This document shows positions 1 through 64,000 of a stretch of 64,000 nt of DNA, one piece after another. Each line of letters begins with the position of its first letter. Position 1 is the stretch's first letter. The position numbers were made by a program, and so were the translations under genes. The stretch is from an uncultured Bacteroidales bacterium (GTDB lineage: Bacteria > Bacteroidota > Bacteroidia > Bacteroidales > Paludibacteraceae), in NCBI GenBank assembly GCA_902800215.1, contig CADCDS010000003.1, positions 1 through 64,000 of the forward strand, read 5' to 3'. Under the pieces are notes generated by a model. That model ran no database searches. It saw only the letters and a list, made by a program, of their open reading frames with translations, and was not told the DNA's origin.

Positions 1-1
1 C

Positions 2-133
2 CTCACCAAGATCGCAGCCGACCAGGCAGCCTTCATCGCCCAGAAGGACCTCGCAGACGGTAAGAAGACCCTCAAGGCCTATTACTGGAAGATCTGCGGT
101 GACCAGTACGACGAGAGCCTCGCTAACGGCTAA
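2..133 (+). CDS. 3' end of an unrecognised gene (43 codons visible)
   Basis: The open frame enters from the left edge and ends at TAA 131-133. The visible tail is charged and likely helical, ending in YDESLANG, with no membrane segment. I do not recognise the family; a TPR-like or other helical protein is possible. Codon choice is extreme: nearly every amino acid uses a C-ending or otherwise preferred codon (ACC, ATC, GAC, TTC, CTC), unlike most genes in this window. That suggests a very highly expressed protein. A terminator follows 22 bases after the stop. Confidence 0.7.
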   Translation, partial: LTKIAADQAAFIAQKDLADGKKTLKAYYWKICGDQYDESLANG

Positions 134-155
134 TCGTACCGCCCCCCTTTTAAGG

Positions 156-182
156 AAAAATCGCTCAAAATGGGCGATTTTT
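156..182 (+). terminator. Rho-independent terminator of the first gene
   Basis: Arms AAAAATCGCTC (156-166) and GGGCGATTTTT (172-182) pair with one G-U wobble around a 5-nt loop. The A/T ends of the stem provide the T tract in either direction, so it could also stop leftward transcription. Confidence 0.75.
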
Positions 183-194
183 CTGATTTTAATT

Positions 195-402
195 TGACAC
201 AAAAAAAAGCACCGTGTAGCTTTTGCGCGAGAAAACTTCCTTAAGATAGGATTTGAGGCCTGCTTTTTCCTCTGTAATCCGACCACCTCATTCGCTACCA
301 CGTAAGTGGGTCACGGCGTAGAGTATCGGCACGCCATTAGTGAAGCATTTGCACTCGGTTAGTTGTTATTTGTTGAGTTTTCCGGTCTCGTAGCTACACG
401 AT
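195..402 (-). ncRNA. Probable structured RNA of about 200 nt, possibly 6S RNA
   Basis: This stretch holds no gene but is highly paired. Nine bases CGTGTAGCT (213-221) are complementary to AGCTACACG (392-400), closing the whole region. Just inside, GAAAAC (231-236) pairs with GTTTTC (377-382). Inside that lie hairpins at 249-280 (GGATT/AATCC and GAGG/CCTC) and small ones near 295-335. On the minus strand the closing stem is followed by eight T residues (208-201), as in a terminated RNA, so the minus strand is the likely product. Length and the single long closed rod resemble bacterial 6S RNA, but I cannot confirm the family. It follows the barrel gene directly and may also be processed from that transcript. 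Confidence 0.45.
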
Positions 403-409
403 GCCAAAA

Positions 410-1738
410 TCAGCGGCGCCAACCGATCGTGAAGACGATACGGTGGGTGTCGGTATGTATGTCATAGGGGTTAGACAGTTCGTGGGCAAAGAGGTTGATA
501 CCTTGCCAACGGTACTGGTAAGCCGCCTGAACGATCACGTTTTCTCCCCGATAGCCGACTGCGCAGGATGCGTATTGGGTTTGACGAGGATGAAGGAAAT
601 AGGTGTCCTGCCGGTCAAAGGTAGGATCCATGGGGATGATTTTGTCTGCCGGTTGGAACGTACTCTCATACGCATATCCGGCATTGATATACAGGCCTAA
701 TACAGGGATTACTTCGAGTCCGACACGAAGGGAATGCACCGCATCTTCTTTAGATTGCTTGGTATAATCGTGCTGGAAGGAAAGCATGCCATATGCGCCG
801 CATTGGAAAGCGACGGAGGTGCTGAGATGCAGGGGCAGATGGAAAGATCTATCCCGTGACGACATACTCGGTGCTACGGAGCGACGGAGGGAGTCCGTCT
901 GTGCGTAGAGTGTTCCGGAAGTGTAGGTTCGAAGCGATCCGAGCGAGGGTGTCTGGAGACCAAAACCGATGCGTAACCACTGGAGCGGGCGATAGAGGAA
1001 ACCGAAGGAGAAATTGCAGCTGACACCGGAGAATTGCAACGAAGTGTTGTTTTCCGTATAGAGTCGAACACCTTCGACATTCGTGGAGTCAAATTTCTCT
1101 ATGTATTCCGCATCGGAATTGAGGATGTAATCCTGAATATGCAGACCCATACCGAAGTAGAACTGATGGCCGACATTCATAGACCAGTCGAAGGCATATT
1201 CACTAACCGATCCGGCTTCCCAGAGGTTGAGTTTATTATAGGACGTGAACGGATCATTGCAGACAGGGATATCCAAAGCCGGAAGGAGAGAGCCTAAGGA
1301 GGGCTCGTTGTACGCATAGGCTTCGTAGGTCCGGTTATAGGTATGCATGCGCCGGTAAGCGAACATGAAGTTATGCGTCTGCACTCCCCAAGGATGGGAG
1401 GAATAGGTTGGAATGCTGAGCACGAGCGATGCCTGCGGACACATGAAGAGTGTGCGGCGAGGTTTGGACAAGTATTCAGGAGACTGCCAGGTATGATCGA
1501 TCATCTCATCGAAGGTGATGAGCACTTCCGAATGCTGGTAAAGCCCGAGACAGGCAGGGTTATCGAAGACCGAAGAGGGGTCACCGCCGATGGCCGTCAT
1601 CGCACCGGACATACCCACATAACGCGCCGTACCCATGATGGTTCGCTCGGAGAGACGGGAGAAGTCTTGACAAAAGCCTACCCCTACCCTCCCTAAAAGG
1701 AGGGAGATTATAATTAATATGTATCTGAGGCGTTTCAT
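410..1738 (-). CDS. OMPP1/FadL/TodX-like outer-membrane beta-barrel protein
   Basis: 442 residues. An N-terminal signal peptide (hydrophobic residues about 6-22, ending near GFCQ) is followed by the family's typical motif of small residues, GTARYVGMSGAMTAIGGDPS then VFDNPA, seen in the FadL/OMPP1 plug region of Bacteroidota proteins. The rest alternates polar and aromatic residues as expected of a barrel, and the chain ends in TIGWRR. Proteins of this type sit in the outer membrane and carry hydrophobic or unknown small substrates; the substrate here cannot be read from sequence. The start overlaps the preceding lipoprotein gene by 4 nt, so both are probably co-translated. Confidence 0.8.
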   Translation of the reverse strand: MKRLRYILIIISLLLGRVGVGFCQDFSRLSERTIMGTARYVGMSGAMTAIGGDPSSVFDNPACLGLYQHSEVLITFDEMIDHTWQSPEYLSKPRRTLFMCPQASLVLSIPTYSSHPWGVQTHNFMFAYRRMHTYNRTYEAYAYNEPSLGSLLPALDIPVCNDPFTSYNKLNLWEAGSVSEYAFDWSMNVGHQFYFGMGLHIQDYILNSDAEYIEKFDSTNVEGVRLYTENNTSLQFSGVSCNFSFGFLYRPLQWLRIGFGLQTPSLGSLRTYTSGTLYAQTDSLRRSVAPSMSSRDRSFHLPLHLSTSVAFQCGAYGMLSFQHDYTKQSKEDAVHSLRVGLEVIPVLGLYINAGYAYESTFQPADKIIPMDPTFDRQDTYFLHPRQTQYASCAVGYRGENVIVQAAYQYRWQGINLFAHELSNPYDIHTDTHRIVFTIGWRR

Positions 1739-1983
1739 CGGTTGATACGGACGGTTACGGTGGTGTCTTGGACGTTGAGATACTCAAGCGTCGGGGTTTC
1801 CGGAGCGGGAGTTTCGGGAGAAACAGGAGTATTCTGAGAACTCTGCGTTTTCGGAGTAGTCTGAGTCTTCAAAGAAGACGGGGTTTTGTCTTCCCAATGA
1901 TAGGCATCGTCCACGTAGAGCTGCATGGAAGAGCAGCCGGTGAGGGCGAGGGCCATGATTCCTATGTAAAGATTTTTCGTCAT
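1735..1983 (-). CDS. Small lipoprotein (82 aa)
   Basis: A short lipoprotein signal ends in the lipobox LTGC near residue 16, so the mature chain would be lipid-anchored. The mature part is mostly a low-complexity Thr/Pro/Gln/Ser linker (about 30-65) followed by a short segment that may form a beta hairpin. Family unknown. The gene sits between trpS and the barrel gene, overlapping the latter by 4 nt, which suggests an accessory role for the barrel; this is inference. Its start codon lies at the edge of an 8-nt repeat array. Confidence 0.65.
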   Translation of the reverse strand: MTKNLYIGIMALALTGCSSMQLYVDDAYHWEDKTPSSLKTQTTPKTQSSQNTPVSPETPAPETPTLEYLNVQDTTVTVRINR

Positions 1984-2012
1984 CTCGGTATCTCGTTATC
2001 CCGGTATCCCGA
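1983..2012 (-). repeat. 8-nt tandem array filling the trpS-lipoprotein spacer
   Basis: About 3.8 degenerate copies of TCTCGGTA / TCCCGGTA on the plus strand. The array occupies almost the entire gap between the trpS stop and the lipoprotein start. Confidence 0.7.
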
Positions 2013-2014
2013 AT

Positions 2015-3004
2015 TTAAATCTTTCTAAAACCGATGATCTCACGGACTTCTTCGATGGTTTTTTCTGCGCGTGCAGATGCGGCTTCGGCACCTTGGCGCA
2101 TAATCCGATCGAGGAGTGCGTCATCGGACGAGTATGCCAAGATCTTCTCACGAATCGGTGCGAGAAGGGTGTTGGCATCCGCAGCCATCTGTTTTTTCAT
2201 ATCGCCATAACGGATCTGCATGTTGTTGTAGAGATCGTTATAGTAATCCGCGGCTTCTTTTCCGGAAAGGAGTTCACAAAGCAGGAAGAGGTTTTGGATG
2301 ACCTCGGGTTTCTCCTGGTTGAGTTGTGTCGGTCCTTGGTCGGTTACGGCACGCATAATCTTCTTGGTGACGGTTTTCTCGTCATCGCAGAGATAGAGGC
2401 AGTTGCCTTCGGATTTACCCATTTTTCCGGTACCATCAAGACCCGGCACTTTGACTGCTTTATCGGCGAAATGGAAGGAAGCGGGTTCTTTGAAATACTC
2501 GACGTTATAGATTCTATTGAATCTACGGGCAAAGAGACGCGCCATTTCCATGTTCTGTTCCTGGTCTTTTCCTACCGGCACTTTGTCGGCCTTGTGCATC
2601 AAGATATCGGCTGCCATGAGGCAGGGATAGGTCAGTAAGCCTGCGTTGACGTTATCGGGTTGCTTGCGCACTTTCTCTTTGAAAGAAGTGACGCGTTCGA
2701 GTTCACCGAGATAGGCGTTCATATTCAGGTAGAGGTAGAGTTCCAGTACCTGTTTGACGTCGGATTGCACGTATATCGGTGCTTTCTCGGGGTCGATACC
2801 GCAAGCGAGGTATTCGGAAAGGATGGTTTTTACAGAGCGTTTGATGTTCTCCGGTGTCGGATGGGTTGTAAGGGAATGCCAGTCGGCAATGAAGAACATA
2901 CAGTCGTACTCGTCTTGCATCTTCACAAAACTCTTGACTGCACCGAAATAGTTTCCGAGGTGCAGATTTCCCGTAGGACGTATACCACTAATTACTCTTT
3001 CCAT
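2015..3004 (-). CDS. trpS: Tryptophanyl-tRNA synthetase
   Basis: 329 residues, the normal length for bacterial TrpRS. It charges tRNA-Trp with tryptophan in the cytoplasm. The class I signature is present as PTGNLHLGNYFGA near residue 10 (HIGH equivalent), and the KMSKS loop reads GKMGKSEGN near residue 195. The intervening SGxxP/LTYP region (GLLTYPCLMAADIL) is also typical. The start lies 2 nt downstream of the Lrp-type gene's stop, so the two are in one transcript from the promoter at 3497-3528. Confidence 0.97.
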   Translation of the reverse strand: MERVISGIRPTGNLHLGNYFGAVKSFVKMQDEYDCMFFIADWHSLTTHPTPENIKRSVKTILSEYLACGIDPEKAPIYVQSDVKQVLELYLYLNMNAYLGELERVTSFKEKVRKQPDNVNAGLLTYPCLMAADILMHKADKVPVGKDQEQNMEMARLFARRFNRIYNVEYFKEPASFHFADKAVKVPGLDGTGKMGKSEGNCLYLCDDEKTVTKKIMRAVTDQGPTQLNQEKPEVIQNLFLLCELLSGKEAADYYNDLYNNMQIRYGDMKKQMAADANTLLAPIREKILAYSSDDALLDRIMRQGAEAASARAEKTIEEVREIIGFRKI

Positions 3005-3006
3005 GG

Positions 3007-3465
3007 TTAGATTTGTATAGGTAATTGACGATAGATCGGTTGGGCAAGGGCCGTAAGGGTGGTCGTGTTAGCGACACCCGGGATCTCCTGGATCTTTGTG
3101 TTGAGCAGTTGAAGGAGATGCTCATTATCGTGCGCGTACACTTTAATAAGGAGACCGAATGCACCAAGGGTATATTGTGCTTCAACCACTTCGGGGATTT
3201 TCTCCAAGGCAGAGATAACCTGGTTATACATCGAGGCTTTCTCCAGGGAGATACCGATATAGACACAGAGTTCGTAGCCAAGGGATGTGGGTGCTACGTG
3301 ATAGCTGGAGCCGGTGATGACCCCGTTATCGAACATCTTCTGTACACGCTGGTGCACCGCCGCGCGGCTGACACCACATTGCTCGGCTACATCCTTGAAG
3401 GGGGTACGGGCACTTTGGGTAATAATTTTGAGGATTTTACGATCCAATTCGTCTATCTTTTCCAT
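3007..3465 (-). CDS. Lrp/AsnC-family transcriptional regulator
   Basis: 152 residues. The N-terminal winged helix (about 4-60, DELDRKILKIITQSARTPFK then VSRAAVHQRVQKM) is the AsnC-type DNA-binding domain, and residues about 65-145 form the RAM ligand-binding domain (YELCVYIGISLE). These proteins are octameric feast/famine regulators that sense amino acids. Being co-transcribed with trpS and divergent from an O-methyltransferase gene with overlapping promoters, it may regulate itself and its neighbour; targets and ligand are not visible. Confidence 0.92.
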   Translation of the reverse strand: MEKIDELDRKILKIITQSARTPFKDVAEQCGVSRAAVHQRVQKMFDNGVITGSSYHVAPTSLGYELCVYIGISLEKASMYNQVISALEKIPEVVEAQYTLGAFGLLIKVYAHDNEHLLQLLNTKIQEIPGVANTTTLTALAQPIYRQLPIQI

Positions 3466-3496
3466 CCTTTTGTATTAAAATGTTAAAAATCGACTG

Positions 3497-3528
3497 CAAA
3501 ATTAGTGAATTATTTTGATATATGCAAA
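3497..3528 (-). promoter_or_regulatory. Promoter for the Lrp-type gene and trpS
   Basis: On the minus strand: -33 TTTGCATAT (CAAA at 3525-3528), 20-bp spacer, -7 TAATTTTG (3504-3497), then CAGTCGATTTTT. The predicted start is near 3490, leaving a leader of about 25 nt. Confidence 0.8.
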
Positions 3529-3544
3529 TTTTTTTGTACTTTTG
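3514..3544 (+). promoter_or_regulatory. Promoter of the O-methyltransferase gene
   Basis: TTTG 3514-3517, 19-bp spacer, TACTTTTG 3537-3544, then CAGCAAATTT. Its -33 region is interleaved with that of the divergent Lrp-gene promoter, so the two polymerase sites overlap. Transcription starting near 3551 fixes the downstream start codon at 3564 rather than 3522. Confidence 0.8.
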
Positions 3545-3563
3545 CAGCAAATTTAGTAACAAA

Positions 3564-4202
3564 ATGACAGTTGAGGAGTACATTTGTGCGCATAGCACGC
3601 CTGAAAATGAGGTTTTGCAGTCGATTACAAGAGAGACGAATCTGCATGTTTTGAATCCGCATATGCTGAGCGGGCATGTGCAGGGCCGGGTGTTGAGTAT
3701 GATCAGTTGGATGATTCGGCCGAAGCGGATTCTGGAATTGGGGACGTTTACGGGTTATTCGGCGTTATGTTTGGCAGAGGGTTTGGCAGAGGGCGGAAAG
3801 TTAATCACGATCGAACATAACGACGAGTTGGAGGAGATGATAAGACGCAATCTATCTCGCTCACCTCTCGGCGACCGGATCGAATTGCGTATTGGAGATG
3901 CAATTGAAATAATTTCAAATTTCAAATTTCAAATTTCAAATTTCGACCTGGTGTTTATGGATGCGGATAAGCGGGAATATTGTGCGTATTTGGAGGCGGT
4001 TTATCCGTTAGTGCCGGTAGGTGGGTTTATATTGGCAGACAACACCCTTTGGGACGGTCATATTGTAGATCCGGCCTATGATAAAGACAAGCAAACGCAA
4101 GGGTTGAGGGCGTTTAATGACAGGCTGTGCGAAGATGACCGTTTTGAACAGGTGATACTCCCTCTTCGCGACGGTTTGACGCTTATGCGAAAAATAAAAT
4201 AG
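3564..4202 (+). CDS. SAM-dependent O-methyltransferase (COMT/YrrM type)
   Basis: 212 residues from ATG 3564; an upstream ATG at 3522 lies before the predicted transcription start and is not used. The fold is recognised from ILELGTFTGYSALCLAEGL (SAM motif I, about 50-70), the acidic TIEHNDE strand, and VFMDADKREYCAYLE, the metal-binding DADK motif. The family methylates catechol-like or other hydroxyls with Mg2+; the substrate is unknown. Oddity: a heptamer array (TTTCAAA, 4.6 copies) encodes NFKFQISNF just before the conserved FDLVFMDAD strand, adding about 7-9 residues to a surface loop. Confidence 0.92.
   Translation: MTVEEYICAHSTPENEVLQSITRETNLHVLNPHMLSGHVQGRVLSMISWMIRPKRILELGTFTGYSALCLAEGLAEGGKLITIEHNDELEEMIRRNLSRSPLGDRIELRIGDAIEIISNFKFQISNFDLVFMDADKREYCAYLEAVYPLVPVGGFILADNTLWDGHIVDPAYDKDKQTQGLRAFNDRLCEDDRFEQVILPLRDGLTLMRKIK
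3911..3944 (+). repeat. TTTCAAA heptamer array inside the O-methyltransferase gene
   Basis: 4.6 perfect head-to-tail copies of TTTCAAA. In frame it encodes alternating F, K, Q, I, S, N. No stop codon occurs in any forward frame of this unit. Perfect copies make it prone to slippage of 7 nt, which would shift the frame. Confidence 0.95.
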
Positions 4203-4220
4203 AAAAAAAACGCGCGCACG

Positions 4221-4252
4221 CTTGCGTATGTCAAAAAAAAGTTGTATCTTTG
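4221..4252 (+). promoter_or_regulatory. Promoter of the outer-membrane protein/waaA/hisS run
   Basis: CTTGCGTATGTC with CTTG at 4221-4224, 20-bp spacer containing an A8 tract, TATCTTTG 4245-4252, then CACCCGAATTG. The leader would be about 45 nt. It is the only clear promoter before rsgA. Confidence 0.85.
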
Positions 4253-4302
4253 CACCCGAATTGTATGAAACAAACATTTTATTCACTTAAAATATTGTAA
4301 TT

Positions 4303-4791
4303 ATGAAGAAAATTTTAATGCTTTGTGTAGCCGTTATTACGGCAATGACAATGAGTGCAAAACAGTATGAGCACAGTGTTGGTATGGTAGCCGGTCTCGG
4401 TATTGGAGCACAATACAAGACCATGGTAATGGACGATTTCACCATTATTGCAGAAGCCGGTTATTTCATGAACCTTGACGGCGGTACCAACGCTTATGCA
4501 GGTGGTCTGGGTAACTGCGTTTTGGCTTATCAGGCTAACATTACAGAAGGTCAGGGCATTAAGTTGGACTACTATGTAGGTGGTCAAGCTAAACTCGGTG
4601 TACTGACCGGTGGTAATGCCGGTATCTTCGGTTTAGGTGCCGCTGCAGGTATTGAGGCTAATATGACGAATGCGCCTATTGCTTTCTCGTTTGACTTCCG
4701 TCCGGGCTACGCATTCCTCTTCACCGGAGGATGGGCCGGTGGTCACATGTTCGACTATTCGTTCAACCTTGGTGTTCGTTACACATTCTAA
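4303..4791 (+). CDS. Small outer-membrane beta-barrel protein
   Basis: 162 residues. A signal peptide (MKKILMLCVAVITAMTMSA) precedes glycine-rich amphipathic strands such as VGMVAGLGIGAQYKTMV and GIFGLGAAAGIEANMT, and the chain ends in LGVRYTF with the C-terminal Phe typical of Omp85-inserted barrels. The size suggests an eight-strand barrel of the OmpW/OmpA-like type. No ligand can be inferred. It leads a long operon with a strong-looking promoter, and its codons are well adapted, suggesting an abundant protein. Its stop overlaps the waaA start (TAATG). Confidence 0.8.
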   Translation: MKKILMLCVAVITAMTMSAKQYEHSVGMVAGLGIGAQYKTMVMDDFTIIAEAGYFMNLDGGTNAYAGGLGNCVLAYQANITEGQGIKLDYYVGGQAKLGVLTGGNAGIFGLGAAAGIEANMTNAPIAFSFDFRPGYAFLFTGGWAGGHMFDYSFNLGVRYTF

Positions 4792-6002
4792 TGTCGGTAT
4801 TCGGACATAAGATGAAAGCTTTGTTCCGCGGACAGCGTCAGACGCTGGACGCGGAGCATCGCGTATTATTAGAAGCCAACAAAGGGGCTATCTGGTTTCA
4901 TGCGGCGTCTGTAGGTGAGTTTGAGCAGGCGAGGACGATAATAGAGCGGTTACGGGTTACGGGAAACGGGTTACGGATCGTAGTTACGTTCTTCAGTCCG
5001 TCGGGATATGAGGCACGGAAGGGATATGAGCAGGCGGACGGGGTGTATTACCTACCCTTTGCAACGCGGCGGAATGCGAAGCGGTTTATCGAAGCTTTGC
5101 AGCCGAGCATGGCGATCTTTGTGAAGTATGAGTTTTGGCCGGCTTATCTGCGGGAGTTGAAGAAACGGGCTATTCCAACGTACAGTATCTGCGCGATCTT
5201 CCGACCGAAGCAGCGTTTCTTCCGCTGGTGGGGTAAGTTACATCTGAATGTACTGAAATGCTTCACGCATATATTCGTACAAGACGAGGCATCGCTGCAG
5301 TTGTTGACGAGCCACGGTGTGAGTCAGGCGAGTGTTGCCGGCGATACGCGGTTTGACAGAATGGCAGAGGTAAAGGCGAAGGGACGAATGGTGAATGGTG
5401 GAAGACTGACACCGATTGCACATTTTACGGAAGGATTTGAACGGGTGATTGTGGCAGGAAGCACGTGGCCGAAAGACGAGGCGCTGTTAGCGCAGTTTAT
5501 GAATACGGACCAAGTTACTAAACTCGTTCTGGTGCCGCACGAGATTGATGAGAAGCATATGCACTTTATCTTTAACTTGTTTAAGGGGCAGATGGTGAAG
5601 TATTCTGCGGTGAGTGAGATGAAGGATGCCATCAGCAGGCGGAATATCTTACAGAACGCACGTGTGTTGGTAGTCGATACGATGGGACTGCTGAGTGCGA
5701 CGTATCCGTTTGGTCAAGTGGCGTATATTGGAGGCGGATTTGGAGCAGGAATCCATAACACGATTGAGGCGGCGGCGTATGGTATGCCGGTGGTCTTCGG
5801 ACCGAGATACCATCATTTCCGTGAAGCGCAGGGACTGATTGATGCAGGTGCAGCACGGAGTATTAAGAAATATAGCGAGTTAGAGGCGGCGCTTGGTACC
5901 GCACTCGATCAACATGAGTATATAGGCGCCAAAGCAGCTGCATATGTGCAGAGCGAGATAGGGGCGACATCGAAAATCTGCAAAGCAATTTTCGATATTT
6001 GA
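4791..6002 (+). CDS. waaA: 3-deoxy-D-manno-octulosonic acid transferase (Kdo transferase)
   Basis: 403 residues from ATG 4791 (the frame stays open further upstream, but only across the preceding barrel gene). It transfers Kdo to lipid A precursor at the inner membrane. The Kdo-transferase N-domain shows WFHAASVGEFEQA with the catalytic Glu, and the C-domain has VVDTMGLLSATYPFGQVAYIGGGFGAGIHNTIEAAAYGMPVVFGP (key residues GGG and NTIE around 310-325). Odd: family members normally begin with a hydrophobic membrane anchor; this one starts MSVFGHKMKALFRGQ and has none. A heptamer array encodes RLRVTGNGLR around residue 55. Confidence 0.93.
   Translation: MSVFGHKMKALFRGQRQTLDAEHRVLLEANKGAIWFHAASVGEFEQARTIIERLRVTGNGLRIVVTFFSPSGYEARKGYEQADGVYYLPFATRRNAKRFIEALQPSMAIFVKYEFWPAYLRELKKRAIPTYSICAIFRPKQRFFRWWGKLHLNVLKCFTHIFVQDEASLQLLTSHGVSQASVAGDTRFDRMAEVKAKGRMVNGGRLTPIAHFTEGFERVIVAGSTWPKDEALLAQFMNTDQVTKLVLVPHEIDEKHMHFIFNLFKGQMVKYSAVSEMKDAISRRNILQNARVLVVDTMGLLSATYPFGQVAYIGGGFGAGIHNTIEAAAYGMPVVFGPRYHHFREAQGLIDAGAARSIKKYSELEAALGTALDQHEYIGAKAAAYVQSEIGATSKICKAIFDI
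4947..4977 (+). repeat. GGGTTAC heptamer array inside waaA
   Basis: Four copies: CGGTTAC, GGGTTAC, GGGAAAC, GGGTTAC. The same family recurs twice in the RluA-type gene at 29879 and 30143, encoding the closely similar peptide LRVTGDGLR. Confidence 0.9.
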
Positions 6003-6014
6003 TATTTGATATTT
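5993..6014 (+). repeat. TGATATT heptamer array at the waaA-hisS junction
   Basis: Three copies (CGATATT, TGATATT, TGATATT). The array supplies the last codons and the TGA stop of waaA. The same unit ends aroE at 38680. Confidence 0.85.
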
Positions 6015-6021
6015 TAGATTT

Positions 6022-7329
6022 ATGGCACAGAAACCAAGTATACCAAAAGGGACGCGGGATTTCGGACAATTGGAGATGGCGCGTCGCAATTATATCTTTG
6101 ACACGATCAAGGGTGTGTTTAGTTTGTACGGTTTTCAGCAGATTGAGACGCCGGCGATGGAGAATATCGGCACGCTGATGGGTAAGTACGGTGAAGAAGG
6201 CGATAAGTTGTTGTTCCGCATTCAGAACAGCGGAGAGAAGGCAGCATTGGCGCCGGAGAAGGGATTACGGTATGATCTGACCGTTCCTTTTGCGCGTTAT
6301 GTGGTGCAACACCGAGAGGAATTGGCTTTTCCGTTTAAGCGTTTTCAGATTCAGCCTGTTTGGCGTGCAGACCGACCGCAGAAAGGCCGTTACCGGGAAT
6401 TCTACCAGTGTGATGTGGATGTGATAGGGTCGGACAGTTTGTTGGGTGAGTTGGAGTTGATTCAGATCGTAGAAGAGGTGTATCGCCGGTTAGGTATCAA
6501 CGTGTGCCTGCATATCAACAACCGTAAGATTCTGGCCGGTATCGCTGAGATCATCGGTGCGCCGGAGAAGATCGTGGATATTACAGTAGCAATCGATAAG
6601 TTGGATAAGATCGGTGTGGATGCGGTAAATGCAGAGCTGGTAGAGAGAGGACTGAACGAAGAGCAAGTGAAAGCACTCCAGCCTATTCTGAACCTTAGTG
6701 GTACGACACAAGAGAAACTTACTGCATTAAAGACGATTTTGGCCGGAAGTGAAATCGGTTTGAAGGGTGTAGCAGAATTGGAAGAGGTATTCCAATTATT
6801 GGACATTGTAAATTTGACATTGAATATTGAACTCGACTTGTGTCTGGCACGTGGATTGAATTACTATACGGGTGCGATCTTTGAGGTGAAGGCTTTGGAT
6901 GCGCAGATCGGTAGTATCACCGGCGGTGGACGATATGATAATCTGACGGGTATATTTGGACTTCCGGGTGTATCGGGTGTCGGTATTTCGTTTGGAGCCG
7001 ATCGTATCTACGATGTGCTGACGGAGTTGGATTTATTCCCGAAGGAGTTACTGACTGCTACGCAAGTGCTGTTCGCAACGTTTGGTGATGCGGAATTAAA
7101 GTATGCACTGAAGTGGGCCAAGGAGTTACGGGCACGGAATATTGCGGTAGAAGTGTATCCGGAACCGACGAAGATGAAGAAGCAGATGGGTTATGCGGAC
7201 GATAAGAAGATACCGTTTGTAGCAATCGTGGGCGGTAACGAGATGGAGACCAACACCGTGATGCTGAAGGAAATGAGTTCCGGAGTTCAACAACAAGTAA
7301 CATTGGACGAGTTATGCACGATACTGTAA
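6022..7329 (+). CDS. hisS: Histidyl-tRNA synthetase
   Basis: 435 residues, a normal class II HisRS that charges tRNA-His. Motif 1 is KGTRDFG followed by the dimer helix; motif 2 reads [19 protein letters not shown]; the HisA-type loop appears as [14 protein letters not shown] near 275; motif 3 is [13 protein letters not shown] near 320. The C-terminal anticodon-binding domain starts about residue 340 (VLFATFGD). Its 3' end overlaps the next start by 16 nt. Confidence 0.97.
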
Positions 7330-7850
7330 AAGAATTTGATGAGGTAACGGCTAAATGTCGGGCGATATTTGTGGACAAGATGAGCGATTACGGTGCATCT
7401 TGGCGCATCTTCCGTCTGCACGGCATTTCCGATCAATTATATATCAAGGTGAAGAATATCCGTCAGCGTCAAGAGACGGGTGTGAGTCTGGTAGGCGACG
7501 ATATCGAGGGAAACCTGCGTGCGATCGTTAACTACGGTATCACGGCGATTATTCAGGAACGGAAGGGATATGCAGACGCCGTGGATATGAGTAATGAAGA
7601 GGCCTTAGCGCAATATGACACGGTGCTGAATGAGGCCAAAGAGTTGATGATGCGCAAGAACCATGATTATGGCGAGGCATGGCGTGAGATGAGTAAAGAA
7701 GGGATTGTGGATATGATTATGGCGAAGATTATCCGCATCAAGACGATCTTGGAGCACGGAGGAAAGACGATTGCTTCGGAGGGCGTGGAAGGCAATTATT
7801 TCGACATCATTAACTACGCAATTTTTGATTTGATCCATTATGAGAATTAA
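7314..7850 (+). CDS. DUF1599 protein
   Basis: 178 residues containing two copies of the DUF1599 motif, [20 protein letters not shown] near residue 14 and [19 protein letters not shown] near 105, so the protein is an internal duplication. The family is widespread in Bacteroidota; DUF1599 has been grouped with nucleotide-modification-associated domains, but no activity is established here. It overlaps hisS by 16 nt and the following membrane-protein gene by 11 nt, so it is translated within the operon. Confidence 0.88.
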
Positions 7851-9051
7851 CATCGCAAATATCAACCATTTTTTCAAGCAATGCGGCAGTTACAGGAGTA
7901 GTAAAGCATCGCATATCACGGGTTCGATTGTTCGTACCCTACTCGCTTTGACGTTCCTTTTCTCCGGATTCGTCAAGTGCGTCGATCCGTTAGGCACGGT
8001 TTATAAAGTAGAAGACTATCTGACGGCCTTAGGTTTAGGCGGCTTTGTGTCGATAGCGGGTGTTATTGCGGTGCTATTGATCGTGGCGGAATGGATCTTG
8101 GGATGGATGATGCTGTTTAATGTGCGGACGAAATGGACAGTATGGGGAGCGCTGGCGTTTATGTTGATTATGACGCCGTTGACCTTATGGCTCGCCATCA
8201 CGGGTGCGGTACACGACTGCGGTTGTTTCGGCGATGCATTGGTGCTGACGAACTGGCAGACATTCTGGAAGAACGTGGTGTTGCTGAGTCTGGTACTGAT
8301 TTTGCTGTTCTGCAAGAAAGGTATTCCGCAACTCTTCTCCTGGTGGGCAGAGTTAGGTATTGTGTTGATCGGGCTCGGTATCTCTGCCGGTATCATGGGA
8401 TACGGTTATACCCATCTGCCGATCATTGATTTCCGTCCGTATAAGGTGGGCAATAACATCATTGAGTTGATGGAAGACGGTGTAGCGCCGAAGATCGATG
8501 TTTTCTACACGTTTGAGAAAAACGGGGAATTGAGAGAGTTCCTGTACATGGACCGACCGGATCTGCAAGGCGACAGCACATGGACGTTTAAGTTCCAAGA
8601 GACGCGTGTGCTGGATGAAGGTAAAGAGCCGACGATTACGGATTTCCGTTTAGAGAGTATCTTATGGGATTCGGATAGCGATGATATAAGTCCGGTATCC
8701 AGAAGATATATCTATTTGGACGACGATTTGACGTATGATATCCTGGAGTCGGAAGATCCGGTGACACTGATCGTGATGTATGATCTGAGTAAGCGTGACC
8801 GCAAACAAGCAGCACGTGCTGCTCAGTTATACAAGGATATTCAAGAGCAAGGCGGAATCTGTTTCTTCCTGACCGGTTCGGGAGAGGAGGATTTGTTCGC
8901 TTTTGCAGAGGAGACAGGAATAGATATTAATACCGGCTCGTACCTTTACATGGACGCAACGCCTATTAAGACGATCGTTCGTGCTAACCCGGGTGTGGTC
9001 GTGCTCCAAAACGGTGTAGTGAAAGAGAAACATAATATGAAACAATTATAA
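7840..9051 (+). CDS. DoxX-like membrane protein with C-terminal soluble domain
   Basis: 403 residues, matching the Bacteroidota family BT_3928-like/DoxX. Four to five transmembrane helices occupy about 27-180 ([23 protein letters not shown] is the first, with the conserved FSGxxKxxDP motif; [10 protein letters not shown] follows helix 3 and carries a Cys-x-Cys). From about 200 on the protein is soluble and ends with a thioredoxin-fold-like stretch ([19 protein letters not shown]). A role in redox or envelope homeostasis is plausible but not shown. It lies directly before tpiA, a common arrangement in this group. Confidence 0.85.
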
Positions 9052-9068
9052 TAAAATTTGATAGAATT

Positions 9069-9818
9069 ATGAGAACAAGAATGGTAGCAGGTAACTGGAA
9101 AATGAACAAGAACCTGCAAGAAGGTGTAGCATTGGCTACCGAATTGAAAGAAGCAGTAAAAGAACCGAAATGTGCCGTTGTTATCGGTACGCCGTTTATC
9201 CACCTGGCAACGGTAAGTGAGTTGTTGAAGGGTTCGGCTATCAAGGTAGCAGCAGAGAACTGCGCAGATCACGAGAAGGGTGCATATACCGGTGAGGTAA
9301 GTGCTGAGATGGTTAAGTCCACCGGTGCTGAGTACGTGATCTTGGGTCACTCGGAGCGTCGCCAGTACTATGCAGAGAGCTATGAGATGTTAGCAGAGAA
9401 AGTTCGTCTGGCTTTAGCTAACGGTCTGAAAGTGATCTTCTGCATCGGTGAGGTGAAGGAAGAGCGTGAGGCCGGTAAGCAGAACGAGGTTGTTAAGGCA
9501 CAACTGGAAGGATCGGTATTTGGTCTGAGTGCAGAGGAATGGAAGAATATCACTTTGGCTTATGAGCCGGTATGGGCTATCGGTACGGGTTTGACTGCAA
9601 CGCCGGAACAAGCACAGGAGATCCATGCGTATATCCGTGGTTTGGTGGCAGAGAAATACGGTAAGGTTGCTGCAGAGGACACGACGATCCTGTACGGCGG
9701 AAGCTGCAACGAGAAGAACGCTGCTGAGTTGTTCGCTTGCCCGGATATCGACGGAGGTCTGATCGGTGGTGCTGCACTCGTAGCAGAGAAGTTCCTGGCT
9801 ATTATCGCTGCGCGTTAA
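9069..9818 (+). CDS. tpiA: Triosephosphate isomerase
   Basis: 249 residues. It interconverts dihydroxyacetone phosphate and glyceraldehyde 3-phosphate in glycolysis. Catalytic residues are visible: Asn-Lys in AGNWKMNK (about 10-13), His in ILGHSERR (about 95), and Glu in [11 protein letters not shown] (about 168). The phosphate-binding GG near LIGGAAL closes the barrel. The stop codon lies in an 8-nt repeat array. Confidence 0.98.
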
Positions 9819-9848
9819 ACCGTTAAATCGTTAAACTGTTAAGCTGTT
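9813..9848 (+). repeat. YGTTAAAN octamer array, tpiA-carbonic anhydrase spacer
   Basis: 4.5 units: CGTTAAAC, CGTTAAAT, CGTTAAAC, TGTTAAGC, TGTT. It provides the TAA stop of tpiA and runs up to the ATG of the next gene, so the spacer is entirely repeat. Confidence 0.95.
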
Positions 9849-10373
9849 ATGGCTTTAATCAAAACGATCAATCGGAATGGTGAAATTCTCACACCGCACA
9901 TTGCCGACGACGTGTTCATGGCAGAGAATGCCACGGTTGTCGGCGATGTGACGGTAGGAGAAGGAAGCAGTTTATGGTTTAACTCGGTTCTTCGCGGTGA
10001 CGTGAACACGATCGTTATCGGTAAGCACTGTAATATCCAGGACGGCGCGGTGCTGCATACGCTGTATCAGAAATCGACGATTAAGTTAGGCGACTACGTG
10101 TCGGTGGGTCATAACGTGACGATTCACGGTGCTGACGTCGATGACTATGCGTTGATTGGTATGGGTGCTACCCTACTCGACGATGCGCATGTGGGTGAAG
10201 GTGCGATTGTGGCCGCTAATGCGCTGGTGCTGAAAGGCACGCAGATAGGTCCTCATGAGATCTGGGGCGGTGTGCCGGCTAAGTTCATCAAGAAAGCCGA
10301 CCCGGCGCAGACGGAAGAGATGAATAAGAAAATTGCGAATAACTATGCCATGTATGCAAGTTGGTACCGTTAA
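9849..10373 (+). CDS. Gamma-carbonic anhydrase-like (left-handed beta-helix) protein
   Basis: 174 residues of hexapeptide repeats (about 15-140) typical of the YrdA/PaaY branch of gamma-carbonic anhydrases. Putative Zn ligands are the His residues in VLHTLY (near 80), VGHNVTIHGADV (two His near 97 and 102). A C-terminal helix follows (AQTEEMNKKIANNYAMYASWY). Whether it hydrates CO2 or is a related acyltransferase-fold protein cannot be told. Confidence 0.88.
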   Translation: MALIKTINRNGEILTPHIADDVFMAENATVVGDVTVGEGSSLWFNSVLRGDVNTIVIGKHCNIQDGAVLHTLYQKSTIKLGDYVSVGHNVTIHGADVDDYALIGMGATLLDDAHVGEGAIVAANALVLKGTQIGPHEIWGGVPAKFIKKADPAQTEEMNKKIANNYAMYASWYR

Positions 10374-10398
10374 AACGTTAAAGTGTTAAATCGTTATT
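10368..10398 (+). repeat. YGTTAAAN octamer array, carbonic anhydrase-pyrH spacer
   Basis: Units CGTTAAAA, CGTTAAAG, TGTTAAAT, CGTTATTA. It supplies the TAA stop of the upstream gene and fills the gap to the pyrH ATG. Confidence 0.95.
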
Positions 10399-11103
10399 AT
10401 GTATAAACGCATTTTATTAAAATTATCCGGAGAGAGTTTGGCCGGGGAAAATAAGCAAGGTATCGATACCGAGCGTTTGAACCAATATGCCGAGCAGGTG
10501 AAAACGATTGCAGCGAAAGGTGTGCAGATCGGTATTGTGATCGGTGGGGGCAATATCTTCCGTGGTTTGAGCGGTGCCCAGCGAGGTTTTGACCGTGTGA
10601 AAGGTGACCAGATGGGCATGTTGGCGACGGTGATCAACGCGTTAGCGTTGGCTTCGGCGTTGGAGTCCATTGGTCAGAAAGTACGTGTGCTGACTTCTAT
10701 TCGCATGGAGCCGATAGGAGACTTCTACAGTCCCGCCAAAGCGCAACGATTGTTAGAGAAAGGCAATGTGGTGATTTTGGCCGGAGGAACGGGTGCACCG
10801 TATTTTACGACCGACACAGGAAGCAGTCTGCGTGCGCTGGAGATCAAAGCGGACGTGATGCTGAAAGGTACCCGTGTGGATGGTATCTATACCGCCGATC
10901 CGGAGAAAGATCCAACCGCTACCAAGTTCAGCGAAATTACTTATGATGAAGTGATTCGCCGTGGACTGAAGGTGATGGATCAGACTGCTACCGTGATGTG
11001 CAAAGAAAACGGTATGCCGATCTATGTGTTTAACATGGATCAAGTAGGTAATTTAGAAAAAGTTATTAACGGAGAGTGTATTGGAACTCTCGTAAAACCC
11101 TAA
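10399..11103 (+). CDS. pyrH: UMP kinase
   Basis: 234 residues of the amino-acid-kinase fold; phosphorylates UMP to UDP. Visible signatures: [13 protein letters not shown] at the N-terminus, [12 protein letters not shown] near 50, the uridylate site [16 protein letters not shown] near 75, and [12 protein letters not shown] near 160. Followed by frr, the usual pyrH-frr pair. Confidence 0.97.
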
Positions 11104-11107
11104 TAGT

Positions 11108-11671
11108 ATGGAAGACGAACTTGAATTGTATCAGAATGCAGCCGAAGAGCAAATGCAAAACGCTGTTGCTCACTTGGATGACACCCTTCAGCACATCCGT
11201 GCAGGTAAAGCAAATCCTCGTATCTTAGATCCCATTAAGGTGGATTATTACGGAGCGATGTCTCCTTTGGCTAACTGCGCGACTATCACTACACCCGATG
11301 CTCGTACGATTGCTATCACGCCGTGGGAGAAGAAGTTGATCAATGAGATCGAGCGTGCGATTATCAACTCGAATATCGGTTTGGCACCGTCTAACAATGG
11401 TGAAACCATTCGTTTGATTTTACCGCCGTTGACCGAAGAGCGTCGCCGTGATTTGTGCAAGCAATGTAAAGGTGAGCTGGAAGAGGCGAAGATGTCTATC
11501 CGTAATGCCCGCCGCGACGCGATTGAGGAGTTTAAGAAACTCATCAAAAACGGTCTGAGTGAGGATATCGAGAAGGATGCGGAAGAAGAGATGCAAAAGA
11601 CGCACGATAAGTATATCGCTAAAGTCGAAGCACTCTACGCAGCGAAAGAGAAGGAAATTATGACCGTTTAA
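11108..11671 (+). CDS. frr: Ribosome recycling factor
   Basis: 187 residues, normal RRF length. It splits post-termination ribosomes with EF-G. The three-helix bundle shows in [18 protein letters not shown], the beta domain in [23 protein letters not shown], and the hinge in [21 protein letters not shown]. The stop overlaps the rsgA ATG (TAATG), indicating translational coupling. Confidence 0.97.
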
Positions 11672-12576
11672 TGGCGAAAGGTCTTGTTATTAAAACTACG
11701 GGTAGCAGTTACATCGTTCGAATGAACGATGGTTCGGATGCGGAATGCCATGTAAAAGGCAATTTCCGTATCCGAGGTATTCGTAGTACCAATCCTGTTG
11801 CAGTAGGTGACTACGTAACAGTCGAAGACGGCTGGATTATGGATGTCGAGGACAGGCGAAACTATATCATCCGCAAGTCCACAAATCTAAGTAAAGAGAG
11901 TCATATCTTAGCAGCCAATATCGATCAGGTGGCACTAATTGTGACGGTGAATCATCCCGTGACGAGTACCACATTCATTGACCGATTCTTGGCGACCTGT
12001 GAGGCCTATCGCGTGCGCGCGATCCTTATATTTAATAAGATTGATCTGCTGACGGAAGAAGAGACGAAGCAGTTGAAGGAGTTACGGGAATTGTATGAAC
12101 AACTGGAGTACCCTACTTTAGAGATTTCAGCTATTAGTTGTCAGCCATCAGAGGTGCTGCCTTTGTTCGAAGGAAAGACTACTTTGTTGAGCGGTAATTC
12201 GGGTGTAGGCAAGAGTACGTTGCTTAATGCGCTGTTCGGAAAGGAAATGACGCGTACCGGTAAGATTTCCGATGCCCATGATAAGGGAATGCATACGACC
12301 ACATTCAGCGAGATGTATTTTCTGGACAACGGAGCAATCATTGATACACCGGGCATCAAAGGATTCGGCACGATTGATTTCGAGAAAGAAGAGGTGAGTC
12401 ATTATTTCCGTGAGATTTTTCACACCAGTAGGGATTGCCGTTTCGGTAACTGCACGCATACCAATGAGCCGGGCTGTGCGGTACAAGAAGCGATTATAAA
12501 AGGAGACATAGCGATTTCTCGCTATGAATCCTATTTGTCTTTATTGGGAGACTGTACCGAAAGCAAGTATAGGTAA
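11671..12576 (+). CDS. rsgA: Ribosome small-subunit GTPase RsgA
   Basis: 301 residues. A circularly permuted GTPase for late 30S maturation. The N-terminal OB fold (about 1-65) is followed by G4 FNKIDLL (about 120), G1 GNSGVGKSTLLNALFG (about 175) and G3 DTPGIKGFG (about 225), in the permuted order. The C-terminal zinc knuckle is CRFGNCTHTNEPGC. It ends the operon and converges with the pectate-lyase-like gene with no gap and no clear terminator. Confidence 0.96.
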   Translation: MAKGLVIKTTGSSYIVRMNDGSDAECHVKGNFRIRGIRSTNPVAVGDYVTVEDGWIMDVEDRRNYIIRKSTNLSKESHILAANIDQVALIVTVNHPVTSTTFIDRFLATCEAYRVRAILIFNKIDLLTEEETKQLKELRELYEQLEYPTLEISAISCQPSEVLPLFEGKTTLLSGNSGVGKSTLLNALFGKEMTRTGKISDAHDKGMHTTTFSEMYFLDNGAIIDTPGIKGFGTIDFEKEEVSHYFREIFHTSRDCRFGNCTHTNEPGCAVQEAIIKGDIAISRYESYLSLLGDCTESKYR

Positions 12577-14232
12577 TTACTTGATTTCCAAACCATCAAC
12601 GGTATATATCTTCTCTCCGCGTTGGATAAGGATTTGTCCTTCGCGGAGTTTTTTGATCGCTATTGGCTCTTGGCTATTAGCTGTTGGCCATTCAACTCCT
12701 TGCGGTTGATAGCCGTCATCCATGGGTGATTTATGGGTGATGGCGTAGTCGAGGTACATTTCCAACATGGTGTAACCGCTTTCGTGAAGGGTGTTATTGT
12801 CCGGAACGGAAGGATTACAGCCGTTGGCCATTTCCCAACTGTCCGGCATGCCATCGAGGTCCGTATCCGTTTCAGCAACCACGGAGACATAGGCATAGAA
12901 TCCTTCGGCGTCGGAAGGAATATCGATGATGCCTTTCTTCTTAGACTTATAACCGCTATAGGTGTAGGAATTGGTTCGTGTCTCTTCGATGATGCGGTTC
13001 TCTACATGGTCACGCGGGAAAACACCTACGGTATCCAAAACCGTCTGATAGGCTTGTTCTGCTGTTTCAAACATTCCCGCAGCATAGGCAAGGGCATCAA
13101 AATCATAGAGACCGGAGAACTCGGTGGAGTCTGCATTGCAGTCCCAGTACGGCGTTTTTGTACGTATCAACGTATCTACGCGTGCCTGATCCTGGGTGTA
13201 GGTCTTGATGGTGACGGCAGACCAGTTATCTTCTGTCGCCGTCGGTACTCCGTCAAAGATGTTTCCATGGATATACCATTGACTGGCCCCCCGACTGGTG
13301 GCACCGCTGCGTTGCAGATCAGCTACCACGAAGAGAGGGGTGTTGGTGGTATTCGGACCTTTGATGTAATAGTTATTCACAAAATTGACCTCATGTCCGG
13401 AATTACGGCCGTTGTAGTACTTATCGTCGCATGTATTCTCTCCGCCGTGGCAACCGCTGCTACCTCCATAATAATTGAAATTCACATTGTTAATGTAATC
13501 CAGATAGACGATTCGGTCATTATTCCGTGCGCCGTTAAAACGGCAGGAACGACCGTTGTTATGCGCTAACAGATTATGATGGTAGGAAGCCGGCGAACCG
13601 CCCCATTGACAGCCGTATCCACGTGAGCCTTTCGGATGACCGGAGGTGTACAAGCCTTCATGCACGAGGCAATATTGAACCGTAAAGAAATGGCTGTCAA
13701 AGGTATTGATGTTCTCTTCCGCTGACCAACCGAAGTCGCAATGATCGAGGATGAAGTTGGAGCAGTTCTCTGCACCAAACGCATTCTCTTTACAGAAAGA
13801 TCCTGCCGCATCTTCATTTCCTACCCGGAAACGGATGTTTCGAATGATGAAGTTCTCCGATCCGCCGCAGTTGACTTTGTTGTGCGTGATGACGATACCT
13901 ACACCGGGCGCTGTTTGTCCGGCGATGGTGTAGTTCTTACGGTTGATACGCAGGTCTTTGACGAGCCGAATCTCACCGGTCACAGCAAAACAGACGGTGA
14001 TGGGTTCATCAGGAAATTGCTTCATGGCCCAACGGAGTGATCCTTCTGTTTCTCCATTCGCGTCATCGGCAAGGCTGGTCACATATACGACTTTACCTCC
14101 ACGACCACCGGCAGTGAATTTACCGAATCCTTCGGCACCCGGGAAAGCGGGAAGTTGTGCAAAAGCGATTAATGCACTAAAGCAGCCAACTGCTGCCATA
14201 ATGAATCGTTTGGTACTGGAGCTGTAATGCAT
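12577..14232 (-). CDS. Secreted polysaccharide lyase family 1-like protein (pectate lyase type)
   Basis: 551 residues. Signal peptide with a basic n-region (STKRF) and cleavage near FAQ. Then FPGAEGFGKFTAGGRGGKVVYVT, the start of the right-handed parallel beta-helix in pectate lyase-like proteins, with helix rungs FIIRNIRFRVG, FILDHCDFGWS and VNFVNNYYIKGPN. The segment TDTDLDGMPDSWE (about 460) is a calcium-type DxDxDG repeat. The tail, LREGQILIQRGEKIYTVDG, resembles C-terminal domains of type IX-secreted Bacteroidales proteins; this is a judgement by eye. Substrate probably pectin-like, unproven. A heptamer array encodes TANSQEPIA between the body and that tail. Its 5' end overlaps the upstream gene by 64 nt. 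Confidence 0.85.
   Translation of the reverse strand: MHYSSSTKRFIMAAVGCFSALIAFAQLPAFPGAEGFGKFTAGGRGGKVVYVTSLADDANGETEGSLRWAMKQFPDEPITVCFAVTGEIRLVKDLRINRKNYTIAGQTAPGVGIVITHNKVNCGGSENFIIRNIRFRVGNEDAAGSFCKENAFGAENCSNFILDHCDFGWSAEENINTFDSHFFTVQYCLVHEGLYTSGHPKGSRGYGCQWGGSPASYHHNLLAHNNGRSCRFNGARNNDRIVYLDYINNVNFNYYGGSSGCHGGENTCDDKYYNGRNSGHEVNFVNNYYIKGPNTTNTPLFVVADLQRSGATSRGASQWYIHGNIFDGVPTATEDNWSAVTIKTYTQDQARVDTLIRTKTPYWDCNADSTEFSGLYDFDALAYAAGMFETAEQAYQTVLDTVGVFPRDHVENRIIEETRTNSYTYSGYKSKKKGIIDIPSDAEGFYAYVSVVAETDTDLDGMPDSWEMANGCNPSVPDNNTLHESGYTMLEMYLDYAITHKSPMDDGYQPQGVEWPTANSQEPIAIKKLREGQILIQRGEKIYTVDGLEIK
12662..12692 (-). repeat. TTGGCT heptamer array inside the pectate-lyase-like gene
   Basis: Plus-strand units ATTGGCT, CTTGGCT, ATTAGCT, GTTGGCC. 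It encodes the linker TANSQEPIA before the C-terminal tail. The same family appears at 24880, 39792 and 54270. Confidence 0.9.
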
Positions 14233-14849
14233 ATGGGTTGTTTACTTACAGGATGAATAAATGCTATTTGTCGTGCGTGGAGAGAGATACCTCCATCGGG
14301 ATTCGAACGCTTGGCGCCGTACTTCAGATCTCCTTTAATTGGACAGCCTATGGCCGCCAATTGGCAACGGATCTGATGATGTCTGCCGGTCTCCAAATTG
14401 ATCTCTAACAGGGTGTAATTTTCGCCACGAACGAGTGTGTGATAATTCAAAATAGCCTTCTTCGCATTATTGGCGTTCGGTTTTGCTATATAGGATTTGT
14501 TCTGTTGCTCATTACGAATTAACCAGTTTTCGAGTCTTCCTTCCGGCATTTTAGGAGCACCTTGCACGATCGCCCAATAGGTCTTTTGGATCTGTTCATG
14601 GGATTGGAACATGGCATTCAAACGGGTGAGGGCTTTGCTGGTTCGAGCGAAAAGTACTACTCCACTCGTTGGACGATCGAGGCGATGGGTGACGCCTAAA
14701 AAGACCTCACCGGGTTTGTTGTATTTCTCCTTGATATACGCCTTAACGATCTCGGAAAGGGGTGTATCGCCGGTCTTATCGCCCTGTACGATCTCCGAAC
14801 AGGTTTTGTTGACAGCTATAATATGGTTATCTTCGTACAGGACGGTCAT
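14169..14849 (-). CDS. RluA-family pseudouridine synthase
   Basis: 226 residues. The catalytic motif THRLDRPTSGVVLFARTSKAL (Asp near 58) and the later GRHHQIRCQLAAIGCPIKGDLKYGA are those of RluA/RluC-type enzymes that convert uridine to pseudouridine in rRNA or tRNA. No N-terminal S4 domain, so it is of the short RluA/TruC type. The target base cannot be inferred. It overlaps both neighbours (rlmB by 4 nt; the pectate-lyase-like gene by 64 nt). Confidence 0.93.
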   Translation of the reverse strand: MTVLYEDNHIIAVNKTCSEIVQGDKTGDTPLSEIVKAYIKEKYNKPGEVFLGVTHRLDRPTSGVVLFARTSKALTRLNAMFQSHEQIQKTYWAIVQGAPKMPEGRLENWLIRNEQQNKSYIAKPNANNAKKAILNYHTLVRGENYTLLEINLETGRHHQIRCQLAAIGCPIKGDLKYGAKRSNPDGGISLHARQIAFIHPVSKQPICITAPVPNDSLWQQLAALVH

Positions 14850-15646
14850 AATCCACGTTGACGAATGGCTTCGTAAATAAACACGCCAGCGGCGACGGAG
14901 ACATTGAGCGACTCAATGACGCCGGTCATCGGTAAGCGCACTTTGTCCGTACAGAGTTTGAGGTTCTCCTCATAGATACCCTTCTCTTCAGACCCCATGA
15001 CGATACAGGTAGGAACGGTCATATCAACTTCCGTGTAGTTCCGATCGGTGTGTTCAGTGGCCGCCACAATACGCAGACCACTCTCCTGCAGGTAATGCAA
15101 AGCGTTTTGCAGGTTCTCCACTTTGCATATCGGCAGACTGTGCAGTGCGCCGGCAGACGCTTTGACGGCATCTCCGTTGATGGCTGCACTTCCACGCGTA
15201 CCTATGATTAACGCGTGTACACCTGCGCACACGCAGGTACGAGTGATGGCACCGAAGTTACGCACATCGGTCACGCCATCCAGCATAACGAGCAAGGGTG
15301 TCTTGCCTTCATCGTACAGCGATGCCACCAGGTTTTCCAAAGGATAGAACTCAATGGGACTGAGAAAAGCGATCACGCCTTGATGGTTCTTGTCTGTGAA
15401 TTGGTTGAGTTTCTCCAGCGGTACCCGTTGAATCTGCGTACCGGTTCCTTCGAGTTTAAGCAGCAGTTCTCTACCGATAGCTGAACTCATATCTCTACGG
15501 ATCAGCACTTTATCCAATGCCTTACCGGCATCGATGGCTTCCATCACGGCACGGATACCGAAGATCATCTCTTTCTCTTTCGGTCTACGTGTCTCGTAAG
15601 ATGTACGATTGGACGATTTACGATTTACAATTTTATCTTGAAACAT
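14846..15646 (-). CDS. rlmB: 23S rRNA (guanosine-2'-O-)-methyltransferase RlmB/TrmH family
   Basis: 266 residues. An N-terminal substrate-binding domain (IFGIRAVMEAIDAG onwards) is followed by the SpoU/TrmH knotted domain with motif 1 VTDVRNFGAITRTC (about 128), motif 2 IVMGSEEKGIY (about 215) and motif 3 LPMTGVIESLNVSVAAGVFIYE (about 240). Members methylate G2251 of 23S rRNA or a related site. The first 20 residues (KIVNRKSSNRTSYE) come from a heptamer array and are probably dispensable. Confidence 0.93.
   Translation of the reverse strand: MFQDKIVNRKSSNRTSYETRRPKEKEMIFGIRAVMEAIDAGKALDKVLIRRDMSSAIGRELLLKLEGTGTQIQRVPLEKLNQFTDKNHQGVIAFLSPIEFYPLENLVASLYDEGKTPLLVMLDGVTDVRNFGAITRTCVCAGVHALIIGTRGSAAINGDAVKASAGALHSLPICKVENLQNALHYLQESGLRIVAATEHTDRNYTEVDMTVPTCIVMGSEEKGIYEENLKLCTDKVRLPMTGVIESLNVSVAAGVFIYEAIRQRGL
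15604..15632 (-). repeat. TACGATT heptamer array at the rlmB N-terminus
   Basis: Plus-strand units TACGATT, GGACGATT, TACGATT, TACAATT; one unit is 8 nt. It encodes the low-complexity N-terminal residues of rlmB. Confidence 0.75.
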
Positions 15647-15649
15647 AAT

Positions 15650-17233
15650 TTAGTATTTTAACCAGTTAATAAATTCCATAGGATCCGTTGTAAATGCCAT
15701 ATAATCAGCGATTACGTTTCCGTTAGCATCCAGTTGCACATAGAACGGCTGGGCATTGGAGCCGTATTTCTCCCGTTGGATAGCACTGTTCTTGGCGCCG
15801 ATACCATTATGCCGTTCATCGACGAAGAGTTCGATAAAGACGTAGTTCTGCAGGCGCGTCTTGACCGTGTCCACATCGATAACATGGTCTTCCATCTTCC
15901 GGCAGTTAACGCAGCCGTAACCGGTAAAGTCAATGATGACGGGTTTGTTTTCCTGTCGTGCATACGCCAGGCCTTGTTCATAGTCATGGAATTTCTCCAA
16001 TCCTTCTATCTCCCGAGGTGGTGCGAAAGCACTGATGGCTTTGACGGGTGCACCCCAAAGGCCGGGTACTAAGTAAGCGGCAAAAGCCAGAGAAGGGATG
16101 ATCACCAAGGCGCGGATGATACGTCGTATCCAGGACAGTTTATGGATACGTACCAACAGATAGATACCGATGCCGGCAAAGCAGAGTATCCAGATGGCGA
16201 TGAAGAGCCAACGCGGCAGGATACCCCAGCCGTACACCAGATCAGCGACACTGAGGAACTTAAGTGACAAAGCCAGTTCGAGGAAGGCCAATACCACTTT
16301 GAAGGATGTCATCCAATCGCCTGATTTGGGTGCTTTCTTCAACCACTGCGGGAACATCGCAAAGAGGGAGAAAGGTAATGCCAACGCAACAGCAAAGCCC
16401 AACATACCAAATGCAGGTGCCAGTATACTGCGGCCGGCGGCTTCTACCAACAGCGTTCCGATAATCGGTCCGGTACAAGAGAAAGACACAATCACTAAGG
16501 TGAATGCCATGAAGAGGATGCTCAGGAATCCACCCGTTGAACGCGCTTTACTGTCCAGTTTTGTGGACCATGAATCGGGTAAGGTGATTTCAAACAAGCC
16601 GAAGAAAGACAACGCGAAGAGTACTAATATTAGGAAGAATACGATATTCACTACTGCATTCGTGCTTAGTTCATTCAACGCCGATGCCCCAAAGAGGATC
16701 GTTACCAGCAGGCCTAAACCGACGTATAGTACAATGATACTCAGGCCATAGAGGATGGCATTCCGTGCACCTTTGTCCGTGCGTTTGAGGAAGAAGGAGA
16801 CGGTCATCGGAATGATCGGCCATACGCAAGGTGTGAAAATCGCCAGCAGTCCGCCAAGGAAACCTAACACAAAGATCCATAGGAGGGATTTGTCCGCCAA
16901 GCCGTTTCCGAGTTCTGCCACTTGATCGTTCGTCATGGACCAGTATTCCGGTGCCAGACACCTGCCTTCGATATCGCTGCAGGCATTGAAACAGATGGTA
17001 TCCGCAGCGCCTATCATGACCGTGTATTCCCGTGCATGGATCTCTTCATACATTGACTCAGCACCCACGGAAAAGAGCGTCATATGCCAGCCTTCTTCAA
17101 TTGTAGCCGTACAACGCACACTGTCCCCTACTCTTTCTCCGTTCCACGTTACCGGTTCGTATATCTGCGCCTGCGCAGGGATCAGGAAGAAGGAACAAAA
17201 AATCAAAAACAGTATTTTTAATGCATGCTTCAT
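15650..17233 (-). CDS. dsbD: DsbD-type thiol:disulfide interchange protein
   Basis: 527 residues. Signal peptide (ends PAQAQ), an N-terminal periplasmic DsbD-alpha-like domain (about 25-110), about eight transmembrane helices (about 115-385; FLGGLLAIFTPCVWPIIPMTVSFF carries the conserved transmembrane Cys in TPCxWP), and a C-terminal thioredoxin domain with redox motif GYGCVNCRKME (about 430). It would carry electrons from cytoplasmic thioredoxin to envelope proteins. The second transmembrane Cys is in SFSCTGPIIG. Confidence 0.93.
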   Translation of the reverse strand: MKHALKILFLIFCSFFLIPAQAQIYEPVTWNGERVGDSVRCTATIEEGWHMTLFSVGAESMYEEIHAREYTVMIGAADTICFNACSDIEGRCLAPEYWSMTNDQVAELGNGLADKSLLWIFVLGFLGGLLAIFTPCVWPIIPMTVSFFLKRTDKGARNAILYGLSIIVLYVGLGLLVTILFGASALNELSTNAVVNIVFFLILVLFALSFFGLFEITLPDSWSTKLDSKARSTGGFLSILFMAFTLVIVSFSCTGPIIGTLLVEAAGRSILAPAFGMLGFAVALALPFSLFAMFPQWLKKAPKSGDWMTSFKVVLAFLELALSLKFLSVADLVYGWGILPRWLFIAIWILCFAGIGIYLLVRIHKLSWIRRIIRALVIIPSLAFAAYLVPGLWGAPVKAISAFAPPREIEGLEKFHDYEQGLAYARQENKPVIIDFTGYGCVNCRKMEDHVIDVDTVKTRLQNYVFIELFVDERHNGIGAKNSAIQREKYGSNAQPFYVQLDANGNVIADYMAFTTDPMEFINWLKY

Positions 17234-17236
17234 GTT

Positions 17237-18544
17237 TTACTCCTCTCTTCTAATGTGTGCGCCAATCGCGTTCAAGCGGTGCTCGATATCCTCATATCCC
17301 CGGTCAATCTGGTCAATGTGGTCGATCTTACTGGTTCCTTCGGCACTCATCGCCGCGATGAGCATAGCGATACCGGCACGGATATCGGGTGACGTCATAT
17401 TGTTATGTTTCAACTGCCGCGTATGATCGTGGCCTACGACTACAGCACGGTGGGGATCACAGAGGATGATCTGCGCTCCCATGTCGATCAGTTTGTCCAC
17501 AAAGAACAGACGGGATTCGAACATCTTCTGATGGATGAGTACCGTTCCTTTGGCTTGGGTAGCGACTACGAGCAGCACCGAGAGCAGGTCAGGCGTCAGA
17601 CCCGGCCAAGGAGCATCGGCGATGGTGAGGATCGATCCGTCCAGGAAGGATTCTATCTGATAATGTTCCTGCGCCGGAATGATGATATCATCGTCATCCA
17701 CGTCAATGCGGATACCCAGGCGGCGGAACGCATCGGGGATGATACCGAGGTCACGATAACTGACATTCTTGATACGCAGTTCCGAACCCGTGATAGCCGC
17801 CATGCCAATGAACGAGCCGACCTCAATCATATCGGGTAAGAGCGTATGCTGTGCGCCATGCAGTTCCTTGACTCCTTCGATCGTCAGCAGGTTAGAACCT
17901 ACTCCGCTGATACGTGCACCCATGTTATTGAGCAGCTTGCAGAGTTGCTGCAAGTAGGGTTCGCAGGCTGCATTGTAGATGGTAGTCGTTCCTTCCGCCA
18001 ACACAGAGGCCATGATGATGTTCGCTGTACCGGTGACAGACGCTTCGTCCAGCAGCATATAACAGCCGCGCAAGTGTTTGCCGTCGAAACGATAAGCCAT
18101 TAAGTTATGGTCGTACTGAAAGGTAGCACCGAGGTTCAGCATTCCCTGGAAGTGGGTATCAAGCCGCCGGCGACCGATCTTGTCTCCACCGGGTTTGGCG
18201 TATGTCACTTCTCCCAGCCGCGCCAAAAGCGGACCGATGAGCATCACCGAGCCGCGTAACTTATTGCATTTCTTGAGGAAATCGGCGCTGCGCAAGTAAG
18301 CGGTGTCCAAGTTACGAGCGGTGAAGGCGAACTCACCTTTCGTCAGTTTCTCCACCGTCACTCCGATGGATGCCAGCAGGTCAATGAGGTTGTTGACGTC
18401 CAGGATGTTCGGCAGGTTTTTGATGACCACCGTCTCTTTGGTCAGCAACACGGCACAAAGCACTTGCAGTGCTTCGTTTTTCGCACCCTGCGGTGTGATG
18501 GAGCCATGCAGTTTATGTCCTCCTTCTACGATAAAACTTGCCAT
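17237..18544 (-). CDS. murA: UDP-N-acetylglucosamine 1-carboxyvinyltransferase
   Basis: 435 residues; first committed step of peptidoglycan synthesis (PEP plus UDP-GlcNAc). The conserved N-terminal GGHKLHGSITPQGAKNEALQVL has the Lys-Asn pair of the active site. The loop normally containing the catalytic Cys reads KPGGDKIGRRRLDTHFQGMLNLGA; the position usually Cys in the CxG(x)RP loop (about 115) is not obviously Cys here, as in Bacteroidota homologues using Asp. Adjacent to murB with a 1-nt gap. Confidence 0.94.
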   Translation of the reverse strand: MASFIVEGGHKLHGSITPQGAKNEALQVLCAVLLTKETVVIKNLPNILDVNNLIDLLASIGVTVEKLTKGEFAFTARNLDTAYLRSADFLKKCNKLRGSVMLIGPLLARLGEVTYAKPGGDKIGRRRLDTHFQGMLNLGATFQYDHNLMAYRFDGKHLRGCYMLLDEASVTGTANIIMASVLAEGTTTIYNAACEPYLQQLCKLLNNMGARISGVGSNLLTIEGVKELHGAQHTLLPDMIEVGSFIGMAAITGSELRIKNVSYRDLGIIPDAFRRLGIRIDVDDDDIIIPAQEHYQIESFLDGSILTIADAPWPGLTPDLLSVLLVVATQAKGTVLIHQKMFESRLFFVDKLIDMGAQIILCDPHRAVVVGHDHTRQLKHNNMTSPDIRAGIAMLIAAMSAEGTSKIDHIDQIDRGYEDIEHRLNAIGAHIRREE

Positions 18545-18545
18545 A

Positions 18546-19469
18546 TTAAATGTAGTTTACTTCGGGATTAATCGTTATATTAAATTTCTCTTTGACGCTT
18601 TTGCTGACTTGTGCCGCCAAGTCGATGATGTCTTGGGCGGTTGCATTGTCGGCATTGACGATGACGAGCGGTTGTTTAGGCCATACCTGTGCTCCACCGA
18701 GTGTCTTCCCTTTCCATCCGCATTGCTCGATCAGCCAGGCTGCCGGGATCTTCACGCCTTGCGGTGACGGGAAATGCGGCATATCGGGATACTGTTTGAG
18801 CAGGGCGTTCGCTTGCTCTTCAGGAACGAAGGGATTCATGAAGAACGAGCCGGCTGAACCGATTTCTCCTACGGCAGGCAGTTTCGCCATGCGGGTAGCG
18901 ATGATCTCTTCCCGTGTCTTGGTGGCATCACCGGGTTTCACTTTATAGACGACCGACGTAACGATATATTTGCCTTTCAGTTCATGTTTGAAGGCGCTGT
19001 CACGATAACCGAATTTGCACTCGGCATTGGTAAAGACGCGTTCTTCGAGTGTCTCCACGTCGATGGTATATACGCGATCGATGACATCTTTCGCTTCGCA
19101 GCCGTAAGCGCCTACGTTCTGCACCGCCGATGCACCCACTTCTCCGGGAATGAGACTGAGTTTTTCCATTCCGCAGTACTGCATGTCGGTCAGTTGGGCG
19201 ATCAGGTCATCCAGGCATAAACCGTTCTGTGCTTCCACTGTCTCATCATCGATGAAGCGGGCACGAGCCATACCGGAATGGAGGATTATACCGTCAAAAT
19301 CCTGTGTAAACAGCAGGTTCGATCCTTGTCCGATATGCAGGATACGTTCTCCCTTGTGCTCTTTGAGCACCTGGCGTAATTCATCCAACGAGTAATACTC
19401 GATGAAGGTCTTCGCTTTGGCTTCTAAACCAAAGGTATTGGGTATTCTATAATCAGATACAACTTGCAT
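18546..19469 (-). CDS. murB: UDP-N-acetylenolpyruvoylglucosamine reductase
   Basis: 307 residues from ATG at 19469, preceded by GGAGA; an upstream in-frame ATG at 19493 adds eight residues not typical of the family. It reduces the MurA product with NADPH and FAD. FAD-binding signatures: NTFGLEAKAKTF, LHIGQGSNLLF, and SLIPGEVGASAVQNVGAYG; the catalytic Ser lies in EIGSAGSFFMNP (about 220). The start overlaps nadE by 17 nt. Confidence 0.96.
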   Translation of the reverse strand: MQVVSDYRIPNTFGLEAKAKTFIEYYSLDELRQVLKEHKGERILHIGQGSNLLFTQDFDGIILHSGMARARFIDDETVEAQNGLCLDDLIAQLTDMQYCGMEKLSLIPGEVGASAVQNVGAYGCEAKDVIDRVYTIDVETLEERVFTNAECKFGYRDSAFKHELKGKYIVTSVVYKVKPGDATKTREEIIATRMAKLPAVGEIGSAGSFFMNPFVPEEQANALLKQYPDMPHFPSPQGVKIPAAWLIEQCGWKGKTLGGAQVWPKQPLVIVNADNATAQDIIDLAAQVSKSVKEKFNITINPEVNYI

Positions 19470-21384
19470 CGCTTGGCATTCTCCAATCTCCACGGGGAGA
19501 TAATGAAACAGAAACTACTTTCGGTCCGTCGGGCATAGCGGAACGTTTGAACTGCTGGGTGCAGAAACGGCGCATGAAGACATTGAGCCATTTATCGATC
19601 GTGGCTTCGTCGTATTGGTCTTCGAAGGCCTGGCAGGCCATGTATTTGATTTTCTCACGGGTAAAACCGAACCGCATGAAATAATACAAGAAGAAGTCGT
19701 GCAGGTCGTACGGTCCCACTTTGTCTTCGGTCTTCTGCGCAATCTGGCCGTTCTCGTCGGTAGGCAGCAACTCCGGTGAAACGGGTGTCTCTACTACGTC
19801 TAACAGGATGCTGCGCAGCGGTTCGCCGTACAGATTCTCAGCCGCATAACGGACGAGATATTTGACGAGTGTCTTGGGAATACCGGCATTGACGGAATAC
19901 ATCGACATCTGATCGCCGTTGTAGGTGCACCAGCCGAGTGCCAGTTCACTTAAGTCACCTGTGCCGACTACCAATCCGTTCAGTTCGTTCGCCAGATCCA
20001 TAAGGATGAGCGTACGTACCCGTGCCTGCGCGTTCTCGTAAGTCGCGTCATGGATGTCCATGTTATGAGCGATGTCACTTAGGTGCTGTGTCGTCACGTC
20101 GCAGATGGATATCTCCCGATGGGTGATACCAAGTTCTTTCATTAGTTGCAACGCATTCTGGTAGGTACGGTCAGACGTTCCGAATCCCGGCATCGTCACA
20201 CCCACTACCCGACTGCGGTCATAACCTAAGAGATCAGCCGTCTGCACGGCAACGAGCAAAGCCAAGGTGCTATCCAGGCCGCCAGAGATACCGATAATCA
20301 CTGTCTGTGAATGCGTGTGTTCCCATCGGCGAGCCAAGGCAGAAGTCTGGATCGAGAACACATCCATGCAGTATTGGTCTTCTTTGCCTTTCTTAGGCAA
20401 GAACGGTGTCGGAGAGAAGGTACGATGGATCGGTTCAGTCATCTCTTCTTCCCGCTCAATGGGGGCGACGTTGATGTGACGGTAATGTCCCGTTTTATCT
20501 TTGGTAAAATTGGTATTCCGCTGCCGATCGGTACGCAGCCGCTCCACGTCTATCTCCTGGATGATCATCGAGTTGGAACGCTGGAAACGCTCTCCTGTCG
20601 TCAGGATATCTCCATTTTCCCCGATATACGTACTACCGGAGAAGACAACATCCGTTGTTGATTCGCCTACGCCGGACGAGGTATAGACATAGCCGCAATG
20701 CACTCGAGCCGACTGCTGCTTAATCATCTGACGGCGGAAAATATGCTTACCGATGATGCAGTTGGATGAAGAGAGGTTAAAGATGATCTCTGCCCCTTGA
20801 ATCGCCAGTTGTGTGGACGGAGGAAGCGGAGACCACAGGTCTTCACAGATCTCAATACCAAAGGTATAGTTACGGGTAACGAAAAGCAAGTCGGTACCGA
20901 AGGGTACTTCTCCGCTCCATAATTCAATCTTCGGAATGCGCGGTGCAACTCCGCCGGGGGTGTATTCACGTGCTGCACGACCGGAAGTGAACCAACGTTT
21001 CTCATAGAACTCACCGGTGTTAGGCAGGTTCACTTTCGGCACCACACCCATCACTTCGCCGTCCGTCATCACGAAGGCGCAGTTGAACAGGTCGTTATCC
21101 ACCTGCAGCGGTGCGCCCACTAATACGATGATTGCTTTCCCACGGGTGTAATCGCACAGCGCTTCCAACTCACGCATACTACTCTGCTGCAGCGCTTGGG
21201 TGAAGAACAGGTCAGCACAGGTATACCCCGTCAGACTCAGTTCCGGGAAACAGATCACCTCCACCCCTTGTTCGATGGCTTCATCGATCTGGGCACGAAT
21301 CTGCTCTGCATTGTACTTGCAGTCTGCTACCTTGATCATCGGCACCGCTGCCGCTACACGCACAAATCCGAAATTAGTATTCAT
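19453..21384 (-). CDS. nadE: Glutamine-dependent NAD+ synthetase
   Basis: 643 residues, the long form with an N-terminal glutaminase. The nitrilase-type triad is visible: Glu in CFPELSLTGYTC, Lys in VPKVNLPNTGEF, Cys in GIEICEDLWSP. The synthetase domain (about 320 on) has the P-loop GISGGLDSTLALL and the GTGDLSELALGW segment. It amidates deamido-NAD using glutamine-derived ammonia. Confidence 0.97.
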   Translation of the reverse strand: MNTNFGFVRVAAAVPMIKVADCKYNAEQIRAQIDEAIEQGVEVICFPELSLTGYTCADLFFTQALQQSSMRELEALCDYTRGKAIIVLVGAPLQVDNDLFNCAFVMTDGEVMGVVPKVNLPNTGEFYEKRWFTSGRAAREYTPGGVAPRIPKIELWSGEVPFGTDLLFVTRNYTFGIEICEDLWSPLPPSTQLAIQGAEIIFNLSSSNCIIGKHIFRRQMIKQQSARVHCGYVYTSSGVGESTTDVVFSGSTYIGENGDILTTGERFQRSNSMIIQEIDVERLRTDRQRNTNFTKDKTGHYRHINVAPIEREEEMTEPIHRTFSPTPFLPKKGKEDQYCMDVFSIQTSALARRWEHTHSQTVIIGISGGLDSTLALLVAVQTADLLGYDRSRVVGVTMPGFGTSDRTYQNALQLMKELGITHREISICDVTTQHLSDIAHNMDIHDATYENAQARVRTLILMDLANELNGLVVGTGDLSELALGWCTYNGDQMSMYSVNAGIPKTLVKYLVRYAAENLYGEPLRSILLDVVETPVSPELLPTDENGQIAQKTEDKVGPYDLHDFFLYYFMRFGFTREKIKYMACQAFEDQYDEATIDKWLNVFMRRFCTQQFKRSAMPDGPKVVSVSLSPRGDWRMPSDASCI

Positions 21385-21388
21385 ATAT

Positions 21389-22012
21389 CTATTGTTTTAT
21401 CTTTGTTTGCTTATTCAAAGGCGACAAGGTTTCCAGACGATACCCTTGGGCCTGCAGCCATTCGATGGCTTGAGGAAGTACAGCCAGCATACGCTCGTTG
21501 GACTTCAATGAATCATGGAAATTGATAATCGAGCCGGGCCGTGTGTTGCGTTGTATATTCCGTAACATGTGTTCCGGTGTGATCTTTGCGTTATAATCAC
21601 GCGTCAGGATATCCCAATAAATCAAGGTATATCCCTTTTTGTGCAGCGCTTTGCGCTGCCTAAATGTTGCCTTACCGTAAGGAGGACGGAAGAGTTGTGT
21701 CTCCTTAGGAAACTTATCCACGTTTGCCAGGTATTCTTCCGTCGAATAGTTCCATCCTTTGAGATGGTTATAAGTATGGTTTCCGACGATATGACCGGCG
21801 TCCACCACTTGTTGATACACATCAGGGTGTTTGTCGATATTCTCTCCCACCATGAAGAAGGTAGCCTTGACGTTGTAATGTTTCAAGATCTCCAGCACTT
21901 TGGGTGTCACTTCCGGAATGGGTCCGTCGTCAAACGTGAGATACACGGCCTTACCCGTACGGAACACACCGTACGGGTACAGGCCTTGCCATATATCACG
22001 TGCTCTTACCAT
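21389..22012 (-). CDS. Polysaccharide deacetylase (NodB/CE4 family)
   Basis: 207 residues. Metal-dependent deacetylase motifs in order: YLTFDDGPIPE (catalytic and metal Asp), GNHTYNH (metal His pair), RPPYGKAT (catalytic loop) and INFHDS (catalytic His). No signal peptide or membrane segment is seen, so it may be cytoplasmic or exported otherwise; related proteins are often anchored. Substrate (peptidoglycan, chitin-like sugar or other) unknown. It overlaps the ROK kinase gene by 7 nt. Confidence 0.92.
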   Translation of the reverse strand: MVRARDIWQGLYPYGVFRTGKAVYLTFDDGPIPEVTPKVLEILKHYNVKATFFMVGENIDKHPDVYQQVVDAGHIVGNHTYNHLKGWNYSTEEYLANVDKFPKETQLFRPPYGKATFRQRKALHKKGYTLIYWDILTRDYNAKITPEHMLRNIQRNTRPGSIINFHDSLKSNERMLAVLPQAIEWLQAQGYRLETLSPLNKQTKIKQ

Positions 22013-22962
22013 GCCAAGGAAGAAGCACCTAAGATAGCCGCGTCGTTATCTTTGAGTACCGAGATAGATACAGGGATCTTACCCTTCCAGATCGGCATAA
22101 GGTTAGCGTCCAACGCTTCACGTATCGGGTCCATGATCCAGTGACCGGATTTGGTCAGACCACCAAAGAGGATGATGGCTTCCGGAGACGAGAAATGAAC
22201 GAAATCTGCCAGTTTCTCACCTAAGAGATGACCTGTGTAGTCAAAGATCTCCTTGGCTACCAAGTCACCCTTCTCCGCTGCGTCAAATACGTCTTTGGAT
22301 GTAATATGATCGATGTCTTCTACGTTCCGCAGCAGTGTCGGCTGGGTTGTAGCCGTCACGATCTCTTTCGCTGTACGAGCGACACCCGTTGCCGACGCAT
22401 AAGCCTCAATGCAACCTTTCTGACCGCAACCGCAGAGACGACCGTTACCGCTGTGGTCGATCTTGCAGTGACCTAACTCACCGGCAAAACCGTCATGGCC
22501 GTAGAGTAACTTTCCGTCGATTACGATACCGGATCCTACACCCGTACCGAGTGTAATGACGATGAAGTTCTTCATACCACGAGCCGAACCGTAGATCATC
22601 TCACCCTGCGCTGCTGCGTTCGCATCGTTGGTGATGGTGCATTTTACCCCCATGCGTTCGCTGATCAGTTTGGCAAACGGAACGACACCTTTCCACGGCA
22701 GGTTCGGTGCCTGCTCAATGCATCCCGAATAGAAGTTGGCATTCGGTGCACCGCATCCGATACCTACTATGTCAGCCATGGTCAGACCTTCGTCAGCCAC
22801 CAAACGGCGCATGCCGTCGCACAGCACGTCGCAGTATTCATCGATTTCCGGATACTGTTGGGTCGGAATGGAGTTCCAACGCAACACTTTTCCTTCGTCA
22901 TTTACTAAACCGAACTTGGTACCTGTTCCGCCCAAGTCAATACCTAAAGCATACTTTTCCAT
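22006..22962 (-). CDS. ROK-family sugar kinase (glucokinase type)
   Basis: 318 residues. ATP-binding ALGIDLGGTGTKFGLV at the N-terminus, sugar-binding/catalytic ITNDANAAAQGEMIYGSA (about 125), and the ROK zinc motif CGCGQKGCIEAYAS (about 170) with its upstream His (GELGHCKI). It phosphorylates glucose or a related hexose. It is followed upstream in the operon by a sugar MFS gene (gap 2 nt), consistent with uptake plus phosphorylation. Confidence 0.94.
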   Translation of the reverse strand: MEKYALGIDLGGTGTKFGLVNDEGKVLRWNSIPTQQYPEIDEYCDVLCDGMRRLVADEGLTMADIVGIGCGAPNANFYSGCIEQAPNLPWKGVVPFAKLISERMGVKCTITNDANAAAQGEMIYGSARGMKNFIVITLGTGVGSGIVIDGKLLYGHDGFAGELGHCKIDHSGNGRLCGCGQKGCIEAYASATGVARTAKEIVTATTQPTLLRNVEDIDHITSKDVFDAAEKGDLVAKEIFDYTGHLLGEKLADFVHFSSPEAIILFGGLTKSGHWIMDPIREALDANLMPIWKGKIPVSISVLKDNDAAILGASSLAW

Positions 22963-22964
22963 GG

Positions 22965-24218
22965 TTAATCAATTTTAATATCTTTGTTTACATTTTTACT
23001 TCCAATCAACGCGTAGAACAGGATAAATGCAACACCAATCATCGGCACGATATATCCGATCAGGTTGCTGCCGAACGCACTTTGTGCCAAAGGCACGATA
23101 CCACCACCGACTACCATCATCATAAAGATACCCGATGCTTTAGCCGTGTATTTACCAAGTCCTTCGGTAGCCATATTGAAGATAGAGGTCCACATGACGG
23201 AGGTACACAAGCCGACCAGTACGATGAGCAATGCAGCTACCGGTACGCTCTCCATGACAAAGGACCAGTTCGTCGGCATCTTCACGCTGATAGTGTCTCC
23301 CAGGACCATGGCAGCGGCCATCAAGCCCAAGGCCACCACAGAGACACAGGTTACCATAGTACGACTGCTGACTTTACCGCCGATGAACGAACCGATCGTA
23401 CGACCTAAAAGCATAAGCAGCCAGTACAGACCTGCAATGAAGGTAGCCGCATCGTATCCGGCATAATGGTTGTTCTCCAGATAGGAGATGAGTGCAGCCG
23501 GAACACCTACTTCTACACCGACGTAGAAGAAGATAGCGATCACACCTAAGGTCAGATGACGGAAAGCCCAAGGACTGCGCTCGTACACCACTTTGTTTGT
23601 AGTTGCTTGCGGCTCTGCCAGGGGAGTAAAACGAATCACCACATAGATGAGTGCAAACACCGCCATGGCAATATAGAGCACCACGTTCACATCGTCGATC
23701 TCTTTGCCTTTGAGCGACTCACCGATTAAGGCACCTACCAGCATCGGTGTTAACGAACCGGATAAGGAGTTGAGCGTACCTCCGATCATGTTCAATTGGT
23801 TTCCTTTCTTTCCACCGCCGCCTAAGAGGTTCAGCATCGGGTTAGTCACGGTGTTCAGCATACAAACGCAGAAACCGCAGATGAGCGCACCGATCAGATA
23901 AACATAGAAACTGTCGGTTACACCGCTTAACCACTGAATAGCAATACCGCCAAGGCCGAGCATGATAGCCGTCAAAGCTGTCTTCTTGTAACCGAACTTA
24001 GCGAGGAAATTACCTGCCGGAATACCCATAATCAGATAGGCCAGGAAATTACAGAAATTACCCAGCATGCCATAGATGTTAGCATGATCGCTGCCTTCAA
24101 AAGTCTGTTCCCAGATCTTTCCTACCGGCGCTGCCAGATTGGTTACAAACGCAATCATCGCGTAGAGAAACATCATCGCGATGATGGTAATGATTTTCAA
24201 ATTGTTTGATTTACTCAT
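22965..24218 (-). CDS. MFS sugar transporter (FHS/glucose-galactose type)
   Basis: 417 residues with 12 predicted membrane segments. The pattern MGIPAGNFLAKFGYKKTALTAIMLGLGG and CMLNTVTNPMLNLLGG resembles the fucose/glucose-galactose:H+ symporters of Bacteroidota. Central loop about 195-215 carries basic residues. Located between the ROK kinase and an S9 peptidase. Sugar specificity cannot be fixed from sequence. Confidence 0.92.
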   Translation of the reverse strand: MSKSNNLKIITIIAMMFLYAMIAFVTNLAAPVGKIWEQTFEGSDHANIYGMLGNFCNFLAYLIMGIPAGNFLAKFGYKKTALTAIMLGLGGIAIQWLSGVTDSFYVYLIGALICGFCVCMLNTVTNPMLNLLGGGGKKGNQLNMIGGTLNSLSGSLTPMLVGALIGESLKGKEIDDVNVVLYIAMAVFALIYVVIRFTPLAEPQATTNKVVYERSPWAFRHLTLGVIAIFFYVGVEVGVPAALISYLENNHYAGYDAATFIAGLYWLLMLLGRTIGSFIGGKVSSRTMVTCVSVVALGLMAAAMVLGDTISVKMPTNWSFVMESVPVAALLIVLVGLCTSVMWTSIFNMATEGLGKYTAKASGIFMMMVVGGGIVPLAQSAFGSNLIGYIVPMIGVAFILFYALIGSKNVNKDIKID

Positions 24219-24221
24219 AGA

Positions 24222-26204
24222 TTATAGATTTTTTTGTAAAAAGATTAATATTCTGTTATGCATATGTTCAGCGTTATTTCCTTTGCGCAGATGATGATTA
24301 TCATCGGGATAGAGCTGCATCTCAAACTGTTTCCCTGCATTTACGAGTGCATCGATATACTGCATCGTGTGCTGCACATGCACGTTATCGTCTGCCGTGC
24401 CATGGATGATGAGCACTTCGCCGGTCAGGTCAGCTGCTTTGTTGAGTAGCGAAGCTTCCCTGTAACCGCGACCGTTCACCTGCGGCCGACGCATGAAACG
24501 CTCCGTATAACCCGTGTCGTACAAGGTCCAATCCGTCACCGGCGCGATGGAGATTCCGGCTTTGAACGGGTGATCTTTCTGACTCATCGTGAACAGCGTC
24601 TGATATCCGCCGTAACTCCAGCCGAGCAGGGCGATGCGGTTCTCATCAATACCGTCTTGTTGCGCTGCCCAACGGGCTGCCGAGATCAGGTCTTCCGCTT
24701 CTTTCTGTCCCAAGCTCATGTAAGTCTCATTGCGCCATGCTCTACCCTTGCAGTCACTTCCTCTGGGATCCACGATCAACACGGAGTAACCGGCTTGCAC
24801 GAGGACGTATTCGAATTTCTTGCGCCAACGATTGAGCACACGCTGGCTTGCCGGACCGCTGTAGTGCATGATGACTAACGGCTGTTGGCTGTTAGCTATT
24901 GGCTGTTGGCTTTTCAGCAACATGGCTTCCAACCCGTTGATATTTATCAACTCCGGTTCCGGTAAGTTATTCGCTTTCCATGCTTCACGCACTTCGGCAT
25001 TATCCTCGATGAGTTCGAGTTTGTTTTTGGAATACAAATAATAGGTATTGGGTGTTTCGAAGGACTGATAGCAGAAGACGGCTTTCTTTGCGTCTGGAGC
25101 AAAACGAGCCGACCATGTACCTTCTTCCATCGTCAGTTGGGAGATCGAACCTTTCTTGATGTTCACCGCATAGATCTGCCGTGTCGCCGGTGTCGATGCC
25201 GCCTGATAATAGAGTGTCTGGGATTTTTCATCCACGGCATAGAGCGCCGTCACGTCAATACCTTCCGGCGTCAAGGCTTTGATCTCAAAACCCTGACCGT
25301 CGTACAGATAAGCCCGACGCCAACCGTCTTTCTCGCTGAGCACAATCATTCGGCCGTCGCTCAACCATTTCCACTCATCAAAGAGGCTATAATCGATGTA
25401 ATAACGATCGCTGGATTCTTTATAGATGGGATGGGTCACGGTGGATTTGGTGTTACAGCTGATCACCTCCATCTTTGTCTGATCCCGGTTGATCTTCAGC
25501 GCCAAGAGGGTGTTGGCATCGGTCCACAGGAGACGAGGGATGTAGCAATCCTCATCGCTCACCGCTAAGCGCTGAATACCTTTTGTCGCTACGTCATAGA
25601 CGCAGACGGTAGCTTTGGCGTTGTTGCACCCCGCCTTCGGGTAGCGCAAGGTGTCAGCCGTCGGGTATTGGGTGTCGGAATAGACATCCCATGAGAACGA
25701 AGGCACCTCGTGTTCATCCAGCCGCACAAACGCCAGCTGTTTTGAATCCGGTGACCAGGCATAGAGTGCCGTGATGCCGAACTCCTCTTCATATAACCAA
25801 TCGGCGATGCCGTTGATGATATCCGGATCTTCGTCTTTGGTGACAGCCACTTGGGTACCGAAATCCAACTTATGGATGTACAGGTTATTGTCCTTGGCAA
25901 AGGCGATGTATTTCCCGTTAGGACTCATCGTCACATCGCGCACCGCACCTTTGTCCTTGCCTAAGGGGTTACGCTGGTTCTTCTTGGTATCGACAATGTA
26001 CCAATCTGCCGTGCAGGAACGACGGAAGATCTTCTGCTCGTTCTCACTCTCCAAGCGGTAACGATTCGACATCCCCTCATTGAGCGAAGCGCTTATTCCG
26101 TCATTCAGAATACTATCCTGCTCCGCTATCGAAAGCGTCTTTGCATTGTATTCTCCGCCTAATATTGCCGATAACAAACCGGCTATAATCGTTGTTTTTA
26201 CCAT
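24222..26204 (-). CDS. S9-family serine peptidase (dipeptidyl peptidase IV type)
   Basis: 660 residues. A short N-terminal hydrophobic signal is followed by a beta-propeller (about 50-410) and an alpha/beta hydrolase domain (about 430-660). The triad is visible: Ser in GWSYGGYQTL, Asp in IHGTADDNVHVQ, His in DDNHHLRKG. DPP-IV enzymes remove Xaa-Pro dipeptides in the periplasm. The double-Glu motif of the propeller appears as YEEEFG near 165. A heptamer array encodes SQQPIANSQQPLVI at the junction of the two domains. Confidence 0.94.
   Translation of the reverse strand: MVKTTIIAGLLSAILGGEYNAKTLSIAEQDSILNDGISASLNEGMSNRYRLESENEQKIFRRSCTADWYIVDTKKNQRNPLGKDKGAVRDVTMSPNGKYIAFAKDNNLYIHKLDFGTQVAVTKDEDPDIINGIADWLYEEEFGITALYAWSPDSKQLAFVRLDEHEVPSFSWDVYSDTQYPTADTLRYPKAGCNNAKATVCVYDVATKGIQRLAVSDEDCYIPRLLWTDANTLLALKINRDQTKMEVISCNTKSTVTHPIYKESSDRYYIDYSLFDEWKWLSDGRMIVLSEKDGWRRAYLYDGQGFEIKALTPEGIDVTALYAVDEKSQTLYYQAASTPATRQIYAVNIKKGSISQLTMEEGTWSARFAPDAKKAVFCYQSFETPNTYYLYSKNKLELIEDNAEVREAWKANNLPEPELININGLEAMLLKSQQPIANSQQPLVIMHYSGPASQRVLNRWRKKFEYVLVQAGYSVLIVDPRGSDCKGRAWRNETYMSLGQKEAEDLISAARWAAQQDGIDENRIALLGWSYGGYQTLFTMSQKDHPFKAGISIAPVTDWTLYDTGYTERFMRRPQVNGRGYREASLLNKAADLTGEVLIIHGTADDNVHVQHTMQYIDALVNAGKQFEMQLYPDDNHHLRKGNNAEHMHNRILIFLQKNL
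24880..24914 (-). repeat. GGCTGTT heptamer array inside the S9 peptidase gene
   Basis: Five plus-strand units: GGCTGTT, GGCTGTT, AGCTATT, GGCTGTT, GGCTTTT. It encodes a Gln/Asn/Ser/Pro linker exactly between propeller and hydrolase domains. Confidence 0.95.
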
Positions 26205-27418
26205 ACTTCCAATTGTTTTTTTCCGTCTTTTATGATCAAACGGTAGTTACCTAACGGGATTATCCATTCGCCCTTCGCCGTTCGCTCATCGCCATTAACC
26301 GTTTCTATATCGAACCCTATCTCCGGATAGCAGGTCATGGTGATCGTCTCGTCTGTTGCAAGCAGCACCGTCGGCGTTTCCGTCAGGTTGTTTCCCTCTA
26401 TTAACTGAGCCCCATAAGTGCCGGTAGCCTCGTCTAACTTATCCGGCCATAAGATATAGGTCTTGTTGTTCACCGTCAAATAGAATGCCGTCTGTTCTCC
26501 AGAATGATAGACCTGCCATTTGGAGGGTTTGTTCACTAATTTCGTGCCTTGAAAACCGATATATTCCTCACCATAGACGTATAGCAGCCGGATCGTGGCC
26601 AATCCTGCCTCATCAAACAGCACCTCATACCACTGCATACGATTGTTCAGATTGATGGCATCCGTTTCCGTCCGATTGTTCCATACGCTTCCCTGCATCG
26701 CCATGCCGGAAGACGCGTCGGCATAGATATAGACACCGTTTTGCAAGTCGGTAGCTATCCGGTCTTCCCATCGTGGCTGATATTCATACACCGCCCAAAG
26801 GGAGATATCGTCCGTCGGTCGGTAGGTACCGGCAGGGAGCAAGGTCTGCAGCGGTTCGTTCTTCACGTAGAACGGCCGGTCGGTCCAGCCGATAAAGGCC
26901 CATTCACCTTGATCTTCCATCTTCGGCAGTTCGATCTCGGCGCCCGACAATGCATCGATCGTCTCGTTGCCTTTGTTCAGCGTTACGGTATGCGTTGCAC
27001 CCTGCGACCAACGGAAGGTATATTTATTAATGTATAGCGAGTTTGTAATTCCTACCAAGGACACCTCTATCTCGTTCACTCCTATTTGCGGTGCGATGCC
27101 CAAGTCGATAGTTGTCAGCGTATCCGTGAGATCGGCAATCCATTTATATGCGATCTCCCGGCCGTTCACTTTAACATAGAATGTACCTGAGCCGGAACTC
27201 TTGTTTGACCGCATCTCCACTTCTACCTTTTCTATCGTTATATTATCTAATCCGCTTACGGAGATCACCGCCGTGTCGCCTTGTCGTACCTGGCCCTTTT
27301 GGTATGTACAATGGTAGTTTGCCTCCATGCTGTACGGCCATACGCCGTCGGCGGTGACGCTTTCTTTGCTCGTCACCGTAAAACTCATTACGCTTACTAT
27401 CAGTGCTAACAGGTTCAT
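26198..27418 (-). CDS. Exported protein with an InlB B-type repeat domain, function unknown
   Basis: 406 residues. Signal peptide MNLLALIVSVMSFTVTS (weak). Residues about 40-130 look like a beta-sandwich (TFYVKVNGREIAYKWIADL). Residues about 140-210 read like a Listeria-Bacteroides InlB B-repeat (VTLNKGNETID then WAFIGWTD and ISLWAVYEY). The second half is beta-rich without a recognised family, and the tail NYRLIIKDGKKQLEVW resembles the last strand of C-terminal domains of type IX cargo. It overlaps the S9 peptidase start by 7 nt. A heptamer array encodes VNGDERTAKGEW near the end. Confidence 0.7.
   Translation of the reverse strand: MNLLALIVSVMSFTVTSKESVTADGVWPYSMEANYHCTYQKGQVRQGDTAVISVSGLDNITIEKVEVEMRSNKSSGSGTFYVKVNGREIAYKWIADLTDTLTTIDLGIAPQIGVNEIEVSLVGITNSLYINKYTFRWSQGATHTVTLNKGNETIDALSGAEIELPKMEDQGEWAFIGWTDRPFYVKNEPLQTLLPAGTYRPTDDISLWAVYEYQPRWEDRIATDLQNGVYIYADASSGMAMQGSVWNNRTETDAINLNNRMQWYEVLFDEAGLATIRLLYVYGEEYIGFQGTKLVNKPSKWQVYHSGEQTAFYLTVNNKTYILWPDKLDEATGTYGAQLIEGNNLTETPTVLLATDETITMTCYPEIGFDIETVNGDERTAKGEWIIPLGNYRLIIKDGKKQLEVW
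26266..26300 (-). repeat. TTCGCC heptamer array inside the 406-aa gene
   Basis: Plus-strand units ATTCGCC, CTTCGCC, GTTCGCT, CATCGCC, ATTAACC. Related units occur at 53364 (queH, opposite strand) and 59696. Confidence 0.8.
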
Positions 27419-27951
27419 GGCCGGGATGTGTTATATTGGGGATAATACAGATGGATCCACTCGCTGATACGGGTGATGAGTGCGACTGCAAATTCCGTCA
27501 GATTAGGATTTTGTTCTTCTATCGGCTGCGCTGGTTCAAAAACCGTCATCAGCACGGTCGGTAAGTTGCGTTCGGTGTACGCCGCGATCTCATTCATCGT
27601 CTTTTCGTCCAAGCTCTGCGTCGTCAGGCGAAAACAAGTCATTACGGCTTGATCGGTCTTCGAATCGGTGTAGTAACGGAAAAATTCCGCTGTGTATGCA
27701 TCGCTGATCTCGGCAGGCATAGGAAGGTCTGCCGGTATCTCTTCGCTGGACAATATCTGCATCAGCGCCGTCCGGTACTGCTGCAGGGAGGTCTGATACA
27801 CCTCCGTTTGCGGAACGGTATTCAGTATCTCCGACGATCGCGCCTGAATGGCGAGAATACGGGGATCGATCAAGGTCTCATGACATATCTCCGCCTTCGT
27901 TGGAAGCCATCCGAACGCCATAAGGCATAGCGCTATTATCACTCGTTTCAT
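27415..27951 (-). CDS. Small exported protein of unknown function
   Basis: 178 residues with a clear signal peptide (MKRVIIALCLMAFGWLPTKA). The mature part is mostly helical and acidic, with no motif I recognise. It is the first gene of a 13-gene minus-strand run whose promoter lies at 27985-28016; its stop overlaps the next start (ATGA). Position suggests a partner for the following InlB-repeat protein, but this is only context. Confidence 0.7.
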   Translation of the reverse strand: MKRVIIALCLMAFGWLPTKAEICHETLIDPRILAIQARSSEILNTVPQTEVYQTSLQQYRTALMQILSSEEIPADLPMPAEISDAYTAEFFRYYTDSKTDQAVMTCFRLTTQSLDEKTMNEIAAYTERNLPTVLMTVFEPAQPIEEQNPNLTEFAVALITRISEWIHLYYPQYNTSRP

Positions 27952-27984
27952 ACGACTTTTTTGAGTTTAATCACAAATCGGGCA

Positions 27985-28016
27985 CAAAGGTACAAAATTT
28001 TTTGCATATATGCAAA
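27985..28016 (-). promoter_or_regulatory. Promoter of the 13-gene minus-strand run
   Basis: Minus strand: TTTGCATATATG, 20-bp spacer ending in an A/T tract, TACCTTTG (27992-27985), then TGCCCGATTTG. No other clear promoter is visible down to the pectate-lyase-like gene at 12577. Confidence 0.85.
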
Positions 28017-28041
28017 TAAAAGTGCATTTTTTGGGAAGATT

Positions 28042-28704
28042 CTATTCGAGTATGGGTGTCATAGCGCCGAGGAAGACGCGGCTGAAGGCCTGGCGACGAC
28101 GGGCAAAGGTGTGGAGACGACCGAGAGGGATGGGTTCGAAAATGACATCTTCTGATGTCGTTTGATATTGTTTGATATCGTTTGAAATCGTTTGAGATTC
28201 CTGAGATTTGGCGGCATCACGGGCAGATTGGAGAGCACGGTAGATGGAGACGTAGGTATATTGATAGAAACGGGCGTAGGGTTTGAGGCCGGGTTCGGGT
28301 TGTTTGTGGGCTTTGAAGACGTTGAAGTAATGGTTCAGGAAACGGATACGCCATTCGAGGGCTTCCATAGAATGGTCGCGTTCAAGGGCATGTGCCCGGC
28401 GTTGGGCTTCTTTGATGAGTTCACGATTCGCTACACAGGCAGCAGACCAGTGGGTGGGGAAATGGTAGGTATAGAGTTGGTGAAGACCGTTATGTTCCGG
28501 GCAACGGCGGACAATGATGTGTTTGCGGTAATGGCGGCCATCTTTGTGGGAGTTCATCATACCGAAATAGGCATCTATGCCTTCAACGAAGGTCAGATAG
28601 CGCACTCCACGGGCTCGTGGAGCGGAATTGGCCGGAAGAATGACATATTCCGAAACAATGCGATCCAAACTGGAAATTATCTCCGTTTTCAGATGTCTTG
28701 CCAT
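28042..28704 (-). CDS. Unrecognised 220-aa basic protein
   Basis: I do not recognise this protein. It is rich in Arg, His and Tyr, has no signal peptide or membrane segment, and contains paired motifs such as RGVRYLTFVEGIDAYFG, HYRKHIIVRRCPEHNG and LEWRIRFLNHYFNVFK. A Cys and several His residues could bind metal but no known pattern fits. A decamer array encodes SQTISNDIKQYQTTSEDV near 175-192. It is transcribed alone from a well-formed promoter at 28840-28871 with a leader of about 130 nt. A mobile-element or nucleic-acid-binding origin is possible but unsupported. Confidence 0.65.
   Translation of the reverse strand: MARHLKTEIISSLDRIVSEYVILPANSAPRARGVRYLTFVEGIDAYFGMMNSHKDGRHYRKHIIVRRCPEHNGLHQLYTYHFPTHWSAACVANRELIKEAQRRAHALERDHSMEALEWRIRFLNHYFNVFKAHKQPEPGLKPYARFYQYTYVSIYRALQSARDAAKSQESQTISNDIKQYQTTSEDVIFEPIPLGRLHTFARRRQAFSRVFLGAMTPILE
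28151..28210 (-). repeat. 10-nt tandem array inside the 220-aa gene
   Basis: Plus-strand units TCTGATGTCG, TTTGATATTG, TTTGATATCG, TTTGAAATCG, TTTGAGATTC, CTGAGATTTG. It is the only clear decamer array in the window and lies in a polar linker before the C-terminal basic segment. Confidence 0.85.
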
Positions 28705-28839
28705 AGCATGTAATGTGTTGTATATGTGTTTGTTATATGATGTTAATTATAAGCATTGTCTAGGATTAGTATTACGCGGTCCCTATGCGGGGAGTTTCCA
28801 AGTTCAATTTTAGACCTTAGGAGGTATCAAAATCGAGTG

Positions 28840-28871
28840 CAAAGATACAAAAAAAAATTGGAATATGCAAA
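28840..28871 (-). promoter_or_regulatory. Promoter of the 220-aa gene
   Basis: Minus strand: TTTGCATATTCC, 20-bp spacer with a T9 tract, TATCTTTG (28847-28840), then CACTCGATTTTG. The leader 28833-28705 is about 130 nt with no obvious gene. Confidence 0.8.
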
Positions 28872-28930
28872 TTTTTGGTGACGAAAATGGATAGAAAATG
28901 TAATAAAATATATAAAAATGTACGCGGGCG

Positions 28931-28962
28931 CTTGCGTATGTCAGAAAAAAGCAGTAATTTTG
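28931..28962 (+). promoter_or_regulatory. Promoter of the long RluA-type gene
   Basis: CTTGCGTATGTC from 28931, 20-bp spacer, TAATTTTG 28955-28962, then CAGCGTGAAATCGC. The predicted start of transcription is within a few bases of the GTG at 28967, so the message may be nearly leaderless. Confidence 0.8.
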
Positions 28963-28966
28963 CAGC

Positions 28967-30265
28967 GTGAAATCGCCTTATGAAATAGGACCGACGGAGG
29001 AAGCACGGAAAGCAGCAGAGGAAGTAATGGAAAAAGTGCATCGGTATATGGAAGTTCACCCGGAAAGTGAGCTGCATACGTGTGGAAAGATGTTTGGTGT
29101 TTTACTTTGTAAAAACGGGTATTTAGCCGCTTTCTCGGCAAAGTTGGATGGGTCGTATGAGCACGAAGGATTTGTGGGGCCGGTGTACGAAATGAAGGAA
29201 GAACCAATCGGGACCAATAAGGAGGAATCGAGACGGTTACAAAGACTGCTTTTTGCGGAATATAAGCTGCTGAACGGAAAGGGAGAAAAAAAGAACCTTT
29301 TGGAGATATTTGAGAAGGAAAAACCTATCCTCTCAGCAGATGAATGGTTTAATGGCAAAAAGGCTTCCTCTCTACCGCCAAGTGGTGCAGGAGAATGCTG
29401 TGCGCCGAAGTTGCTGCAGGCGGCATTTTTGCAGGGCTTAGAACCGGTAGAATTGGCTGAGTTTTGGGTGGGGGCATCGCCGAAAAATGAGATACGACAA
29501 GAAGGGGCTTTTTATGCACCTTGTTCAGGAAGATGCGGACCAATCCTTCGGCACATGTTAGAAGGATTGGAAATTGAACATTTGAAATTGGAAATTGGAG
29601 ATTTTTCTAAGCCGGAAGTGGTGTATGAAGATGATGATTTAATGGTGGTAAATAAGCCCAGCGGATTATTGTCAGTACCGGGGAAAGGAGAGGAACTCTC
29701 AATAGAGAGTTATTTCAAATTTCAAGTTTCAAATTTCAAATTTTTAAAGGCGGTGCATCGATTGGATCAGGATACAAGCGGGCTGTTGGTGCTGGCGAAA
29801 AACGAGGCGACATATAAGACATTACAAGCGTATTTTCAACGACGCGACATCTTAAAGCGGTATGAAGCCGTTTGTAAAGGGTTACAGGTTACGGGTGACG
29901 GGTTACGGGAAGGCACTATTTCCCTACCCTTGTTGCCGAATCCGTATGACAGGCCGCGACAAATGGTAGATAAGGAGCACGGGAAGCCAGCCATCACGAG
30001 GTACGTGATAAGGGAAAAGCGAGAGGATGGAACGGTGTTTGTGGATTTTTACCCGTTAACGGGTAGAACGCATCAATTAAGGGTTCATGCGGCACACCCG
30101 GAAGGATTAAATGCGCCGATTTTGGGAGATCGGTTGTATAATGGGTTACGGGTTACGGGTGACGGGTTACGGGGTGATAGGTTATTGTTACATGCGGCGG
30201 AAATTGAATTTTTGCATCCGGTAACGGGAGAGAAAATGCACTTCTGTATTCCGTCGGGATTCTGA
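28967..30265 (+). CDS. RluA-family pseudouridine synthase with N-terminal extension
   Basis: 432 residues from GTG 28967. The first 200 residues form the extra domain found in long Bacteroidota RluA proteins, with SLPPSGAGECCAPKLLQAAF and the matching YAPCSGRCGPILRHML. The catalytic domain follows: VNKPSGLLSVPG, AVHRLDQDTSGLLVLAKN (catalytic Asp about 265) and LTGRTHQLRVHAAH. Target base unknown. Four heptamer arrays interrupt the gene, more than any other here. The start is uncertain because the promoter lies so close; an ATG at 29027 would remove residues that align with family N-termini. Confidence 0.88.
   Translation: MKSPYEIGPTEEARKAAEEVMEKVHRYMEVHPESELHTCGKMFGVLLCKNGYLAAFSAKLDGSYEHEGFVGPVYEMKEEPIGTNKEESRRLQRLLFAEYKLLNGKGEKKNLLEIFEKEKPILSADEWFNGKKASSLPPSGAGECCAPKLLQAAFLQGLEPVELAEFWVGASPKNEIRQEGAFYAPCSGRCGPILRHMLEGLEIEHLKLEIGDFSKPEVVYEDDDLMVVNKPSGLLSVPGKGEELSIESYFKFQVSNFKFLKAVHRLDQDTSGLLVLAKNEATYKTLQAYFQRRDILKRYEAVCKGLQVTGDGLREGTISLPLLPNPYDRPRQMVDKEHGKPAITRYVIREKREDGTVFVDFYPLTGRTHQLRVHAAHPEGLNAPILGDRLYNGLRVTGDGLRGDRLLLHAAEIEFLHPVTGEKMHFCIPSGF
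29569..29606 (+). repeat. GGAAATT heptamer array in the RluA-type gene
   Basis: Units GGAAATT, GAACATT, TGAAATT, GGAAATT, GGAGATT. It encodes IEHLKLEIGD in the linker before the catalytic domain. Confidence 0.9.
29713..29744 (+). repeat. TTTCAAA heptamer array in the RluA-type gene
   Basis: Units TTTCAAA, TTTCAAG, TTTCAAA, TTTCAAA. Encodes FKFQVSNFKF, nearly the same peptide as the array in the O-methyltransferase at 3911, immediately before the AVHRLD motif. Confidence 0.95.
29879..29909 (+). repeat. GGGTTAC heptamer array in the RluA-type gene (first)
   Basis: Units GGGTTAC, AGGTTAC, GGGTGAC, GGGTTAC. Encodes GLQVTGDGLRE in a surface loop. Confidence 0.93.
30143..30177 (+). repeat. GGGTTAC heptamer array in the RluA-type gene (second)
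   Basis: Units GGGTTAC, GGGTTAC, GGGTGAC, GGGTTAC, GGGGTGA. Encodes GLRVTGDGLRGD, almost identical to the first copy 264 nt upstream, so two related arrays sit in one gene in the same reading frame. Confidence 0.95.
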
Positions 30266-30300
30266 AAATTGAACAATTTTTGTAAAAATAATGGCATATG

Positions 30301-30332
30301 CTTGCATATGTCATTTTTTTTTACTATCTTTG
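30301..30332 (+). promoter_or_regulatory. Promoter of the 18-gene bactofilin-to-amidase run
   Basis: CTTGCATATGTC from 30301, 20-bp spacer with a T9 tract, TATCTTTG 30325-30332, then CACCCGATTTTG. Leader about 55 nt. No comparably clear promoter was seen between here and 52503. Confidence 0.88.
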
Positions 30333-30392
30333 CACCCGATTTTGCGTAAAACGCAATAAAACGAAGTATAACAATAAAAAACGATAGGAATT

Positions 30393-30764
30393 ATGGCAAA
30401 TGAGAAACAAGGCGGTTTGATGTTCAACGCGTTAACCGCAGGAAGTAAGATTGTAGGTAACATCACGGCAGACAGCGATTTTCGCATCGACGGAACGATC
30501 GAAGGTGAGTTGAACTGTACCGGAAAGGTGATTATCGGTGAAGGTGGTAAAGTAAAAGGTACGGTTAACTGCGCCAACGCAGAGATCATGGGTACGATGG
30601 AAGGTAAAGTAACATGTTCGCAGCAGTTGAATCTGCGTGCAAACGGCAAGATCAACGGAGACGTGATCACGAAGACGTTGATCGTAGAGCCGGGAGCTAT
30701 CTTTAACGGTACCTGTTCAATGGGCACCAAGGCACAAGAGGCGGCTGCGCCGTTAAAACGTTAA
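30393..30764 (+). CDS. Bactofilin (polymer-forming cytoskeletal protein)
   Basis: 123 residues. A single bactofilin domain (about 15-110): KIVGNITADSDFRIDGTIEGELNCTGKVIIG and further rungs of a right-handed beta-helix with regular G-x-V/I spacing. Short polar ends flank it. Bactofilins polymerise under the inner membrane and influence cell shape. The stop codon is provided by an 8-nt repeat array. It heads a run that also includes peptidoglycan genes (PBP1A, amidase). Confidence 0.92.
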   Translation: MANEKQGGLMFNALTAGSKIVGNITADSDFRIDGTIEGELNCTGKVIIGEGGKVKGTVNCANAEIMGTMEGKVTCSQQLNLRANGKINGDVITKTLIVEPGAIFNGTCSMGTKAQEAAAPLKR

Positions 30765-30780
30765 ATCGTTAAATCGTTTA
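30751..30780 (+). repeat. YGTTAAAN octamer array, bactofilin-DUF1015 spacer
   Basis: Units CGTTAAAA, CGTTAAAT, CGTTAAAT, CGTTTA. It contains the bactofilin TAA stop and most of the gap. Confidence 0.95.
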
Positions 30781-30788
30781 GATTTTTT

Positions 30789-32036
30789 ATGAAGATAAAA
30801 CCTTTTAAAGGTGTTCGACCGCCGCAAGAGCTCGTGGAGAAAGTGAGCAGTAGGCCGTATGACGTGTTAAATTCGGAAGAAGCGCGAAATGAAGCAGCTG
30901 GTAACGATATGAGTTTATATCATATCATCAAGCCGGAGATCAATTTTGAGCCGGGCACCGATGAGCACGATCCCCGTGTGTATCAAGAGGCCAAGTTGCA
31001 ATATAAGCGTTTTCGTCTGAAAGGCTGGTTAGAGCAAGACTTGGATCCGCATTACTATGTTTACGCGCAGACGATGAACGGTAAGACCCAGTATGGTCTG
31101 GTGGTTGCTGCGTGGGTGGATGATTACTTGGAGGGTCGCATCAAGAAACACGAGTTAACGCGCAAGGATAAAGAGGAAGACCGCATGAAACATGTGCGCA
31201 CGATCAATGCGAACATGGAGCCGGTTTTCTTTGCCTATCCGCATCGTGCAGATCTGGATGCCATTGTGGCAGAGGTGTGCAAGAAAAAACCGGAGTACGA
31301 TTTTGTAGCGGCGCCGGAAGGATTCAGGCATACCTTCTGGGTGATCGATAACCCAAAGACCATTCAGCAGATCACGGATATCTTTGCTGAGATTCCGGCG
31401 ATGTATATCGCTGACGGACACCACAGGTCAGCTGCCGCGGCGCGAGTGGGCGAGGAATTAAAAATTAAAAATGAAAAATTAAAAATTAAAAATCCCGAGT
31501 ACGAGTATTTCTTAGCTGTCTGTTTCCCTGATAACCAGTTGACGATTATTGACTATAACCGTGTAGTGAAGGATCTGAATGGTCTGACGGAGGCTCAATT
31601 TTTGAAAGCGCTGAAGACGGATTTTAAGGTAGAGGAGAAAGGTGAAGAGATCTATAAGCCGCAGGGATTGCATAATTTCAGCCTGTATTTAGGTGGGAAA
31701 TGGTACAGTTTGACGGCTAAGAAGGGTCGGTATAACGATGCGGATCCGATTGGTGTGCTGGATGTAACGATCTCGAGTAATCTGATTCTGGATAAGATCT
31801 TAGGCATTAAGGATCTGCGGACAGACAAACGGATCGATTTTGTGGGCGGTATTCGTGGTTTGGGAGAGTTAAAGCGGAGAGTGGATAGCGGCGAGATGGC
31901 GCTTGCGCTGGCACTCTACCCTGTTACCATGCAGCAGATCATCGACATCGCCGATAGCGGTAATATTATGCCGCCGAAGACGACGTGGTTCGAACCGAAA
32001 TTGAGAAGCGGATTGGTAATTCACGAGCTTAATTAA
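30789..32036 (+). CDS. DUF1015 family protein
   Basis: 415 residues. The family signature begins IKPFKGVRPPQELVEKVSSRPYDVL and includes YIADGHHRSAAA (about 205), a conserved His-rich segment. DUF1015 proteins are found near serine biosynthesis genes in many Bacteroidota and may be kinases or related enzymes, but the activity of this one is unknown. A heptamer array (ATTAAAA) encodes ELKIKNEKLKIKNPE right after the DGHHR motif. Its stop lies at the start of an AACTGGTC array. Confidence 0.88.
   Translation: MKIKPFKGVRPPQELVEKVSSRPYDVLNSEEARNEAAGNDMSLYHIIKPEINFEPGTDEHDPRVYQEAKLQYKRFRLKGWLEQDLDPHYYVYAQTMNGKTQYGLVVAAWVDDYLEGRIKKHELTRKDKEEDRMKHVRTINANMEPVFFAYPHRADLDAIVAEVCKKKPEYDFVAAPEGFRHTFWVIDNPKTIQQITDIFAEIPAMYIADGHHRSAAAARVGEELKIKNEKLKIKNPEYEYFLAVCFPDNQLTIIDYNRVVKDLNGLTEAQFLKALKTDFKVEEKGEEIYKPQGLHNFSLYLGGKWYSLTAKKGRYNDADPIGVLDVTISSNLILDKILGIKDLRTDKRIDFVGGIRGLGELKRRVDSGEMALALALYPVTMQQIIDIADSGNIMPPKTTWFEPKLRSGLVIHELN
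31457..31494 (+). repeat. ATTAAAA heptamer array in the DUF1015 gene
   Basis: Five units ATTAAAA, ATTAAAA, ATGAAAA, ATTAAAA, ATTAAAA, encoding a Lys/Asn/Leu/Ile helix-like insertion. Confidence 0.95.
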
Positions 32037-32066
32037 CTGGTCAACTGGTCTACTGGTCAACTGGTA
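32035..32066 (+). repeat. AACTGGTC octamer array, DUF1015-PorE spacer
   Basis: Four units AACTGGTC, AACTGGTC, TACTGGTC, AACTGGTA. It overlaps the DUF1015 stop and fills the 37-nt gap to the next ATG. Confidence 0.95.
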
Positions 32067-32073
32067 TACTAGA

Positions 32074-34131
32074 ATGAGAAAGCAGATTATTTACATATTC
32101 TTGGCGGTGCTGTGTCTTGCGAGTTGCAGTATTCAGCAGCGGGTGAAGCGGGCGGATAAGAAGTTTGCGATCGGCGAGTACTTCGTGGCAGCGGATATCT
32201 ATAAGTCCTGTTACAGTCGTCTGAACAGCAAGAAAGACCGTGTGCTGAAAGGTTACGTGGCCTATCAGCAGGGCGAGTGTTACCGAATCATCAATAATAC
32301 GCGTGCATATAACTGCTACAATAATGCGATTCGTTGCAAGTACCAGACGCAGGATTCGACGGTATATCTTCGTGCGGCACAGGTGCTGCAGTACCAGGGT
32401 AAGTACAAAGAAGCGTTGAAGTTCTTTGACATCTACCTGGAAGCGCACCCAGATCACTACGTGGCCAAGGCCGGTAAGTTCGCCTGCATGAAGATGGATG
32501 AATGGAAGCAGGAAAGTAGTCGGTATAAGGTTTCCGAGGCGAAGGAGTTTAATCAAAAACGGACAAGTAACTTCGCTCCGATGTTTATCGGAGACAATAC
32601 CGATGCGCTGATGTTTTCGAGTAACCGTCAGGAGAAGCCGAAAGGCGGTTCGAAGAAGATGCAGCGCCCGAGTAACGTGACGGGTCAGCAGTTGTTCCAG
32701 TTATACCAGACGCGTAAGAATGCCGCCGGAGAATGGGAGGATATTGAGTTGGCGGAGGGTTTGTACGATGCGCAGGAAGAAGAGCAGCAGAATGACTCGA
32801 CGGGTGGAAAGAGTGCCGGTACGGCGGAGATGGGTGTATGCTGTTTTTCGTCAGACGGACGTACGATGTTGTTCACCTATTCGAAGCCGGTAAACGGAAA
32901 AGACTTAGGTGCAAAGATCTACCGCAGCGAACGAGCCAGTGGAGAATGGGGAGAGCCTCAGGAAGTGAAACTGTTTGCGGACAGTTCGATCACGGTGGGT
33001 CACCCGGCCTTGAATGCGACAGGCGATACCCTCTATTTCGTGAGTGACGCCGAAGGGGGGCAAGGCGGGAAAGATATCTGGATGGCGGAGTTGGAAGGTA
33101 CGGAATGGGTAAACGCCCAGCCTTTAGGTGCCGGTATTAACACGGAGATGGATGAGATGTTTCCGTATGTCCATGCCGATGGTACTTTGTATTTCTCCAG
33201 TAACGGACACCCGGGTTACGGAGGTTTGGATATCTTCAAGGCGACACGGGACACGACGATAAAGGACAGTACGGTCTGGATTCTGTTTAACATGGGTAAA
33301 CCGTTCAACGGTGCCGGAGACGATTTCGGTATCACGTTTGCGGGAAATACGCAGGACGGATTCTTCTCTTCTAACCGAGGGGATAAGAAGGGATTTGATA
33401 AGATCTACCGTTTTGTACTGCCGGAGATGGAGTTTTTGGTAGAAGGAACGATCACGGACGAAGCGGGTAACGCGTTGAGTGAGGCCCAGTTACGCATCGT
33501 GGGTAGCGACGGCACGAACAGTAAGATCAACGCCCGCCGGGACGGAACGTATAAGATCAAGTTGAACCGGGAAGTGAAATACGTGATGTTAGCAACGGCC
33601 CGTGGACACTTAAACGACAAAGCCCAATGGGACACGAAGGGTCTGAAAGACAGTAAGACGTACACGATGAATTTTGCGTTGAACCCGATCAGCCGACCGG
33701 TGAAGATGGATAATATCTTCTATGAATTCGGACGATGGGAGTTAACGAAAGCCTCGGAGGAAGAGTTGGAACGATTAGTGAAATTGCTGAACGACAACCC
33801 CAATATCACGATCGAGTTGAGTGCGCACACCGATATGAAGGGTACGGACGAGTTCAATAACGAGTTAAGTCAGAAACGTGCACAGAGTTGCTGCGATTTC
33901 CTGATTAGAAGCGGTATTGAACGGGAACGTTTGACACCGGTGGGTTACGGAAAGACGAAACCGGTGGTATGCGACAAGGCGTTGAACAAACAATATCCGT
34001 GGATACCGGTGGAACAAGTACTGGACGAGACGTTTATTAACAGTCTGCCGGCAGATAAGCAGGATATCTGCAATCAGATTAACCGTAGGACCGAGTTTAA
34101 AGTGGTCAAAACAACGTATAAATTGTATTAG
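32074..34131 (+). CDS. PorE-like OmpA-family lipoprotein (type IX secretion-associated)
   Basis: 685 residues. Lipobox LASC near residue 18. Domains in order: TPR-like helices (about 25-150), PD40/WD40-like beta-propeller repeats (about 165-430; [41 protein letters not shown]), a carboxypeptidase-regulatory-like beta-sandwich (about 450-535) and an OmpA peptidoglycan-binding domain (about 545-680; [30 protein letters not shown]). This architecture matches PorE of the type IX secretion system, which ties the translocon to the cell wall. Other OmpA proteins share parts of it, so the T9SS link is strong inference. Confidence 0.85.
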
Positions 34132-34132
34132 C

Positions 34133-34927
34133 ATGCAACAATATTTGGATTTATGTAAGCGGGTGCTGGAAGAAGGCACGGTGAAACACGATCGGACGGG
34201 AACGGGTACGATCTCCGTTTTCGGTCACCAGATGCGGTTTAAGATGGAGGACGGTTTTCCGCTCTTGACCACGAAGAAGCTGCATCTAAAGTCCATTATC
34301 TATGAGTTGCTGTGGTTCTTACAGGGCGACACGAACGTGAAGTACCTGCAGGATCACGGTGTTCGGATTTGGAACGAATGGGCAGACGAGAACGGTGAGT
34401 TGGGGCCTGTTTATGGCCATCAATGGCGCAGTTGGCCCGATTATAACGGTGGTACCATTGACCAGATCGCCAATATCGTGGAGACGATTAAGAAGAACCC
34501 GGATAGCCGGCGTATGATGGTGAGTGCCTGGAACGTGGCCGAAGTGGATAAGATGGCCTTACCGCCGTGTCACTGTCTGTTCCAGTTCTATGTAGCGGAC
34601 GGGAAGTTGAGTTTGCAGTTGTACCAGCGCAGTGCCGATATCTTCTTGGGTGTGCCGTTTAATATTGCGAGTTATGCATTATTGCTGCAGATGATGGCGC
34701 AGGTGACGGGACTTAAATGCGGTGATTTCGTGCATACGTTGGGTGACGCACATATATACCTGAACCACTTGGAGCAGGTGAAGTTACAGTTGACGCGTGA
34801 ACCGAGACCGTTACCGCAGATGATTATTAACCCCGAGGTGAAGGACTTATTTAGTTTCCAATTCGAAGATTTTACATTAGAAGGATACGACCCGCATCCT
34901 CATATCGCGGGTGTTGTGAGCGTATGA
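34133..34927 (+). CDS. thyA: Thymidylate synthase
   Basis: 264 residues. Converts dUMP to dTMP with methylene-tetrahydrofolate. The catalytic Cys is in [13 protein letters not shown] (about 146), the folate/phosphate sites in [12 protein letters not shown] and [22 protein letters not shown]. The stop overlaps the folA ATG (ATGA), the classic thyA-folA pair that regenerates tetrahydrofolate. Confidence 0.98.
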
Positions 34928-35412
34928 TCAGTATTATAGTTGCGGTCGCGGAGAACTATGCGATCGGGAAGAAAGGCGATTTGTTGTGCCATATGCCGGC
35001 GGATCTGAAGCATTTTAAAGAGATTACAAGCGGGCACACGGTGATGATGGGTGAACGGACGTTTCTGTCCTTGCCTAAGCATCCCCTACCCAACCGCCGG
35101 AATATCGTGCTGACAGACGTAGTCGGCAAAACTTTTGAGGGAGCCGAGACGGTGTATTCGTTGGATGAGATGCAACAAGCCGTTCATGGAGAAGAGGAAG
35201 CGTTTGTGATCGGAGGCGGTATGGTGTATAAACAAGCGATGGAGTTTGCAGACAAACTCTATATCACGCATATTCATCATTCTTGGCCGGATGCAGATAC
35301 GTTCTTCCCGGAGATCGATTTGAATATTTGGAAACAATTAAGTGCAGAGAAACACTCTGCCGATGAGAATAATCCTTACGATTATACCTTTGCAGAATAT
35401 GGCAGACGATAA
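34924..35412 (+). CDS. folA: Dihydrofolate reductase
   Basis: 162 residues. [34 protein letters not shown] carries the active-site acidic residue (Asp in MPADLKHF), and [12 protein letters not shown] and [13 protein letters not shown] are the NADPH-binding segments. It overlaps thyA by 4 nt and the ettA start by 14 nt. Confidence 0.96.
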
Positions 35413-37075
35413 GAAGATTATATTTTCGATGGTGGGACTGAATAAGAGTTTCGGTCCTCAAAAACAGGTGTTAAAGAATATCTACCTGAGTTTCTTTTAT
35501 GGTGCCAAGATCGGTATCATCGGTCTGAACGGTGCCGGAAAATCGACCTTGCTGAAGATCATCGCCGGTATTGAGAAAGAGTACCAGGGCGAGGTGGTAT
35601 GGTCACCGGGTTACAGTGTCGGTTATTTGGAGCAAGATCCGAAACTGGATCCAAACAAGACGGTTCGCGAGGTGGTACAAGAAGGAGTACAGCCGATCAT
35701 GGATATGTTGAAGGAGTACGATGATATCAACATGGCCTTTGGCGAACCCGATGCCGATTTCGATAAGTTACTGGCACGGCAAGCGGAGTTACAAGACAAG
35801 CTCGATGCTGCGGACGCCTGGAATATCGATCAGCGATTGGATAGGGCCATGGACGCACTGCGTTGTCCGCCGGACGATGCAAATGTGACTACCCTTTCAG
35901 GAGGTGAGCGACGTCGTGTAGCACTTTGTCGTCTGTTATTGCAACAACCCGACGTGCTATTACTGGACGAGCCGACGAACCATTTGGATGCAGAGAGTAT
36001 CGATTGGTTAGAGCAACATTTGCAACAGTATGCCGGAACGGTGATTTGTATTACGCACGACCGTTATTTTCTGGATAATGTAGCAGGATGGATCTTGGAG
36101 TTGGATCGCGGCGAAGGTATTCCTTGGAAAGGCAATTACTCGAGTTGGTTGGAACAGAAGACGAACCGTATGGCGCAGGAAGAGAAACAGGCCAGCAAGC
36201 GGAGAAAGACTTTGGAGCGGGAGTTGGAATGGATCCGTATGGCGCCGAAGGCAAGGCATGCGAAACAGAAAGCGCGTCTGGAGTCATATGATCGCATGCT
36301 GAACGAGGAGCAGAAGGAACGGGAAGAGAAGTTAGAGATCTTCATTCCGAATGGTCCGAGATTGGGTAATAAGGTCATTAATGCCGAAGGTGTGGCTAAG
36401 TCCTTTGGGGATAGACTGCTGTTTGAAGATCTGAACTTCATGTTACCGCCAAACGGTATCGTGGGTGTGATCGGTCCGAACGGTGCCGGTAAGACGACAT
36501 TGTTTAGAATGATCATCGGTACGGAGAAAGCCGATAAAGGTACGTTCAGTGTGGGTGAGACGGTGAAGATCGGTTACGTCGATCAGCAGCACACGGATAT
36601 CGATCCCAATAAGAGTGTTTTTGAGCAGATCAGCGGTGGTACGGAGTTTATCCGTGTGGGCGGCAAGGAGATTAATGCGAGAGCCTATCTGAGCCGGTTT
36701 AATTTCACGGGGGCGGATCAAGAGAAGAAATGCGGTGTGCTGAGTGGTGGAGAACGTAACCGTCTGCACTTGGCGCTGACCTTGAAGAGCGAAGCCAACG
36801 TGCTGTTACTGGACGAGCCGACGAACGATATCGATGTGAATACCTTACGGGCGTTAGAGGAAGGTCTGGAGAATTTTGCCGGCTGTGCGGTAGTTATTTC
36901 CCACGACCGTTGGTTCTTGGATCGTATCTGCACGCATATTCTGGCGTACGAGGGAGAAGGGAAAGTATTCTGGTTCGAAGGCAGTTATTCCGAATACGAG
37001 CAGAACAAGAAGATGCGGTTAGGCGAAGAAGCGTGCGAACCGAAACGGGCACGTTACCGTGGGTTAAACGGTTAA
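35399..37075 (+). CDS. ettA: ABC-F ATPase, EttA-type translational throttle
   Basis: 558 residues from ATG 35399 ([19 protein letters not shown]). Two ABC domains without membrane segments: Walker A GLNGAGKSTLLK and GPNGAGKTTLFR, signatures LSGGERRRVALC and LSGGERNRLHLA, Walker B LLLDEPTNHLD and LLLDEPTNDID, joined by a basic coiled-coil linker (about 245-315). EttA binds the ribosomal E site and couples translation initiation to ATP state. The last codons and stop lie within an 8-nt repeat array. Confidence 0.95.
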   Translation: MADDKKIIFSMVGLNKSFGPQKQVLKNIYLSFFYGAKIGIIGLNGAGKSTLLKIIAGIEKEYQGEVVWSPGYSVGYLEQDPKLDPNKTVREVVQEGVQPIMDMLKEYDDINMAFGEPDADFDKLLARQAELQDKLDAADAWNIDQRLDRAMDALRCPPDDANVTTLSGGERRRVALCRLLLQQPDVLLLDEPTNHLDAESIDWLEQHLQQYAGTVICITHDRYFLDNVAGWILELDRGEGIPWKGNYSSWLEQKTNRMAQEEKQASKRRKTLERELEWIRMAPKARHAKQKARLESYDRMLNEEQKEREEKLEIFIPNGPRLGNKVINAEGVAKSFGDRLLFEDLNFMLPPNGIVGVIGPNGAGKTTLFRMIIGTEKADKGTFSVGETVKIGYVDQQHTDIDPNKSVFEQISGGTEFIRVGGKEINARAYLSRFNFTGADQEKKCGVLSGGERNRLHLALTLKSEANVLLLDEPTNDIDVNTLRALEEGLENFAGCAVVISHDRWFLDRICTHILAYEGEGKVFWFEGSYSEYEQNKKMRLGEEACEPKRARYRGLNG

Positions 37076-37110
37076 ATTGTTAAACTGTTAAATTGTTAAA
37101 TTGTTAAAAC
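37062..37110 (+). repeat. YGTTAAAN octamer array spanning the ettA stop and tilS start
   Basis: Six units: GGTTAAAC, GGTTAAAT, TGTTAAAC, TGTTAAAT, TGTTAAAT, TGTTAAAA. It supplies the end of EttA with its TAA and, in another frame, the TTG start codon of tilS. It is the longest octamer array in the window. Confidence 0.96.
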
Positions 37111-37982
37111 GTGTTACGACATATATCCGCAAACACGGGTTGTTGGATAGGACAAAGCCTGTGTTGGTAGCCATCAGCGGAGGGGCAGATAGTGTGTCTC
37201 TGTTGGATGTGTTAGTGAGAGCGGGTTATCAATGTGTGGCAGCCCATTGTAATTTTCATCTGCGAGGTGAAGAGAGCGACCGGGACGAAGCGTTTGTGCG
37301 GGAGTTGTGTAAGCAGCTGAATGTGCCGTTGATGGTGCAGCATTTTGATACGCACGCATACGCGCGCGGTAATAAAATAGGAATAGAGGTCGCGGCACGG
37401 GAGTTACGGTACCGTTGGTTCGATGAGGTCGGTAAGCAAAACGGTTGTCAAGCGGTGGTGGTTGCTCACCATCAGAATGACCAGGCAGAGACGGTGCTGA
37501 TGAATCTCAAACGCGGTGCGGGTATCCGGGGATTAGCAGGCATGCGACCGATGAGTGCTAATCCGATGGTGCCGGAAGGTTTACCGATCGTGCGTCCTTT
37601 ACTATGTACGACACGGGACTATATTGAACATTATCTGCGAGACAAACGGGGTTTGCGTTGGATGAATGACAGCACGAACAGTGACCTGACGTTCCGTCGT
37701 AACGCGGTGCGGGAACAGTTGAAGACGTACAGCAAAGCGGAGATCGAGCACATCGCTCAGACGGCGGAATATATGCAGGGGTATGTGGATTTATTAGAGG
37801 GCAAAAGCACACGCGAAGCAGGAATTGCAGCATTGTATGAAAATATTCGCGTGTTTGGATTTGCGGAAACAGATAAGATTTACGATGCGTTGATGAAAGG
37901 GGAAGGAGGAAAAACGTTTACTTCCAAGACCCATCAGGGTGTGCTAAAGAAAGGAGAATTATGCGTCACTACGGTATCATAG
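37101..37982 (+). CDS. tilS: tRNA(Ile)-lysidine synthase, short form
   Basis: 293 residues. It converts C34 of tRNA-Ile2 to lysidine. The PP-loop is LVAISGGADSVSLLDVLV (about 22), followed by HCNFHLRGEESDRDEAFV and HHQNDQAETVLMNLKRGAG. It stops soon after a segment matching the middle of the family (ALYENIRVFGF then KTFTSKTHQGVL), so the C-terminal TilS domain found in 430-residue enzymes is absent. Start: no ATG fits; TTG at 37101 inside the repeat array is the best start, with an in-frame TAA just upstream. It overlaps aroE by 22 nt. Confidence 0.92.
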   Translation: MLKRVTTYIRKHGLLDRTKPVLVAISGGADSVSLLDVLVRAGYQCVAAHCNFHLRGEESDRDEAFVRELCKQLNVPLMVQHFDTHAYARGNKIGIEVAARELRYRWFDEVGKQNGCQAVVVAHHQNDQAETVLMNLKRGAGIRGLAGMRPMSANPMVPEGLPIVRPLLCTTRDYIEHYLRDKRGLRWMNDSTNSDLTFRRNAVREQLKTYSKAEIEHIAQTAEYMQGYVDLLEGKSTREAGIAALYENIRVFGFAETDKIYDALMKGEGGKTFTSKTHQGVLKKGELCVTTVS

Positions 37983-38683
37983 GATTTCCATTATTTCATT
38001 CGTTCTCGGCGAAGTTCTTTAACGAGAAATTTGCAACAGAAGGGATCGAGGCGGAATATAGTTTGTACCCTGTACAAATTGGAAATTTGAAATTGGAAAT
38101 TGGAAATATCTTGGACTCTTTGGACGGGTTCAATGTGACCTTACCGTACAAGCAGGAAGTGATTCCGTACTTAGAGCGATTGGACGAGACCGCAGAAGCG
38201 ATTGGTGCGGTGAACGTCGTGTACAAGCATGTGGGTTATAACACAGACTGTTTGGGATTCATGGAGTCGATGCGACCGTTGGTGCGGGAATATGATAGGA
38301 AAGCGTTAGTACTCGGTACCGGTGGAGCATCGAAAGCCGTGTGTTACGGTTTGCGGAAATTAGGCATCTCCCCTACCCTGGTAAGCCGAACACCAAAAGC
38401 AGGGATGTTAGGATACGATGCGTTGACGCAGGAAGTGATGGATAAGCATACGATTATCGTCAATTGTACGCCCTTAGGTATGCTTCCGGACGTGGACAGT
38501 TGTCCGGATATCCCGTATGAACGCCTTTCGGCACGACATTTGTTGTATGACTGCGTGTATAACCCGGAAGAGACTTTGTTTTTAAAGAAAGGCAAAGCGC
38601 AGGGATGCACGATAAAGAACGGTTTGGATATGCTGTACGGTCAAGCCAAAGCAGCATGGCGCATTTGGTCAAATGCGATTTGA
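37961..38683 (+). CDS. aroE: Shikimate dehydrogenase
   Basis: 240 residues. Reduces 3-dehydroshikimate with NADPH. Substrate site GIIGFPLFHSFSAKFFNEKF and FNVTLPYKQEV (catalytic Lys), then AVNVV and the dinucleotide loop VLGTGGASKAVCYGL (about 113). C-terminal NGLDMLYGQA is the family end motif. A GGAAATT heptamer array encodes IGNLKLEIGN in an N-domain loop. The stop lies in a TGATATT array. Confidence 0.95.
   Translation: MRHYGIIGFPLFHSFSAKFFNEKFATEGIEAEYSLYPVQIGNLKLEIGNILDSLDGFNVTLPYKQEVIPYLERLDETAEAIGAVNVVYKHVGYNTDCLGFMESMRPLVREYDRKALVLGTGGASKAVCYGLRKLGISPTLVSRTPKAGMLGYDALTQEVMDKHTIIVNCTPLGMLPDVDSCPDIPYERLSARHLLYDCVYNPEETLFLKKGKAQGCTIKNGLDMLYGQAKAAWRIWSNAI
38074..38108 (+). repeat. GGAAATT heptamer array inside aroE
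   Basis: Units ACAAATT, GGAAATT, TGAAATT, GGAAATT, GGAAATA. Encodes QIGNLKLEIGNI, very similar to the LKLEIGD of the array at 29569. Confidence 0.93.
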
Positions 38684-38708
38684 TATTTGATATTTGAAAT
38701 TTGATATT
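38681..38708 (+). repeat. TGATATT heptamer array, aroE-DUF4831 spacer
   Basis: Units TGATATT, TGATATT, TGAAATT, TGATATT. The first TGA is the aroE stop; the array fills the gap to ATG 38712. Confidence 0.92.
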
Positions 38709-38711
38709 TAT

Positions 38712-39773
38712 ATGAAGCGAATTTTTGGAATGCTCATAGGAGCAATGATGGTTAGTACGATGAGTGCACAGGTGTTGCGGGAGAACGAAGCCGCCTTGGT
38801 GTATTATAGTCCGAAGACGGAGGTAAGATTGGATTTTGCGTATGAAGTGGAAATCCAGGAAGCCGGTCCGTATGCCGAATATGCGGAAGAGTTATTGGGT
38901 GTAACGGATTTTGTAAAGGAAAGTCAAACGACCTATCGTTTGGAAAGTGTGCATATCGGTACAAGCACCCAAGCCGATTTGGACCGTGCGCATAAGGTGA
39001 GTGCCAATGACGGTGTACCGATGTTATTGAGTTTCAATGAGAAGGGAATTCTAAAAGGTTATAACATCCCTTATGTTGCTCCTCAAGCGCCGAAGAAATT
39101 TGATCATCCGAAGAAGGAGGATCATTTCTGCCAGCCGTTCATCGTTCCGCCGTTCGCCGAGGATATTTTGAAAGCGACGGATTCTACCGATGTAGCGGAA
39201 GTAGTAGCGCAGCAGATCTACCGTATCCGGGAGACAAGAACGTTTCTGTTAAGCGGAGAAGTGGAGCATGCGCCGGCAGACGGAGCGTCGATGAAAGCGG
39301 TGTTGGAAGAGTTGGATAAGCAGGAGAGAGTGCTGACGGACCTTTTTGTGGGTAAGCGTATCCGTCGTATGGAGCATAAGGTCTTCACAATCGTTCCGGA
39401 CACGACGGAGCAGTTGTATTTCTTCAGCGCCGAGAACGGATTTACCGGAAGCGATAATGTGGATGCCGATACGATTCGTGTACATATGACGCTGGAAGCA
39501 CAGACTTTAGCGGCCGCAGAGCCGGTAGAAGAGCCTGCGAAAGGCAAGAAGAAGGGTCAGGTAGCAGTACCGGAGTCGTCTCCGATCGTATATAACTTAC
39601 CAGGTAGCGCAGAAGTGAAGGTGGTGTTCCAAGACCGGGTTTTGGCAGGCAAGACCGTTCCTGTAGCACAACTGGGTGTAGATGTACCGTTACCGAAAGA
39701 GTTGTTCACGGGTGATCTGCCGATTATTGTGTTTAACGAAAAGACGGGTAATATTGTATCTATCAGCAAATGA
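38712..39773 (+). CDS. DUF4831 family exported protein
   Basis: 353 residues from ATG 38712 (MKRIFGMLIGAMMVSTMSAQ, signal peptide); an ATG at 38694 falls in the repeat array and adds only MKFDIY. The body (LVYYSPKTEVRLDFAYEVE, YAEELLGVTDFVKE) matches DUF4831, a family of Bacteroidota periplasmic or outer-membrane-associated proteins of unknown function. Its neighbour DUF4835 and recN form a conserved cluster in this group. A low-complexity stretch (PVEEPAKGKKKGQ) lies near 270. Confidence 0.85.
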   Translation: MKRIFGMLIGAMMVSTMSAQVLRENEAALVYYSPKTEVRLDFAYEVEIQEAGPYAEYAEELLGVTDFVKESQTTYRLESVHIGTSTQADLDRAHKVSANDGVPMLLSFNEKGILKGYNIPYVAPQAPKKFDHPKKEDHFCQPFIVPPFAEDILKATDSTDVAEVVAQQIYRIRETRTFLLSGEVEHAPADGASMKAVLEELDKQERVLTDLFVGKRIRRMEHKVFTIVPDTTEQLYFFSAENGFTGSDNVDADTIRVHMTLEAQTLAAAEPVEEPAKGKKKGQVAVPESSPIVYNLPGSAEVKVVFQDRVLAGKTVPVAQLGVDVPLPKELFTGDLPIIVFNEKTGNIVSISK

Positions 39774-40675
39774 AAAAGTTCCTTTTGACAATTGGCTTTT
39801 GGCTGTTAGCAGTTGGCTTATACGCTCAGGAGATCAAATGCACGGTGACGGTTAACTCCGATCAGATAGAGGGTTCGAATAAGTCGATTTTCGAGACTTT
39901 GAAGGCGAGTATTGAGGAGTACATGAACGCGAACCGTTGGACGAACATGACGTATGCAGAGCACGAGAAGATCGAATGCAGTATGCTGATCGTAGTGAAA
40001 AGCATGGAGAATAATCTATTCAACTGCGAGATGACGCTGCAGAGCAGAAGACCGGTGTACGGAACGACGTATACGACGCCGCTGTTGAACTTCAAGGACA
40101 ACGCGTTTAACTTCTCGTACCAGGAGTTTGACCGTATCGAATGGCAACAGAACCAATTTACGACGAACCTCACGGCGATGTTAGCCTATTACTGTTACCT
40201 GATTCTCGGTCACGACCAAGATAGTTTTCAACGCATGGGTGGTACACCGTTCTTTGAGGTGTGTGAAGAGATCGTGAATACATGCCAGAGTGCGAGTATG
40301 GATAATATCGAGCAGCGCGGCTGGTTAGCATTTGACAGCAACCGTAACCGTTATGCGCTGATTAACAACTTGTTGGATGAGGCGTTTAAGAAATACCGTA
40401 ATTTCTATTACGAGTACCACCGTTTGGGTCTAGACGAGATGGCAGGTAATGTGACGAACGGTAGAGCGAGAATTGCGGAGGGTCTTCCTGTTCTCAAAGA
40501 AGCGTTCCGAGCACGTCCGGCAACGTATGCGATTAACACGTTTCTGGACGCCAAAGCAGAAGAGTTAGTCGATATCTTCCAGAAAGGAACGGACAAGGAG
40601 AAGAAAGCGGTGTATGACCTGCTGATGGATATCGATCCGACGCGGCAGCAAGTTTATGATCGAATCAACGAATAG
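39770..40675 (+). CDS. DUF4835 family exported protein
   Basis: 301 residues. Signal peptide (MKKFLLTIGFWLLAVGLYAQ) whose core is encoded by a TTGGCTT heptamer array. Mature protein starts EIKCTVTVNSDQIEGSNKSIFETL, the DUF4835 signature, and is mainly helical. Family members sit next to recN across Bacteroidota; a role in cell-envelope or gliding/secretion has been suggested but is not established. Overlaps the previous stop by 4 nt (ATGA). Confidence 0.87.
   Translation: MKKFLLTIGFWLLAVGLYAQEIKCTVTVNSDQIEGSNKSIFETLKASIEEYMNANRWTNMTYAEHEKIECSMLIVVKSMENNLFNCEMTLQSRRPVYGTTYTTPLLNFKDNAFNFSYQEFDRIEWQQNQFTTNLTAMLAYYCYLILGHDQDSFQRMGGTPFFEVCEEIVNTCQSASMDNIEQRGWLAFDSNRNRYALINNLLDEAFKKYRNFYYEYHRLGLDEMAGNVTNGRARIAEGLPVLKEAFRARPATYAINTFLDAKAEELVDIFQKGTDKEKKAVYDLLMDIDPTRQQVYDRINE
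39792..39820 (+). repeat. TTGGCTT heptamer array encoding a signal peptide core
   Basis: Units TTGGCTT, TTGGCTG, TTAGCAG, TTGGCTT. Encodes IGFWLLAVGL, the hydrophobic core of the DUF4835 signal peptide. Confidence 0.9.
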
Positions 40676-40697
40676 ACAAAAGTAGAAAGACAAAAGA

Positions 40698-42275
40698 ATG
40701 CTAAAGCATTTACACATACAGAATTACGCCCTGATCAGTCACCTGGACATTGATTTTGCGGAGGGATTCTCGGTAATGACGGGTGAGACAGGCGCCGGTA
40801 AGAGTATCATTTTGGGTGCGCTTGCCTTGGTGTTAGGTGCACGAGCAGACAGTAAAGCCATCACAGATGGAGAGGACAAATGCATTATTGAGGCGGAGTT
40901 TGATGAGGGGATTATTCGAAGAGAGTTATATGCAAACGGCAAGAGTCGTTCGTTTGTGGACGACAGTGTAGTGACGCTGCAGGAGTTGAAAGTGCTGGCA
41001 AACAAGCTGATCGATATTCACTCGCAGCACGCAAACTTACTGATCGAGAATGCGGATTTTCAATTGGAAGTATTGGATGCTATCGCTCAGAATGAGTCGT
41101 TGTTACAAGACTATAGCACGCAGTATGAAGCGTATCAGAAGGCTTGTGAGGAGTTAAGAAGACTACAGAGTTTGGCCAAGAAGAGTCAACAAGATGCCGA
41201 TTATATCCAGTACCGGTATCAACAGTTAAGTGAGGCGAACTTAGAGGCAGGTGAGTTGGAGCAGTTGGAGCAAGAACAGTACCAGTTAAGTCATGCGGAA
41301 GAGATTCGTGCGGCCTTGGAGACGGCGGTGGAAGCGTTGAGTGGCGAACAAGGAAGTGCGATAGAGGCATTGCGGGCTTGTCGGCTGGACGATGCGGCGA
41401 GTGATTTACAGGAACGCATTGACAGTGCACGGATCGAGTTACAGGACATCGCTGAGGAAGCGGAAAGGAAACTCAACCGCATCGAGATGGATCCTAAACG
41501 CCTGGAATGGGTGGAAGAACGGATCGGGATGTTGGAGGAGTTGAAGCATAAGTTCAGCGCCGAGACGATCGAGGAGTTGATCGAGATGCGAGATGCGTTA
41601 GCGGAACAAGTGAACCGTCTGGACTCCTTTGATTTCGATATCGAGCAAGCAAAGAAGGCTGTAGAGACGGAGAAAGCGGTGTTGATCAAGAAGGCGGATG
41701 CATTGACGAAGAGCCGCAAGGCCGTAGTACCGCAGATCTGTGAGCGGTTAGTGGACGGTTTGACGCGTTTAGGTGTTGCGCATGCGAAAGTGGAGATACC
41801 GATCAGCGCGACGGAAGATTTTACCGAGAAAGGTTGTGATGAGGTCCAGATTCTCTTTGCTGCGAACCTGAATCAAAGTTTACGAAATGTGAGCGAAGTG
41901 GCATCAGGCGGTGAAATCAGCCGGTTGATGTTATGTGTGAAGGCCTTGATTGCCAGCACGAAGGGTCTGCCGACGATTATCTTTGACGAGATCGACACGG
42001 GTGTAAGCGGTAATATCGCTACCCAGATGGCATCTATTATGCAGGAAATGGCAAGTCACAGGCAGATCATCGCCATCACTCATCTGCCGCAGATAGCGGC
42101 GTTGGGAACGCATCATTACAAGGTATATAAAGCCGATACAGATAAACGGACGGAGACGCATATCAGCCGTCTGAATGAAGAAGAACGAATCACGGAGATC
42201 GCGACGATGTTAAGCGGAAACACGCCGACACCGGAAGCGGTAGCCAACGCGAAACAGTTATTATGTTGCCATTAG
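40698..42275 (+). CDS. recN: DNA repair protein RecN
   Basis: 525 residues, SMC-like repair ATPase for double-strand breaks. Walker A GETGAGKSIILGALALVLG near 30, long coiled-coil (about 140-350), signature VASGGEISRLMLCVKAL and Walker B PTIIFDEIDTGVSG near 430, then ITHLPQIAALG. Overlaps rarA by 13 nt. Confidence 0.97.
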   Translation: MLKHLHIQNYALISHLDIDFAEGFSVMTGETGAGKSIILGALALVLGARADSKAITDGEDKCIIEAEFDEGIIRRELYANGKSRSFVDDSVVTLQELKVLANKLIDIHSQHANLLIENADFQLEVLDAIAQNESLLQDYSTQYEAYQKACEELRRLQSLAKKSQQDADYIQYRYQQLSEANLEAGELEQLEQEQYQLSHAEEIRAALETAVEALSGEQGSAIEALRACRLDDAASDLQERIDSARIELQDIAEEAERKLNRIEMDPKRLEWVEERIGMLEELKHKFSAETIEELIEMRDALAEQVNRLDSFDFDIEQAKKAVETEKAVLIKKADALTKSRKAVVPQICERLVDGLTRLGVAHAKVEIPISATEDFTEKGCDEVQILFAANLNQSLRNVSEVASGGEISRLMLCVKALIASTKGLPTIIFDEIDTGVSGNIATQMASIMQEMASHRQIIAITHLPQIAALGTHHYKVYKADTDKRTETHISRLNEEERITEIATMLSGNTPTPEAVANAKQLLCCH

Positions 42276-43483
42276 CGGAAAGACTGCGTCCAAAGACGCT
42301 GGACGAATACATAGGACAGAAACATCTGGTGGGTCAAGGAGCGATCCTACGGCAGATGATCGAAAGCGGAAACATCGCCAGTTTTATTCTGTGGGGTCCT
42401 CCGGGTGTCGGTAAGACGACGCTGGCACGTATCATCGCGCATCAGTTACAGCGGCCGTTCTACACGCTGAGTGCAGTGACAAGCGGTGTGAAGGAGGTGC
42501 GTGATGTGATCGACAAGGCGAAACGGACGGCAAGTATCAACAGCGGTCTTTTTGCGCCGACAGACAGCAGAAGTCCGATCTTGTTTATCGACGAGATCCA
42601 TCGGTTCAGCAAGAGTCAGCAGGACAGTTTGTTAGGTGCGGTAGAAGAAGGCACGATCACGTTGGTGGGAGCGACGACGGAGAATCCGTCTTTTGAGGTG
42701 ATCACTCCCCTACTCAGCCGATGTCAGGTGTATGTACTGAAGTCGCTGGAGAAAGACGATCTGATGGAATTACTGAACCGAGCTATGACGCAGGATACGT
42801 ATCTCAAGGGTTTGGGGCTGCAGGTGAAAGAGACCGAAGCGATCTTACGGTACAGCGGTGGGGACGCACGGAAATTACTGAACATCATTGAGTTGGTTAG
42901 TAACAGCGGTGTCAAGATCATTGATAACGAGACCGTTACGAAGCAGTTACAGCAGAATCCTGTGGCGTATGACAAGGACGGGGAGATGCATTACGATATC
43001 ATTTCCGCATTCATCAAATCGATTCGTGGCAGTGATCCGCAGGCAGCGATCTATTGGTTAGCAAGGATGATCGAAGGCGGAGAAGATCCAAAGTTCATTG
43101 CCAGACGATTGGTCATCTCGGCCAGCGAGGATATCGGATTAGCGAATCCGAATGCGATGCTGTTGGCCAACACCTGCTTTGAGGTGGTGAATAAGATCGG
43201 CTGGCCGGAAGGGCGGATTCCGTTAGCGGAGACGACGATCTATCTGGCGACCTGTAAGAAGGATAACTCAGCCTATCTGGCGATCGATGCTGCGTTAGCA
43301 AAAGTGCGTGAAACGGGCAACCTACCCGTTCCGTTACATTTGCGCAATGCACCGACGAGTCTGATGAAAGACCTGGGATATGCCGACGGGTATAAGTATC
43401 CGCACGATTTTCCGGGACATTGGGTAGCGCAACAATATCTGCCGGACGAGTTGGTCGGCACGGAGTTTTGGAAAAAGGATTAG
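42263..43483 (+). CDS. rarA: Replication-associated recombination ATPase RarA
   Basis: 406 residues. AAA+ ATPase acting at stalled forks. PLAERLRPKTLDEYIGQ at the N-terminus, Walker A GPPGVGKTTLARII (about 48), Walker B ILFIDEIHRFSKSQQD (about 108), sensor VGATTENPSFEV, and the C-terminal tetramerisation region with DPKFIARRLVISASEDIGLANP. Gap to hemW is 7 nt. Confidence 0.97.
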   Translation: MLPLAERLRPKTLDEYIGQKHLVGQGAILRQMIESGNIASFILWGPPGVGKTTLARIIAHQLQRPFYTLSAVTSGVKEVRDVIDKAKRTASINSGLFAPTDSRSPILFIDEIHRFSKSQQDSLLGAVEEGTITLVGATTENPSFEVITPLLSRCQVYVLKSLEKDDLMELLNRAMTQDTYLKGLGLQVKETEAILRYSGGDARKLLNIIELVSNSGVKIIDNETVTKQLQQNPVAYDKDGEMHYDIISAFIKSIRGSDPQAAIYWLARMIEGGEDPKFIARRLVISASEDIGLANPNAMLLANTCFEVVNKIGWPEGRIPLAETTIYLATCKKDNSAYLAIDAALAKVRETGNLPVPLHLRNAPTSLMKDLGYADGYKYPHDFPGHWVAQQYLPDELVGTEFWKKD

Positions 43484-43490
43484 AGGATTA

Positions 43491-44552
43491 GTGGCTGGTT
43501 TATACATACATATTCCGTTTTGTAAGAAGCGGTGTCTGTACTGCGATTTCTTCTCCACGACGCAGTTGGAGAAACGGGAAGAATACGTAGCCGCGCTGAT
43601 GAGGGAGATCGAGGAAAGAAAGGATGAGGCAGGTGAGCCGATTCGAACGGTTTATATCGGCGGCGGTACACCGAGCACGTTATCCATCGAATCGATGACA
43701 GGTATTAACCAGTACTTGCATAGTACATTCATAGGTGAATATACCGTGGAGGTAAACCCGGGGGATGTGACGAAAGCGTATCTGGAGGGATTAAGAGCAT
43801 TAGGTGTAAACCGCTTGTCGATGGGTGTGCAGTCGTTTGATGACCAATTGCTGCAGTTGATTGGAAGAAGACATACGGCACAGCAAGCGATAGACGCGGT
43901 GAAGACAGCACAGGAAGCAGGTTTTGAGAACCTGTCTATCGACCTGATGTACGCGTTACCGACGCAGACGATGGATCGGTGGAAGGCGGATATCGAAACG
44001 GCTTTGGAGCTGGGCGTACAGCATATATCGAGTTACGGTCTAATGTACGAAGAAGGTACAGTACTGACGAAGATGCTGGAGAGCGGACAGATCGAAGCGA
44101 TCGATGAGGACACGGAGAACGCAATGTACGATGTGCTGTGTGCGCGATTAAAAGCGGCAGGATTAGTGCATTATGAGGTGAGTAATTTTGCCTTACCGGG
44201 TTATGAAGCGCAGCATAACAGTTGTTATTGGGACCATACACCGTATATCGGTATTGGTGCCGGCGCGCATAGTCTGGTGGGAAGAAAAAGAAGTTGGAAC
44301 GTAAGCGATATCGATGCGTATATCGCCGGGACGGCAGAGCGGGAAAGTGAGACGCTGACCGATGAGGATTGGTACAACGAGCAGTTGATGTTAGGTTTAC
44401 GGACCTGCAAAGGTGTGGATAAGACGCTGATTCGCAAGGATGTGAGTGGGTATATCGCACAAGGACTGCTGCAAGAGAAAGAAGGAAAAGTGGTAGCGAC
44501 CCAAGATGGCATCCATATATTAAACAGAATAATAGAAGATTTAATGATATGA
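43491..44552 (+). CDS. hemW: Radical SAM haem chaperone HemW
   Basis: 353 residues from GTG 43491. LYIHIPFCKKRCLYCDFFS holds the CxxxCxxC cluster motif with the extra downstream residue pattern of HemW/HemN-like proteins; GGGTPSTL and NPGDVTKAYLEGLRALGVNRLSMGVQSF follow. HemW delivers haem to respiratory proteins; older annotation calls it coproporphyrinogen oxidase. Overlaps the PBP1A start by 4 nt. Confidence 0.94.
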   Translation: MAGLYIHIPFCKKRCLYCDFFSTTQLEKREEYVAALMREIEERKDEAGEPIRTVYIGGGTPSTLSIESMTGINQYLHSTFIGEYTVEVNPGDVTKAYLEGLRALGVNRLSMGVQSFDDQLLQLIGRRHTAQQAIDAVKTAQEAGFENLSIDLMYALPTQTMDRWKADIETALELGVQHISSYGLMYEEGTVLTKMLESGQIEAIDEDTENAMYDVLCARLKAAGLVHYEVSNFALPGYEAQHNSCYWDHTPYIGIGAGAHSLVGRKRSWNVSDIDAYIAGTAERESETLTDEDWYNEQLMLGLRTCKGVDKTLIRKDVSGYIAQGLLQEKEGKVVATQDGIHILNRIIEDLMI

Positions 44553-46864
44553 AGAAGAATGGTAAAAACTGGTTCAAGCAGGTGAAGGAAAAATACCCGT
44601 TGAAACCTTGGCAGAGGAAGTTTATGATCTGGTTCTGGAGTCTTTTCGGCACCTTTATCGTAATGGCATTCCTTTTTATGCTGCTGATTTCCAAAGGTGT
44701 ACTGGGTTATATGCCGCCTGTGGACGACTTGTTGAATCCGAAGAACTTACTGGCTAGCGAGATCATCTCGTCCGATCATCAGGTGATTGGCCAGTACTAC
44801 AAAGAGAACCGTGTGAGCGTGAAGTACGAAGACATCTCTCCGTTCGTGATCAATGCCTTGATAGCAACTGAAGATGAGCGTTTTGAACGTCACACCGGTG
44901 TGGATCTGAAAGCTTTGTTCCGTGCGGCTGTTAAGTTAGGTAGAGCCGGCGGTGGTAGTACGATTACTCAGCAGTTAGCCAAGCAGTTGTGGACGGAGAA
45001 CGTAGGTCGTACAGCCATCCAGCGTGCGACCCAAAAACCGACGGAATGGGCGATTGCAACACAATTGGAAAGCTTATACTCCAAGGAAGAGATCATCACA
45101 ATGTACCTGAATCGTTTCGATTTTCTGCATAATGCGGTGGGTATCCAATCGGCAGCGCGTATCTATTTTAGTACCACACCAAAAGATCTGAAGATCGAAG
45201 AAGCGGCTACGTTAGTGGGCATGTGTAAGAACCCGTCGTACTATAATCCTCGTCGGGATTCGTTGCGTTGTGTGAATCGGCGTAACACCGTATTAGGTCA
45301 GATGTACAAATCCGATTTTATCGACAAGGCCACCTTAGATTCCGTGTCGGCATTACCGCTGGTACTGCGTTATCAAACAGCTGACCACAAACAAGGATTA
45401 GCACCCTATTTCCGTGAATATCTGCGTGTTACATTGACTGCTAAAGAACCGAGTTATGGAGATTACTCTACTTGGAACAAGCAGCAGTACACATTTGACA
45501 AGTACCAATGGGATAATAATCCGCTGTATGGTTTTTGCGAGAAATATCGCAAGCCGGACGACAGTAAATACGATATCTACCGGGATGGCTTGAAGATCTA
45601 CACCACTATCGATTCGCGTATGCAGAAGTATGCCGAGGAGGCGGTGAGTGAGCACATGCAGGCGCAGCAGAAATCGTTCTTCAAGGAGTTGAAGAAGAAA
45701 AAGAATGCACCTTTCTCCATTGATTTGACGAAGGAGGAAGTGGACGGTATTATGAAGCAAAGCATGAAGAATACCGACCGGTACTGGTACTTAAAGCAAG
45801 AAGGGATGAGTCAGGATTCGATTTTTGCCACCTTCTACGAGAAGCAGCCTATGCGGATTTTTACCTATGACAGAGGTATGATCGACACCGTGATGACGCC
45901 GTATGACTCGATCCGTTGGCAGAAGAGTTATCTGCGCTGCGGATTCATGTCGATGGATCCAATCACGGGTCATGTGAAGGCCTATGTCGGAGGACCGAAC
46001 TTCGCTAATTTCCAGTACGATATGTGTACGAAAGGTCGTCGTCAGGTGGGATCGACTATCAAGCCGTACCTCTATACCTTGGCCATGGACGAAGGTATGT
46101 GGCCTTGTGAAACCTGGGTGTATGACTCGATCACGCTGATCGATGCAAACGGCAGGCCTTGGACACCGCGTGATACACACGACAAATACCAAGGTGACAC
46201 ACTCAGTTTAGCATGGGGACTGAAAGAGTCGTCGAACTGGATGTCGGCATACCTGATGTCGCTGTTCACGCCGGAACAATTAGTGGACCTAATGCGTTCC
46301 TTCGGTATCAAAGGAGAGTTGGATCCGGTGGTGTCGCTCTGTCTGGGTCCGTGTGACGTGAGTGTGGAAGAGATGGTGGATGCCTACACGGCTTTTGCCA
46401 ACAAGGGTATCCGCACCGAACCGCTGTACGTAACGCACATCGAGGATGCGAACGGCAATATCATTGCACAATTCACCCCGAAGACACACGAGATCATCGG
46501 TGAGACCACTTCGTATAAGATGATTTATATGTTACGGGAAGTGGTTGATCACGGTACCGGTATCCGGGCACGGTATAAATACGGCATCAAGGCGCCGATG
46601 GGTGGTAAGACAGGAACAACGAACAACAACTCCGACGGTTGGTTCATGTGCTTCACGCCGTCCCTGGTTAACGGAGCCTGGGTGGGCGGTGAAGACCGTG
46701 CGATCCACTTTGATAATATGGCCGAAGGACAGGGTGCTTCGATGGCCTTGCCTATCTGTGCGATCTATCTGCAGAAGATTTTCAAAGACAAGAGTTTAGG
46801 ATACAGCGAAGAGGAAGAATTCGATATTCCAGCATGGTTCGACCCCAATGAAGGTTGCGAATAG
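44549..46864 (+). CDS. Penicillin-binding protein 1A (bifunctional transglycosylase/transpeptidase)
   Basis: 771 residues. One membrane helix (about 30-52). GT51 domain: TEDERFERHTGVDLKALFRA with catalytic Glu and GGSTITQQLAKQLW, QLESLYSKEEIITMYLNRF. Transpeptidase domain: STIK (catalytic Ser; RRQVGSTIKPYLYT near 510), SSN in KESSNWMSAYL, KTG in MGGKTGTTNNNSDGW near 690. It polymerises and crosslinks peptidoglycan in the periplasm. The next gene starts inside its 3' end (17-nt overlap). Confidence 0.97.
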   Translation: MKKNGKNWFKQVKEKYPLKPWQRKFMIWFWSLFGTFIVMAFLFMLLISKGVLGYMPPVDDLLNPKNLLASEIISSDHQVIGQYYKENRVSVKYEDISPFVINALIATEDERFERHTGVDLKALFRAAVKLGRAGGGSTITQQLAKQLWTENVGRTAIQRATQKPTEWAIATQLESLYSKEEIITMYLNRFDFLHNAVGIQSAARIYFSTTPKDLKIEEAATLVGMCKNPSYYNPRRDSLRCVNRRNTVLGQMYKSDFIDKATLDSVSALPLVLRYQTADHKQGLAPYFREYLRVTLTAKEPSYGDYSTWNKQQYTFDKYQWDNNPLYGFCEKYRKPDDSKYDIYRDGLKIYTTIDSRMQKYAEEAVSEHMQAQQKSFFKELKKKKNAPFSIDLTKEEVDGIMKQSMKNTDRYWYLKQEGMSQDSIFATFYEKQPMRIFTYDRGMIDTVMTPYDSIRWQKSYLRCGFMSMDPITGHVKAYVGGPNFANFQYDMCTKGRRQVGSTIKPYLYTLAMDEGMWPCETWVYDSITLIDANGRPWTPRDTHDKYQGDTLSLAWGLKESSNWMSAYLMSLFTPEQLVDLMRSFGIKGELDPVVSLCLGPCDVSVEEMVDAYTAFANKGIRTEPLYVTHIEDANGNIIAQFTPKTHEIIGETTSYKMIYMLREVVDHGTGIRARYKYGIKAPMGGKTGTTNNNSDGWFMCFTPSLVNGAWVGGEDRAIHFDNMAEGQGASMALPICAIYLQKIFKDKSLGYSEEEEFDIPAWFDPNEGCE

Positions 46865-48845
46865 GCACATATTAGTCTTTTGTCTTTTGTCCCTTTTCCT
46901 TGTTCCGGCAAAGGCGCAGTTGAATACCGACCGCATCACGGCGATCGGTAGGAATGCCTTGTATTTTGAAGATTATATCCTGTCGATTCAGTATTTTAAT
47001 CAGGTGATTCGTCTGAAGCCGTATTTGGCGGAACCCTATTTCTACCGTTCGATCGCCAAGATTCAGTTGGAGGACTATCAGGGTGCGTTGAATGACTGCA
47101 ATGCCGCGATAGAGCGTAATCCGTTTTCTCCGGGTTATTACTATGCACGAGGTTATATCTACCGGCAGATGAAGCAGGCGGACAAGGCGGAAGATGACTA
47201 CACGCAGGCATTGCAATTCTCGCCGGAGAACCGCACCTATATGTTATTACGCGCAGACACGCGTGCGGAACGCAAGGAATACAAGGCGGCGTTGGAGGAT
47301 ATCGAGTGGTTACTGAAACGAGAACCGCAGTCAGCATCCTTCTGGAGTGAGAAAGGTCAAGTGTCGTTCTTGAAAGGCGATACCCTGCAAGCCGTGGAGG
47401 CTTTTGAACAAGCGGCTAAGTACGACAAGACCAATCCGGCCATCTGGTCTGCGTTGGGTGTGATTAACCTGATGTTAGAGCGGGAAGAAGATGCGTATGT
47501 GCAGCTAAGCCAGGCGATTAACTTAGGTTCAAAATGGGCAGGCGACTATATCAACCGGGGTCTGTTGCATTATCGGAAGCATAACTACCGTGGTGCGTTA
47601 TCGGATTTTGATCAGGCGGTGAAGATCTCCCCCCGTGATGCGGAGAGTTATTATAACCGCGGTATTATGCGGCAAGAAGTGGGTGACTACAACAAGGCGT
47701 TGGAGGACTTGAACACCGCTATTTCCCTGGATCCGGAACGAACAGAGATGCGTTATCAACGCGGCCTGATCGAGTTACAACTCAAACAATGGAGTGCTGT
47801 CGTGGAGGATATGAACGCGATGATTGCCCGTTATCCGTATTTCCTGCCGAGTTATTATGTAGCGGCGCAGGCGTGCACCAAGCAGGGTAAGGATAAAGCG
47901 GCTTACCGGTACAAGGAGCAAGCGGCGGAATTAGAGCAGCGCAAAGAGGAGATCCAGGCACAGCAGGCGAGTCAGCCGAAGACCGATATGCTGATTGCTG
48001 ACGCCCAGCCGCAGAAGAAAGACTACCGAAAGGAGTTTTCTGCCAATACCGCGCAAAATCAGACAGATCTTCCGGAAGAGGAAGAGAAATATGAATCTCA
48101 GACCCGTGGAACGGTGCAGAAACGCCATCAAGACATCGTGTTAGAGTCCAATATCGTACTCAGTTATTACAGTCAGGATTTGAGTTTGAGACGTACGAAC
48201 TACTACCATCCGACGGTAGATCAACTCAACAAACGGGAAGTGTTACCGGCGGCCTTGCGTTTTACGTGTCAGGAGTTGACCTTGACGGCAGAGATGGTGG
48301 ATTTCCATTTTGCGGAGATTACCCGTCTGTCGCAGATGATCGACGAAGGACCGACCGCCGCGTTGTATTTCGCTCGAGCGATCGAGTTTGCGGTCGTTCA
48401 GGACTACACCAGTGCCATTGACGACTGCACGAAAGCGACCTTGTTAGCCGATCCGGATATGACGCTTATTCTGACCTTCTGCCGTGCCAATTGGCGGTAT
48501 CGTCTGTTTGAATACCAGCGTGCGACAGGAGAACAGGAAGCGACGGCATCGATGGATTTTGACATCATGCTTCGAGATTATGATCAAGTGATTCGACTGC
48601 AGCCGGACTTTGCGTTTGCATTGTACAACAAGGCCAATATCCTCTGTGCGCAACACGAGTGGAAAGACGCCATCGAGTATTACACGCGTGCCATTGCTCA
48701 GGATGTGGATTTTTCCGAAGCCTATTTTAACAGGGGGTTGACCTATCTCTACACCGGTGAGCACGAGAAAGGTCTGGCGGATTTGAGTAAAGCCGGAGAG
48801 TTAGGTATTTACCAGGCATATAATTTGATTACCCGATTTAAATGA
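46848..48845 (+). CDS. Exported TPR-repeat protein
   Basis: 665 residues. Signal peptide (RHILVFCLLSLFLVPAKAQ) encoded over a TTTGTC heptamer stretch. At least nine TPR units between about 30 and 365 (AYFYRSIAKIQLEDYQGALNDCNAAIERNP-type spacing; long run split here by description), a Gln/Lys/Glu-rich linker (about 370-430), then a second TPR block (about 500-660). TPR arrays mediate protein binding in the periplasm; partner unknown. It lies between PBP1A and the TraB/GumN-like gene in an envelope-related run. Confidence 0.88.
   Translation: MKVANRHILVFCLLSLFLVPAKAQLNTDRITAIGRNALYFEDYILSIQYFNQVIRLKPYLAEPYFYRSIAKIQLEDYQGALNDCNAAIERNPFSPGYYYARGYIYRQMKQADKAEDDYTQALQFSPENRTYMLLRADTRAERKEYKAALEDIEWLLKREPQSASFWSEKGQVSFLKGDTLQAVEAFEQAAKYDKTNPAIWSALGVINLMLEREEDAYVQLSQAINLGSKWAGDYINRGLLHYRKHNYRGALSDFDQAVKISPRDAESYYNRGIMRQEVGDYNKALEDLNTAISLDPERTEMRYQRGLIELQLKQWSAVVEDMNAMIARYPYFLPSYYVAAQACTKQGKDKAAYRYKEQAAELEQRKEEIQAQQASQPKTDMLIADAQPQKKDYRKEFSANTAQNQTDLPEEEEKYESQTRGTVQKRHQDIVLESNIVLSYYSQDLSLRRTNYYHPTVDQLNKREVLPAALRFTCQELTLTAEMVDFHFAEITRLSQMIDEGPTAALYFARAIEFAVVQDYTSAIDDCTKATLLADPDMTLILTFCRANWRYRLFEYQRATGEQEATASMDFDIMLRDYDQVIRLQPDFAFALYNKANILCAQHEWKDAIEYYTRAIAQDVDFSEAYFNRGLTYLYTGEHEKGLADLSKAGELGIYQAYNLITRFK
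46875..46900 (+). repeat. GTCTTTT heptamer array encoding a signal peptide core (TPR gene)
   Basis: Units GTCTTTT, GTCTTTT, GTCCCTT, TTCCT. Encodes VFCLLSLFL. Confidence 0.8.
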
Positions 48846-49741
48846 GAGCCATACGACACATATTTATCCTTTGTCTTTTGTCCTTTGTCCTTATTCCGGT
48901 AAAAGGTCAGTTGCTATACGAGATTTCGGGTAACGGGGTGAAAGACAAATCGTATCTGTTAGCGACGAACCGTTTGGTGGATATGACTTTTCTGGACACG
49001 ATACCGAATGTGTTCAAATGCTTTGGACAATGCGATAAAGTGATCACGGAATTTGCAATGCAAGACTATGAAGCCTTGTCTGCATTACGCCAGGCAGCGG
49101 TGCTACCCGACTCGATTAAACTGAGTAATTTTTACAGCGAAAGCGAATATACGCTAATTGATAATAGTCTTCGCATTGGTTTGGGCATGGGTTTAGATCA
49201 GCTATGCCGCATGAAACCGGCGTATCTGACGGAGATGTACCGAACGGAATTGATGAAGAATTGGTTGCAGTTTGACGAGCAGCGATCGATGGAGAGTTTC
49301 TTCGAATCGATCGCCGCAGAACGGGATATGCCGGTGATCGGATTGGATGATATCGGGGAGACGATGTACATGCTTTTTGACCGGGAACCGTTTCATTGGC
49401 AGTGCACAGAGTTGCTGAAAGTGATCGAATATCCGGAGAATGAGGTGAAGCAAGAGAAGACGCTGAAGGCGATGTATCTGGACGGCAGACTGAGCGATAT
49501 CGCGTACCAGGTGGAAGGGCCGGATAACAAGACCAGTATCTCCTTTTCGGACTATAAAGTCTATTGTGCGCGAAACAAAGAATGGGTCAAACGGTTAAAG
49601 AAACACCTGAAGGACGGGAATGCGTTTATCACGCTCAATGCCATCTATTTGGGAGGCGAGAAAGGATTAATTGAACAACTACGGGCGGCAGGATATCGGG
49701 TTCGGCCCGTGAACAGAGGAATAAAATTAAAACAACAATAA
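48842..49741 (+). CDS. TraB/GumN-like exported protein
   Basis: 299 residues. Signal peptide (RHIFILCLLSFVLIPVKGQ). The order of segments, LLYEISGNGVKDKSYLLATNRL, then CDKVITEF, and C-terminal YLGGEKGLIEQLRAAGYRVRPV, matches the TraB/GumN (Tiki-like) family of possible metalloproteases. The first motif is usually GTxH; here it reads ATNR, lacking the conserved His, so catalysis may be lost. ATGA overlap with the TPR gene. Confidence 0.75.
   Translation: MRAIRHIFILCLLSFVLIPVKGQLLYEISGNGVKDKSYLLATNRLVDMTFLDTIPNVFKCFGQCDKVITEFAMQDYEALSALRQAAVLPDSIKLSNFYSESEYTLIDNSLRIGLGMGLDQLCRMKPAYLTEMYRTELMKNWLQFDEQRSMESFFESIAAERDMPVIGLDDIGETMYMLFDREPFHWQCTELLKVIEYPENEVKQEKTLKAMYLDGRLSDIAYQVEGPDNKTSISFSDYKVYCARNKEWVKRLKKHLKDGNAFITLNAIYLGGEKGLIEQLRAAGYRVRPVNRGIKLKQQ
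48866..48895 (+). repeat. CTTTGTC heptamer array encoding a signal peptide core (TraB-like gene)
   Basis: Units CCTTTGT, CTTTTGT, CCTTTGT, CCTTATT after ACATATTTAT. Encodes FILCLLSFVLIP. Confidence 0.88.
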
Positions 49742-49742
49742 G

Positions 49743-50300
49743 ATGAAAAAGGTATTTTCTGTATTGGTAGCGCTGACGTTAGCGCTGAGTGTAAACGCCG
49801 CTGAACGCGGTAAGTTCATTCATGTGGACAACACGGTGAACAAGAACCTGAAACCACAGATTGCATTCCGCATCGACCATAAGGAGGATGCAGATGTAAC
49901 GACATTGCTGGTGAAGTTAGTCAGTACCAGTGCGTACTATGAGTTCACCGACGCATCGCGTGTACTCTTTCGTTTGAGTGACGGCAAAGCGATCCGTCTG
50001 AACCGTAACGGTGCGGCAGTAAGCAATGAGAAGAAGTATTCTGAGAAGAAAGGTACGGCAACTATCACGTTCTACCCTACTGTCACGGAGTACGAAGTGA
50101 CACCGGAGTTGATCGAGGCATTGGAGAAAGGCGAGACCGTAATCAAGGTGCGTATCGTACCAAAGGAGAATGAACCGAAGGACTACGATATCGTGGAGAG
50201 TTATCAGGCACGGTTCTCTTCTGACCTGCTCAAATCGTATCAGGAAGCGGTGTTAAACAACCGAAAAGCGCACTCCGACATTAGCGATGAGGATTTTTAA
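49743..50300 (+). CDS. Exported protein of unknown function (185 aa)
   Basis: 185 residues. Signal peptide MKKVFSVLVALTLALSVNAA. The mature chain is Lys- and Glu-rich, with alternating strands (ATITFYPTVTEYEVTPELIEAL) and a helical C-terminus; no recognised motif. Context: between TraB/GumN-like and amidase genes, overlapping the latter by 14 nt. Confidence 0.7.
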   Translation: MKKVFSVLVALTLALSVNAAERGKFIHVDNTVNKNLKPQIAFRIDHKEDADVTTLLVKLVSTSAYYEFTDASRVLFRLSDGKAIRLNRNGAAVSNEKKYSEKKGTATITFYPTVTEYEVTPELIEALEKGETVIKVRIVPKENEPKDYDIVESYQARFSSDLLKSYQEAVLNNRKAHSDISDEDF

Positions 50301-52503
50301 ACATATATTTATCCTTGTTCTTTGTGCCTTGTTCTTTGTGCCAGCCAAGGCCGATATCGGCATGCAGGAGTTAGGGGACTCGTTAACCGCATGGACCGGT
50401 TTTTCATCCGTGTGGTCACCGGCCGTAAAGGTGAAGAACCTGCGTGTGAATGGGAACAAGATCACGGTCAAGACCAATAAAACACTCAAAGATGTACGCT
50501 GGACGACCGCCAATATCGCTGAACTGAAACGCAAAGTGAGTCGTTGGGTGCTGGGTCATGAGAAAGGCAAAGTGACCATTCAGACGGCGAACATCGATAT
50601 CGAGAATTTGGTTACCAACTGCGCCAAAGGCATTCTTGCAACCGGAAAACCACACGACTTATCGGACCGAAACATTGCTTTGTATCCGAGTCACGGTCTG
50701 TATTACAACCGGGATCGGGATGAGTGGATCTGGCAACGTGCTACCTTATGGACCACGGTAGAGGACCTGTACAGCCAGGAATATGTGCGGCTGATCAAGC
50801 AGATGTTGGAGAATGCCGGTGCGACGATCCATATGCCGCGTGCCGGTCTTGAGCAACAACAACGAGGTATCTCCGGCATGCCGGCTTGGACCGAAGGCGC
50901 ACGCTATTGGTTGATCTCGCAAGGTGCCGACTCTACCCTTTGGAACTTATACGAAGGGGATGAGTATAAGGATGACATGAAGTGCAGGGCGCTGTGGATC
51001 AATTCCTTAGAGACACCGATCGACCTGTGTCTGGCTTTTCATACCGACGGAAACGACAGCGGCAATGACAGCACGATCATCGGCACGCTGGTTATCTACA
51101 CTGCCAAGGACGATGACGGACATAGCAAGCTGAGAGACGGCAGAGACCGGGAGACCGTGAACCGAAACTTAGCGGATTGGATTCAGACGCAGGTGACGGA
51201 AGACTTACGGCATATCGCGCCGGAATGGACAAGGCGGCAACTCAAAGAAGCCAATTACTGTGAGACGCGTGTGCCGGTGGTGCCGAGTATCATCCTGGAA
51301 CTGTTGAGTCACAAAAACATGGCCGACATGCGGTACGGTTTGGATCCCAAGTTCCGTTTTGCCGCCAGCCGTGCCGTCTATAAAGGCATCTTACGCTATC
51401 TGAACGGTACCAACGCGGTGGTACAACCCTTACCTGTTCAACAATTGGCGATCACACAGGAAGGAGTGTTACAATGGAGACCCACTATTGATAGTCTGGA
51501 AACGACGGCTACCCCATCCTATTACATGGTGTATATTCAGGAGAATGACGGCGACTGGAATGTCCAGCAAGTGGAAGAAGTGACGGAATTGCAGGTAGAG
51601 CTGAAACGCGGAGTACTATATAACTACTATGTCGTCGCCGGCAATGAAGGAGGTCTGAGTATGCCGAGTCCTATTGTAAGCGCATATATGAGTGAGCAGG
51701 AGAATGCACCTATGGCGCTGGTGGTGGATGCGTTTGACGATGTGTACGGCGTAGAATGGTTCGCTGACAGCACCTATGCCGGTATCGTGCCGGGCAGTTA
51801 TGCCTGTGAGAACTATTTCTCTTGCGCGTATATCGGCGAACAATGGAACTACACCCGCAGCGATGAATGGAAAGATGACGATAACTGCGGTTGGGGAGCT
51901 TGTTACCGCGACTATGCCGGCAAACAAACCATCGGCAACACCCATGACTGGTGTGCCCAACACGGACGAGTACTGCGCCAAATGCGAATCTCGTATGTCA
52001 GTTGTACGGCGGGAATGAAGGAAGCCTTCAGCCTTCAGCCTTCAGTATTCAGTCTTTTGGATATTGTCTGCGGTAGGCAGAGAGATGCATTATCGGCTGA
52101 GATCCAACAGTTTATCGCACCGTATCTAGATAAGGGCGGTAAGTTGTTACTGAGCACCGATCATTTCAGTTCTCTCGATCCCCAATGGGCAAAGAAGTAC
52201 CTGCACGCGCAGTACTATGCGGCGCAGGCTACGCACAGCGGCCGTGTCGTCAGTTCAAGGCATCGCCCGTATCAACTGGTGTTAAGGCCGAATGCGGAAC
52301 AGCTTTTCACCTGTCATCCGGAAGGATTAAAACCGGCGGACAATGAGGCAGAGAAAATTGCCACGTACGCAGATATGCGGTGTCCGGCAGCGATAGGTTA
52401 TAATCACCGCACCTTAGTGTTCGGTTTTCCGTTGGAAGCGACGCAGGATTTTGAAAGTATCTGCCAGCATGCGCTCGAATGGCTGATGAATGAGGAGGAA
52501 TAA
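50287..52503 (+). CDS. N-acetylmuramoyl-L-alanine amidase-like exported protein
   Basis: 738 residues. Signal peptide (FKHIFILVLCALFFVPAKA). Residues about 120-375 resemble an Amidase_3 domain: IALYPSHGLYYN (Zn His), LCLAFHTDGNDSG (second His), VVPSIILELLSHKNMADM (catalytic Glu). A fibronectin-III-like domain (about 390-470) and a C-terminal alpha/beta domain of unknown type follow. Homologues in Bacteroidota are sometimes mislabelled xanthan lyase. It would cleave peptidoglycan cross-peptide from sugar. Heptamer array near residue 580 encodes FSLQPSVFSLL. Confidence 0.82.
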   Translation: MRIFKHIFILVLCALFFVPAKADIGMQELGDSLTAWTGFSSVWSPAVKVKNLRVNGNKITVKTNKTLKDVRWTTANIAELKRKVSRWVLGHEKGKVTIQTANIDIENLVTNCAKGILATGKPHDLSDRNIALYPSHGLYYNRDRDEWIWQRATLWTTVEDLYSQEYVRLIKQMLENAGATIHMPRAGLEQQQRGISGMPAWTEGARYWLISQGADSTLWNLYEGDEYKDDMKCRALWINSLETPIDLCLAFHTDGNDSGNDSTIIGTLVIYTAKDDDGHSKLRDGRDRETVNRNLADWIQTQVTEDLRHIAPEWTRRQLKEANYCETRVPVVPSIILELLSHKNMADMRYGLDPKFRFAASRAVYKGILRYLNGTNAVVQPLPVQQLAITQEGVLQWRPTIDSLETTATPSYYMVYIQENDGDWNVQQVEEVTELQVELKRGVLYNYYVVAGNEGGLSMPSPIVSAYMSEQENAPMALVVDAFDDVYGVEWFADSTYAGIVPGSYACENYFSCAYIGEQWNYTRSDEWKDDDNCGWGACYRDYAGKQTIGNTHDWCAQHGRVLRQMRISYVSCTAGMKEAFSLQPSVFSLLDIVCGRQRDALSAEIQQFIAPYLDKGGKLLLSTDHFSSLDPQWAKKYLHAQYYAAQATHSGRVVSSRHRPYQLVLRPNAEQLFTCHPEGLKPADNEAEKIATYADMRCPAAIGYNHRTLVFGFPLEATQDFESICQHALEWLMNEEE
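50313..50342 (+). repeat. Exact 14-nt tandem repeat in the amidase signal peptide
   Basis: Two perfect copies of CCTTGTTCTTTGTG plus CC. It encodes the hydrophobic core LVLCALFFV. Loss or gain of one copy would shift the frame. Confidence 0.95.
52026..52053 (+). repeat. CTTCAGC heptamer array inside the amidase gene
   Basis: Units CTTCAGC, CTTCAGC, CTTCAGT, ATTCAGT. Encodes AFSLQPSVFSL in the C-terminal domain. Confidence 0.92.
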
Positions 52504-52533
52504 AAAAAAGAGGCTCATATGAGTCTCTTTTTT
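52504..52533. terminator. Bidirectional terminator between the amidase and small lipoprotein genes
   Basis: A/T-flanked perfect-like hairpin: AAAAAAGAGGCTC and GAGTCTCTTTTTT pair with one G-U. It ends the 18-gene plus run and, read the other way, the lipoprotein gene at 52551. Confidence 0.9.
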
Positions 52534-52550
52534 GTTCACTGAGGATGCTA

Positions 52551-52763
52551 TTACTTAGCGAGTTCCTCGAGCTGAGCTGCAGCTTCTTCCAGAGTAATTT
52601 CCGCCTCAGGAGCAGCCTCTTCAGTAGCCTCTTCAGCAGCCTCTTTGCAGCATTTGTGCTCTTCAGCTTCCTTGCAGCACTCTTTGTTCTCACCCTTGCA
52701 ACCGCAAGCAGTAAATGCCATCGAAGCGCCAAACAGGATAGCGAATAAATAAACCTTCTTCAT
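52551..52763 (-). CDS. Small Cys- and Glu-rich lipoprotein
   Basis: 70 residues. Lipobox FTAC at about residue 20 (MKKVYLFAILFGASMAFTAC). The mature part contains CKGENKECCKEAEEHKCCKE, two CC pairs, then an acidic Ala/Glu helix. The paired Cys could bind metal or form disulfides; no family is recognised. It has its own promoter (52837-52868), interleaved with the queH promoter, and a terminator on both sides of its 3' end. Confidence 0.75.
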   Translation of the reverse strand: MKKVYLFAILFGASMAFTACGCKGENKECCKEAEEHKCCKEAAEEATEEAAPEAEITLEEAAAQLEELAK

Positions 52764-52836
52764 AATTCAATTGAATTTAATGTGTTAATTTAATCTTTTT
52801 TGTCCTTTAAAGGACTTGATTTATCAAAATCGGGTG

Positions 52837-52868
52837 CAAAAGTACAAAAATTTTTGGAGATATGCAAA
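52837..52868 (-). promoter_or_regulatory. Promoter of the small lipoprotein gene
   Basis: Minus strand: TTTGCATATCTC, 20-bp spacer, TACTTTTG (52844-52837), then CACCCGATTTTG. Confidence 0.85.
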
Positions 52869-52884
52869 AAAATGTGTAATTTTG
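52853..52884 (+). promoter_or_regulatory. Promoter of queH
   Basis: TTTG 52853-52856, 20-bp spacer, TAATTTTG 52877-52884. Its -33 site lies inside the spacer of the divergent lipoprotein promoter. Confidence 0.75.
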
Positions 52885-52912
52885 TATCGTTTTTTTGAAA
52901 AATGATATCTGC

Positions 52913-53512
52913 ATGCGTCAAAAGAGTTCCATTATAGTGCCTCAAGGATGTAAACGTGTACTGCTGCATGCGTGCTGTGCGCCGTGTTCGAGTGCGATCG
53001 TGGAATGGTTGCTGGCGCACGATATCGAGCCGGTGATCTACTATTTTAATCCGAATATCTACCCGCTGGAGGAATATGAGATCCGGAAGAACGAGAGTAA
53101 AAGGCATGCGGAAAGTCTCGGTATCACATGGATAGATGATGACTATCGTCATGATGCCTGGCGGGAAGCGGTGTGCGGATTGGAACACGAGCCGGAGAGA
53201 GGAAGACGATGTGAAGCCTGCTTCTATCACCGACTGCTGGCAACAGCCAAGAAGGCGCATGAGATGGGAATAGAATACTTTGCCACCACCCTCGCCTCGT
53301 CCCGTTGGAAGAACTTAGAACAAATTAACGCCGCCGGACAAGCGGCAGCGTTAATGGTTAATGGCGAAGGGCCAAAGGCGAATGTTCAATTCTGGGCGCA
53401 GAACTGGCGGAAAGACGGTCTTCAGGAACGCAGAAACACGTTACTCAAAGAATACGGATTCTATAACCAGTTATACTGCGGTTGTGAGTTTAGCAACTCT
53501 CAAACTGCTTAA
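52913..53512 (+). CDS. queH: Epoxyqueuosine reductase QueH
   Basis: 199 residues from ATG 52913; the TTG at 52895 is too close to the predicted transcript start. Catalyses the last step of queuosine synthesis in tRNA. VLLHACCAPCSSAIVEWL, FNPNIYPLEEYEIRKNE and CEACFYHRLL carry the Cys residues of the DUF208/QueH cluster site; FATTLASSRWKN and NWRKDGLQERR complete the signature. A heptamer array encodes ALMVNGEGPKANV between the last two motifs. It converges on pheS with a 23-nt overlap. Confidence 0.95.
   Translation: MRQKSSIIVPQGCKRVLLHACCAPCSSAIVEWLLAHDIEPVIYYFNPNIYPLEEYEIRKNESKRHAESLGITWIDDDYRHDAWREAVCGLEHEPERGRRCEACFYHRLLATAKKAHEMGIEYFATTLASSRWKNLEQINAAGQAAALMVNGEGPKANVQFWAQNWRKDGLQERRNTLLKEYGFYNQLYCGCEFSNSQTA
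53350..53384 (+). repeat. GTTAATG/GCGAAGG heptamer array inside queH
   Basis: Units GTTAATG, GTTAATG, GCGAAGG, GCCAAAG, GCGAATG. It encodes LMVNGEGPKANV, absent from usual QueH proteins by my reading. Confidence 0.88.
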
Positions 53513-54536
53513 GGAAGCGTACGTCATTCTCCGAGAACAGGCGCAGGTCCTTGACGCGGTATTTGAGGTTCGTGATACGCTCCACACCCATACCGAAAGC
53601 ATAACCGCTGTATTCCTTACTATCTATACCGCAGGCTTCGAGTACGTTGGGGTCCACCATACCGCAGCCGAGGATTTCCACCCAACCGGTGTTTTTGCAG
53701 AATGAACATCCTTTGCCGCCGCAGATATTACAGCTGATATCCATTTCGGCACTCGGTTCCGTGAACGGGAAATACGACGGACGGAGACGAATCTTGGTCT
53801 CTGCTCCGAACATCTCCTTACTGAAATACAGCAATGCTTCCCGCAGGTCAGCAAAGCTGACATTCTTGTCGATATACAGTCCTTCTACCTGATGGAAGAA
53901 ACAGTGTGCACGCGCCGAGATAGCTTCGTTACGATATACCCTACCCGGACAGAGCACACGGATCGGCGGTTTCTGGCTGGTCATAACACGTGTCTGCACA
54001 GACGAAGTATGGGAACGCAGCAGGATATCCGTCGGTTTTTGCACGCCGATCTCTTTCTCCACGAAGAACGTATCCTGCATGTCACGAGCCGGGTGTTCGG
54101 GTGCAAAATTAAGCATGCCATAGACGTGCTTGTCATCTTCCACTTCCGGTCCCTGCGCAATGGTGAAACCGATACGGCTGAAGATATCTTCGATCTCTTC
54201 ACGCACGAGCGACAAAGGGTGACGGGTACCTAAAGCGATAGGATCCGGCGTACGAGTGAGGTCAACACTTTGGCTGTTGGCTTTTAGCTGTTGGCTTTCG
54301 ATCGTCTCTTTGAGTTCATTGATACGGCTTTCAGTTTCCTGACGCAGCTGGTTCAATAGCTGGCCCAATTCCCGTTTCTGCTCTGCCGGTACGGTACGGA
54401 ACTCATTGAAGAGCGAGGTAATCTCGCCTTTCTTACTGAGATACTTGATACGCAGCGCTTCCAATTCTTCCGCATTCGCTGCTTTTAAGTCTTTGACTTG
54501 GCCTAATAAGGCTTGAATATTTTCTTTTAATTCCAT
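53490..54536 (-). CDS. pheS: Phenylalanyl-tRNA synthetase alpha subunit
   Basis: 348 residues from ATG 54536 (MELKENIQALLGQV); a longer frame runs into the upstream gene and is not used. N-terminal coiled coil (about 1-85), then the class II core: HPLSLVREEIEDIFSRIGF, VLLRSHTSSVQTRVM, ICPGRVYRNEAISARAHCFFHQVEGLYID (near 200, split here), and GMGVERITNLKYRVKDLR. The beta subunit is not in this window. A heptamer array encodes ESQQLKANSQS at the coil-core junction. Distal gene of the gdhA run. Confidence 0.95.
   Translation of the reverse strand: MELKENIQALLGQVKDLKAANAEELEALRIKYLSKKGEITSLFNEFRTVPAEQKRELGQLLNQLRQETESRINELKETIESQQLKANSQSVDLTRTPDPIALGTRHPLSLVREEIEDIFSRIGFTIAQGPEVEDDKHVYGMLNFAPEHPARDMQDTFFVEKEIGVQKPTDILLRSHTSSVQTRVMTSQKPPIRVLCPGRVYRNEAISARAHCFFHQVEGLYIDKNVSFADLREALLYFSKEMFGAETKIRLRPSYFPFTEPSAEMDISCNICGGKGCSFCKNTGWVEILGCGMVDPNVLEACGIDSKEYSGYAFGMGVERITNLKYRVKDLRLFSENDVRFLKQFESC
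54270..54297 (-). repeat. TTGGCTG heptamer array inside pheS
   Basis: Plus-strand units TTGGCTG, TTGGCTT, TTAGCTG, TTGGCTT. Encodes the polar linker QQLKANSQ between coiled coil and catalytic core. Confidence 0.94.
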
Positions 54537-54538
54537 AA

Positions 54539-55240
54539 TTACTCCAAGAAATAATCCACGGTTGTTACTACGCGTACATGCTTCACCCAAGGCTGGTACT
54601 CATCGGACTCGATGGAGAACTGTCCTTGGCTGGCACGACGGATCGAGCCCAGCGAGCATTGTGCATCCTCTGCAAACTTCTGTGCGACGGTACGTGCGTT
54701 ACGGGTAGCCTCCTCGATCATCGACGGCTTGAGTTCCGGCAGACCGTTGTACTGGTAATCCAGGTTCCAGCTGTTGCTGGTCACAATGATACCCTCTTTG
54801 AGCAAGTCCGACTCTTTACCTTGACTGCTTACCACCAAGTCCACGTTATCCGTAGAGATGACGAGAGAGGTGCTCAGCGTGTACTTATAGTCAGGCCGGC
54901 GGTCGCCGTAATAGCTGTCCCAATTGTTGGATACAGAGATCGATCCCTGCTGGATATCCTCATTCGAGAATCCCAAGGAGAGAAGATGTCTCTTCACACG
55001 GTCGGTGACTCTTGCCAATTGCTCATAGAGCGCAGGCAGGTCATTTCCGCTCCATGAGTAAGACAACGGCCAAACGGCATGGTCGGCCGTTACCTCACGG
55101 GTACTGAGACCTTTCACACTCACGGCACGGTCTTTCGACGCAAACTTACAGATTCCCTTGTTAATAAAGAATCCTCCCAGACACAAACCGACTGCGATCA
55201 GCGCGCCGGCTGCTACATTTTTACTCCAATCTACTTTCAT
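54539..55240 (-). CDS. SIMPL-domain (DUF541) membrane-anchored protein
   Basis: 233 residues. One N-terminal membrane helix (about 12-30, VAAGALIAVGLCLGGFFI) and a SIMPL domain (about 35-230; AVSVKGLSTREVTADHAVWPLSY, SNEDIQQGSISVSNNW). SIMPL proteins are periplasmic and form ring-like oligomers; function unclear. Two nt separate it from pheS and 1 nt from the Na/Pi gene. Confidence 0.88.
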   Translation of the reverse strand: MKVDWSKNVAAGALIAVGLCLGGFFINKGICKFASKDRAVSVKGLSTREVTADHAVWPLSYSWSGNDLPALYEQLARVTDRVKRHLLSLGFSNEDIQQGSISVSNNWDSYYGDRRPDYKYTLSTSLVISTDNVDLVVSSQGKESDLLKEGIIVTSNSWNLDYQYNGLPELKPSMIEEATRNARTVAQKFAEDAQCSLGSIRRASQGQFSIESDEYQPWVKHVRVVTTVDYFLE

Positions 55241-55241
55241 A

Positions 55242-56948
55242 TTATTTATCGTGTTTATGCTCGTATAATGCTTCTTCTACGTTGATGATATAATCGCCCA
55301 TCTTCTCCAGTTCGAGAATGATATCCATGTAGTTGACACCGGTGGTATAGTCATATTCCTTCTCGGTGATATGCTGCATGTTCTGGGTCTTGAGTTCATC
55401 CCGGAAGTTATTGATCTCGTTCTCCATGTTCGTCATGGTGAAGAACTCCTCTTCGCTGATGTTTCCATGCTCGAGCGCTTCCACCATCTTGGCTTCCGCA
55501 CCGCTGAGCAGATACATCATCGTCTCCACGTTCTGCTCTTGATAGTCGGTATATTTGATGGCATTATCATGCTTATGGCGGATATACCGGGAGAGATTAT
55601 AGTTCGCATCACCGACGGACTCCAACTCACTGACGATACGCAGCATCTTATGCACCTCGTGCTTGGACTGATCGGACAGACGACCGTCAGCCACGTTGTT
55701 CAGGTACTGCGCTATCTCAAACTCCATCCGGTCGCAGATTCCTTCGTATTTCTCGATACGGGAGAAGATCTTGGTGAACTGCGTATCATCCTTCTCGCTG
55801 TACAGGTCATGGATCATACCTACCATGCGCTGGGTACGGACACCGAAGACGTGGATTTCCTTCCATGCCTGGAGGATCGACAACTCGGAAGTGGACATCA
55901 GACCACCGGAGATAAAACGCAACTGGCTGTCCGTATCTTTCTGTTCCGGTTTGGACGGGAGAATCCAGATGACGAGTTTCTCCAAGTACTTGATGAATCC
56001 GATGAGGATACAGGTGTTAAAGACGTTAAAGAAGGTGTGGAACGTAGCCAGGATAGCACTCAACTGAATCGGATCGACGTCGGAGGTCTGACCCGGCGTA
56101 AAATCTACGCCCCATATACTGCATACCCCGCCTACGAAAGGCCGGAAAATACAGAGCACCCAGATCACACCGAAGAGGTTAAACACCAGGTGGGCCAACG
56201 CGGCACGACGTGCCTGCACCGAAGCGGATAAGGCCACGATATTCGACGTGATCGTGGTACCGATGTTCTCACCAAGCACCAATGCTATACCCATATCGAT
56301 TGGCAGCACATGCGTCGAGCAGAGGGTCATAGTGATGGCCATGATGGCGGCAGATGACTGCACGGCAAAGGTCAGGATACCACCGACGAGCAAGTACAGG
56401 AAATAGCTGCCGTACCCCCAACTGGAAGTAGCGCCGAAGAAACCCGTCACCGCTGTTTTCTCATGGAGTTCCATGGCCACGGCGTTCTCTTTGAGTGTCG
56501 CCAAGCCGAGCAGCATAAAGGCCAGACCGATGAGGAAATCACCGATGTTTGCTTTCCGTTTCGAATAGATCAGGGCGACCGCCACGACAATGGCAGGGAA
56601 GATGATCAGTTTGAGGTTAAAACTACCACCGCCGGCCACCATGATCCAGGCCGTGAAGGTGGTACCGATGTTCGCACCCATGATGACCGAGATCGCCTGC
56701 GCCAAAGAGAGGATGCCTGCCGACACGAAGCTGACGGTCATCACCGTAGTCGCCGTAGAAGACTGCACCGCTGCGGTAATAAACGAACCCGTCAACACGC
56801 CGGTGAAGCGGTTCGTAGTCATCGTACCCAGCACTTTACTGAGCTTACTACCCGCCATTTTCTGCAGACCTTCGGACATCACCTTCATTCCGTACATCAG
56901 CATCGCCACGGAACCGAAGAGGGTTACAATTTGTAGAGCTAATTCCAT
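55242..56948 (-). CDS. Na/Pi cotransporter family protein with PhoU-like domain
   Basis: 568 residues. Two inverted sets of membrane helices (about 1-320) with the repeated family motif TAAVQSSTATTVMTVSFVSAG and AVQSSAAIMAITMTLC, plus GANIGTTFTAW and GENIGTTITSN. A PhoU-like helical domain follows (about 350-565). It may import phosphate with Na+. Its start lies near a TTACCAT heptamer array that also codes the end of the upstream gene. Confidence 0.92.
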   Translation of the reverse strand: MELALQIVTLFGSVAMLMYGMKVMSEGLQKMAGSKLSKVLGTMTTNRFTGVLTGSFITAAVQSSTATTVMTVSFVSAGILSLAQAISVIMGANIGTTFTAWIMVAGGGSFNLKLIIFPAIVVAVALIYSKRKANIGDFLIGLAFMLLGLATLKENAVAMELHEKTAVTGFFGATSSWGYGSYFLYLLVGGILTFAVQSSAAIMAITMTLCSTHVLPIDMGIALVLGENIGTTITSNIVALSASVQARRAALAHLVFNLFGVIWVLCIFRPFVGGVCSIWGVDFTPGQTSDVDPIQLSAILATFHTFFNVFNTCILIGFIKYLEKLVIWILPSKPEQKDTDSQLRFISGGLMSTSELSILQAWKEIHVFGVRTQRMVGMIHDLYSEKDDTQFTKIFSRIEKYEGICDRMEFEIAQYLNNVADGRLSDQSKHEVHKMLRIVSELESVGDANYNLSRYIRHKHDNAIKYTDYQEQNVETMMYLLSGAEAKMVEALEHGNISEEEFFTMTNMENEINNFRDELKTQNMQHITEKEYDYTTGVNYMDIILELEKMGDYIINVEEALYEHKHDK

Positions 56949-56961
56949 ATAAATTTATAAT

Positions 56962-56986
56962 TTACCATTTACCATTTACCATTTAC
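56962..56986 (-). repeat. TTACCAT heptamer array at the fusion-gene stop
   Basis: Plus-strand units TTACCAT, TTACCAT, TTACCAT, TTAC. On the minus strand it supplies the last codons and TAA stop (56978-56976) of the 978-residue gene and fills the spacer to the Na/Pi gene. Confidence 0.9.
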
Positions 56987-59912
56987 AAATAGCTTTGTTA
57001 TTAAAGCCATCGACGTACATCTCCAGCGGTTTATCGAGCCGGATATGCCGTACCAGTTCTGTTTCTTCCACTGCCGGCATCGCATCCAGTGCAGCGATAT
57101 CGAGTATATCTTCCGGTCTCGCCCAAGGATCGATATTCATATATCCGACATTGAAGGACGTGAGGTTCTGGAAGAAATGACTGCCCTGCGACGGTTCGAT
57201 ACGGAAGTTCTCCAGACTGCATTCCGCAATCGCTTTGGCTTCGCTGATATCTCCCCAAGCAACCGGTACTCCAAGTGTCGGGATCTGGGATCCCCAACGG
57301 CCGTAACCGATCAGCAGGTACTGTCTTCCTTCCTGCTGCATACGTCTGTTCCATTCCCGGATGGTGTCCGCCATTTCCCGAGTACGCAGGATATCGAATG
57401 CTTCCTTGCGCAGGTAGATAATATCGCATACGTCCTCTATCTTTCCGATACCCAAGGCATTGCCGGAACGGAGGAGCGCACCGCTCTCATCGATCTTGGA
57501 CCAATCCACTTCCGCCGTCAGCGAGTCCGCCGATATAGGCCGGATCTGCAGCACATGGAAGATCTGCGGCTCATGTATCATGTTCACCGCAAACTCGATC
57601 TCGACGGGTGTCTTGATCTCCTGCTGGGCGATATCCATCAGTTCCCGGATGATCGGTGTCAACGGGAAAGTGTTGAACTTCAACTGCGGTGCAAAAGTAA
57701 TGATTCTCGGTCCGTCGGGGTAACAGGAATCGACGATACGCATATTCTCCCGATCGTAAGTAGAAGCAATGAGTTTGAGCGAATCGAATTGACTGCAATC
57801 ATGCACCGCTATTCGCTCCAAATTCACCGCATCATCTACCGAAGTCTTGAACCGTTCCGGACTAAGCGACAGCGCTAACATCGACTGCTGCGTTTCCCGC
57901 ATAGCGAGGTCAACCGTAGAAGTCTGCAGCACGTTCTTCGGGTACTTGGGACTGAACCGTAACACTTGTTCGCCGTCTACTACCGCCTTACCCAAACCGT
58001 AGGCGATCTTGACGATACCGTCTTCGGGTTTCTCTTTGCCCACCGGATAGAAATTGATGCTGCGTGCCACACCGGAGATCGTCGGGAAATAGAATCCGTT
58101 CTCCTCTTCACCGCATACTTCCTGCAGCACAATAGCCATCTTTTCCTCACTCGGCACGTTACCCGTCGAGACGATATACCCACGCGATGCAGCGAAATAA
58201 ACGGATGCATAAACGGATTTCACCGCCTTGCTGAGCATACGCAGCTGCTGGTCCTCATTCTCCGTGTTCGGAATCATGTAGGTGCTATAAACCCCGGCGA
58301 AAGGCTGGTAATACGAGTCTTCCAGTTTAGAAGACGACCGAACCGCTAACGGGCGATGGGTCACCTGAATGAAATGCCGTAAGGCATCCCGTAACTCCAA
58401 CGGCAGCATCGCTGCCACAAACTCCGAGAGGATCTCCTCATCCGTGAGGTCGGCATTGATGACGTATTGAAGACCGTTATCATGGATGAACTGATCGAAA
58501 TAGTCGGTGGTGATCACCATCGTACGCGGCACCAGCACACGCACGTCGGGCCATTTGTCGAACAATTCATATTTCTGCAGCATATGGTTCAGGAAGGCGA
58601 GTCCTCTACCCTTTCCTCCCAGCGCGCCGTCACCGCAACGGGCGAACCAGATGGTGTTGTTATACGTATCCTTGTCGTATTTGGCTACCACACCCAAGGC
58701 CTGGTTAATACGGTAGTCATGAATCAAGCGTATATTAATCTGCCGGATGTTCTCGATATCCGTCTCATCCTGGATCTTGAGTGCACTGACGGGTCGTCCT
58801 ACAGAGAACAGACCGCGTGCAAAAAGCCATTTGGACAAGTAGTTGTTATCACTTAACCGCCGGAAAGCAGCCGGCGAGATGGTGGAGATGATGCGTTCGA
58901 AGCCTTCCAGGTCTGACGCACGCGCAATCTCCTTACCGGTACGGGGATCCCGGGCGATGAAATCACCGAAACCGAACTCCCGTTCGATATATTCGCTTAC
59001 TTCTTGCAGCAGGGTCTTGGATTTCTTGACCACAAAACCCACCTTCAGCTTATTGGCCACGGACCGCATGGACTCCTGCGAACTCTGCATGAGGAACGGC
59101 ATGGTCGGATTCTCTTCCCGGATGAGCTGGCATAACTCGATACCGGCATCCAGTTTCTCCGACGAAGCCGGATCACCTTTATGCAGCACAAAACCGATAT
59201 CGGAGATGACACCGATGATGTTCCGGCTATAGCGGTTATAGAGTTCGATGGCTTCGTCGTAACAAGTTGCCATCAGCACTTTCGGACGTGCTCGTTTACG
59301 GAGTAATTGCTGTTTCTCATTGAGCGCATCCCGGATGGCGACGGTGTTCTGCTGCAGCACCAGTTTGTAGAGCAGCGGCAGGTAAGTCGAATAATACCGC
59401 ACACTGTCTTCTACCAGCAAGATCGCCCGTACCCCTTCTTCCAAGATATCGTGTTCGGCATTGAGCCGGTCCTCTATCAGTTTGATGATGGCGATGATCA
59501 GGTCGGTGGAGTTATTCCAGTTAAAGAGATAGTCCACATAGGACTTATCCTGCTGCTCAATACGCCGGTACACCTCTTTGCTGAACGAAGACAGCAGCAC
59601 GATCGGACAGGAAGGCAGCAGCTGCTTGGCCTGCTGCGCAAACTCCCACACATCGTTTCCTCCGGCACTATAGACCACGATGATCAGATCAAACCCTTCG
59701 CCATTCGCCCTTATCCGTTCCAGCGCCTGCTGCGTCGTCTCGGCACGGGTGATCGAAGGAGGATTGCTCAGATTCAACTGCGCATACTCCTGGGCGATCT
59801 GCACGTCGATGCGGCCGTCTTCCTCCAGTGCAAAACTGTCATAGTTATTGCATACCAGCAGGATCCGCCGGACACGTTTCGACATCAACGATGTGTAGTT
59901 GCTATTATCCAT
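56976..59912 (-). CDS. Receiver-like/PEP-synthase ATP-binding fusion protein
   Basis: 978 residues from ATG 59912, which overlaps the gdhA stop (TAATG); the frame extends further upstream only across gdhA. Two receiver-like domains come first: about 12-135 (RRILLVCNNYD, DLIIVVYSAG, PIVLLSSFS) and about 150-300 (ILLVEDSVRYYSTY, GVISDIGFVLHKG, FLMQSSQES, GFVVKKS). From about 440 lies a pyruvate phosphate dikinase/PEP synthase ATP-binding domain (GDGALGGKGRGLAFLN, PLAVRSSSKLEDSYYQPFAGVYST, IEFAVN then HVLQIRPI). No swivelling His domain or PEP-binding barrel is seen, so it cannot be a complete PEP synthase. Role unknown. A heptamer array encodes RANGEGF near residue 75. Confidence 0.82.
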   Translation of the reverse strand: MDNSNYTSLMSKRVRRILLVCNNYDSFALEEDGRIDVQIAQEYAQLNLSNPPSITRAETTQQALERIRANGEGFDLIIVVYSAGGNDVWEFAQQAKQLLPSCPIVLLSSFSKEVYRRIEQQDKSYVDYLFNWNNSTDLIIAIIKLIEDRLNAEHDILEEGVRAILLVEDSVRYYSTYLPLLYKLVLQQNTVAIRDALNEKQQLLRKRARPKVLMATCYDEAIELYNRYSRNIIGVISDIGFVLHKGDPASSEKLDAGIELCQLIREENPTMPFLMQSSQESMRSVANKLKVGFVVKKSKTLLQEVSEYIEREFGFGDFIARDPRTGKEIARASDLEGFERIISTISPAAFRRLSDNNYLSKWLFARGLFSVGRPVSALKIQDETDIENIRQINIRLIHDYRINQALGVVAKYDKDTYNNTIWFARCGDGALGGKGRGLAFLNHMLQKYELFDKWPDVRVLVPRTMVITTDYFDQFIHDNGLQYVINADLTDEEILSEFVAAMLPLELRDALRHFIQVTHRPLAVRSSSKLEDSYYQPFAGVYSTYMIPNTENEDQQLRMLSKAVKSVYASVYFAASRGYIVSTGNVPSEEKMAIVLQEVCGEEENGFYFPTISGVARSINFYPVGKEKPEDGIVKIAYGLGKAVVDGEQVLRFSPKYPKNVLQTSTVDLAMRETQQSMLALSLSPERFKTSVDDAVNLERIAVHDCSQFDSLKLIASTYDRENMRIVDSCYPDGPRIITFAPQLKFNTFPLTPIIRELMDIAQQEIKTPVEIEFAVNMIHEPQIFHVLQIRPISADSLTAEVDWSKIDESGALLRSGNALGIGKIEDVCDIIYLRKEAFDILRTREMADTIREWNRRMQQEGRQYLLIGYGRWGSQIPTLGVPVAWGDISEAKAIAECSLENFRIEPSQGSHFFQNLTSFNVGYMNIDPWARPEDILDIAALDAMPAVEETELVRHIRLDKPLEMYVDGFNNKAICKW
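59696..59720 (-). repeat. TTCGCC heptamer array in the fusion gene
   Basis: Plus-strand units CTTCGCC, ATTCGCC, CTTATCC, GTTCC. Encodes RIRANGEGF in the first receiver-like domain. Confidence 0.75.
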
Positions 59913-61267
59913 TATACCAAGCCTTGTTCTACCATGGAATTGGCGACTTTCATAAAGCCGGCGATATTGGCACCTTTGACGTAATTGATATAGCCGTCTT
60001 CTTCGGTACCGTATTTTAGACACGCCGCATGGATATCGGCCATGATGGTACGCAGACGCTGGTCCACTTCTTCCGCCGTCCATTTGAGACGCATCGAGTT
60101 CTGCGTCATCTCCAGACCGGAAGTCGCTACACCACCGGCATTGGATGCCTTACCGGGACTATAGAGGATCTTCGCACCCTGGAAGAGTGCAATCGCTTCC
60201 GGAGTACTCGGCATGTTAGCACCTTCGGTCACACAGAAACAGCCGTTTTTCAAGAGGTTCTCTGCGTCGGCTTTCTCGATCTCGTTCTGCGTAGCACACG
60301 GCATAGCGATGTCGCAGGCGATCTTCCACGGACGTTCCCCTGCGAAATACTGCGCCTGCGGATATTTGGTTACATATTCTTTGATACGGCCGCGGCGGAT
60401 GTTCTTCAGTTCGAAGACATAATTCATCTTCTCCTCGTTCAGACCTTCCGGATCATAGATGAATCCGTCGGAATCGCTGAGCGTGAGCACCTTGGCACCC
60501 AGGCGCATCGCCTTTTGTGCCGCATACTGTGCCACGTTTCCGGCACCCGAGATGCATACTTTCTTGCCTTCAAAACTCTCGCCACGAGTAGCTAACATCG
60601 CTTGCGCAAAATAGCAGGCACCGTAACCCGTTGCTTCCGGCCGCATGAGCGAACCACCCCACATCTGGCCTTTACCGGTCAGCGTACCGGTGAACTCATC
60701 GCGCAGACGTTTGTATTGACCGAACATAAAACCGATCTCACGACCTCCCACTCCTATATCGCCGGCAGGCACGTCGGTATCTGCACCGATATGACGCTGC
60801 AGTTCAGTCATGAAACTCTGGCAGAAACGCATCACCTCGGCATCGGACTTACCACGCGGCGAGAAATCCGAACCACCTTTGGCGCCACCCATCGGTAAGG
60901 TCGTTAACGCATTCTTGAAGGTCTGCTCGAAAGCCAGGAACTTCATGATACTCAGGTTCACAGACGCGTGAAAACGGATACCGCCTTTATACGGACCGAT
61001 GGCGCTGTTCATCTGCACACGGAAACCTCTATTGATCTGTACCTCGCCCTGATCATCCATCCACGGCACACGGAACATGATCACGCGTTCCGGCTCCACG
61101 ATGCGCTCCATGATCTTCTGTTCACGAAGATACGGATATGCCATGATCATCGGTGCTACTGATTCGATTACTTCTCTTACTGCCTGGTGAAACTCACTCT
61201 CACCCGGGTTTTTGCGTACCAATTCGGCCATGAACTCGTCGATATACGCTTGTGTTTGTTTATCCAT
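59912..61267 (-). CDS. gdhA: Glutamate dehydrogenase
   Basis: 451 residues from ATG 61267 (MDKQTQAYIDEFMAEL); an in-frame ATG at 61294 lies almost at the predicted transcription start. Hexameric type: substrate and catalytic Lys in LPMGGAKGGSDFSP and DVPAGDIGVGGREIGFMFGQYKRL; dinucleotide site VCISGAGNVAQYAAQKAMRLG near 240. It makes glutamate from 2-oxoglutarate and ammonia. NADP or NAD preference was not settled. First gene of the five-gene minus run. Confidence 0.97.
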   Translation of the reverse strand: MDKQTQAYIDEFMAELVRKNPGESEFHQAVREVIESVAPMIMAYPYLREQKIMERIVEPERVIMFRVPWMDDQGEVQINRGFRVQMNSAIGPYKGGIRFHASVNLSIMKFLAFEQTFKNALTTLPMGGAKGGSDFSPRGKSDAEVMRFCQSFMTELQRHIGADTDVPAGDIGVGGREIGFMFGQYKRLRDEFTGTLTGKGQMWGGSLMRPEATGYGACYFAQAMLATRGESFEGKKVCISGAGNVAQYAAQKAMRLGAKVLTLSDSDGFIYDPEGLNEEKMNYVFELKNIRRGRIKEYVTKYPQAQYFAGERPWKIACDIAMPCATQNEIEKADAENLLKNGCFCVTEGANMPSTPEAIALFQGAKILYSPGKASNAGGVATSGLEMTQNSMRLKWTAEEVDQRLRTIMADIHAACLKYGTEEDGYINYVKGANIAGFMKVANSMVEQGLV

Positions 61268-61305
61268 TTTCGTAAGTGATTTATGTTTCAACATAAAATG
61301 CGCTG

Positions 61306-61337
61306 CAAAATTACAAAAAAAAATTCACTTATGCAAG
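61306..61337 (-). promoter_or_regulatory. Promoter of gdhA
   Basis: Minus strand: CTTGCATAAGTG, 20-bp spacer with a T9 tract, TAATTTTG (61313-61306), then CAGCGCATTTTATG. Leader about 32 nt. Confidence 0.85.
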
Positions 61338-61398
61338 ATTTTGGTGCAAAAAATAAAATATGCTTGCATAATTTTTGTTTTTGTGGCAGAAGATTGTT

Positions 61399-61468
61399 AT
61401 TTGCAGGACACTGCAAATGTAATTTCGAGGTGGGACAGCAGAGCTGTGTCGGTGTCCTCGAAATTACA
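61399..61468. repeat. Two adjacent perfect inverted repeats upstream of gdhA
   Basis: ATTTGCAG-GACA-CTGCAAAT (61399-61418) is an 8-bp perfect hairpin. It shares its last base with TGTAATTTCGAGG (61418-61430) which is complementary over 13 bp to CCTCGAAATTACA (61456-61468); its loop contains a further ACAGC/GCTGT stem. Eight T residues follow at 61478-61485 on the plus strand. This is non-coding and lies upstream of the gdhA promoter. It could be a terminator for rightward RNA, a small RNA or a palindromic mobile remnant. Confidence 0.75.
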
Positions 61469-61496
61469 AATATTTGATTTTTTTTCTTCAAAAATA

Positions 61497-61528
61497 TTTG
61501 CATATGTCAGAAAAAAGTAGTACCTTTG
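61497..61528 (+). promoter_or_regulatory. Promoter of the Abi-like gene
   Basis: TTTGCATATGTC from 61497, 20-bp spacer, TACCTTTG 61521-61528, then CGACCGATTTTG. Predicted start near 61535 leaves a 5' region of about 175 nt before ATG 61711. Confidence 0.85.
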
Positions 61529-61534
61529 CGACCG

Positions 61535-61623
61535 ATTTTGAACGCAAGGGTACTATAAAAACGACACCCGATAGTTTGACTTGCGTCAGGGACTACCGGG
61601 AATTCCGATGCAAAAGTACTACA
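61535..61623. ncRNA. Structured leader or small RNA between two face-to-face promoters
   Basis: ACGCAAG (61542-61548) pairs with CTTGCGT (61580-61586), and inside it ACTAT (61552-61556) pairs with ATAGT (61571-61575), giving a long hairpin on either strand. The segment is bounded by GTAGTACCTTTGC and GCAAAAGTACTAC, inverted copies of the same promoter sequence. Transcripts from the two promoters would overlap by about 80 nt at their 5' ends. T runs lie beyond the hairpin on each strand (61624-61630 on plus; 61516-61511 on minus). It might be an RNA partner or regulator of the Abi-like protein; this is inference. Confidence 0.4.
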
Positions 61624-61642
61624 TTTTTTTGAATTGTGCAAA
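61611..61642 (-). promoter_or_regulatory. Minus-strand promoter facing the Abi-gene promoter
   Basis: Minus strand: TTTGCACAATTC (CAAA at 61639-61642), 20-bp spacer, TACTTTTG (61618-61611), then CATCGGAATT. It points leftward into the promoter of the Abi-like gene. No gene follows until gdhA, which has its own promoter, so its product is probably non-coding. Confidence 0.65.
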
Positions 61643-61710
61643 TTTTTGACAAAAAAAATCGTTTTTTATTCAAAAAAAAGAAATTTTTATCAAATAAAAT
61701 TACATTTTTT

Positions 61711-62403
61711 ATGAAATATACTGATTTTGAGGATATAATGTCGACAGAAAGGATGGGAAGATACCTCGATGCGTGCAACGGCGATACAAACAAGGCCATG
61801 ACACTGTATCGTAACAACTTACACCTTTCACAAGAAGTTTTCACAGTTGTCAGTTGCTTTGAGGTGGCGCTCCGCAATGCTATCGACAAACGAATGGTTG
61901 CGTTATTCGGCAACAATTGGCTGCGTGATGCGATTATGCCTGGCGGTATATTTGATGATCCAAAGATGGCAGAGTCGCGCACACAAATACAGAAAGCATA
62001 TAATAAATTGCTACACGATGGCACATACAAGCACTCAAAACTCCTATCGGCGCTCAATATGGGTACATGGAAGTATATGTTCGCCAATGTGCAGTATCGA
62101 GCTAGCGGCAAATGTTTGTTGAAGGTATTTCCGAACAAACCAAGGTCATCTGCAGAGTTCAATTGTAACAACACATATATCTTTAATGAGTTGGATAAGG
62201 TGAACACATTACGCAATCGAATTGCGCACCATGAGCCGATATGCTTTACACACTCATCACAGACAGTTGACACATCGTATATCATCAATGAGTATCAAAA
62301 GATTCAAACTCTCTTTGCATGGATGGGAATAGATAGCCACGCGCTACTCTACGGTCTTGATCATGTGCAAGCAGTTTGTAACAAGATAAATCAGGTAAAA
62401 TAA
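61711..62403 (+). CDS. Abi-like (abortive infection) protein with HEPN RNase motif
   Basis: 230 residues from ATG 61711; the frame is open further upstream over A/T-rich leader only. LDACNGDTNKAMTLYRNNLHLSQEVF and VSCFEVALRNAIDKRMVALFG, then GTWKYMFANVQYRASGKCLLKVFPNKP, match the Abi-like family common on accessory DNA. LRNRIAHHEPI contains R168-x4-H173, the HEPN ribonuclease motif. Such proteins cleave RNA to stop growth during phage attack or as toxins. It sits in a lower-GC segment behind an unusual structured 5' region; no partner protein is adjacent. Confidence 0.85.
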   Translation: MKYTDFEDIMSTERMGRYLDACNGDTNKAMTLYRNNLHLSQEVFTVVSCFEVALRNAIDKRMVALFGNNWLRDAIMPGGIFDDPKMAESRTQIQKAYNKLLHDGTYKHSKLLSALNMGTWKYMFANVQYRASGKCLLKVFPNKPRSSAEFNCNNTYIFNELDKVNTLRNRIAHHEPICFTHSSQTVDTSYIINEYQKIQTLFAWMGIDSHALLYGLDHVQAVCNKINQVK

Positions 62404-62452
62404 TAAACATCTATAATCAAAAGCATCACCAAAGGTTATTATCCTATACTCT

Positions 62453-62480
62453 AAAATTGCAGATTTATGAAACGGCTATT
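62453..62480 (+). repeat. 28-nt direct repeat, first copy (gene start)
   Basis: Starts AAAATTGCAGATTTATG and extends 11 nt into the lipoprotein gene. An identical 28-nt copy lies at 63546-63573, at the start of the next gene. Confidence 0.95.
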
Positions 62481-63546
62481 TATTATATTCCTTTCCTGTC
62501 TCTGTCTGACGGCTTGTCACAAAAACACGACAACAAAGAGTACGGAAAAGACAACCGCAGAGGATAGCATCTTGTTGGAAAGCATTAAAAGGGCTACTCT
62601 GCAATATGTGGATCAGTTAAACCAACAATATGAGGAAGATCCCATTGAGCCAACAAACGTTTCTGTCCGCTGGTCTCTCTATCCGGATAAGATGGTATTG
62701 GTTAGTTTTAATGATGTCAATTACACTTTGGCTTTGGTGGATTATCAGGATACCACTATCTCGGACATCCTATCAGACTTTTATGATGTTGAATGCGATA
62801 AAATAGACGGCATCGGCTTGAGCGATTCTGTTAAGATTAGGAACCATTTTAAACGTGGGTATCAATTGAATGATCAGTTGCTGACCATCTCCGATTCCGA
62901 TATATATGTCTTAAAGGACTATAGAGCTGAACCTATTACCGGAAGGAATTTTAGTGATACGTTGCTCTTTGAATTATCAGAAACAACCTATTCCATTGAG
63001 AGCGGTAAGTTTGTCAAAATGCAGCAAAGAGACACCACATTGAGATATTATCAAAGGTCTGTAAAATCTTATTTTAAGGAGTGGATGTATAATAACTACT
63101 TGGCGAACTTGTATGAAAAAATCATGAGGAACGAGACTATCACAGACAAGGAACTTTTACAAGCTATGCCCAAAAACAAGGAACAATACGAGGTGTATGA
63201 TTATGAATGGAACTACCCGTGTAACTTTCGGTCTTTGGTATTCGACAGCATGGCGATAGCTCGTTCAAAATACAATCCTCTTTTCCGCGACGCATATATT
63301 CGGATGTATCCATGGTCAGACGGAGCAGGGGCAGAGATACTTTATGAAGGGCATTTTATGTATTTCTTCCACTTGGATTCCGTATATTTCAGAAATGCTG
63401 TCCGCCGCATCATACCGGGATATGCAGATGAGTTCGAGGACGATAGCATCTACGACGAAAAAACCGGAGACGTAGGATGGCTCAGATGGACCCGCGAGCA
63501 AAGAGAAGAGATTTTAGACTCGTATCATCGTCGGTATAATCATTAA
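62467..63546 (+). CDS. Lipoprotein of unknown function (359 aa)
   Basis: 359 residues. Lipobox LTAC at about residue 17 (MKRLFIIFLSCLCLTAC). After a Thr/Lys-rich linker the chain is rich in Asp and Tyr with alternating strands and a mainly helical second half (YFKEWMYNNYLANLYEKIM). No family recognised. Codons are less adapted and base composition lower in GC than the housekeeping genes, fitting an accessory region. Confidence 0.72.
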   Translation: MKRLFIIFLSCLCLTACHKNTTTKSTEKTTAEDSILLESIKRATLQYVDQLNQQYEEDPIEPTNVSVRWSLYPDKMVLVSFNDVNYTLALVDYQDTTISDILSDFYDVECDKIDGIGLSDSVKIRNHFKRGYQLNDQLLTISDSDIYVLKDYRAEPITGRNFSDTLLFELSETTYSIESGKFVKMQQRDTTLRYYQRSVKSYFKEWMYNNYLANLYEKIMRNETITDKELLQAMPKNKEQYEVYDYEWNYPCNFRSLVFDSMAIARSKYNPLFRDAYIRMYPWSDGAGAEILYEGHFMYFFHLDSVYFRNAVRRIIPGYADEFEDDSIYDEKTGDVGWLRWTREQREEILDSYHRRYNH

Positions 63547-63573
63547 AAATTGCAGATTTATGAAACGGCTATT
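63546..63573 (+). repeat. 28-nt direct repeat, second copy (gene start)
   Basis: Identical to 62453-62480. It spans the upstream gene's last base, the 13-nt spacer and the first codons of the next gene. Confidence 0.95.
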
Positions 63574-64000
63574 GTACATATTGCTTATTGGTTGTTGTCA
63601 TCTCACAGCGCAAGCATCAGATACTATCCGCATTGTTGGTACTATCACTGATGAACAAGGAGAACCTATCATCGGTGCCTATATCAAAGCACATGATAGT
63701 ATTGGTAATGAGCTTTCCCGGGGGACTGTTTCCGATTATGATGGTAAATTCTACTTAGTGACGCAGCGTTCTCAAAATGTAAAATATCTGGTAGTTTCAT
63801 ATATTTGCTGTTTTCCGGATACAATATATCTCACAGACGAACCTTTACAAAAATATGACATCACACTCAAGTTCCGGGATGATAACTGTTGGGATGATGT
63901 GATTGTAACCGGTTGCTCACCTTCATTACTTTCTGATACTTTCTTTTATCAATGGCACAAACAATCAGAGGAGTTTGCAAGATTTCATAGTCTGCATAGT
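63560..64000 (+). CDS. Exported protein with carboxypeptidase-regulatory-like domain (partial)
   Basis: 147 codons visible, running off the right edge. Signal peptide MKRLLYILLIGCCHLTAQA. Then IRIVGTITDEQGEPIIGAYIKAHD and GTVSDYDGKFYL, a typical CarboxypepD_reg-like beta-sandwich. TonB-dependent receptors, and other surface proteins of Bacteroidota, begin this way, but with no plug domain visible the class is open. The first 14 nt of coding sequence are identical to the upstream lipoprotein gene. Confidence 0.8.
   Translation, partial: MKRLLYILLIGCCHLTAQASDTIRIVGTITDEQGEPIIGAYIKAHDSIGNELSRGTVSDYDGKFYLVTQRSQNVKYLVVSYICCFPDTIYLTDEPLQKYDITLKFRDDNCWDDVIVTGCSPSLLSDTFFYQWHKQSEEFARFHSLHS

Follow-up and report, generated by a model that had tools for sequence, protein, structure and literature searches.

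Heptanucleotide tandem arrays lie inside genes for otherwise normal enzymes in an uncultured Bacteroidales bacterium, and the question raised by the 64-kb stretch analysed here (the window) is how repeats of this period come to occupy so many unrelated reading frames. Arrays were scored along a given period with +1 for a match and −2 for a mismatch, and a segment reaching at least 12 was called strong. The window holds 12 strong period-7 arrays, and 30 dinucleotide-preserving shuffles of it hold none (mean 0, maximum 0). Exact period-7 runs of at least 8 number 18, against a shuffle mean of 0.73 (maximum 2). A chance origin is thereby ruled out, and the original prediction that such arrays are present in genes is borne out in the window and genome-wide, their excess over shuffled sequence being shown for the window. 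Periods 3 to 6 give no segment at a score of at least 12 in the window, period 8 gives five, and the signal at periods 14 and 21 is a consequence of period 7.

Nineteen coordinates had been proposed for the arrays. Thirteen are arrays at a score of at least 10 (3911, 4948, 24880, 29580, 29712, 29880, 30143, 31456, 38076, 46875, 48863, 52023 and 56952), while the remainder are weaker or absent. Degenerate period-7 arrays with no strand assigned, detected by Tandem Repeats Finder only (74–80% matches), are the weak ones of TTGGCTG at 12659..12692 and at 39792..39818 in porD and of TTCGCCC at 26267..26293, and that of TTGGCTG at 54270..54296 in pheS (with period 14 at 93%). The position 53350 carries just 2.1 copies of a different unit, GTTAATG, and at 59696 Tandem Repeats Finder reports nothing. 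Conversely, heptamer arrays at 5994, 15613 and 38678 had been missed, as had five octamer arrays, likewise without strand: ATCTCGGT outside called ORFs (1982..2011), CGTTAAAT in an intergenic position (30751..30778), and GTTAAAYY (9813..9849), AACTGGTC (32035..32065) and GTTAAATT (37062..37108) at gene junctions.

The heptamer arrays are found in diverse genes. On the plus strand, a perfect AATTTCA array of 4.9 copies (3911..3944) lies in ORF 3522–4202, which has weak methyltransferase-family matches and for which no orthologue was retrieved. ORF 4731–6002, of the KDO-transferase family, contains a GGTTACG array (4948..4976), its length being that of the G006 orthologue, and carries a GATATTT array (5994..6021) at its 3′ end. 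An AATTAAA array (31456..31493) in ORF 30789–32036 bears a substitution at its would-be stop. A GTCTTTT array (46875..46891) lies in the N-terminal hydrophobic stretch, putatively signal-peptide-like, of a TPR protein (46848–48845), and a TTTGTCC array (48863..48892) lies in the N-terminal hydrophobic stretch of ORF 48842–49741. The AGCCTTC array (52023..52056) of ORF 50287–52503 marks an indel site, 3 residues shorter than in G006 and G002 and 11 shorter than in G015. On the minus strand, an AAATCGT-type array (15613..15633) lies at the N-terminus of ORF 14846–15646, where G002 and G015 have other repeats; an AGCCAAC array (24880..24911) encodes SQQPIANSQQP in ORF 24222–26204, which has peptidase/esterase-like matches and no orthologue retrieved; and a GGTAAAT (ATTTACC) array (56952..56986) occupies the junction of ORFs 55242–56948 and 56976–60083.

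The host is a 1.96-Mb Bacteroidales MAG, 85% complete, and the census covers 848 kb (43%) of it, with ORFs defined simply as the longest open frames and comparisons that include some antisense ones. It yields 154 period-7 arrays, 98 wholly inside ORFs, 30 at ORF edges and 26 between ORFs, or 12.5 arrays per 100 kb of ORF versus 88 outside. The higher density outside ORFs, with many arrays still inside, fits insertion everywhere combined with purifying selection. Since a period of 7 is not divisible by 3, a stop-free unit specifies one 7-residue peptide in any frame and is frame-proof on that strand. It had been suggested that units with stops keep them out of frame. This is wrong, as three copies of a pure unit (21 nt) already pass through every phase and leave no stop out of frame; the would-be stops are substituted instead. 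A pure unit would give an internal stop in 17 of the 98 ORF arrays, and all 21 such codons are substituted, compared with 159 of 927 other codons of ORF arrays, an excess to which the definition of an ORF, which ends at a stop, contributes in part.

Comparison with relatives places the arrays at positions where proteins differ. Length differs from array-free congener orthologues at 27 of 32 period-7/8 array sites versus 49 of 860 control windows, and median identity to array-free orthologues is 15% at array sites (29 sites) versus 82% at controls (858). While covering 0.95% of residues, arrays mark 18 of the 31 internal indels of at least 4 residues; five of these 31 rows are doubtful (three in antisense ORF 30311–30730, one at the contig end, 43491–44552, and one in the poorly aligned ORF 56976–60083), and without them the count is 16 of 26. 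For 35 arrays an array-free orthologue was available for comparison; the version with the array is longer in 21 cases, unchanged in length in 7 and shorter in 7. This tally was made on ORFs, not checked genes, includes a few antisense ORFs and period-8 arrays, and counts junction arrays for both neighbours. Gains of +3 (6 arrays) and +8 residues (5 arrays) are the commonest, so the expected insertions of about 7 residues or multiples do not form a rule. The idea of insertions or expansions tolerated in loops holds in that the arrays occupy variable stretches of normal enzymes, but they are not insertions only, since 14 of the 35 bring no gain. The array peptides are unconserved in the homologues compared.

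For instance, the rluA-like gene (28967–30265) contains four plus-strand arrays. The ATTGGAA-type array (29566..29603), at a site where L001 and L002 have a GGTTACA array, overlaps a low-confidence stretch of the structural model (residues 204–212). The TTTCAAA array (29712..29743), 8 residues longer than in L001 and L002 and 6 longer than in L003, overlaps a helix end (246–253) and the following coil. The GGTTACG array (29880..29909), 2 residues shorter than in L001 and L002 and equal to L003, replaces the loop between strands 296–304 and 315–319. The GGGTTAC array (30143..30173) adds 8 residues relative to all three and has pLDDT under 50 at residues 394–403. Loops or low-confidence regions of the model thus hold three of the four arrays, and one overlaps a helix end. 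Similarly, aroE (37961–38683, plus strand) contains an AAATTGG array (38076..38107) at a site where four congeners have other arrays, the units differing between the window species, G006, G002 and G015/G022, and an ATTTGAT array (38678..38709) spans its stop codon. The former sits in a stretch that aligns gap-free to solved structures. This alignment and the helix overlap in RluA count against the leading account given below.

The units belong to recurring families, as originally noted. The 89 host arrays in 464 kb fall into 46 unit classes, where random genomic heptamers give a mean of 85 and a minimum of 79 in 500 draws. Single-base variants are also restricted relative to uniform substitution, with 4 kinds versus 12.7 expected in the GGGTTAC family, 9 versus 17.0 in AATCTCC and 6 versus 9.9 in AACAGCC. 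The order of variant units is common to different genome pieces beyond shuffles, being reached by 3 to 34 of 1000 depending on the null. This sharing is modest, and mutational bias, stop avoidance or shared ancestry could explain part of it. One end phase accounts for 10 of 14 AATCTCC arrays and 8 of 9 AAAGTTG arrays, and the ends of AAAAATT and AAAGGTG arrays are spread. Units 1–2 and 3–4 are alike in arrays, but detection itself favours matching end units, and hence no conclusion on a doubling history is drawn. The GGGTGAC variant, present in 3 of 5 antisense ORF arrays and 0 of 5 non-ORF arrays, was considered as a demonstration that blocks are transferred from the opposite orientation, and this was rejected, the arrays being too few.

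Among relatives the distribution is patchy, with no arrays in 6 of 12 small congener samples; G015 is the most array-rich congener sampled. The 67 period-7 arrays counted in L007–L080 include one run of N. In other families, 190,245 bases from 13 genomes contain no arrays, the four raw counts being masked pieces. Arrays also occur in an isolate contig of Prevotella sp. MA2016 and so are not only a MAG artefact. The host itself encodes the type IX secretion proteins PorE and PorD, typical of Bacteroidota, and its nearest named relatives are Bacteroidales MAGs; a search of the host for the ribosomal S7 family found nothing.

Our leading account, which we hold at even balance, is that short tandem repeats of the STRR kind invaded the genome, spread by copying or slippage, and were filtered by selection. 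New arrays would arise mainly from short copying events, with some local slippage. A nascent DNA strand may switch onto an existing array via a few bases of homology and then back, each switch writing about 31 nt that would add to or overwrite resident sequence. Selection would clear arrays wherever they disrupt the frame, introduce a stop or land on a constrained position, and the arrays themselves would need no role in the cell. In favour are the enrichment over shuffles, the indel-prone and unconserved sites, the different units at one site in aroE and rluA, the recurring units with few variants in a partly shared order, and the common length peak inside and outside genes. On the other side, template switching does not readily account for a favoured length near 31 nt, and a fixed end phase is seen in only some families.

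Alternatively, each array may have arisen by replication slippage on the spot from a resident heptamer, the recurring families being only favoured unit sequences; we think this possible, though rather unlikely. A link between polymerase slippage and the over-representation of heptamers in bacteria is a hypothesis quoted in PMC4692102. In agreement, the similarity of units to the orthologous sequence without the array somewhat exceeds that of permuted units (46/5000, antisense ORF 30311–30730 left out), which counts against the leading account and also fits local seeded slippage or decayed arrays, and in ORF 50287–52503 the window species has a single AATCACC where G015 has an AATCACC array. 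However, array lengths in the host peak at 31–32 nt, equally inside and outside genes, and do not form a falling series; the 14 arrays without length gain and the restricted repertoire of units and variants also speak against slippage. Furthermore, in the species-level pairs compared, peptide length is equal where relatives share an array family at one site, namely for L001/L002 at two rluA sites, for the window species, G015 and G021 at the array of ORF 30789, and for G015/G022 in aroE.

More doubtful is an undescribed counting or templating process whose product would be about 31–36 nt (some 4.5 copies) of a word 7 or 8 nt long. The arrays would then be minimal mobile DNA of a new kind that, in parts of Bacteroidales, remodels N-terminal segments and the loops of proteins. 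Host heptamer arrays have a median of 4.4 copies; octamer arrays have 4.5 copies (36 nt) in the host and 3.9 (31 nt) in congeners, and copies are fewer at periods 9 to 12. Either length or copy number may be the fixed quantity. Visual inspection of 81 aligned arrays from three families showed no conserved flank, and no reverse transcriptase was detected in the host.

The absence of a conserved flank also weighs against a dedicated enzyme (a reverse transcriptase, a telomerase-like repeat adder or a transposase) that writes or mobilises arrays, which we regard as improbable even though the preferred size and, in some families, end phases could be a counted product. The array-rich G015 has one reverse transcriptase match, as does G002. 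Nevertheless, PF00078 has no match in the host at 85% completeness or in array-bearing G001, G005, G006, G007 and G014, and G008, with three matches, shows no array in its 20-kb sample. A reverse transcriptase was accordingly rejected as the writer. The lack of a match in the host, at that completeness, also sets the arrays apart from reverse-transcriptase-driven elements such as DGRs, retrons and telomerase-like systems.

It is less probable still that the arrays are functional sites (quadruplexes, regulator-binding sites or phase-variation switches) kept by selection. There are precedents: the four-unit preference of GGGAATC in Xanthomonas has been tied to G-quadruplexes (PMC4692102), and translational control has been connected with TAACTGA repeats close to start codons (PMC4679880). 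However, GGG is absent from 45 of the 46 unit classes, the exception being GGGTTAC (12 of 89 arrays); the genes that harbour arrays are unrelated and the sites unconserved; species carry different arrays at one site; and a one-unit change inside a gene would break its frame. Loss of mismatch repair, of which repeat instability is a known outcome, has hardly any claim and was rejected, since all 25 genomes searched have a MutS-family domain (the host with two matches) and periods 3–5 are not enriched in the window or the 848 kb. An assembly or sequencing artefact, conceivable for a MAG, is scarcely credible given the same array class in several separate assemblies and the isolate contig, with frames preserved.

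Heptanucleotide STRRs are known from filamentous cyanobacteria such as Calothrix and Nostoc, a group to which the host does not belong, and the proposed resemblance to them is supported by the tandem, slightly degenerate heptanucleotides at many dispersed places. Rickettsia palindromic elements are likewise small repeats accepted in frame in many unrelated genes, but they are longer and palindromic, whereas the arrays here are short direct repeats.

In the Nostoc trnL intron, P6b carries degenerate heptamer direct repeats, and one class replaces another at one site (PMC4476775), as happens here in aroE and rluA; P6b, however, belongs to a structural RNA in another phylum, whereas nearly two thirds of the present arrays lie in ORFs, in frame. 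According to Rehm 2015 (PMC4692102), Nostoc heptamers are mainly intergenic, and the G-rich GGGNATC heptamers of Xanthomonas and Nostoc are under-represented in coding regions, their four units being explained by G-quadruplexes. The present arrays are likewise genome-wide with a preference for about four units, but most are wholly in ORFs, though denser outside. With GGG in one class only, the quadruplex explanation cannot be general, and a similar copy number without GGG makes the four-unit preference separable from G-quadruplexes. The TAACTGA direct repeats that MacGregor 2015 (PMC4679880) describes in Beggiatoaceae, cyanobacteria and five Bacteroidetes are one heptamer unit, mostly intergenic near start codons and mostly peripheral when inside ORFs, and the author raises possible mobility; this class is absent among the 46 classes of the 464-kb host sample. 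Heptamer repeats had thus been noted before in the phylum, but a non-exhaustive search of the open-licence literature found no description of in-frame heptamer arrays in Bacteroidales.

Our study suggests that, for the species compared, the arrays are a main source of indels in proteins and that they supply some N-terminal hydrophobic, signal-peptide-like segments. Protein indels among related bacteria are thereby given a concrete origin that can be counted, and the long-standing question of why bacteria favour heptamers becomes testable by strain-level comparison.

Heptamer arrays in the window far exceed chance. When tandem runs were scored (+1 for a match, −2 for a mismatch), 12 strong period-7 arrays (score at least 12) were found, compared with none in 30 dinucleotide-preserving shuffles, and exact period-7 runs of at least 8 numbered 18 against a shuffle mean of 0.73. 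Period 8 is enriched as well, with five arrays scoring at least 12 in the window and none in the shuffles. In the Tandem Repeats Finder output 24 rows have period 7, some of barely two copies. The original prediction placed heptamer arrays at 19 positions, 13 of which are arrays at a score of at least 10; four others are degenerate arrays picked up by Tandem Repeats Finder only, 53350 turned out to be two copies of a different unit, and 59696 has no Tandem Repeats Finder row. An AT-rich 21-nt tandem repeat also occurs at 61640–61709 (3.4 copies, 70% matches).

The arrays extend beyond the window. The host assembly comprises 1.96 Mb in 30 contigs at 85% completeness; its PorE and PorD (T9SS proteins) point to Bacteroidota. 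Judged by the RluA-like protein, the nearest named relatives, at 68% identity, are MAGs of uncultured Bacteroidales. The pattern GGGTTACGGGTTAC, with one mismatch allowed, occurs at 116 places in the host versus one for the reversed pattern. A count over 848 kb, or 43% of the host genome, gave 154 period-7 arrays (18.2 per 100 kb): 98 wholly within ORFs as called by a simple longest-ORF rule, 30 at ORF edges and 26 intergenic. Per 100 kb they number 12.5 in ORF sequence and 88 outside it, edge arrays being counted as outside. Within ORFs they cluster, five ORFs carrying three arrays (0.8 expected) and one carrying seven (expected about 0).

Array lengths have a clear mode. Host period-7 arrays peak at 31–32 nt (45 of 154), with similar medians in ORFs (32 nt), at edges (32 nt) and between genes (31 nt), and 30–33 nt is the biggest length class in congeners and in loci L020–L080, mostly Prevotella (28/66 arrays), too. 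Median copy numbers at periods 7 and 8 are 4.4 and 4.5 in the host, and 4.6 and 3.9 in congeners; for longer units, in two sets, they are 3.1 and 2.7 (period 9), 3.7 and 3.7 (period 10), and 3.3 and 3.8 (period 11). A four-unit preference of the G-rich GGGNATC repeats is reported by Rehm et al. (PMC4692102), who attribute it to G-quadruplexes. Such an account cannot be general, since GGG is present in just one of 46 host unit classes.

Comparison with orthologues shows where the arrays reside in proteins. For 43 ORFs of the window, including a few antisense ones, orthologues from one or more of nine relatives were compared, giving 88 period-7/8 array entries (junction arrays counted for both neighbours), 38 of them anchored on both sides. 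Where an array-free orthologue exists (35 arrays), the array-bearing stretch is longer in 21 cases, of the same length in 7 and shorter in 7. Gains in length are most often +3 aa (6 arrays) or +8 aa (5), and at the +8 aa sites inspected the inter-anchor DNA hardly exceeds the array itself. For ORFs with at least two relatives, 27/32 array sites differ in length from array-free orthologues, versus 49/860 control windows (Fisher p ~1.5e-26), and the median identity of array-free orthologues is 15% at array sites (n = 29) versus 82% at controls. Internal indels of 4 aa or more number 31, and 18 of them (16 of 26 without five doubtful rows) carry an array in one or more species, although arrays cover just 584 of 61,184 residues in this comparison.

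On protein structure, the RluA-like protein (28967–30265) was modelled by AlphaFold2 from 22 sequences with a mean pLDDT of 79. In the model, pLDDT falls below 50 at residues 204–212 and 394–403, matching two arrays, and a third array (305–315) is predicted to lie between strands 296–304 and 315–319. The fourth (249–259) is predicted to overlap a helix end (246–253) before entering coil, and so would not be purely a loop. In this protein the synthase domain is preceded by about 216 N-terminal residues that have no NCBIfam match. In aroE (37961–38683) the array stretch aligns with the solved shikimate dehydrogenase 2hk7 with at most one gap residue nearby; the array there thus replaces sequence and does not add to it.

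Single sites turn over. At the aroE site the unit is AAATTGG in the window species, TGAAAGG in G006, ATGGACA in G002 and AAGTCGA in G015 and G022, with no array at the threshold used in G021 and G004. In rluA, the window array at 29566 coincides with a GGTTACA array in two relatives' loci (L001, L002). A stop codon is avoided by different substitutions in the window's AATTAAA array (31456) and in its G021 counterpart. The neighbouring genes 46848, 48842 and 50287 have, in several species, arrays within an N-terminal hydrophobic stretch, which we read as a signal peptide. In three neighbouring genes of the G015 locus L143 (near 12714, 14760 and 16295), AAAGGTG-type arrays at the N-terminal end are followed by TTTCA-type arrays, so that the start codon and hydrophobic segment may both be repeat-derived.

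Other repeat elements accompany the heptamers. Octamer arrays (GTTAAAYY, with stops on both strands, CGTCATNN and others) lie at ORF edges or between genes in 37 of 42 host cases; those of the window include arrays at 9813–9849, 30751–30778, 32035–32065 and 37062–37108. Tandem arrays of 11 nt, of about four copies and mostly outside ORFs, occur in several congeners (loci between L132 and L161). A hairpin-like CCCCCAACCCCTCCCTGAAGGG element, perhaps a second small element, encodes PQPLPEGK and a variant and occupies variable loops in the orthologue of ORF 30789 (L142 near 17268; L146, minus strand, near 13807 and 13984); other species have heptamer or octamer arrays in these loops.

Period-7 arrays are patchily distributed, and genomes differ in their unit sets. 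The congener search covered 24 congeneric genomes. In samples of 27–114 kb from six congeners, period-7 arrays number 7 to 47 per 100 kb; twelve others, sampled at 11–20 kb, have 0 to 20, six of these having none. No period-7 array was found in 30 kb sampled from two further genera of this family, 148 kb from eight further families of the order, 190 kb (unmasked sequence) from 13 additional genomes, or 435 kb from 27 loci whose titles name other phyla or merely a 'bacterium'. The density in 39 Prevotella-type loci is 9.0 per 100 kb (64 arrays over 708 kb); 30 of 66 arrays in L020–L080 lie within ORFs, and two of four Prevotella isolate loci have arrays, within ORFs in one (MA2016). Two unit patterns matched 14 and 8 of 295 genomes of the order, most often the host and its congener G269 (90 overlapping matches). 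A backward-read control pattern matched nine genomes, up to 42 times in one, indicating that other genomes bear other heptamer arrays. The two leading units are also found in tandem in viral contigs (IMG/VR loci L171–L210), in 21 and 19 stretches respectively.

The repertoire, variant order and end phases of the units moderately favour copying from existing arrays. The 89 arrays from 464 kb of the host fall into 46 unit classes, the most frequent being AATCTCC (13 arrays) and GGGTTAC (12); 500 draws of random genomic heptamers gave a mean of 85 classes and a minimum of 79. Single-base variants are of few kinds: 19 GGGTTAC variant units fall into 4 kinds versus 12.7 expected if all 21 variants are equally likely, 34 of AATCTCC into 9 versus 17.0, and 13 of AACAGCC into 6 versus 9.9; mutational bias and stop avoidance could contribute to this scarcity. 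Arrays on separate genome pieces share their order of variant units more than shuffled arrays do. The observed sharing of two-unit blocks is reached in 3/1000 shuffles of order within arrays and in 11/1000 when units are dealt anew, and that of three-unit blocks in 22/1000 and 34/1000. One end phase is favoured in 10/14 AATCTCC and 8/9 AAAGTTG arrays, and end phases are scattered in the AAAAATT and AAAGGTG families. The main rival, that arrays originate by local slippage, appears less likely; slippage, or decayed arrays, would account for units resembling array-free orthologous sequence slightly above expectation (46/5000 permutations). For a copying step behind the spread, we regard the chances as about even. 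As to machinery, a reverse transcriptase search gave no match in the 85% complete host MAG and one or more matches in 4 of 16 genus genomes searched, including the array-rich G015, and MutS-family genes occur in all 25 genomes searched.

The most likely route of spread is the copying of arrays already present, with some contribution from slippage; selection retains arrays that keep frames open at tolerant sites. That arrays like the short tandem repeats (STRRs) of cyanobacteria, to which the original prediction likened them, spread through the host genome and are filtered by selection is well supported.
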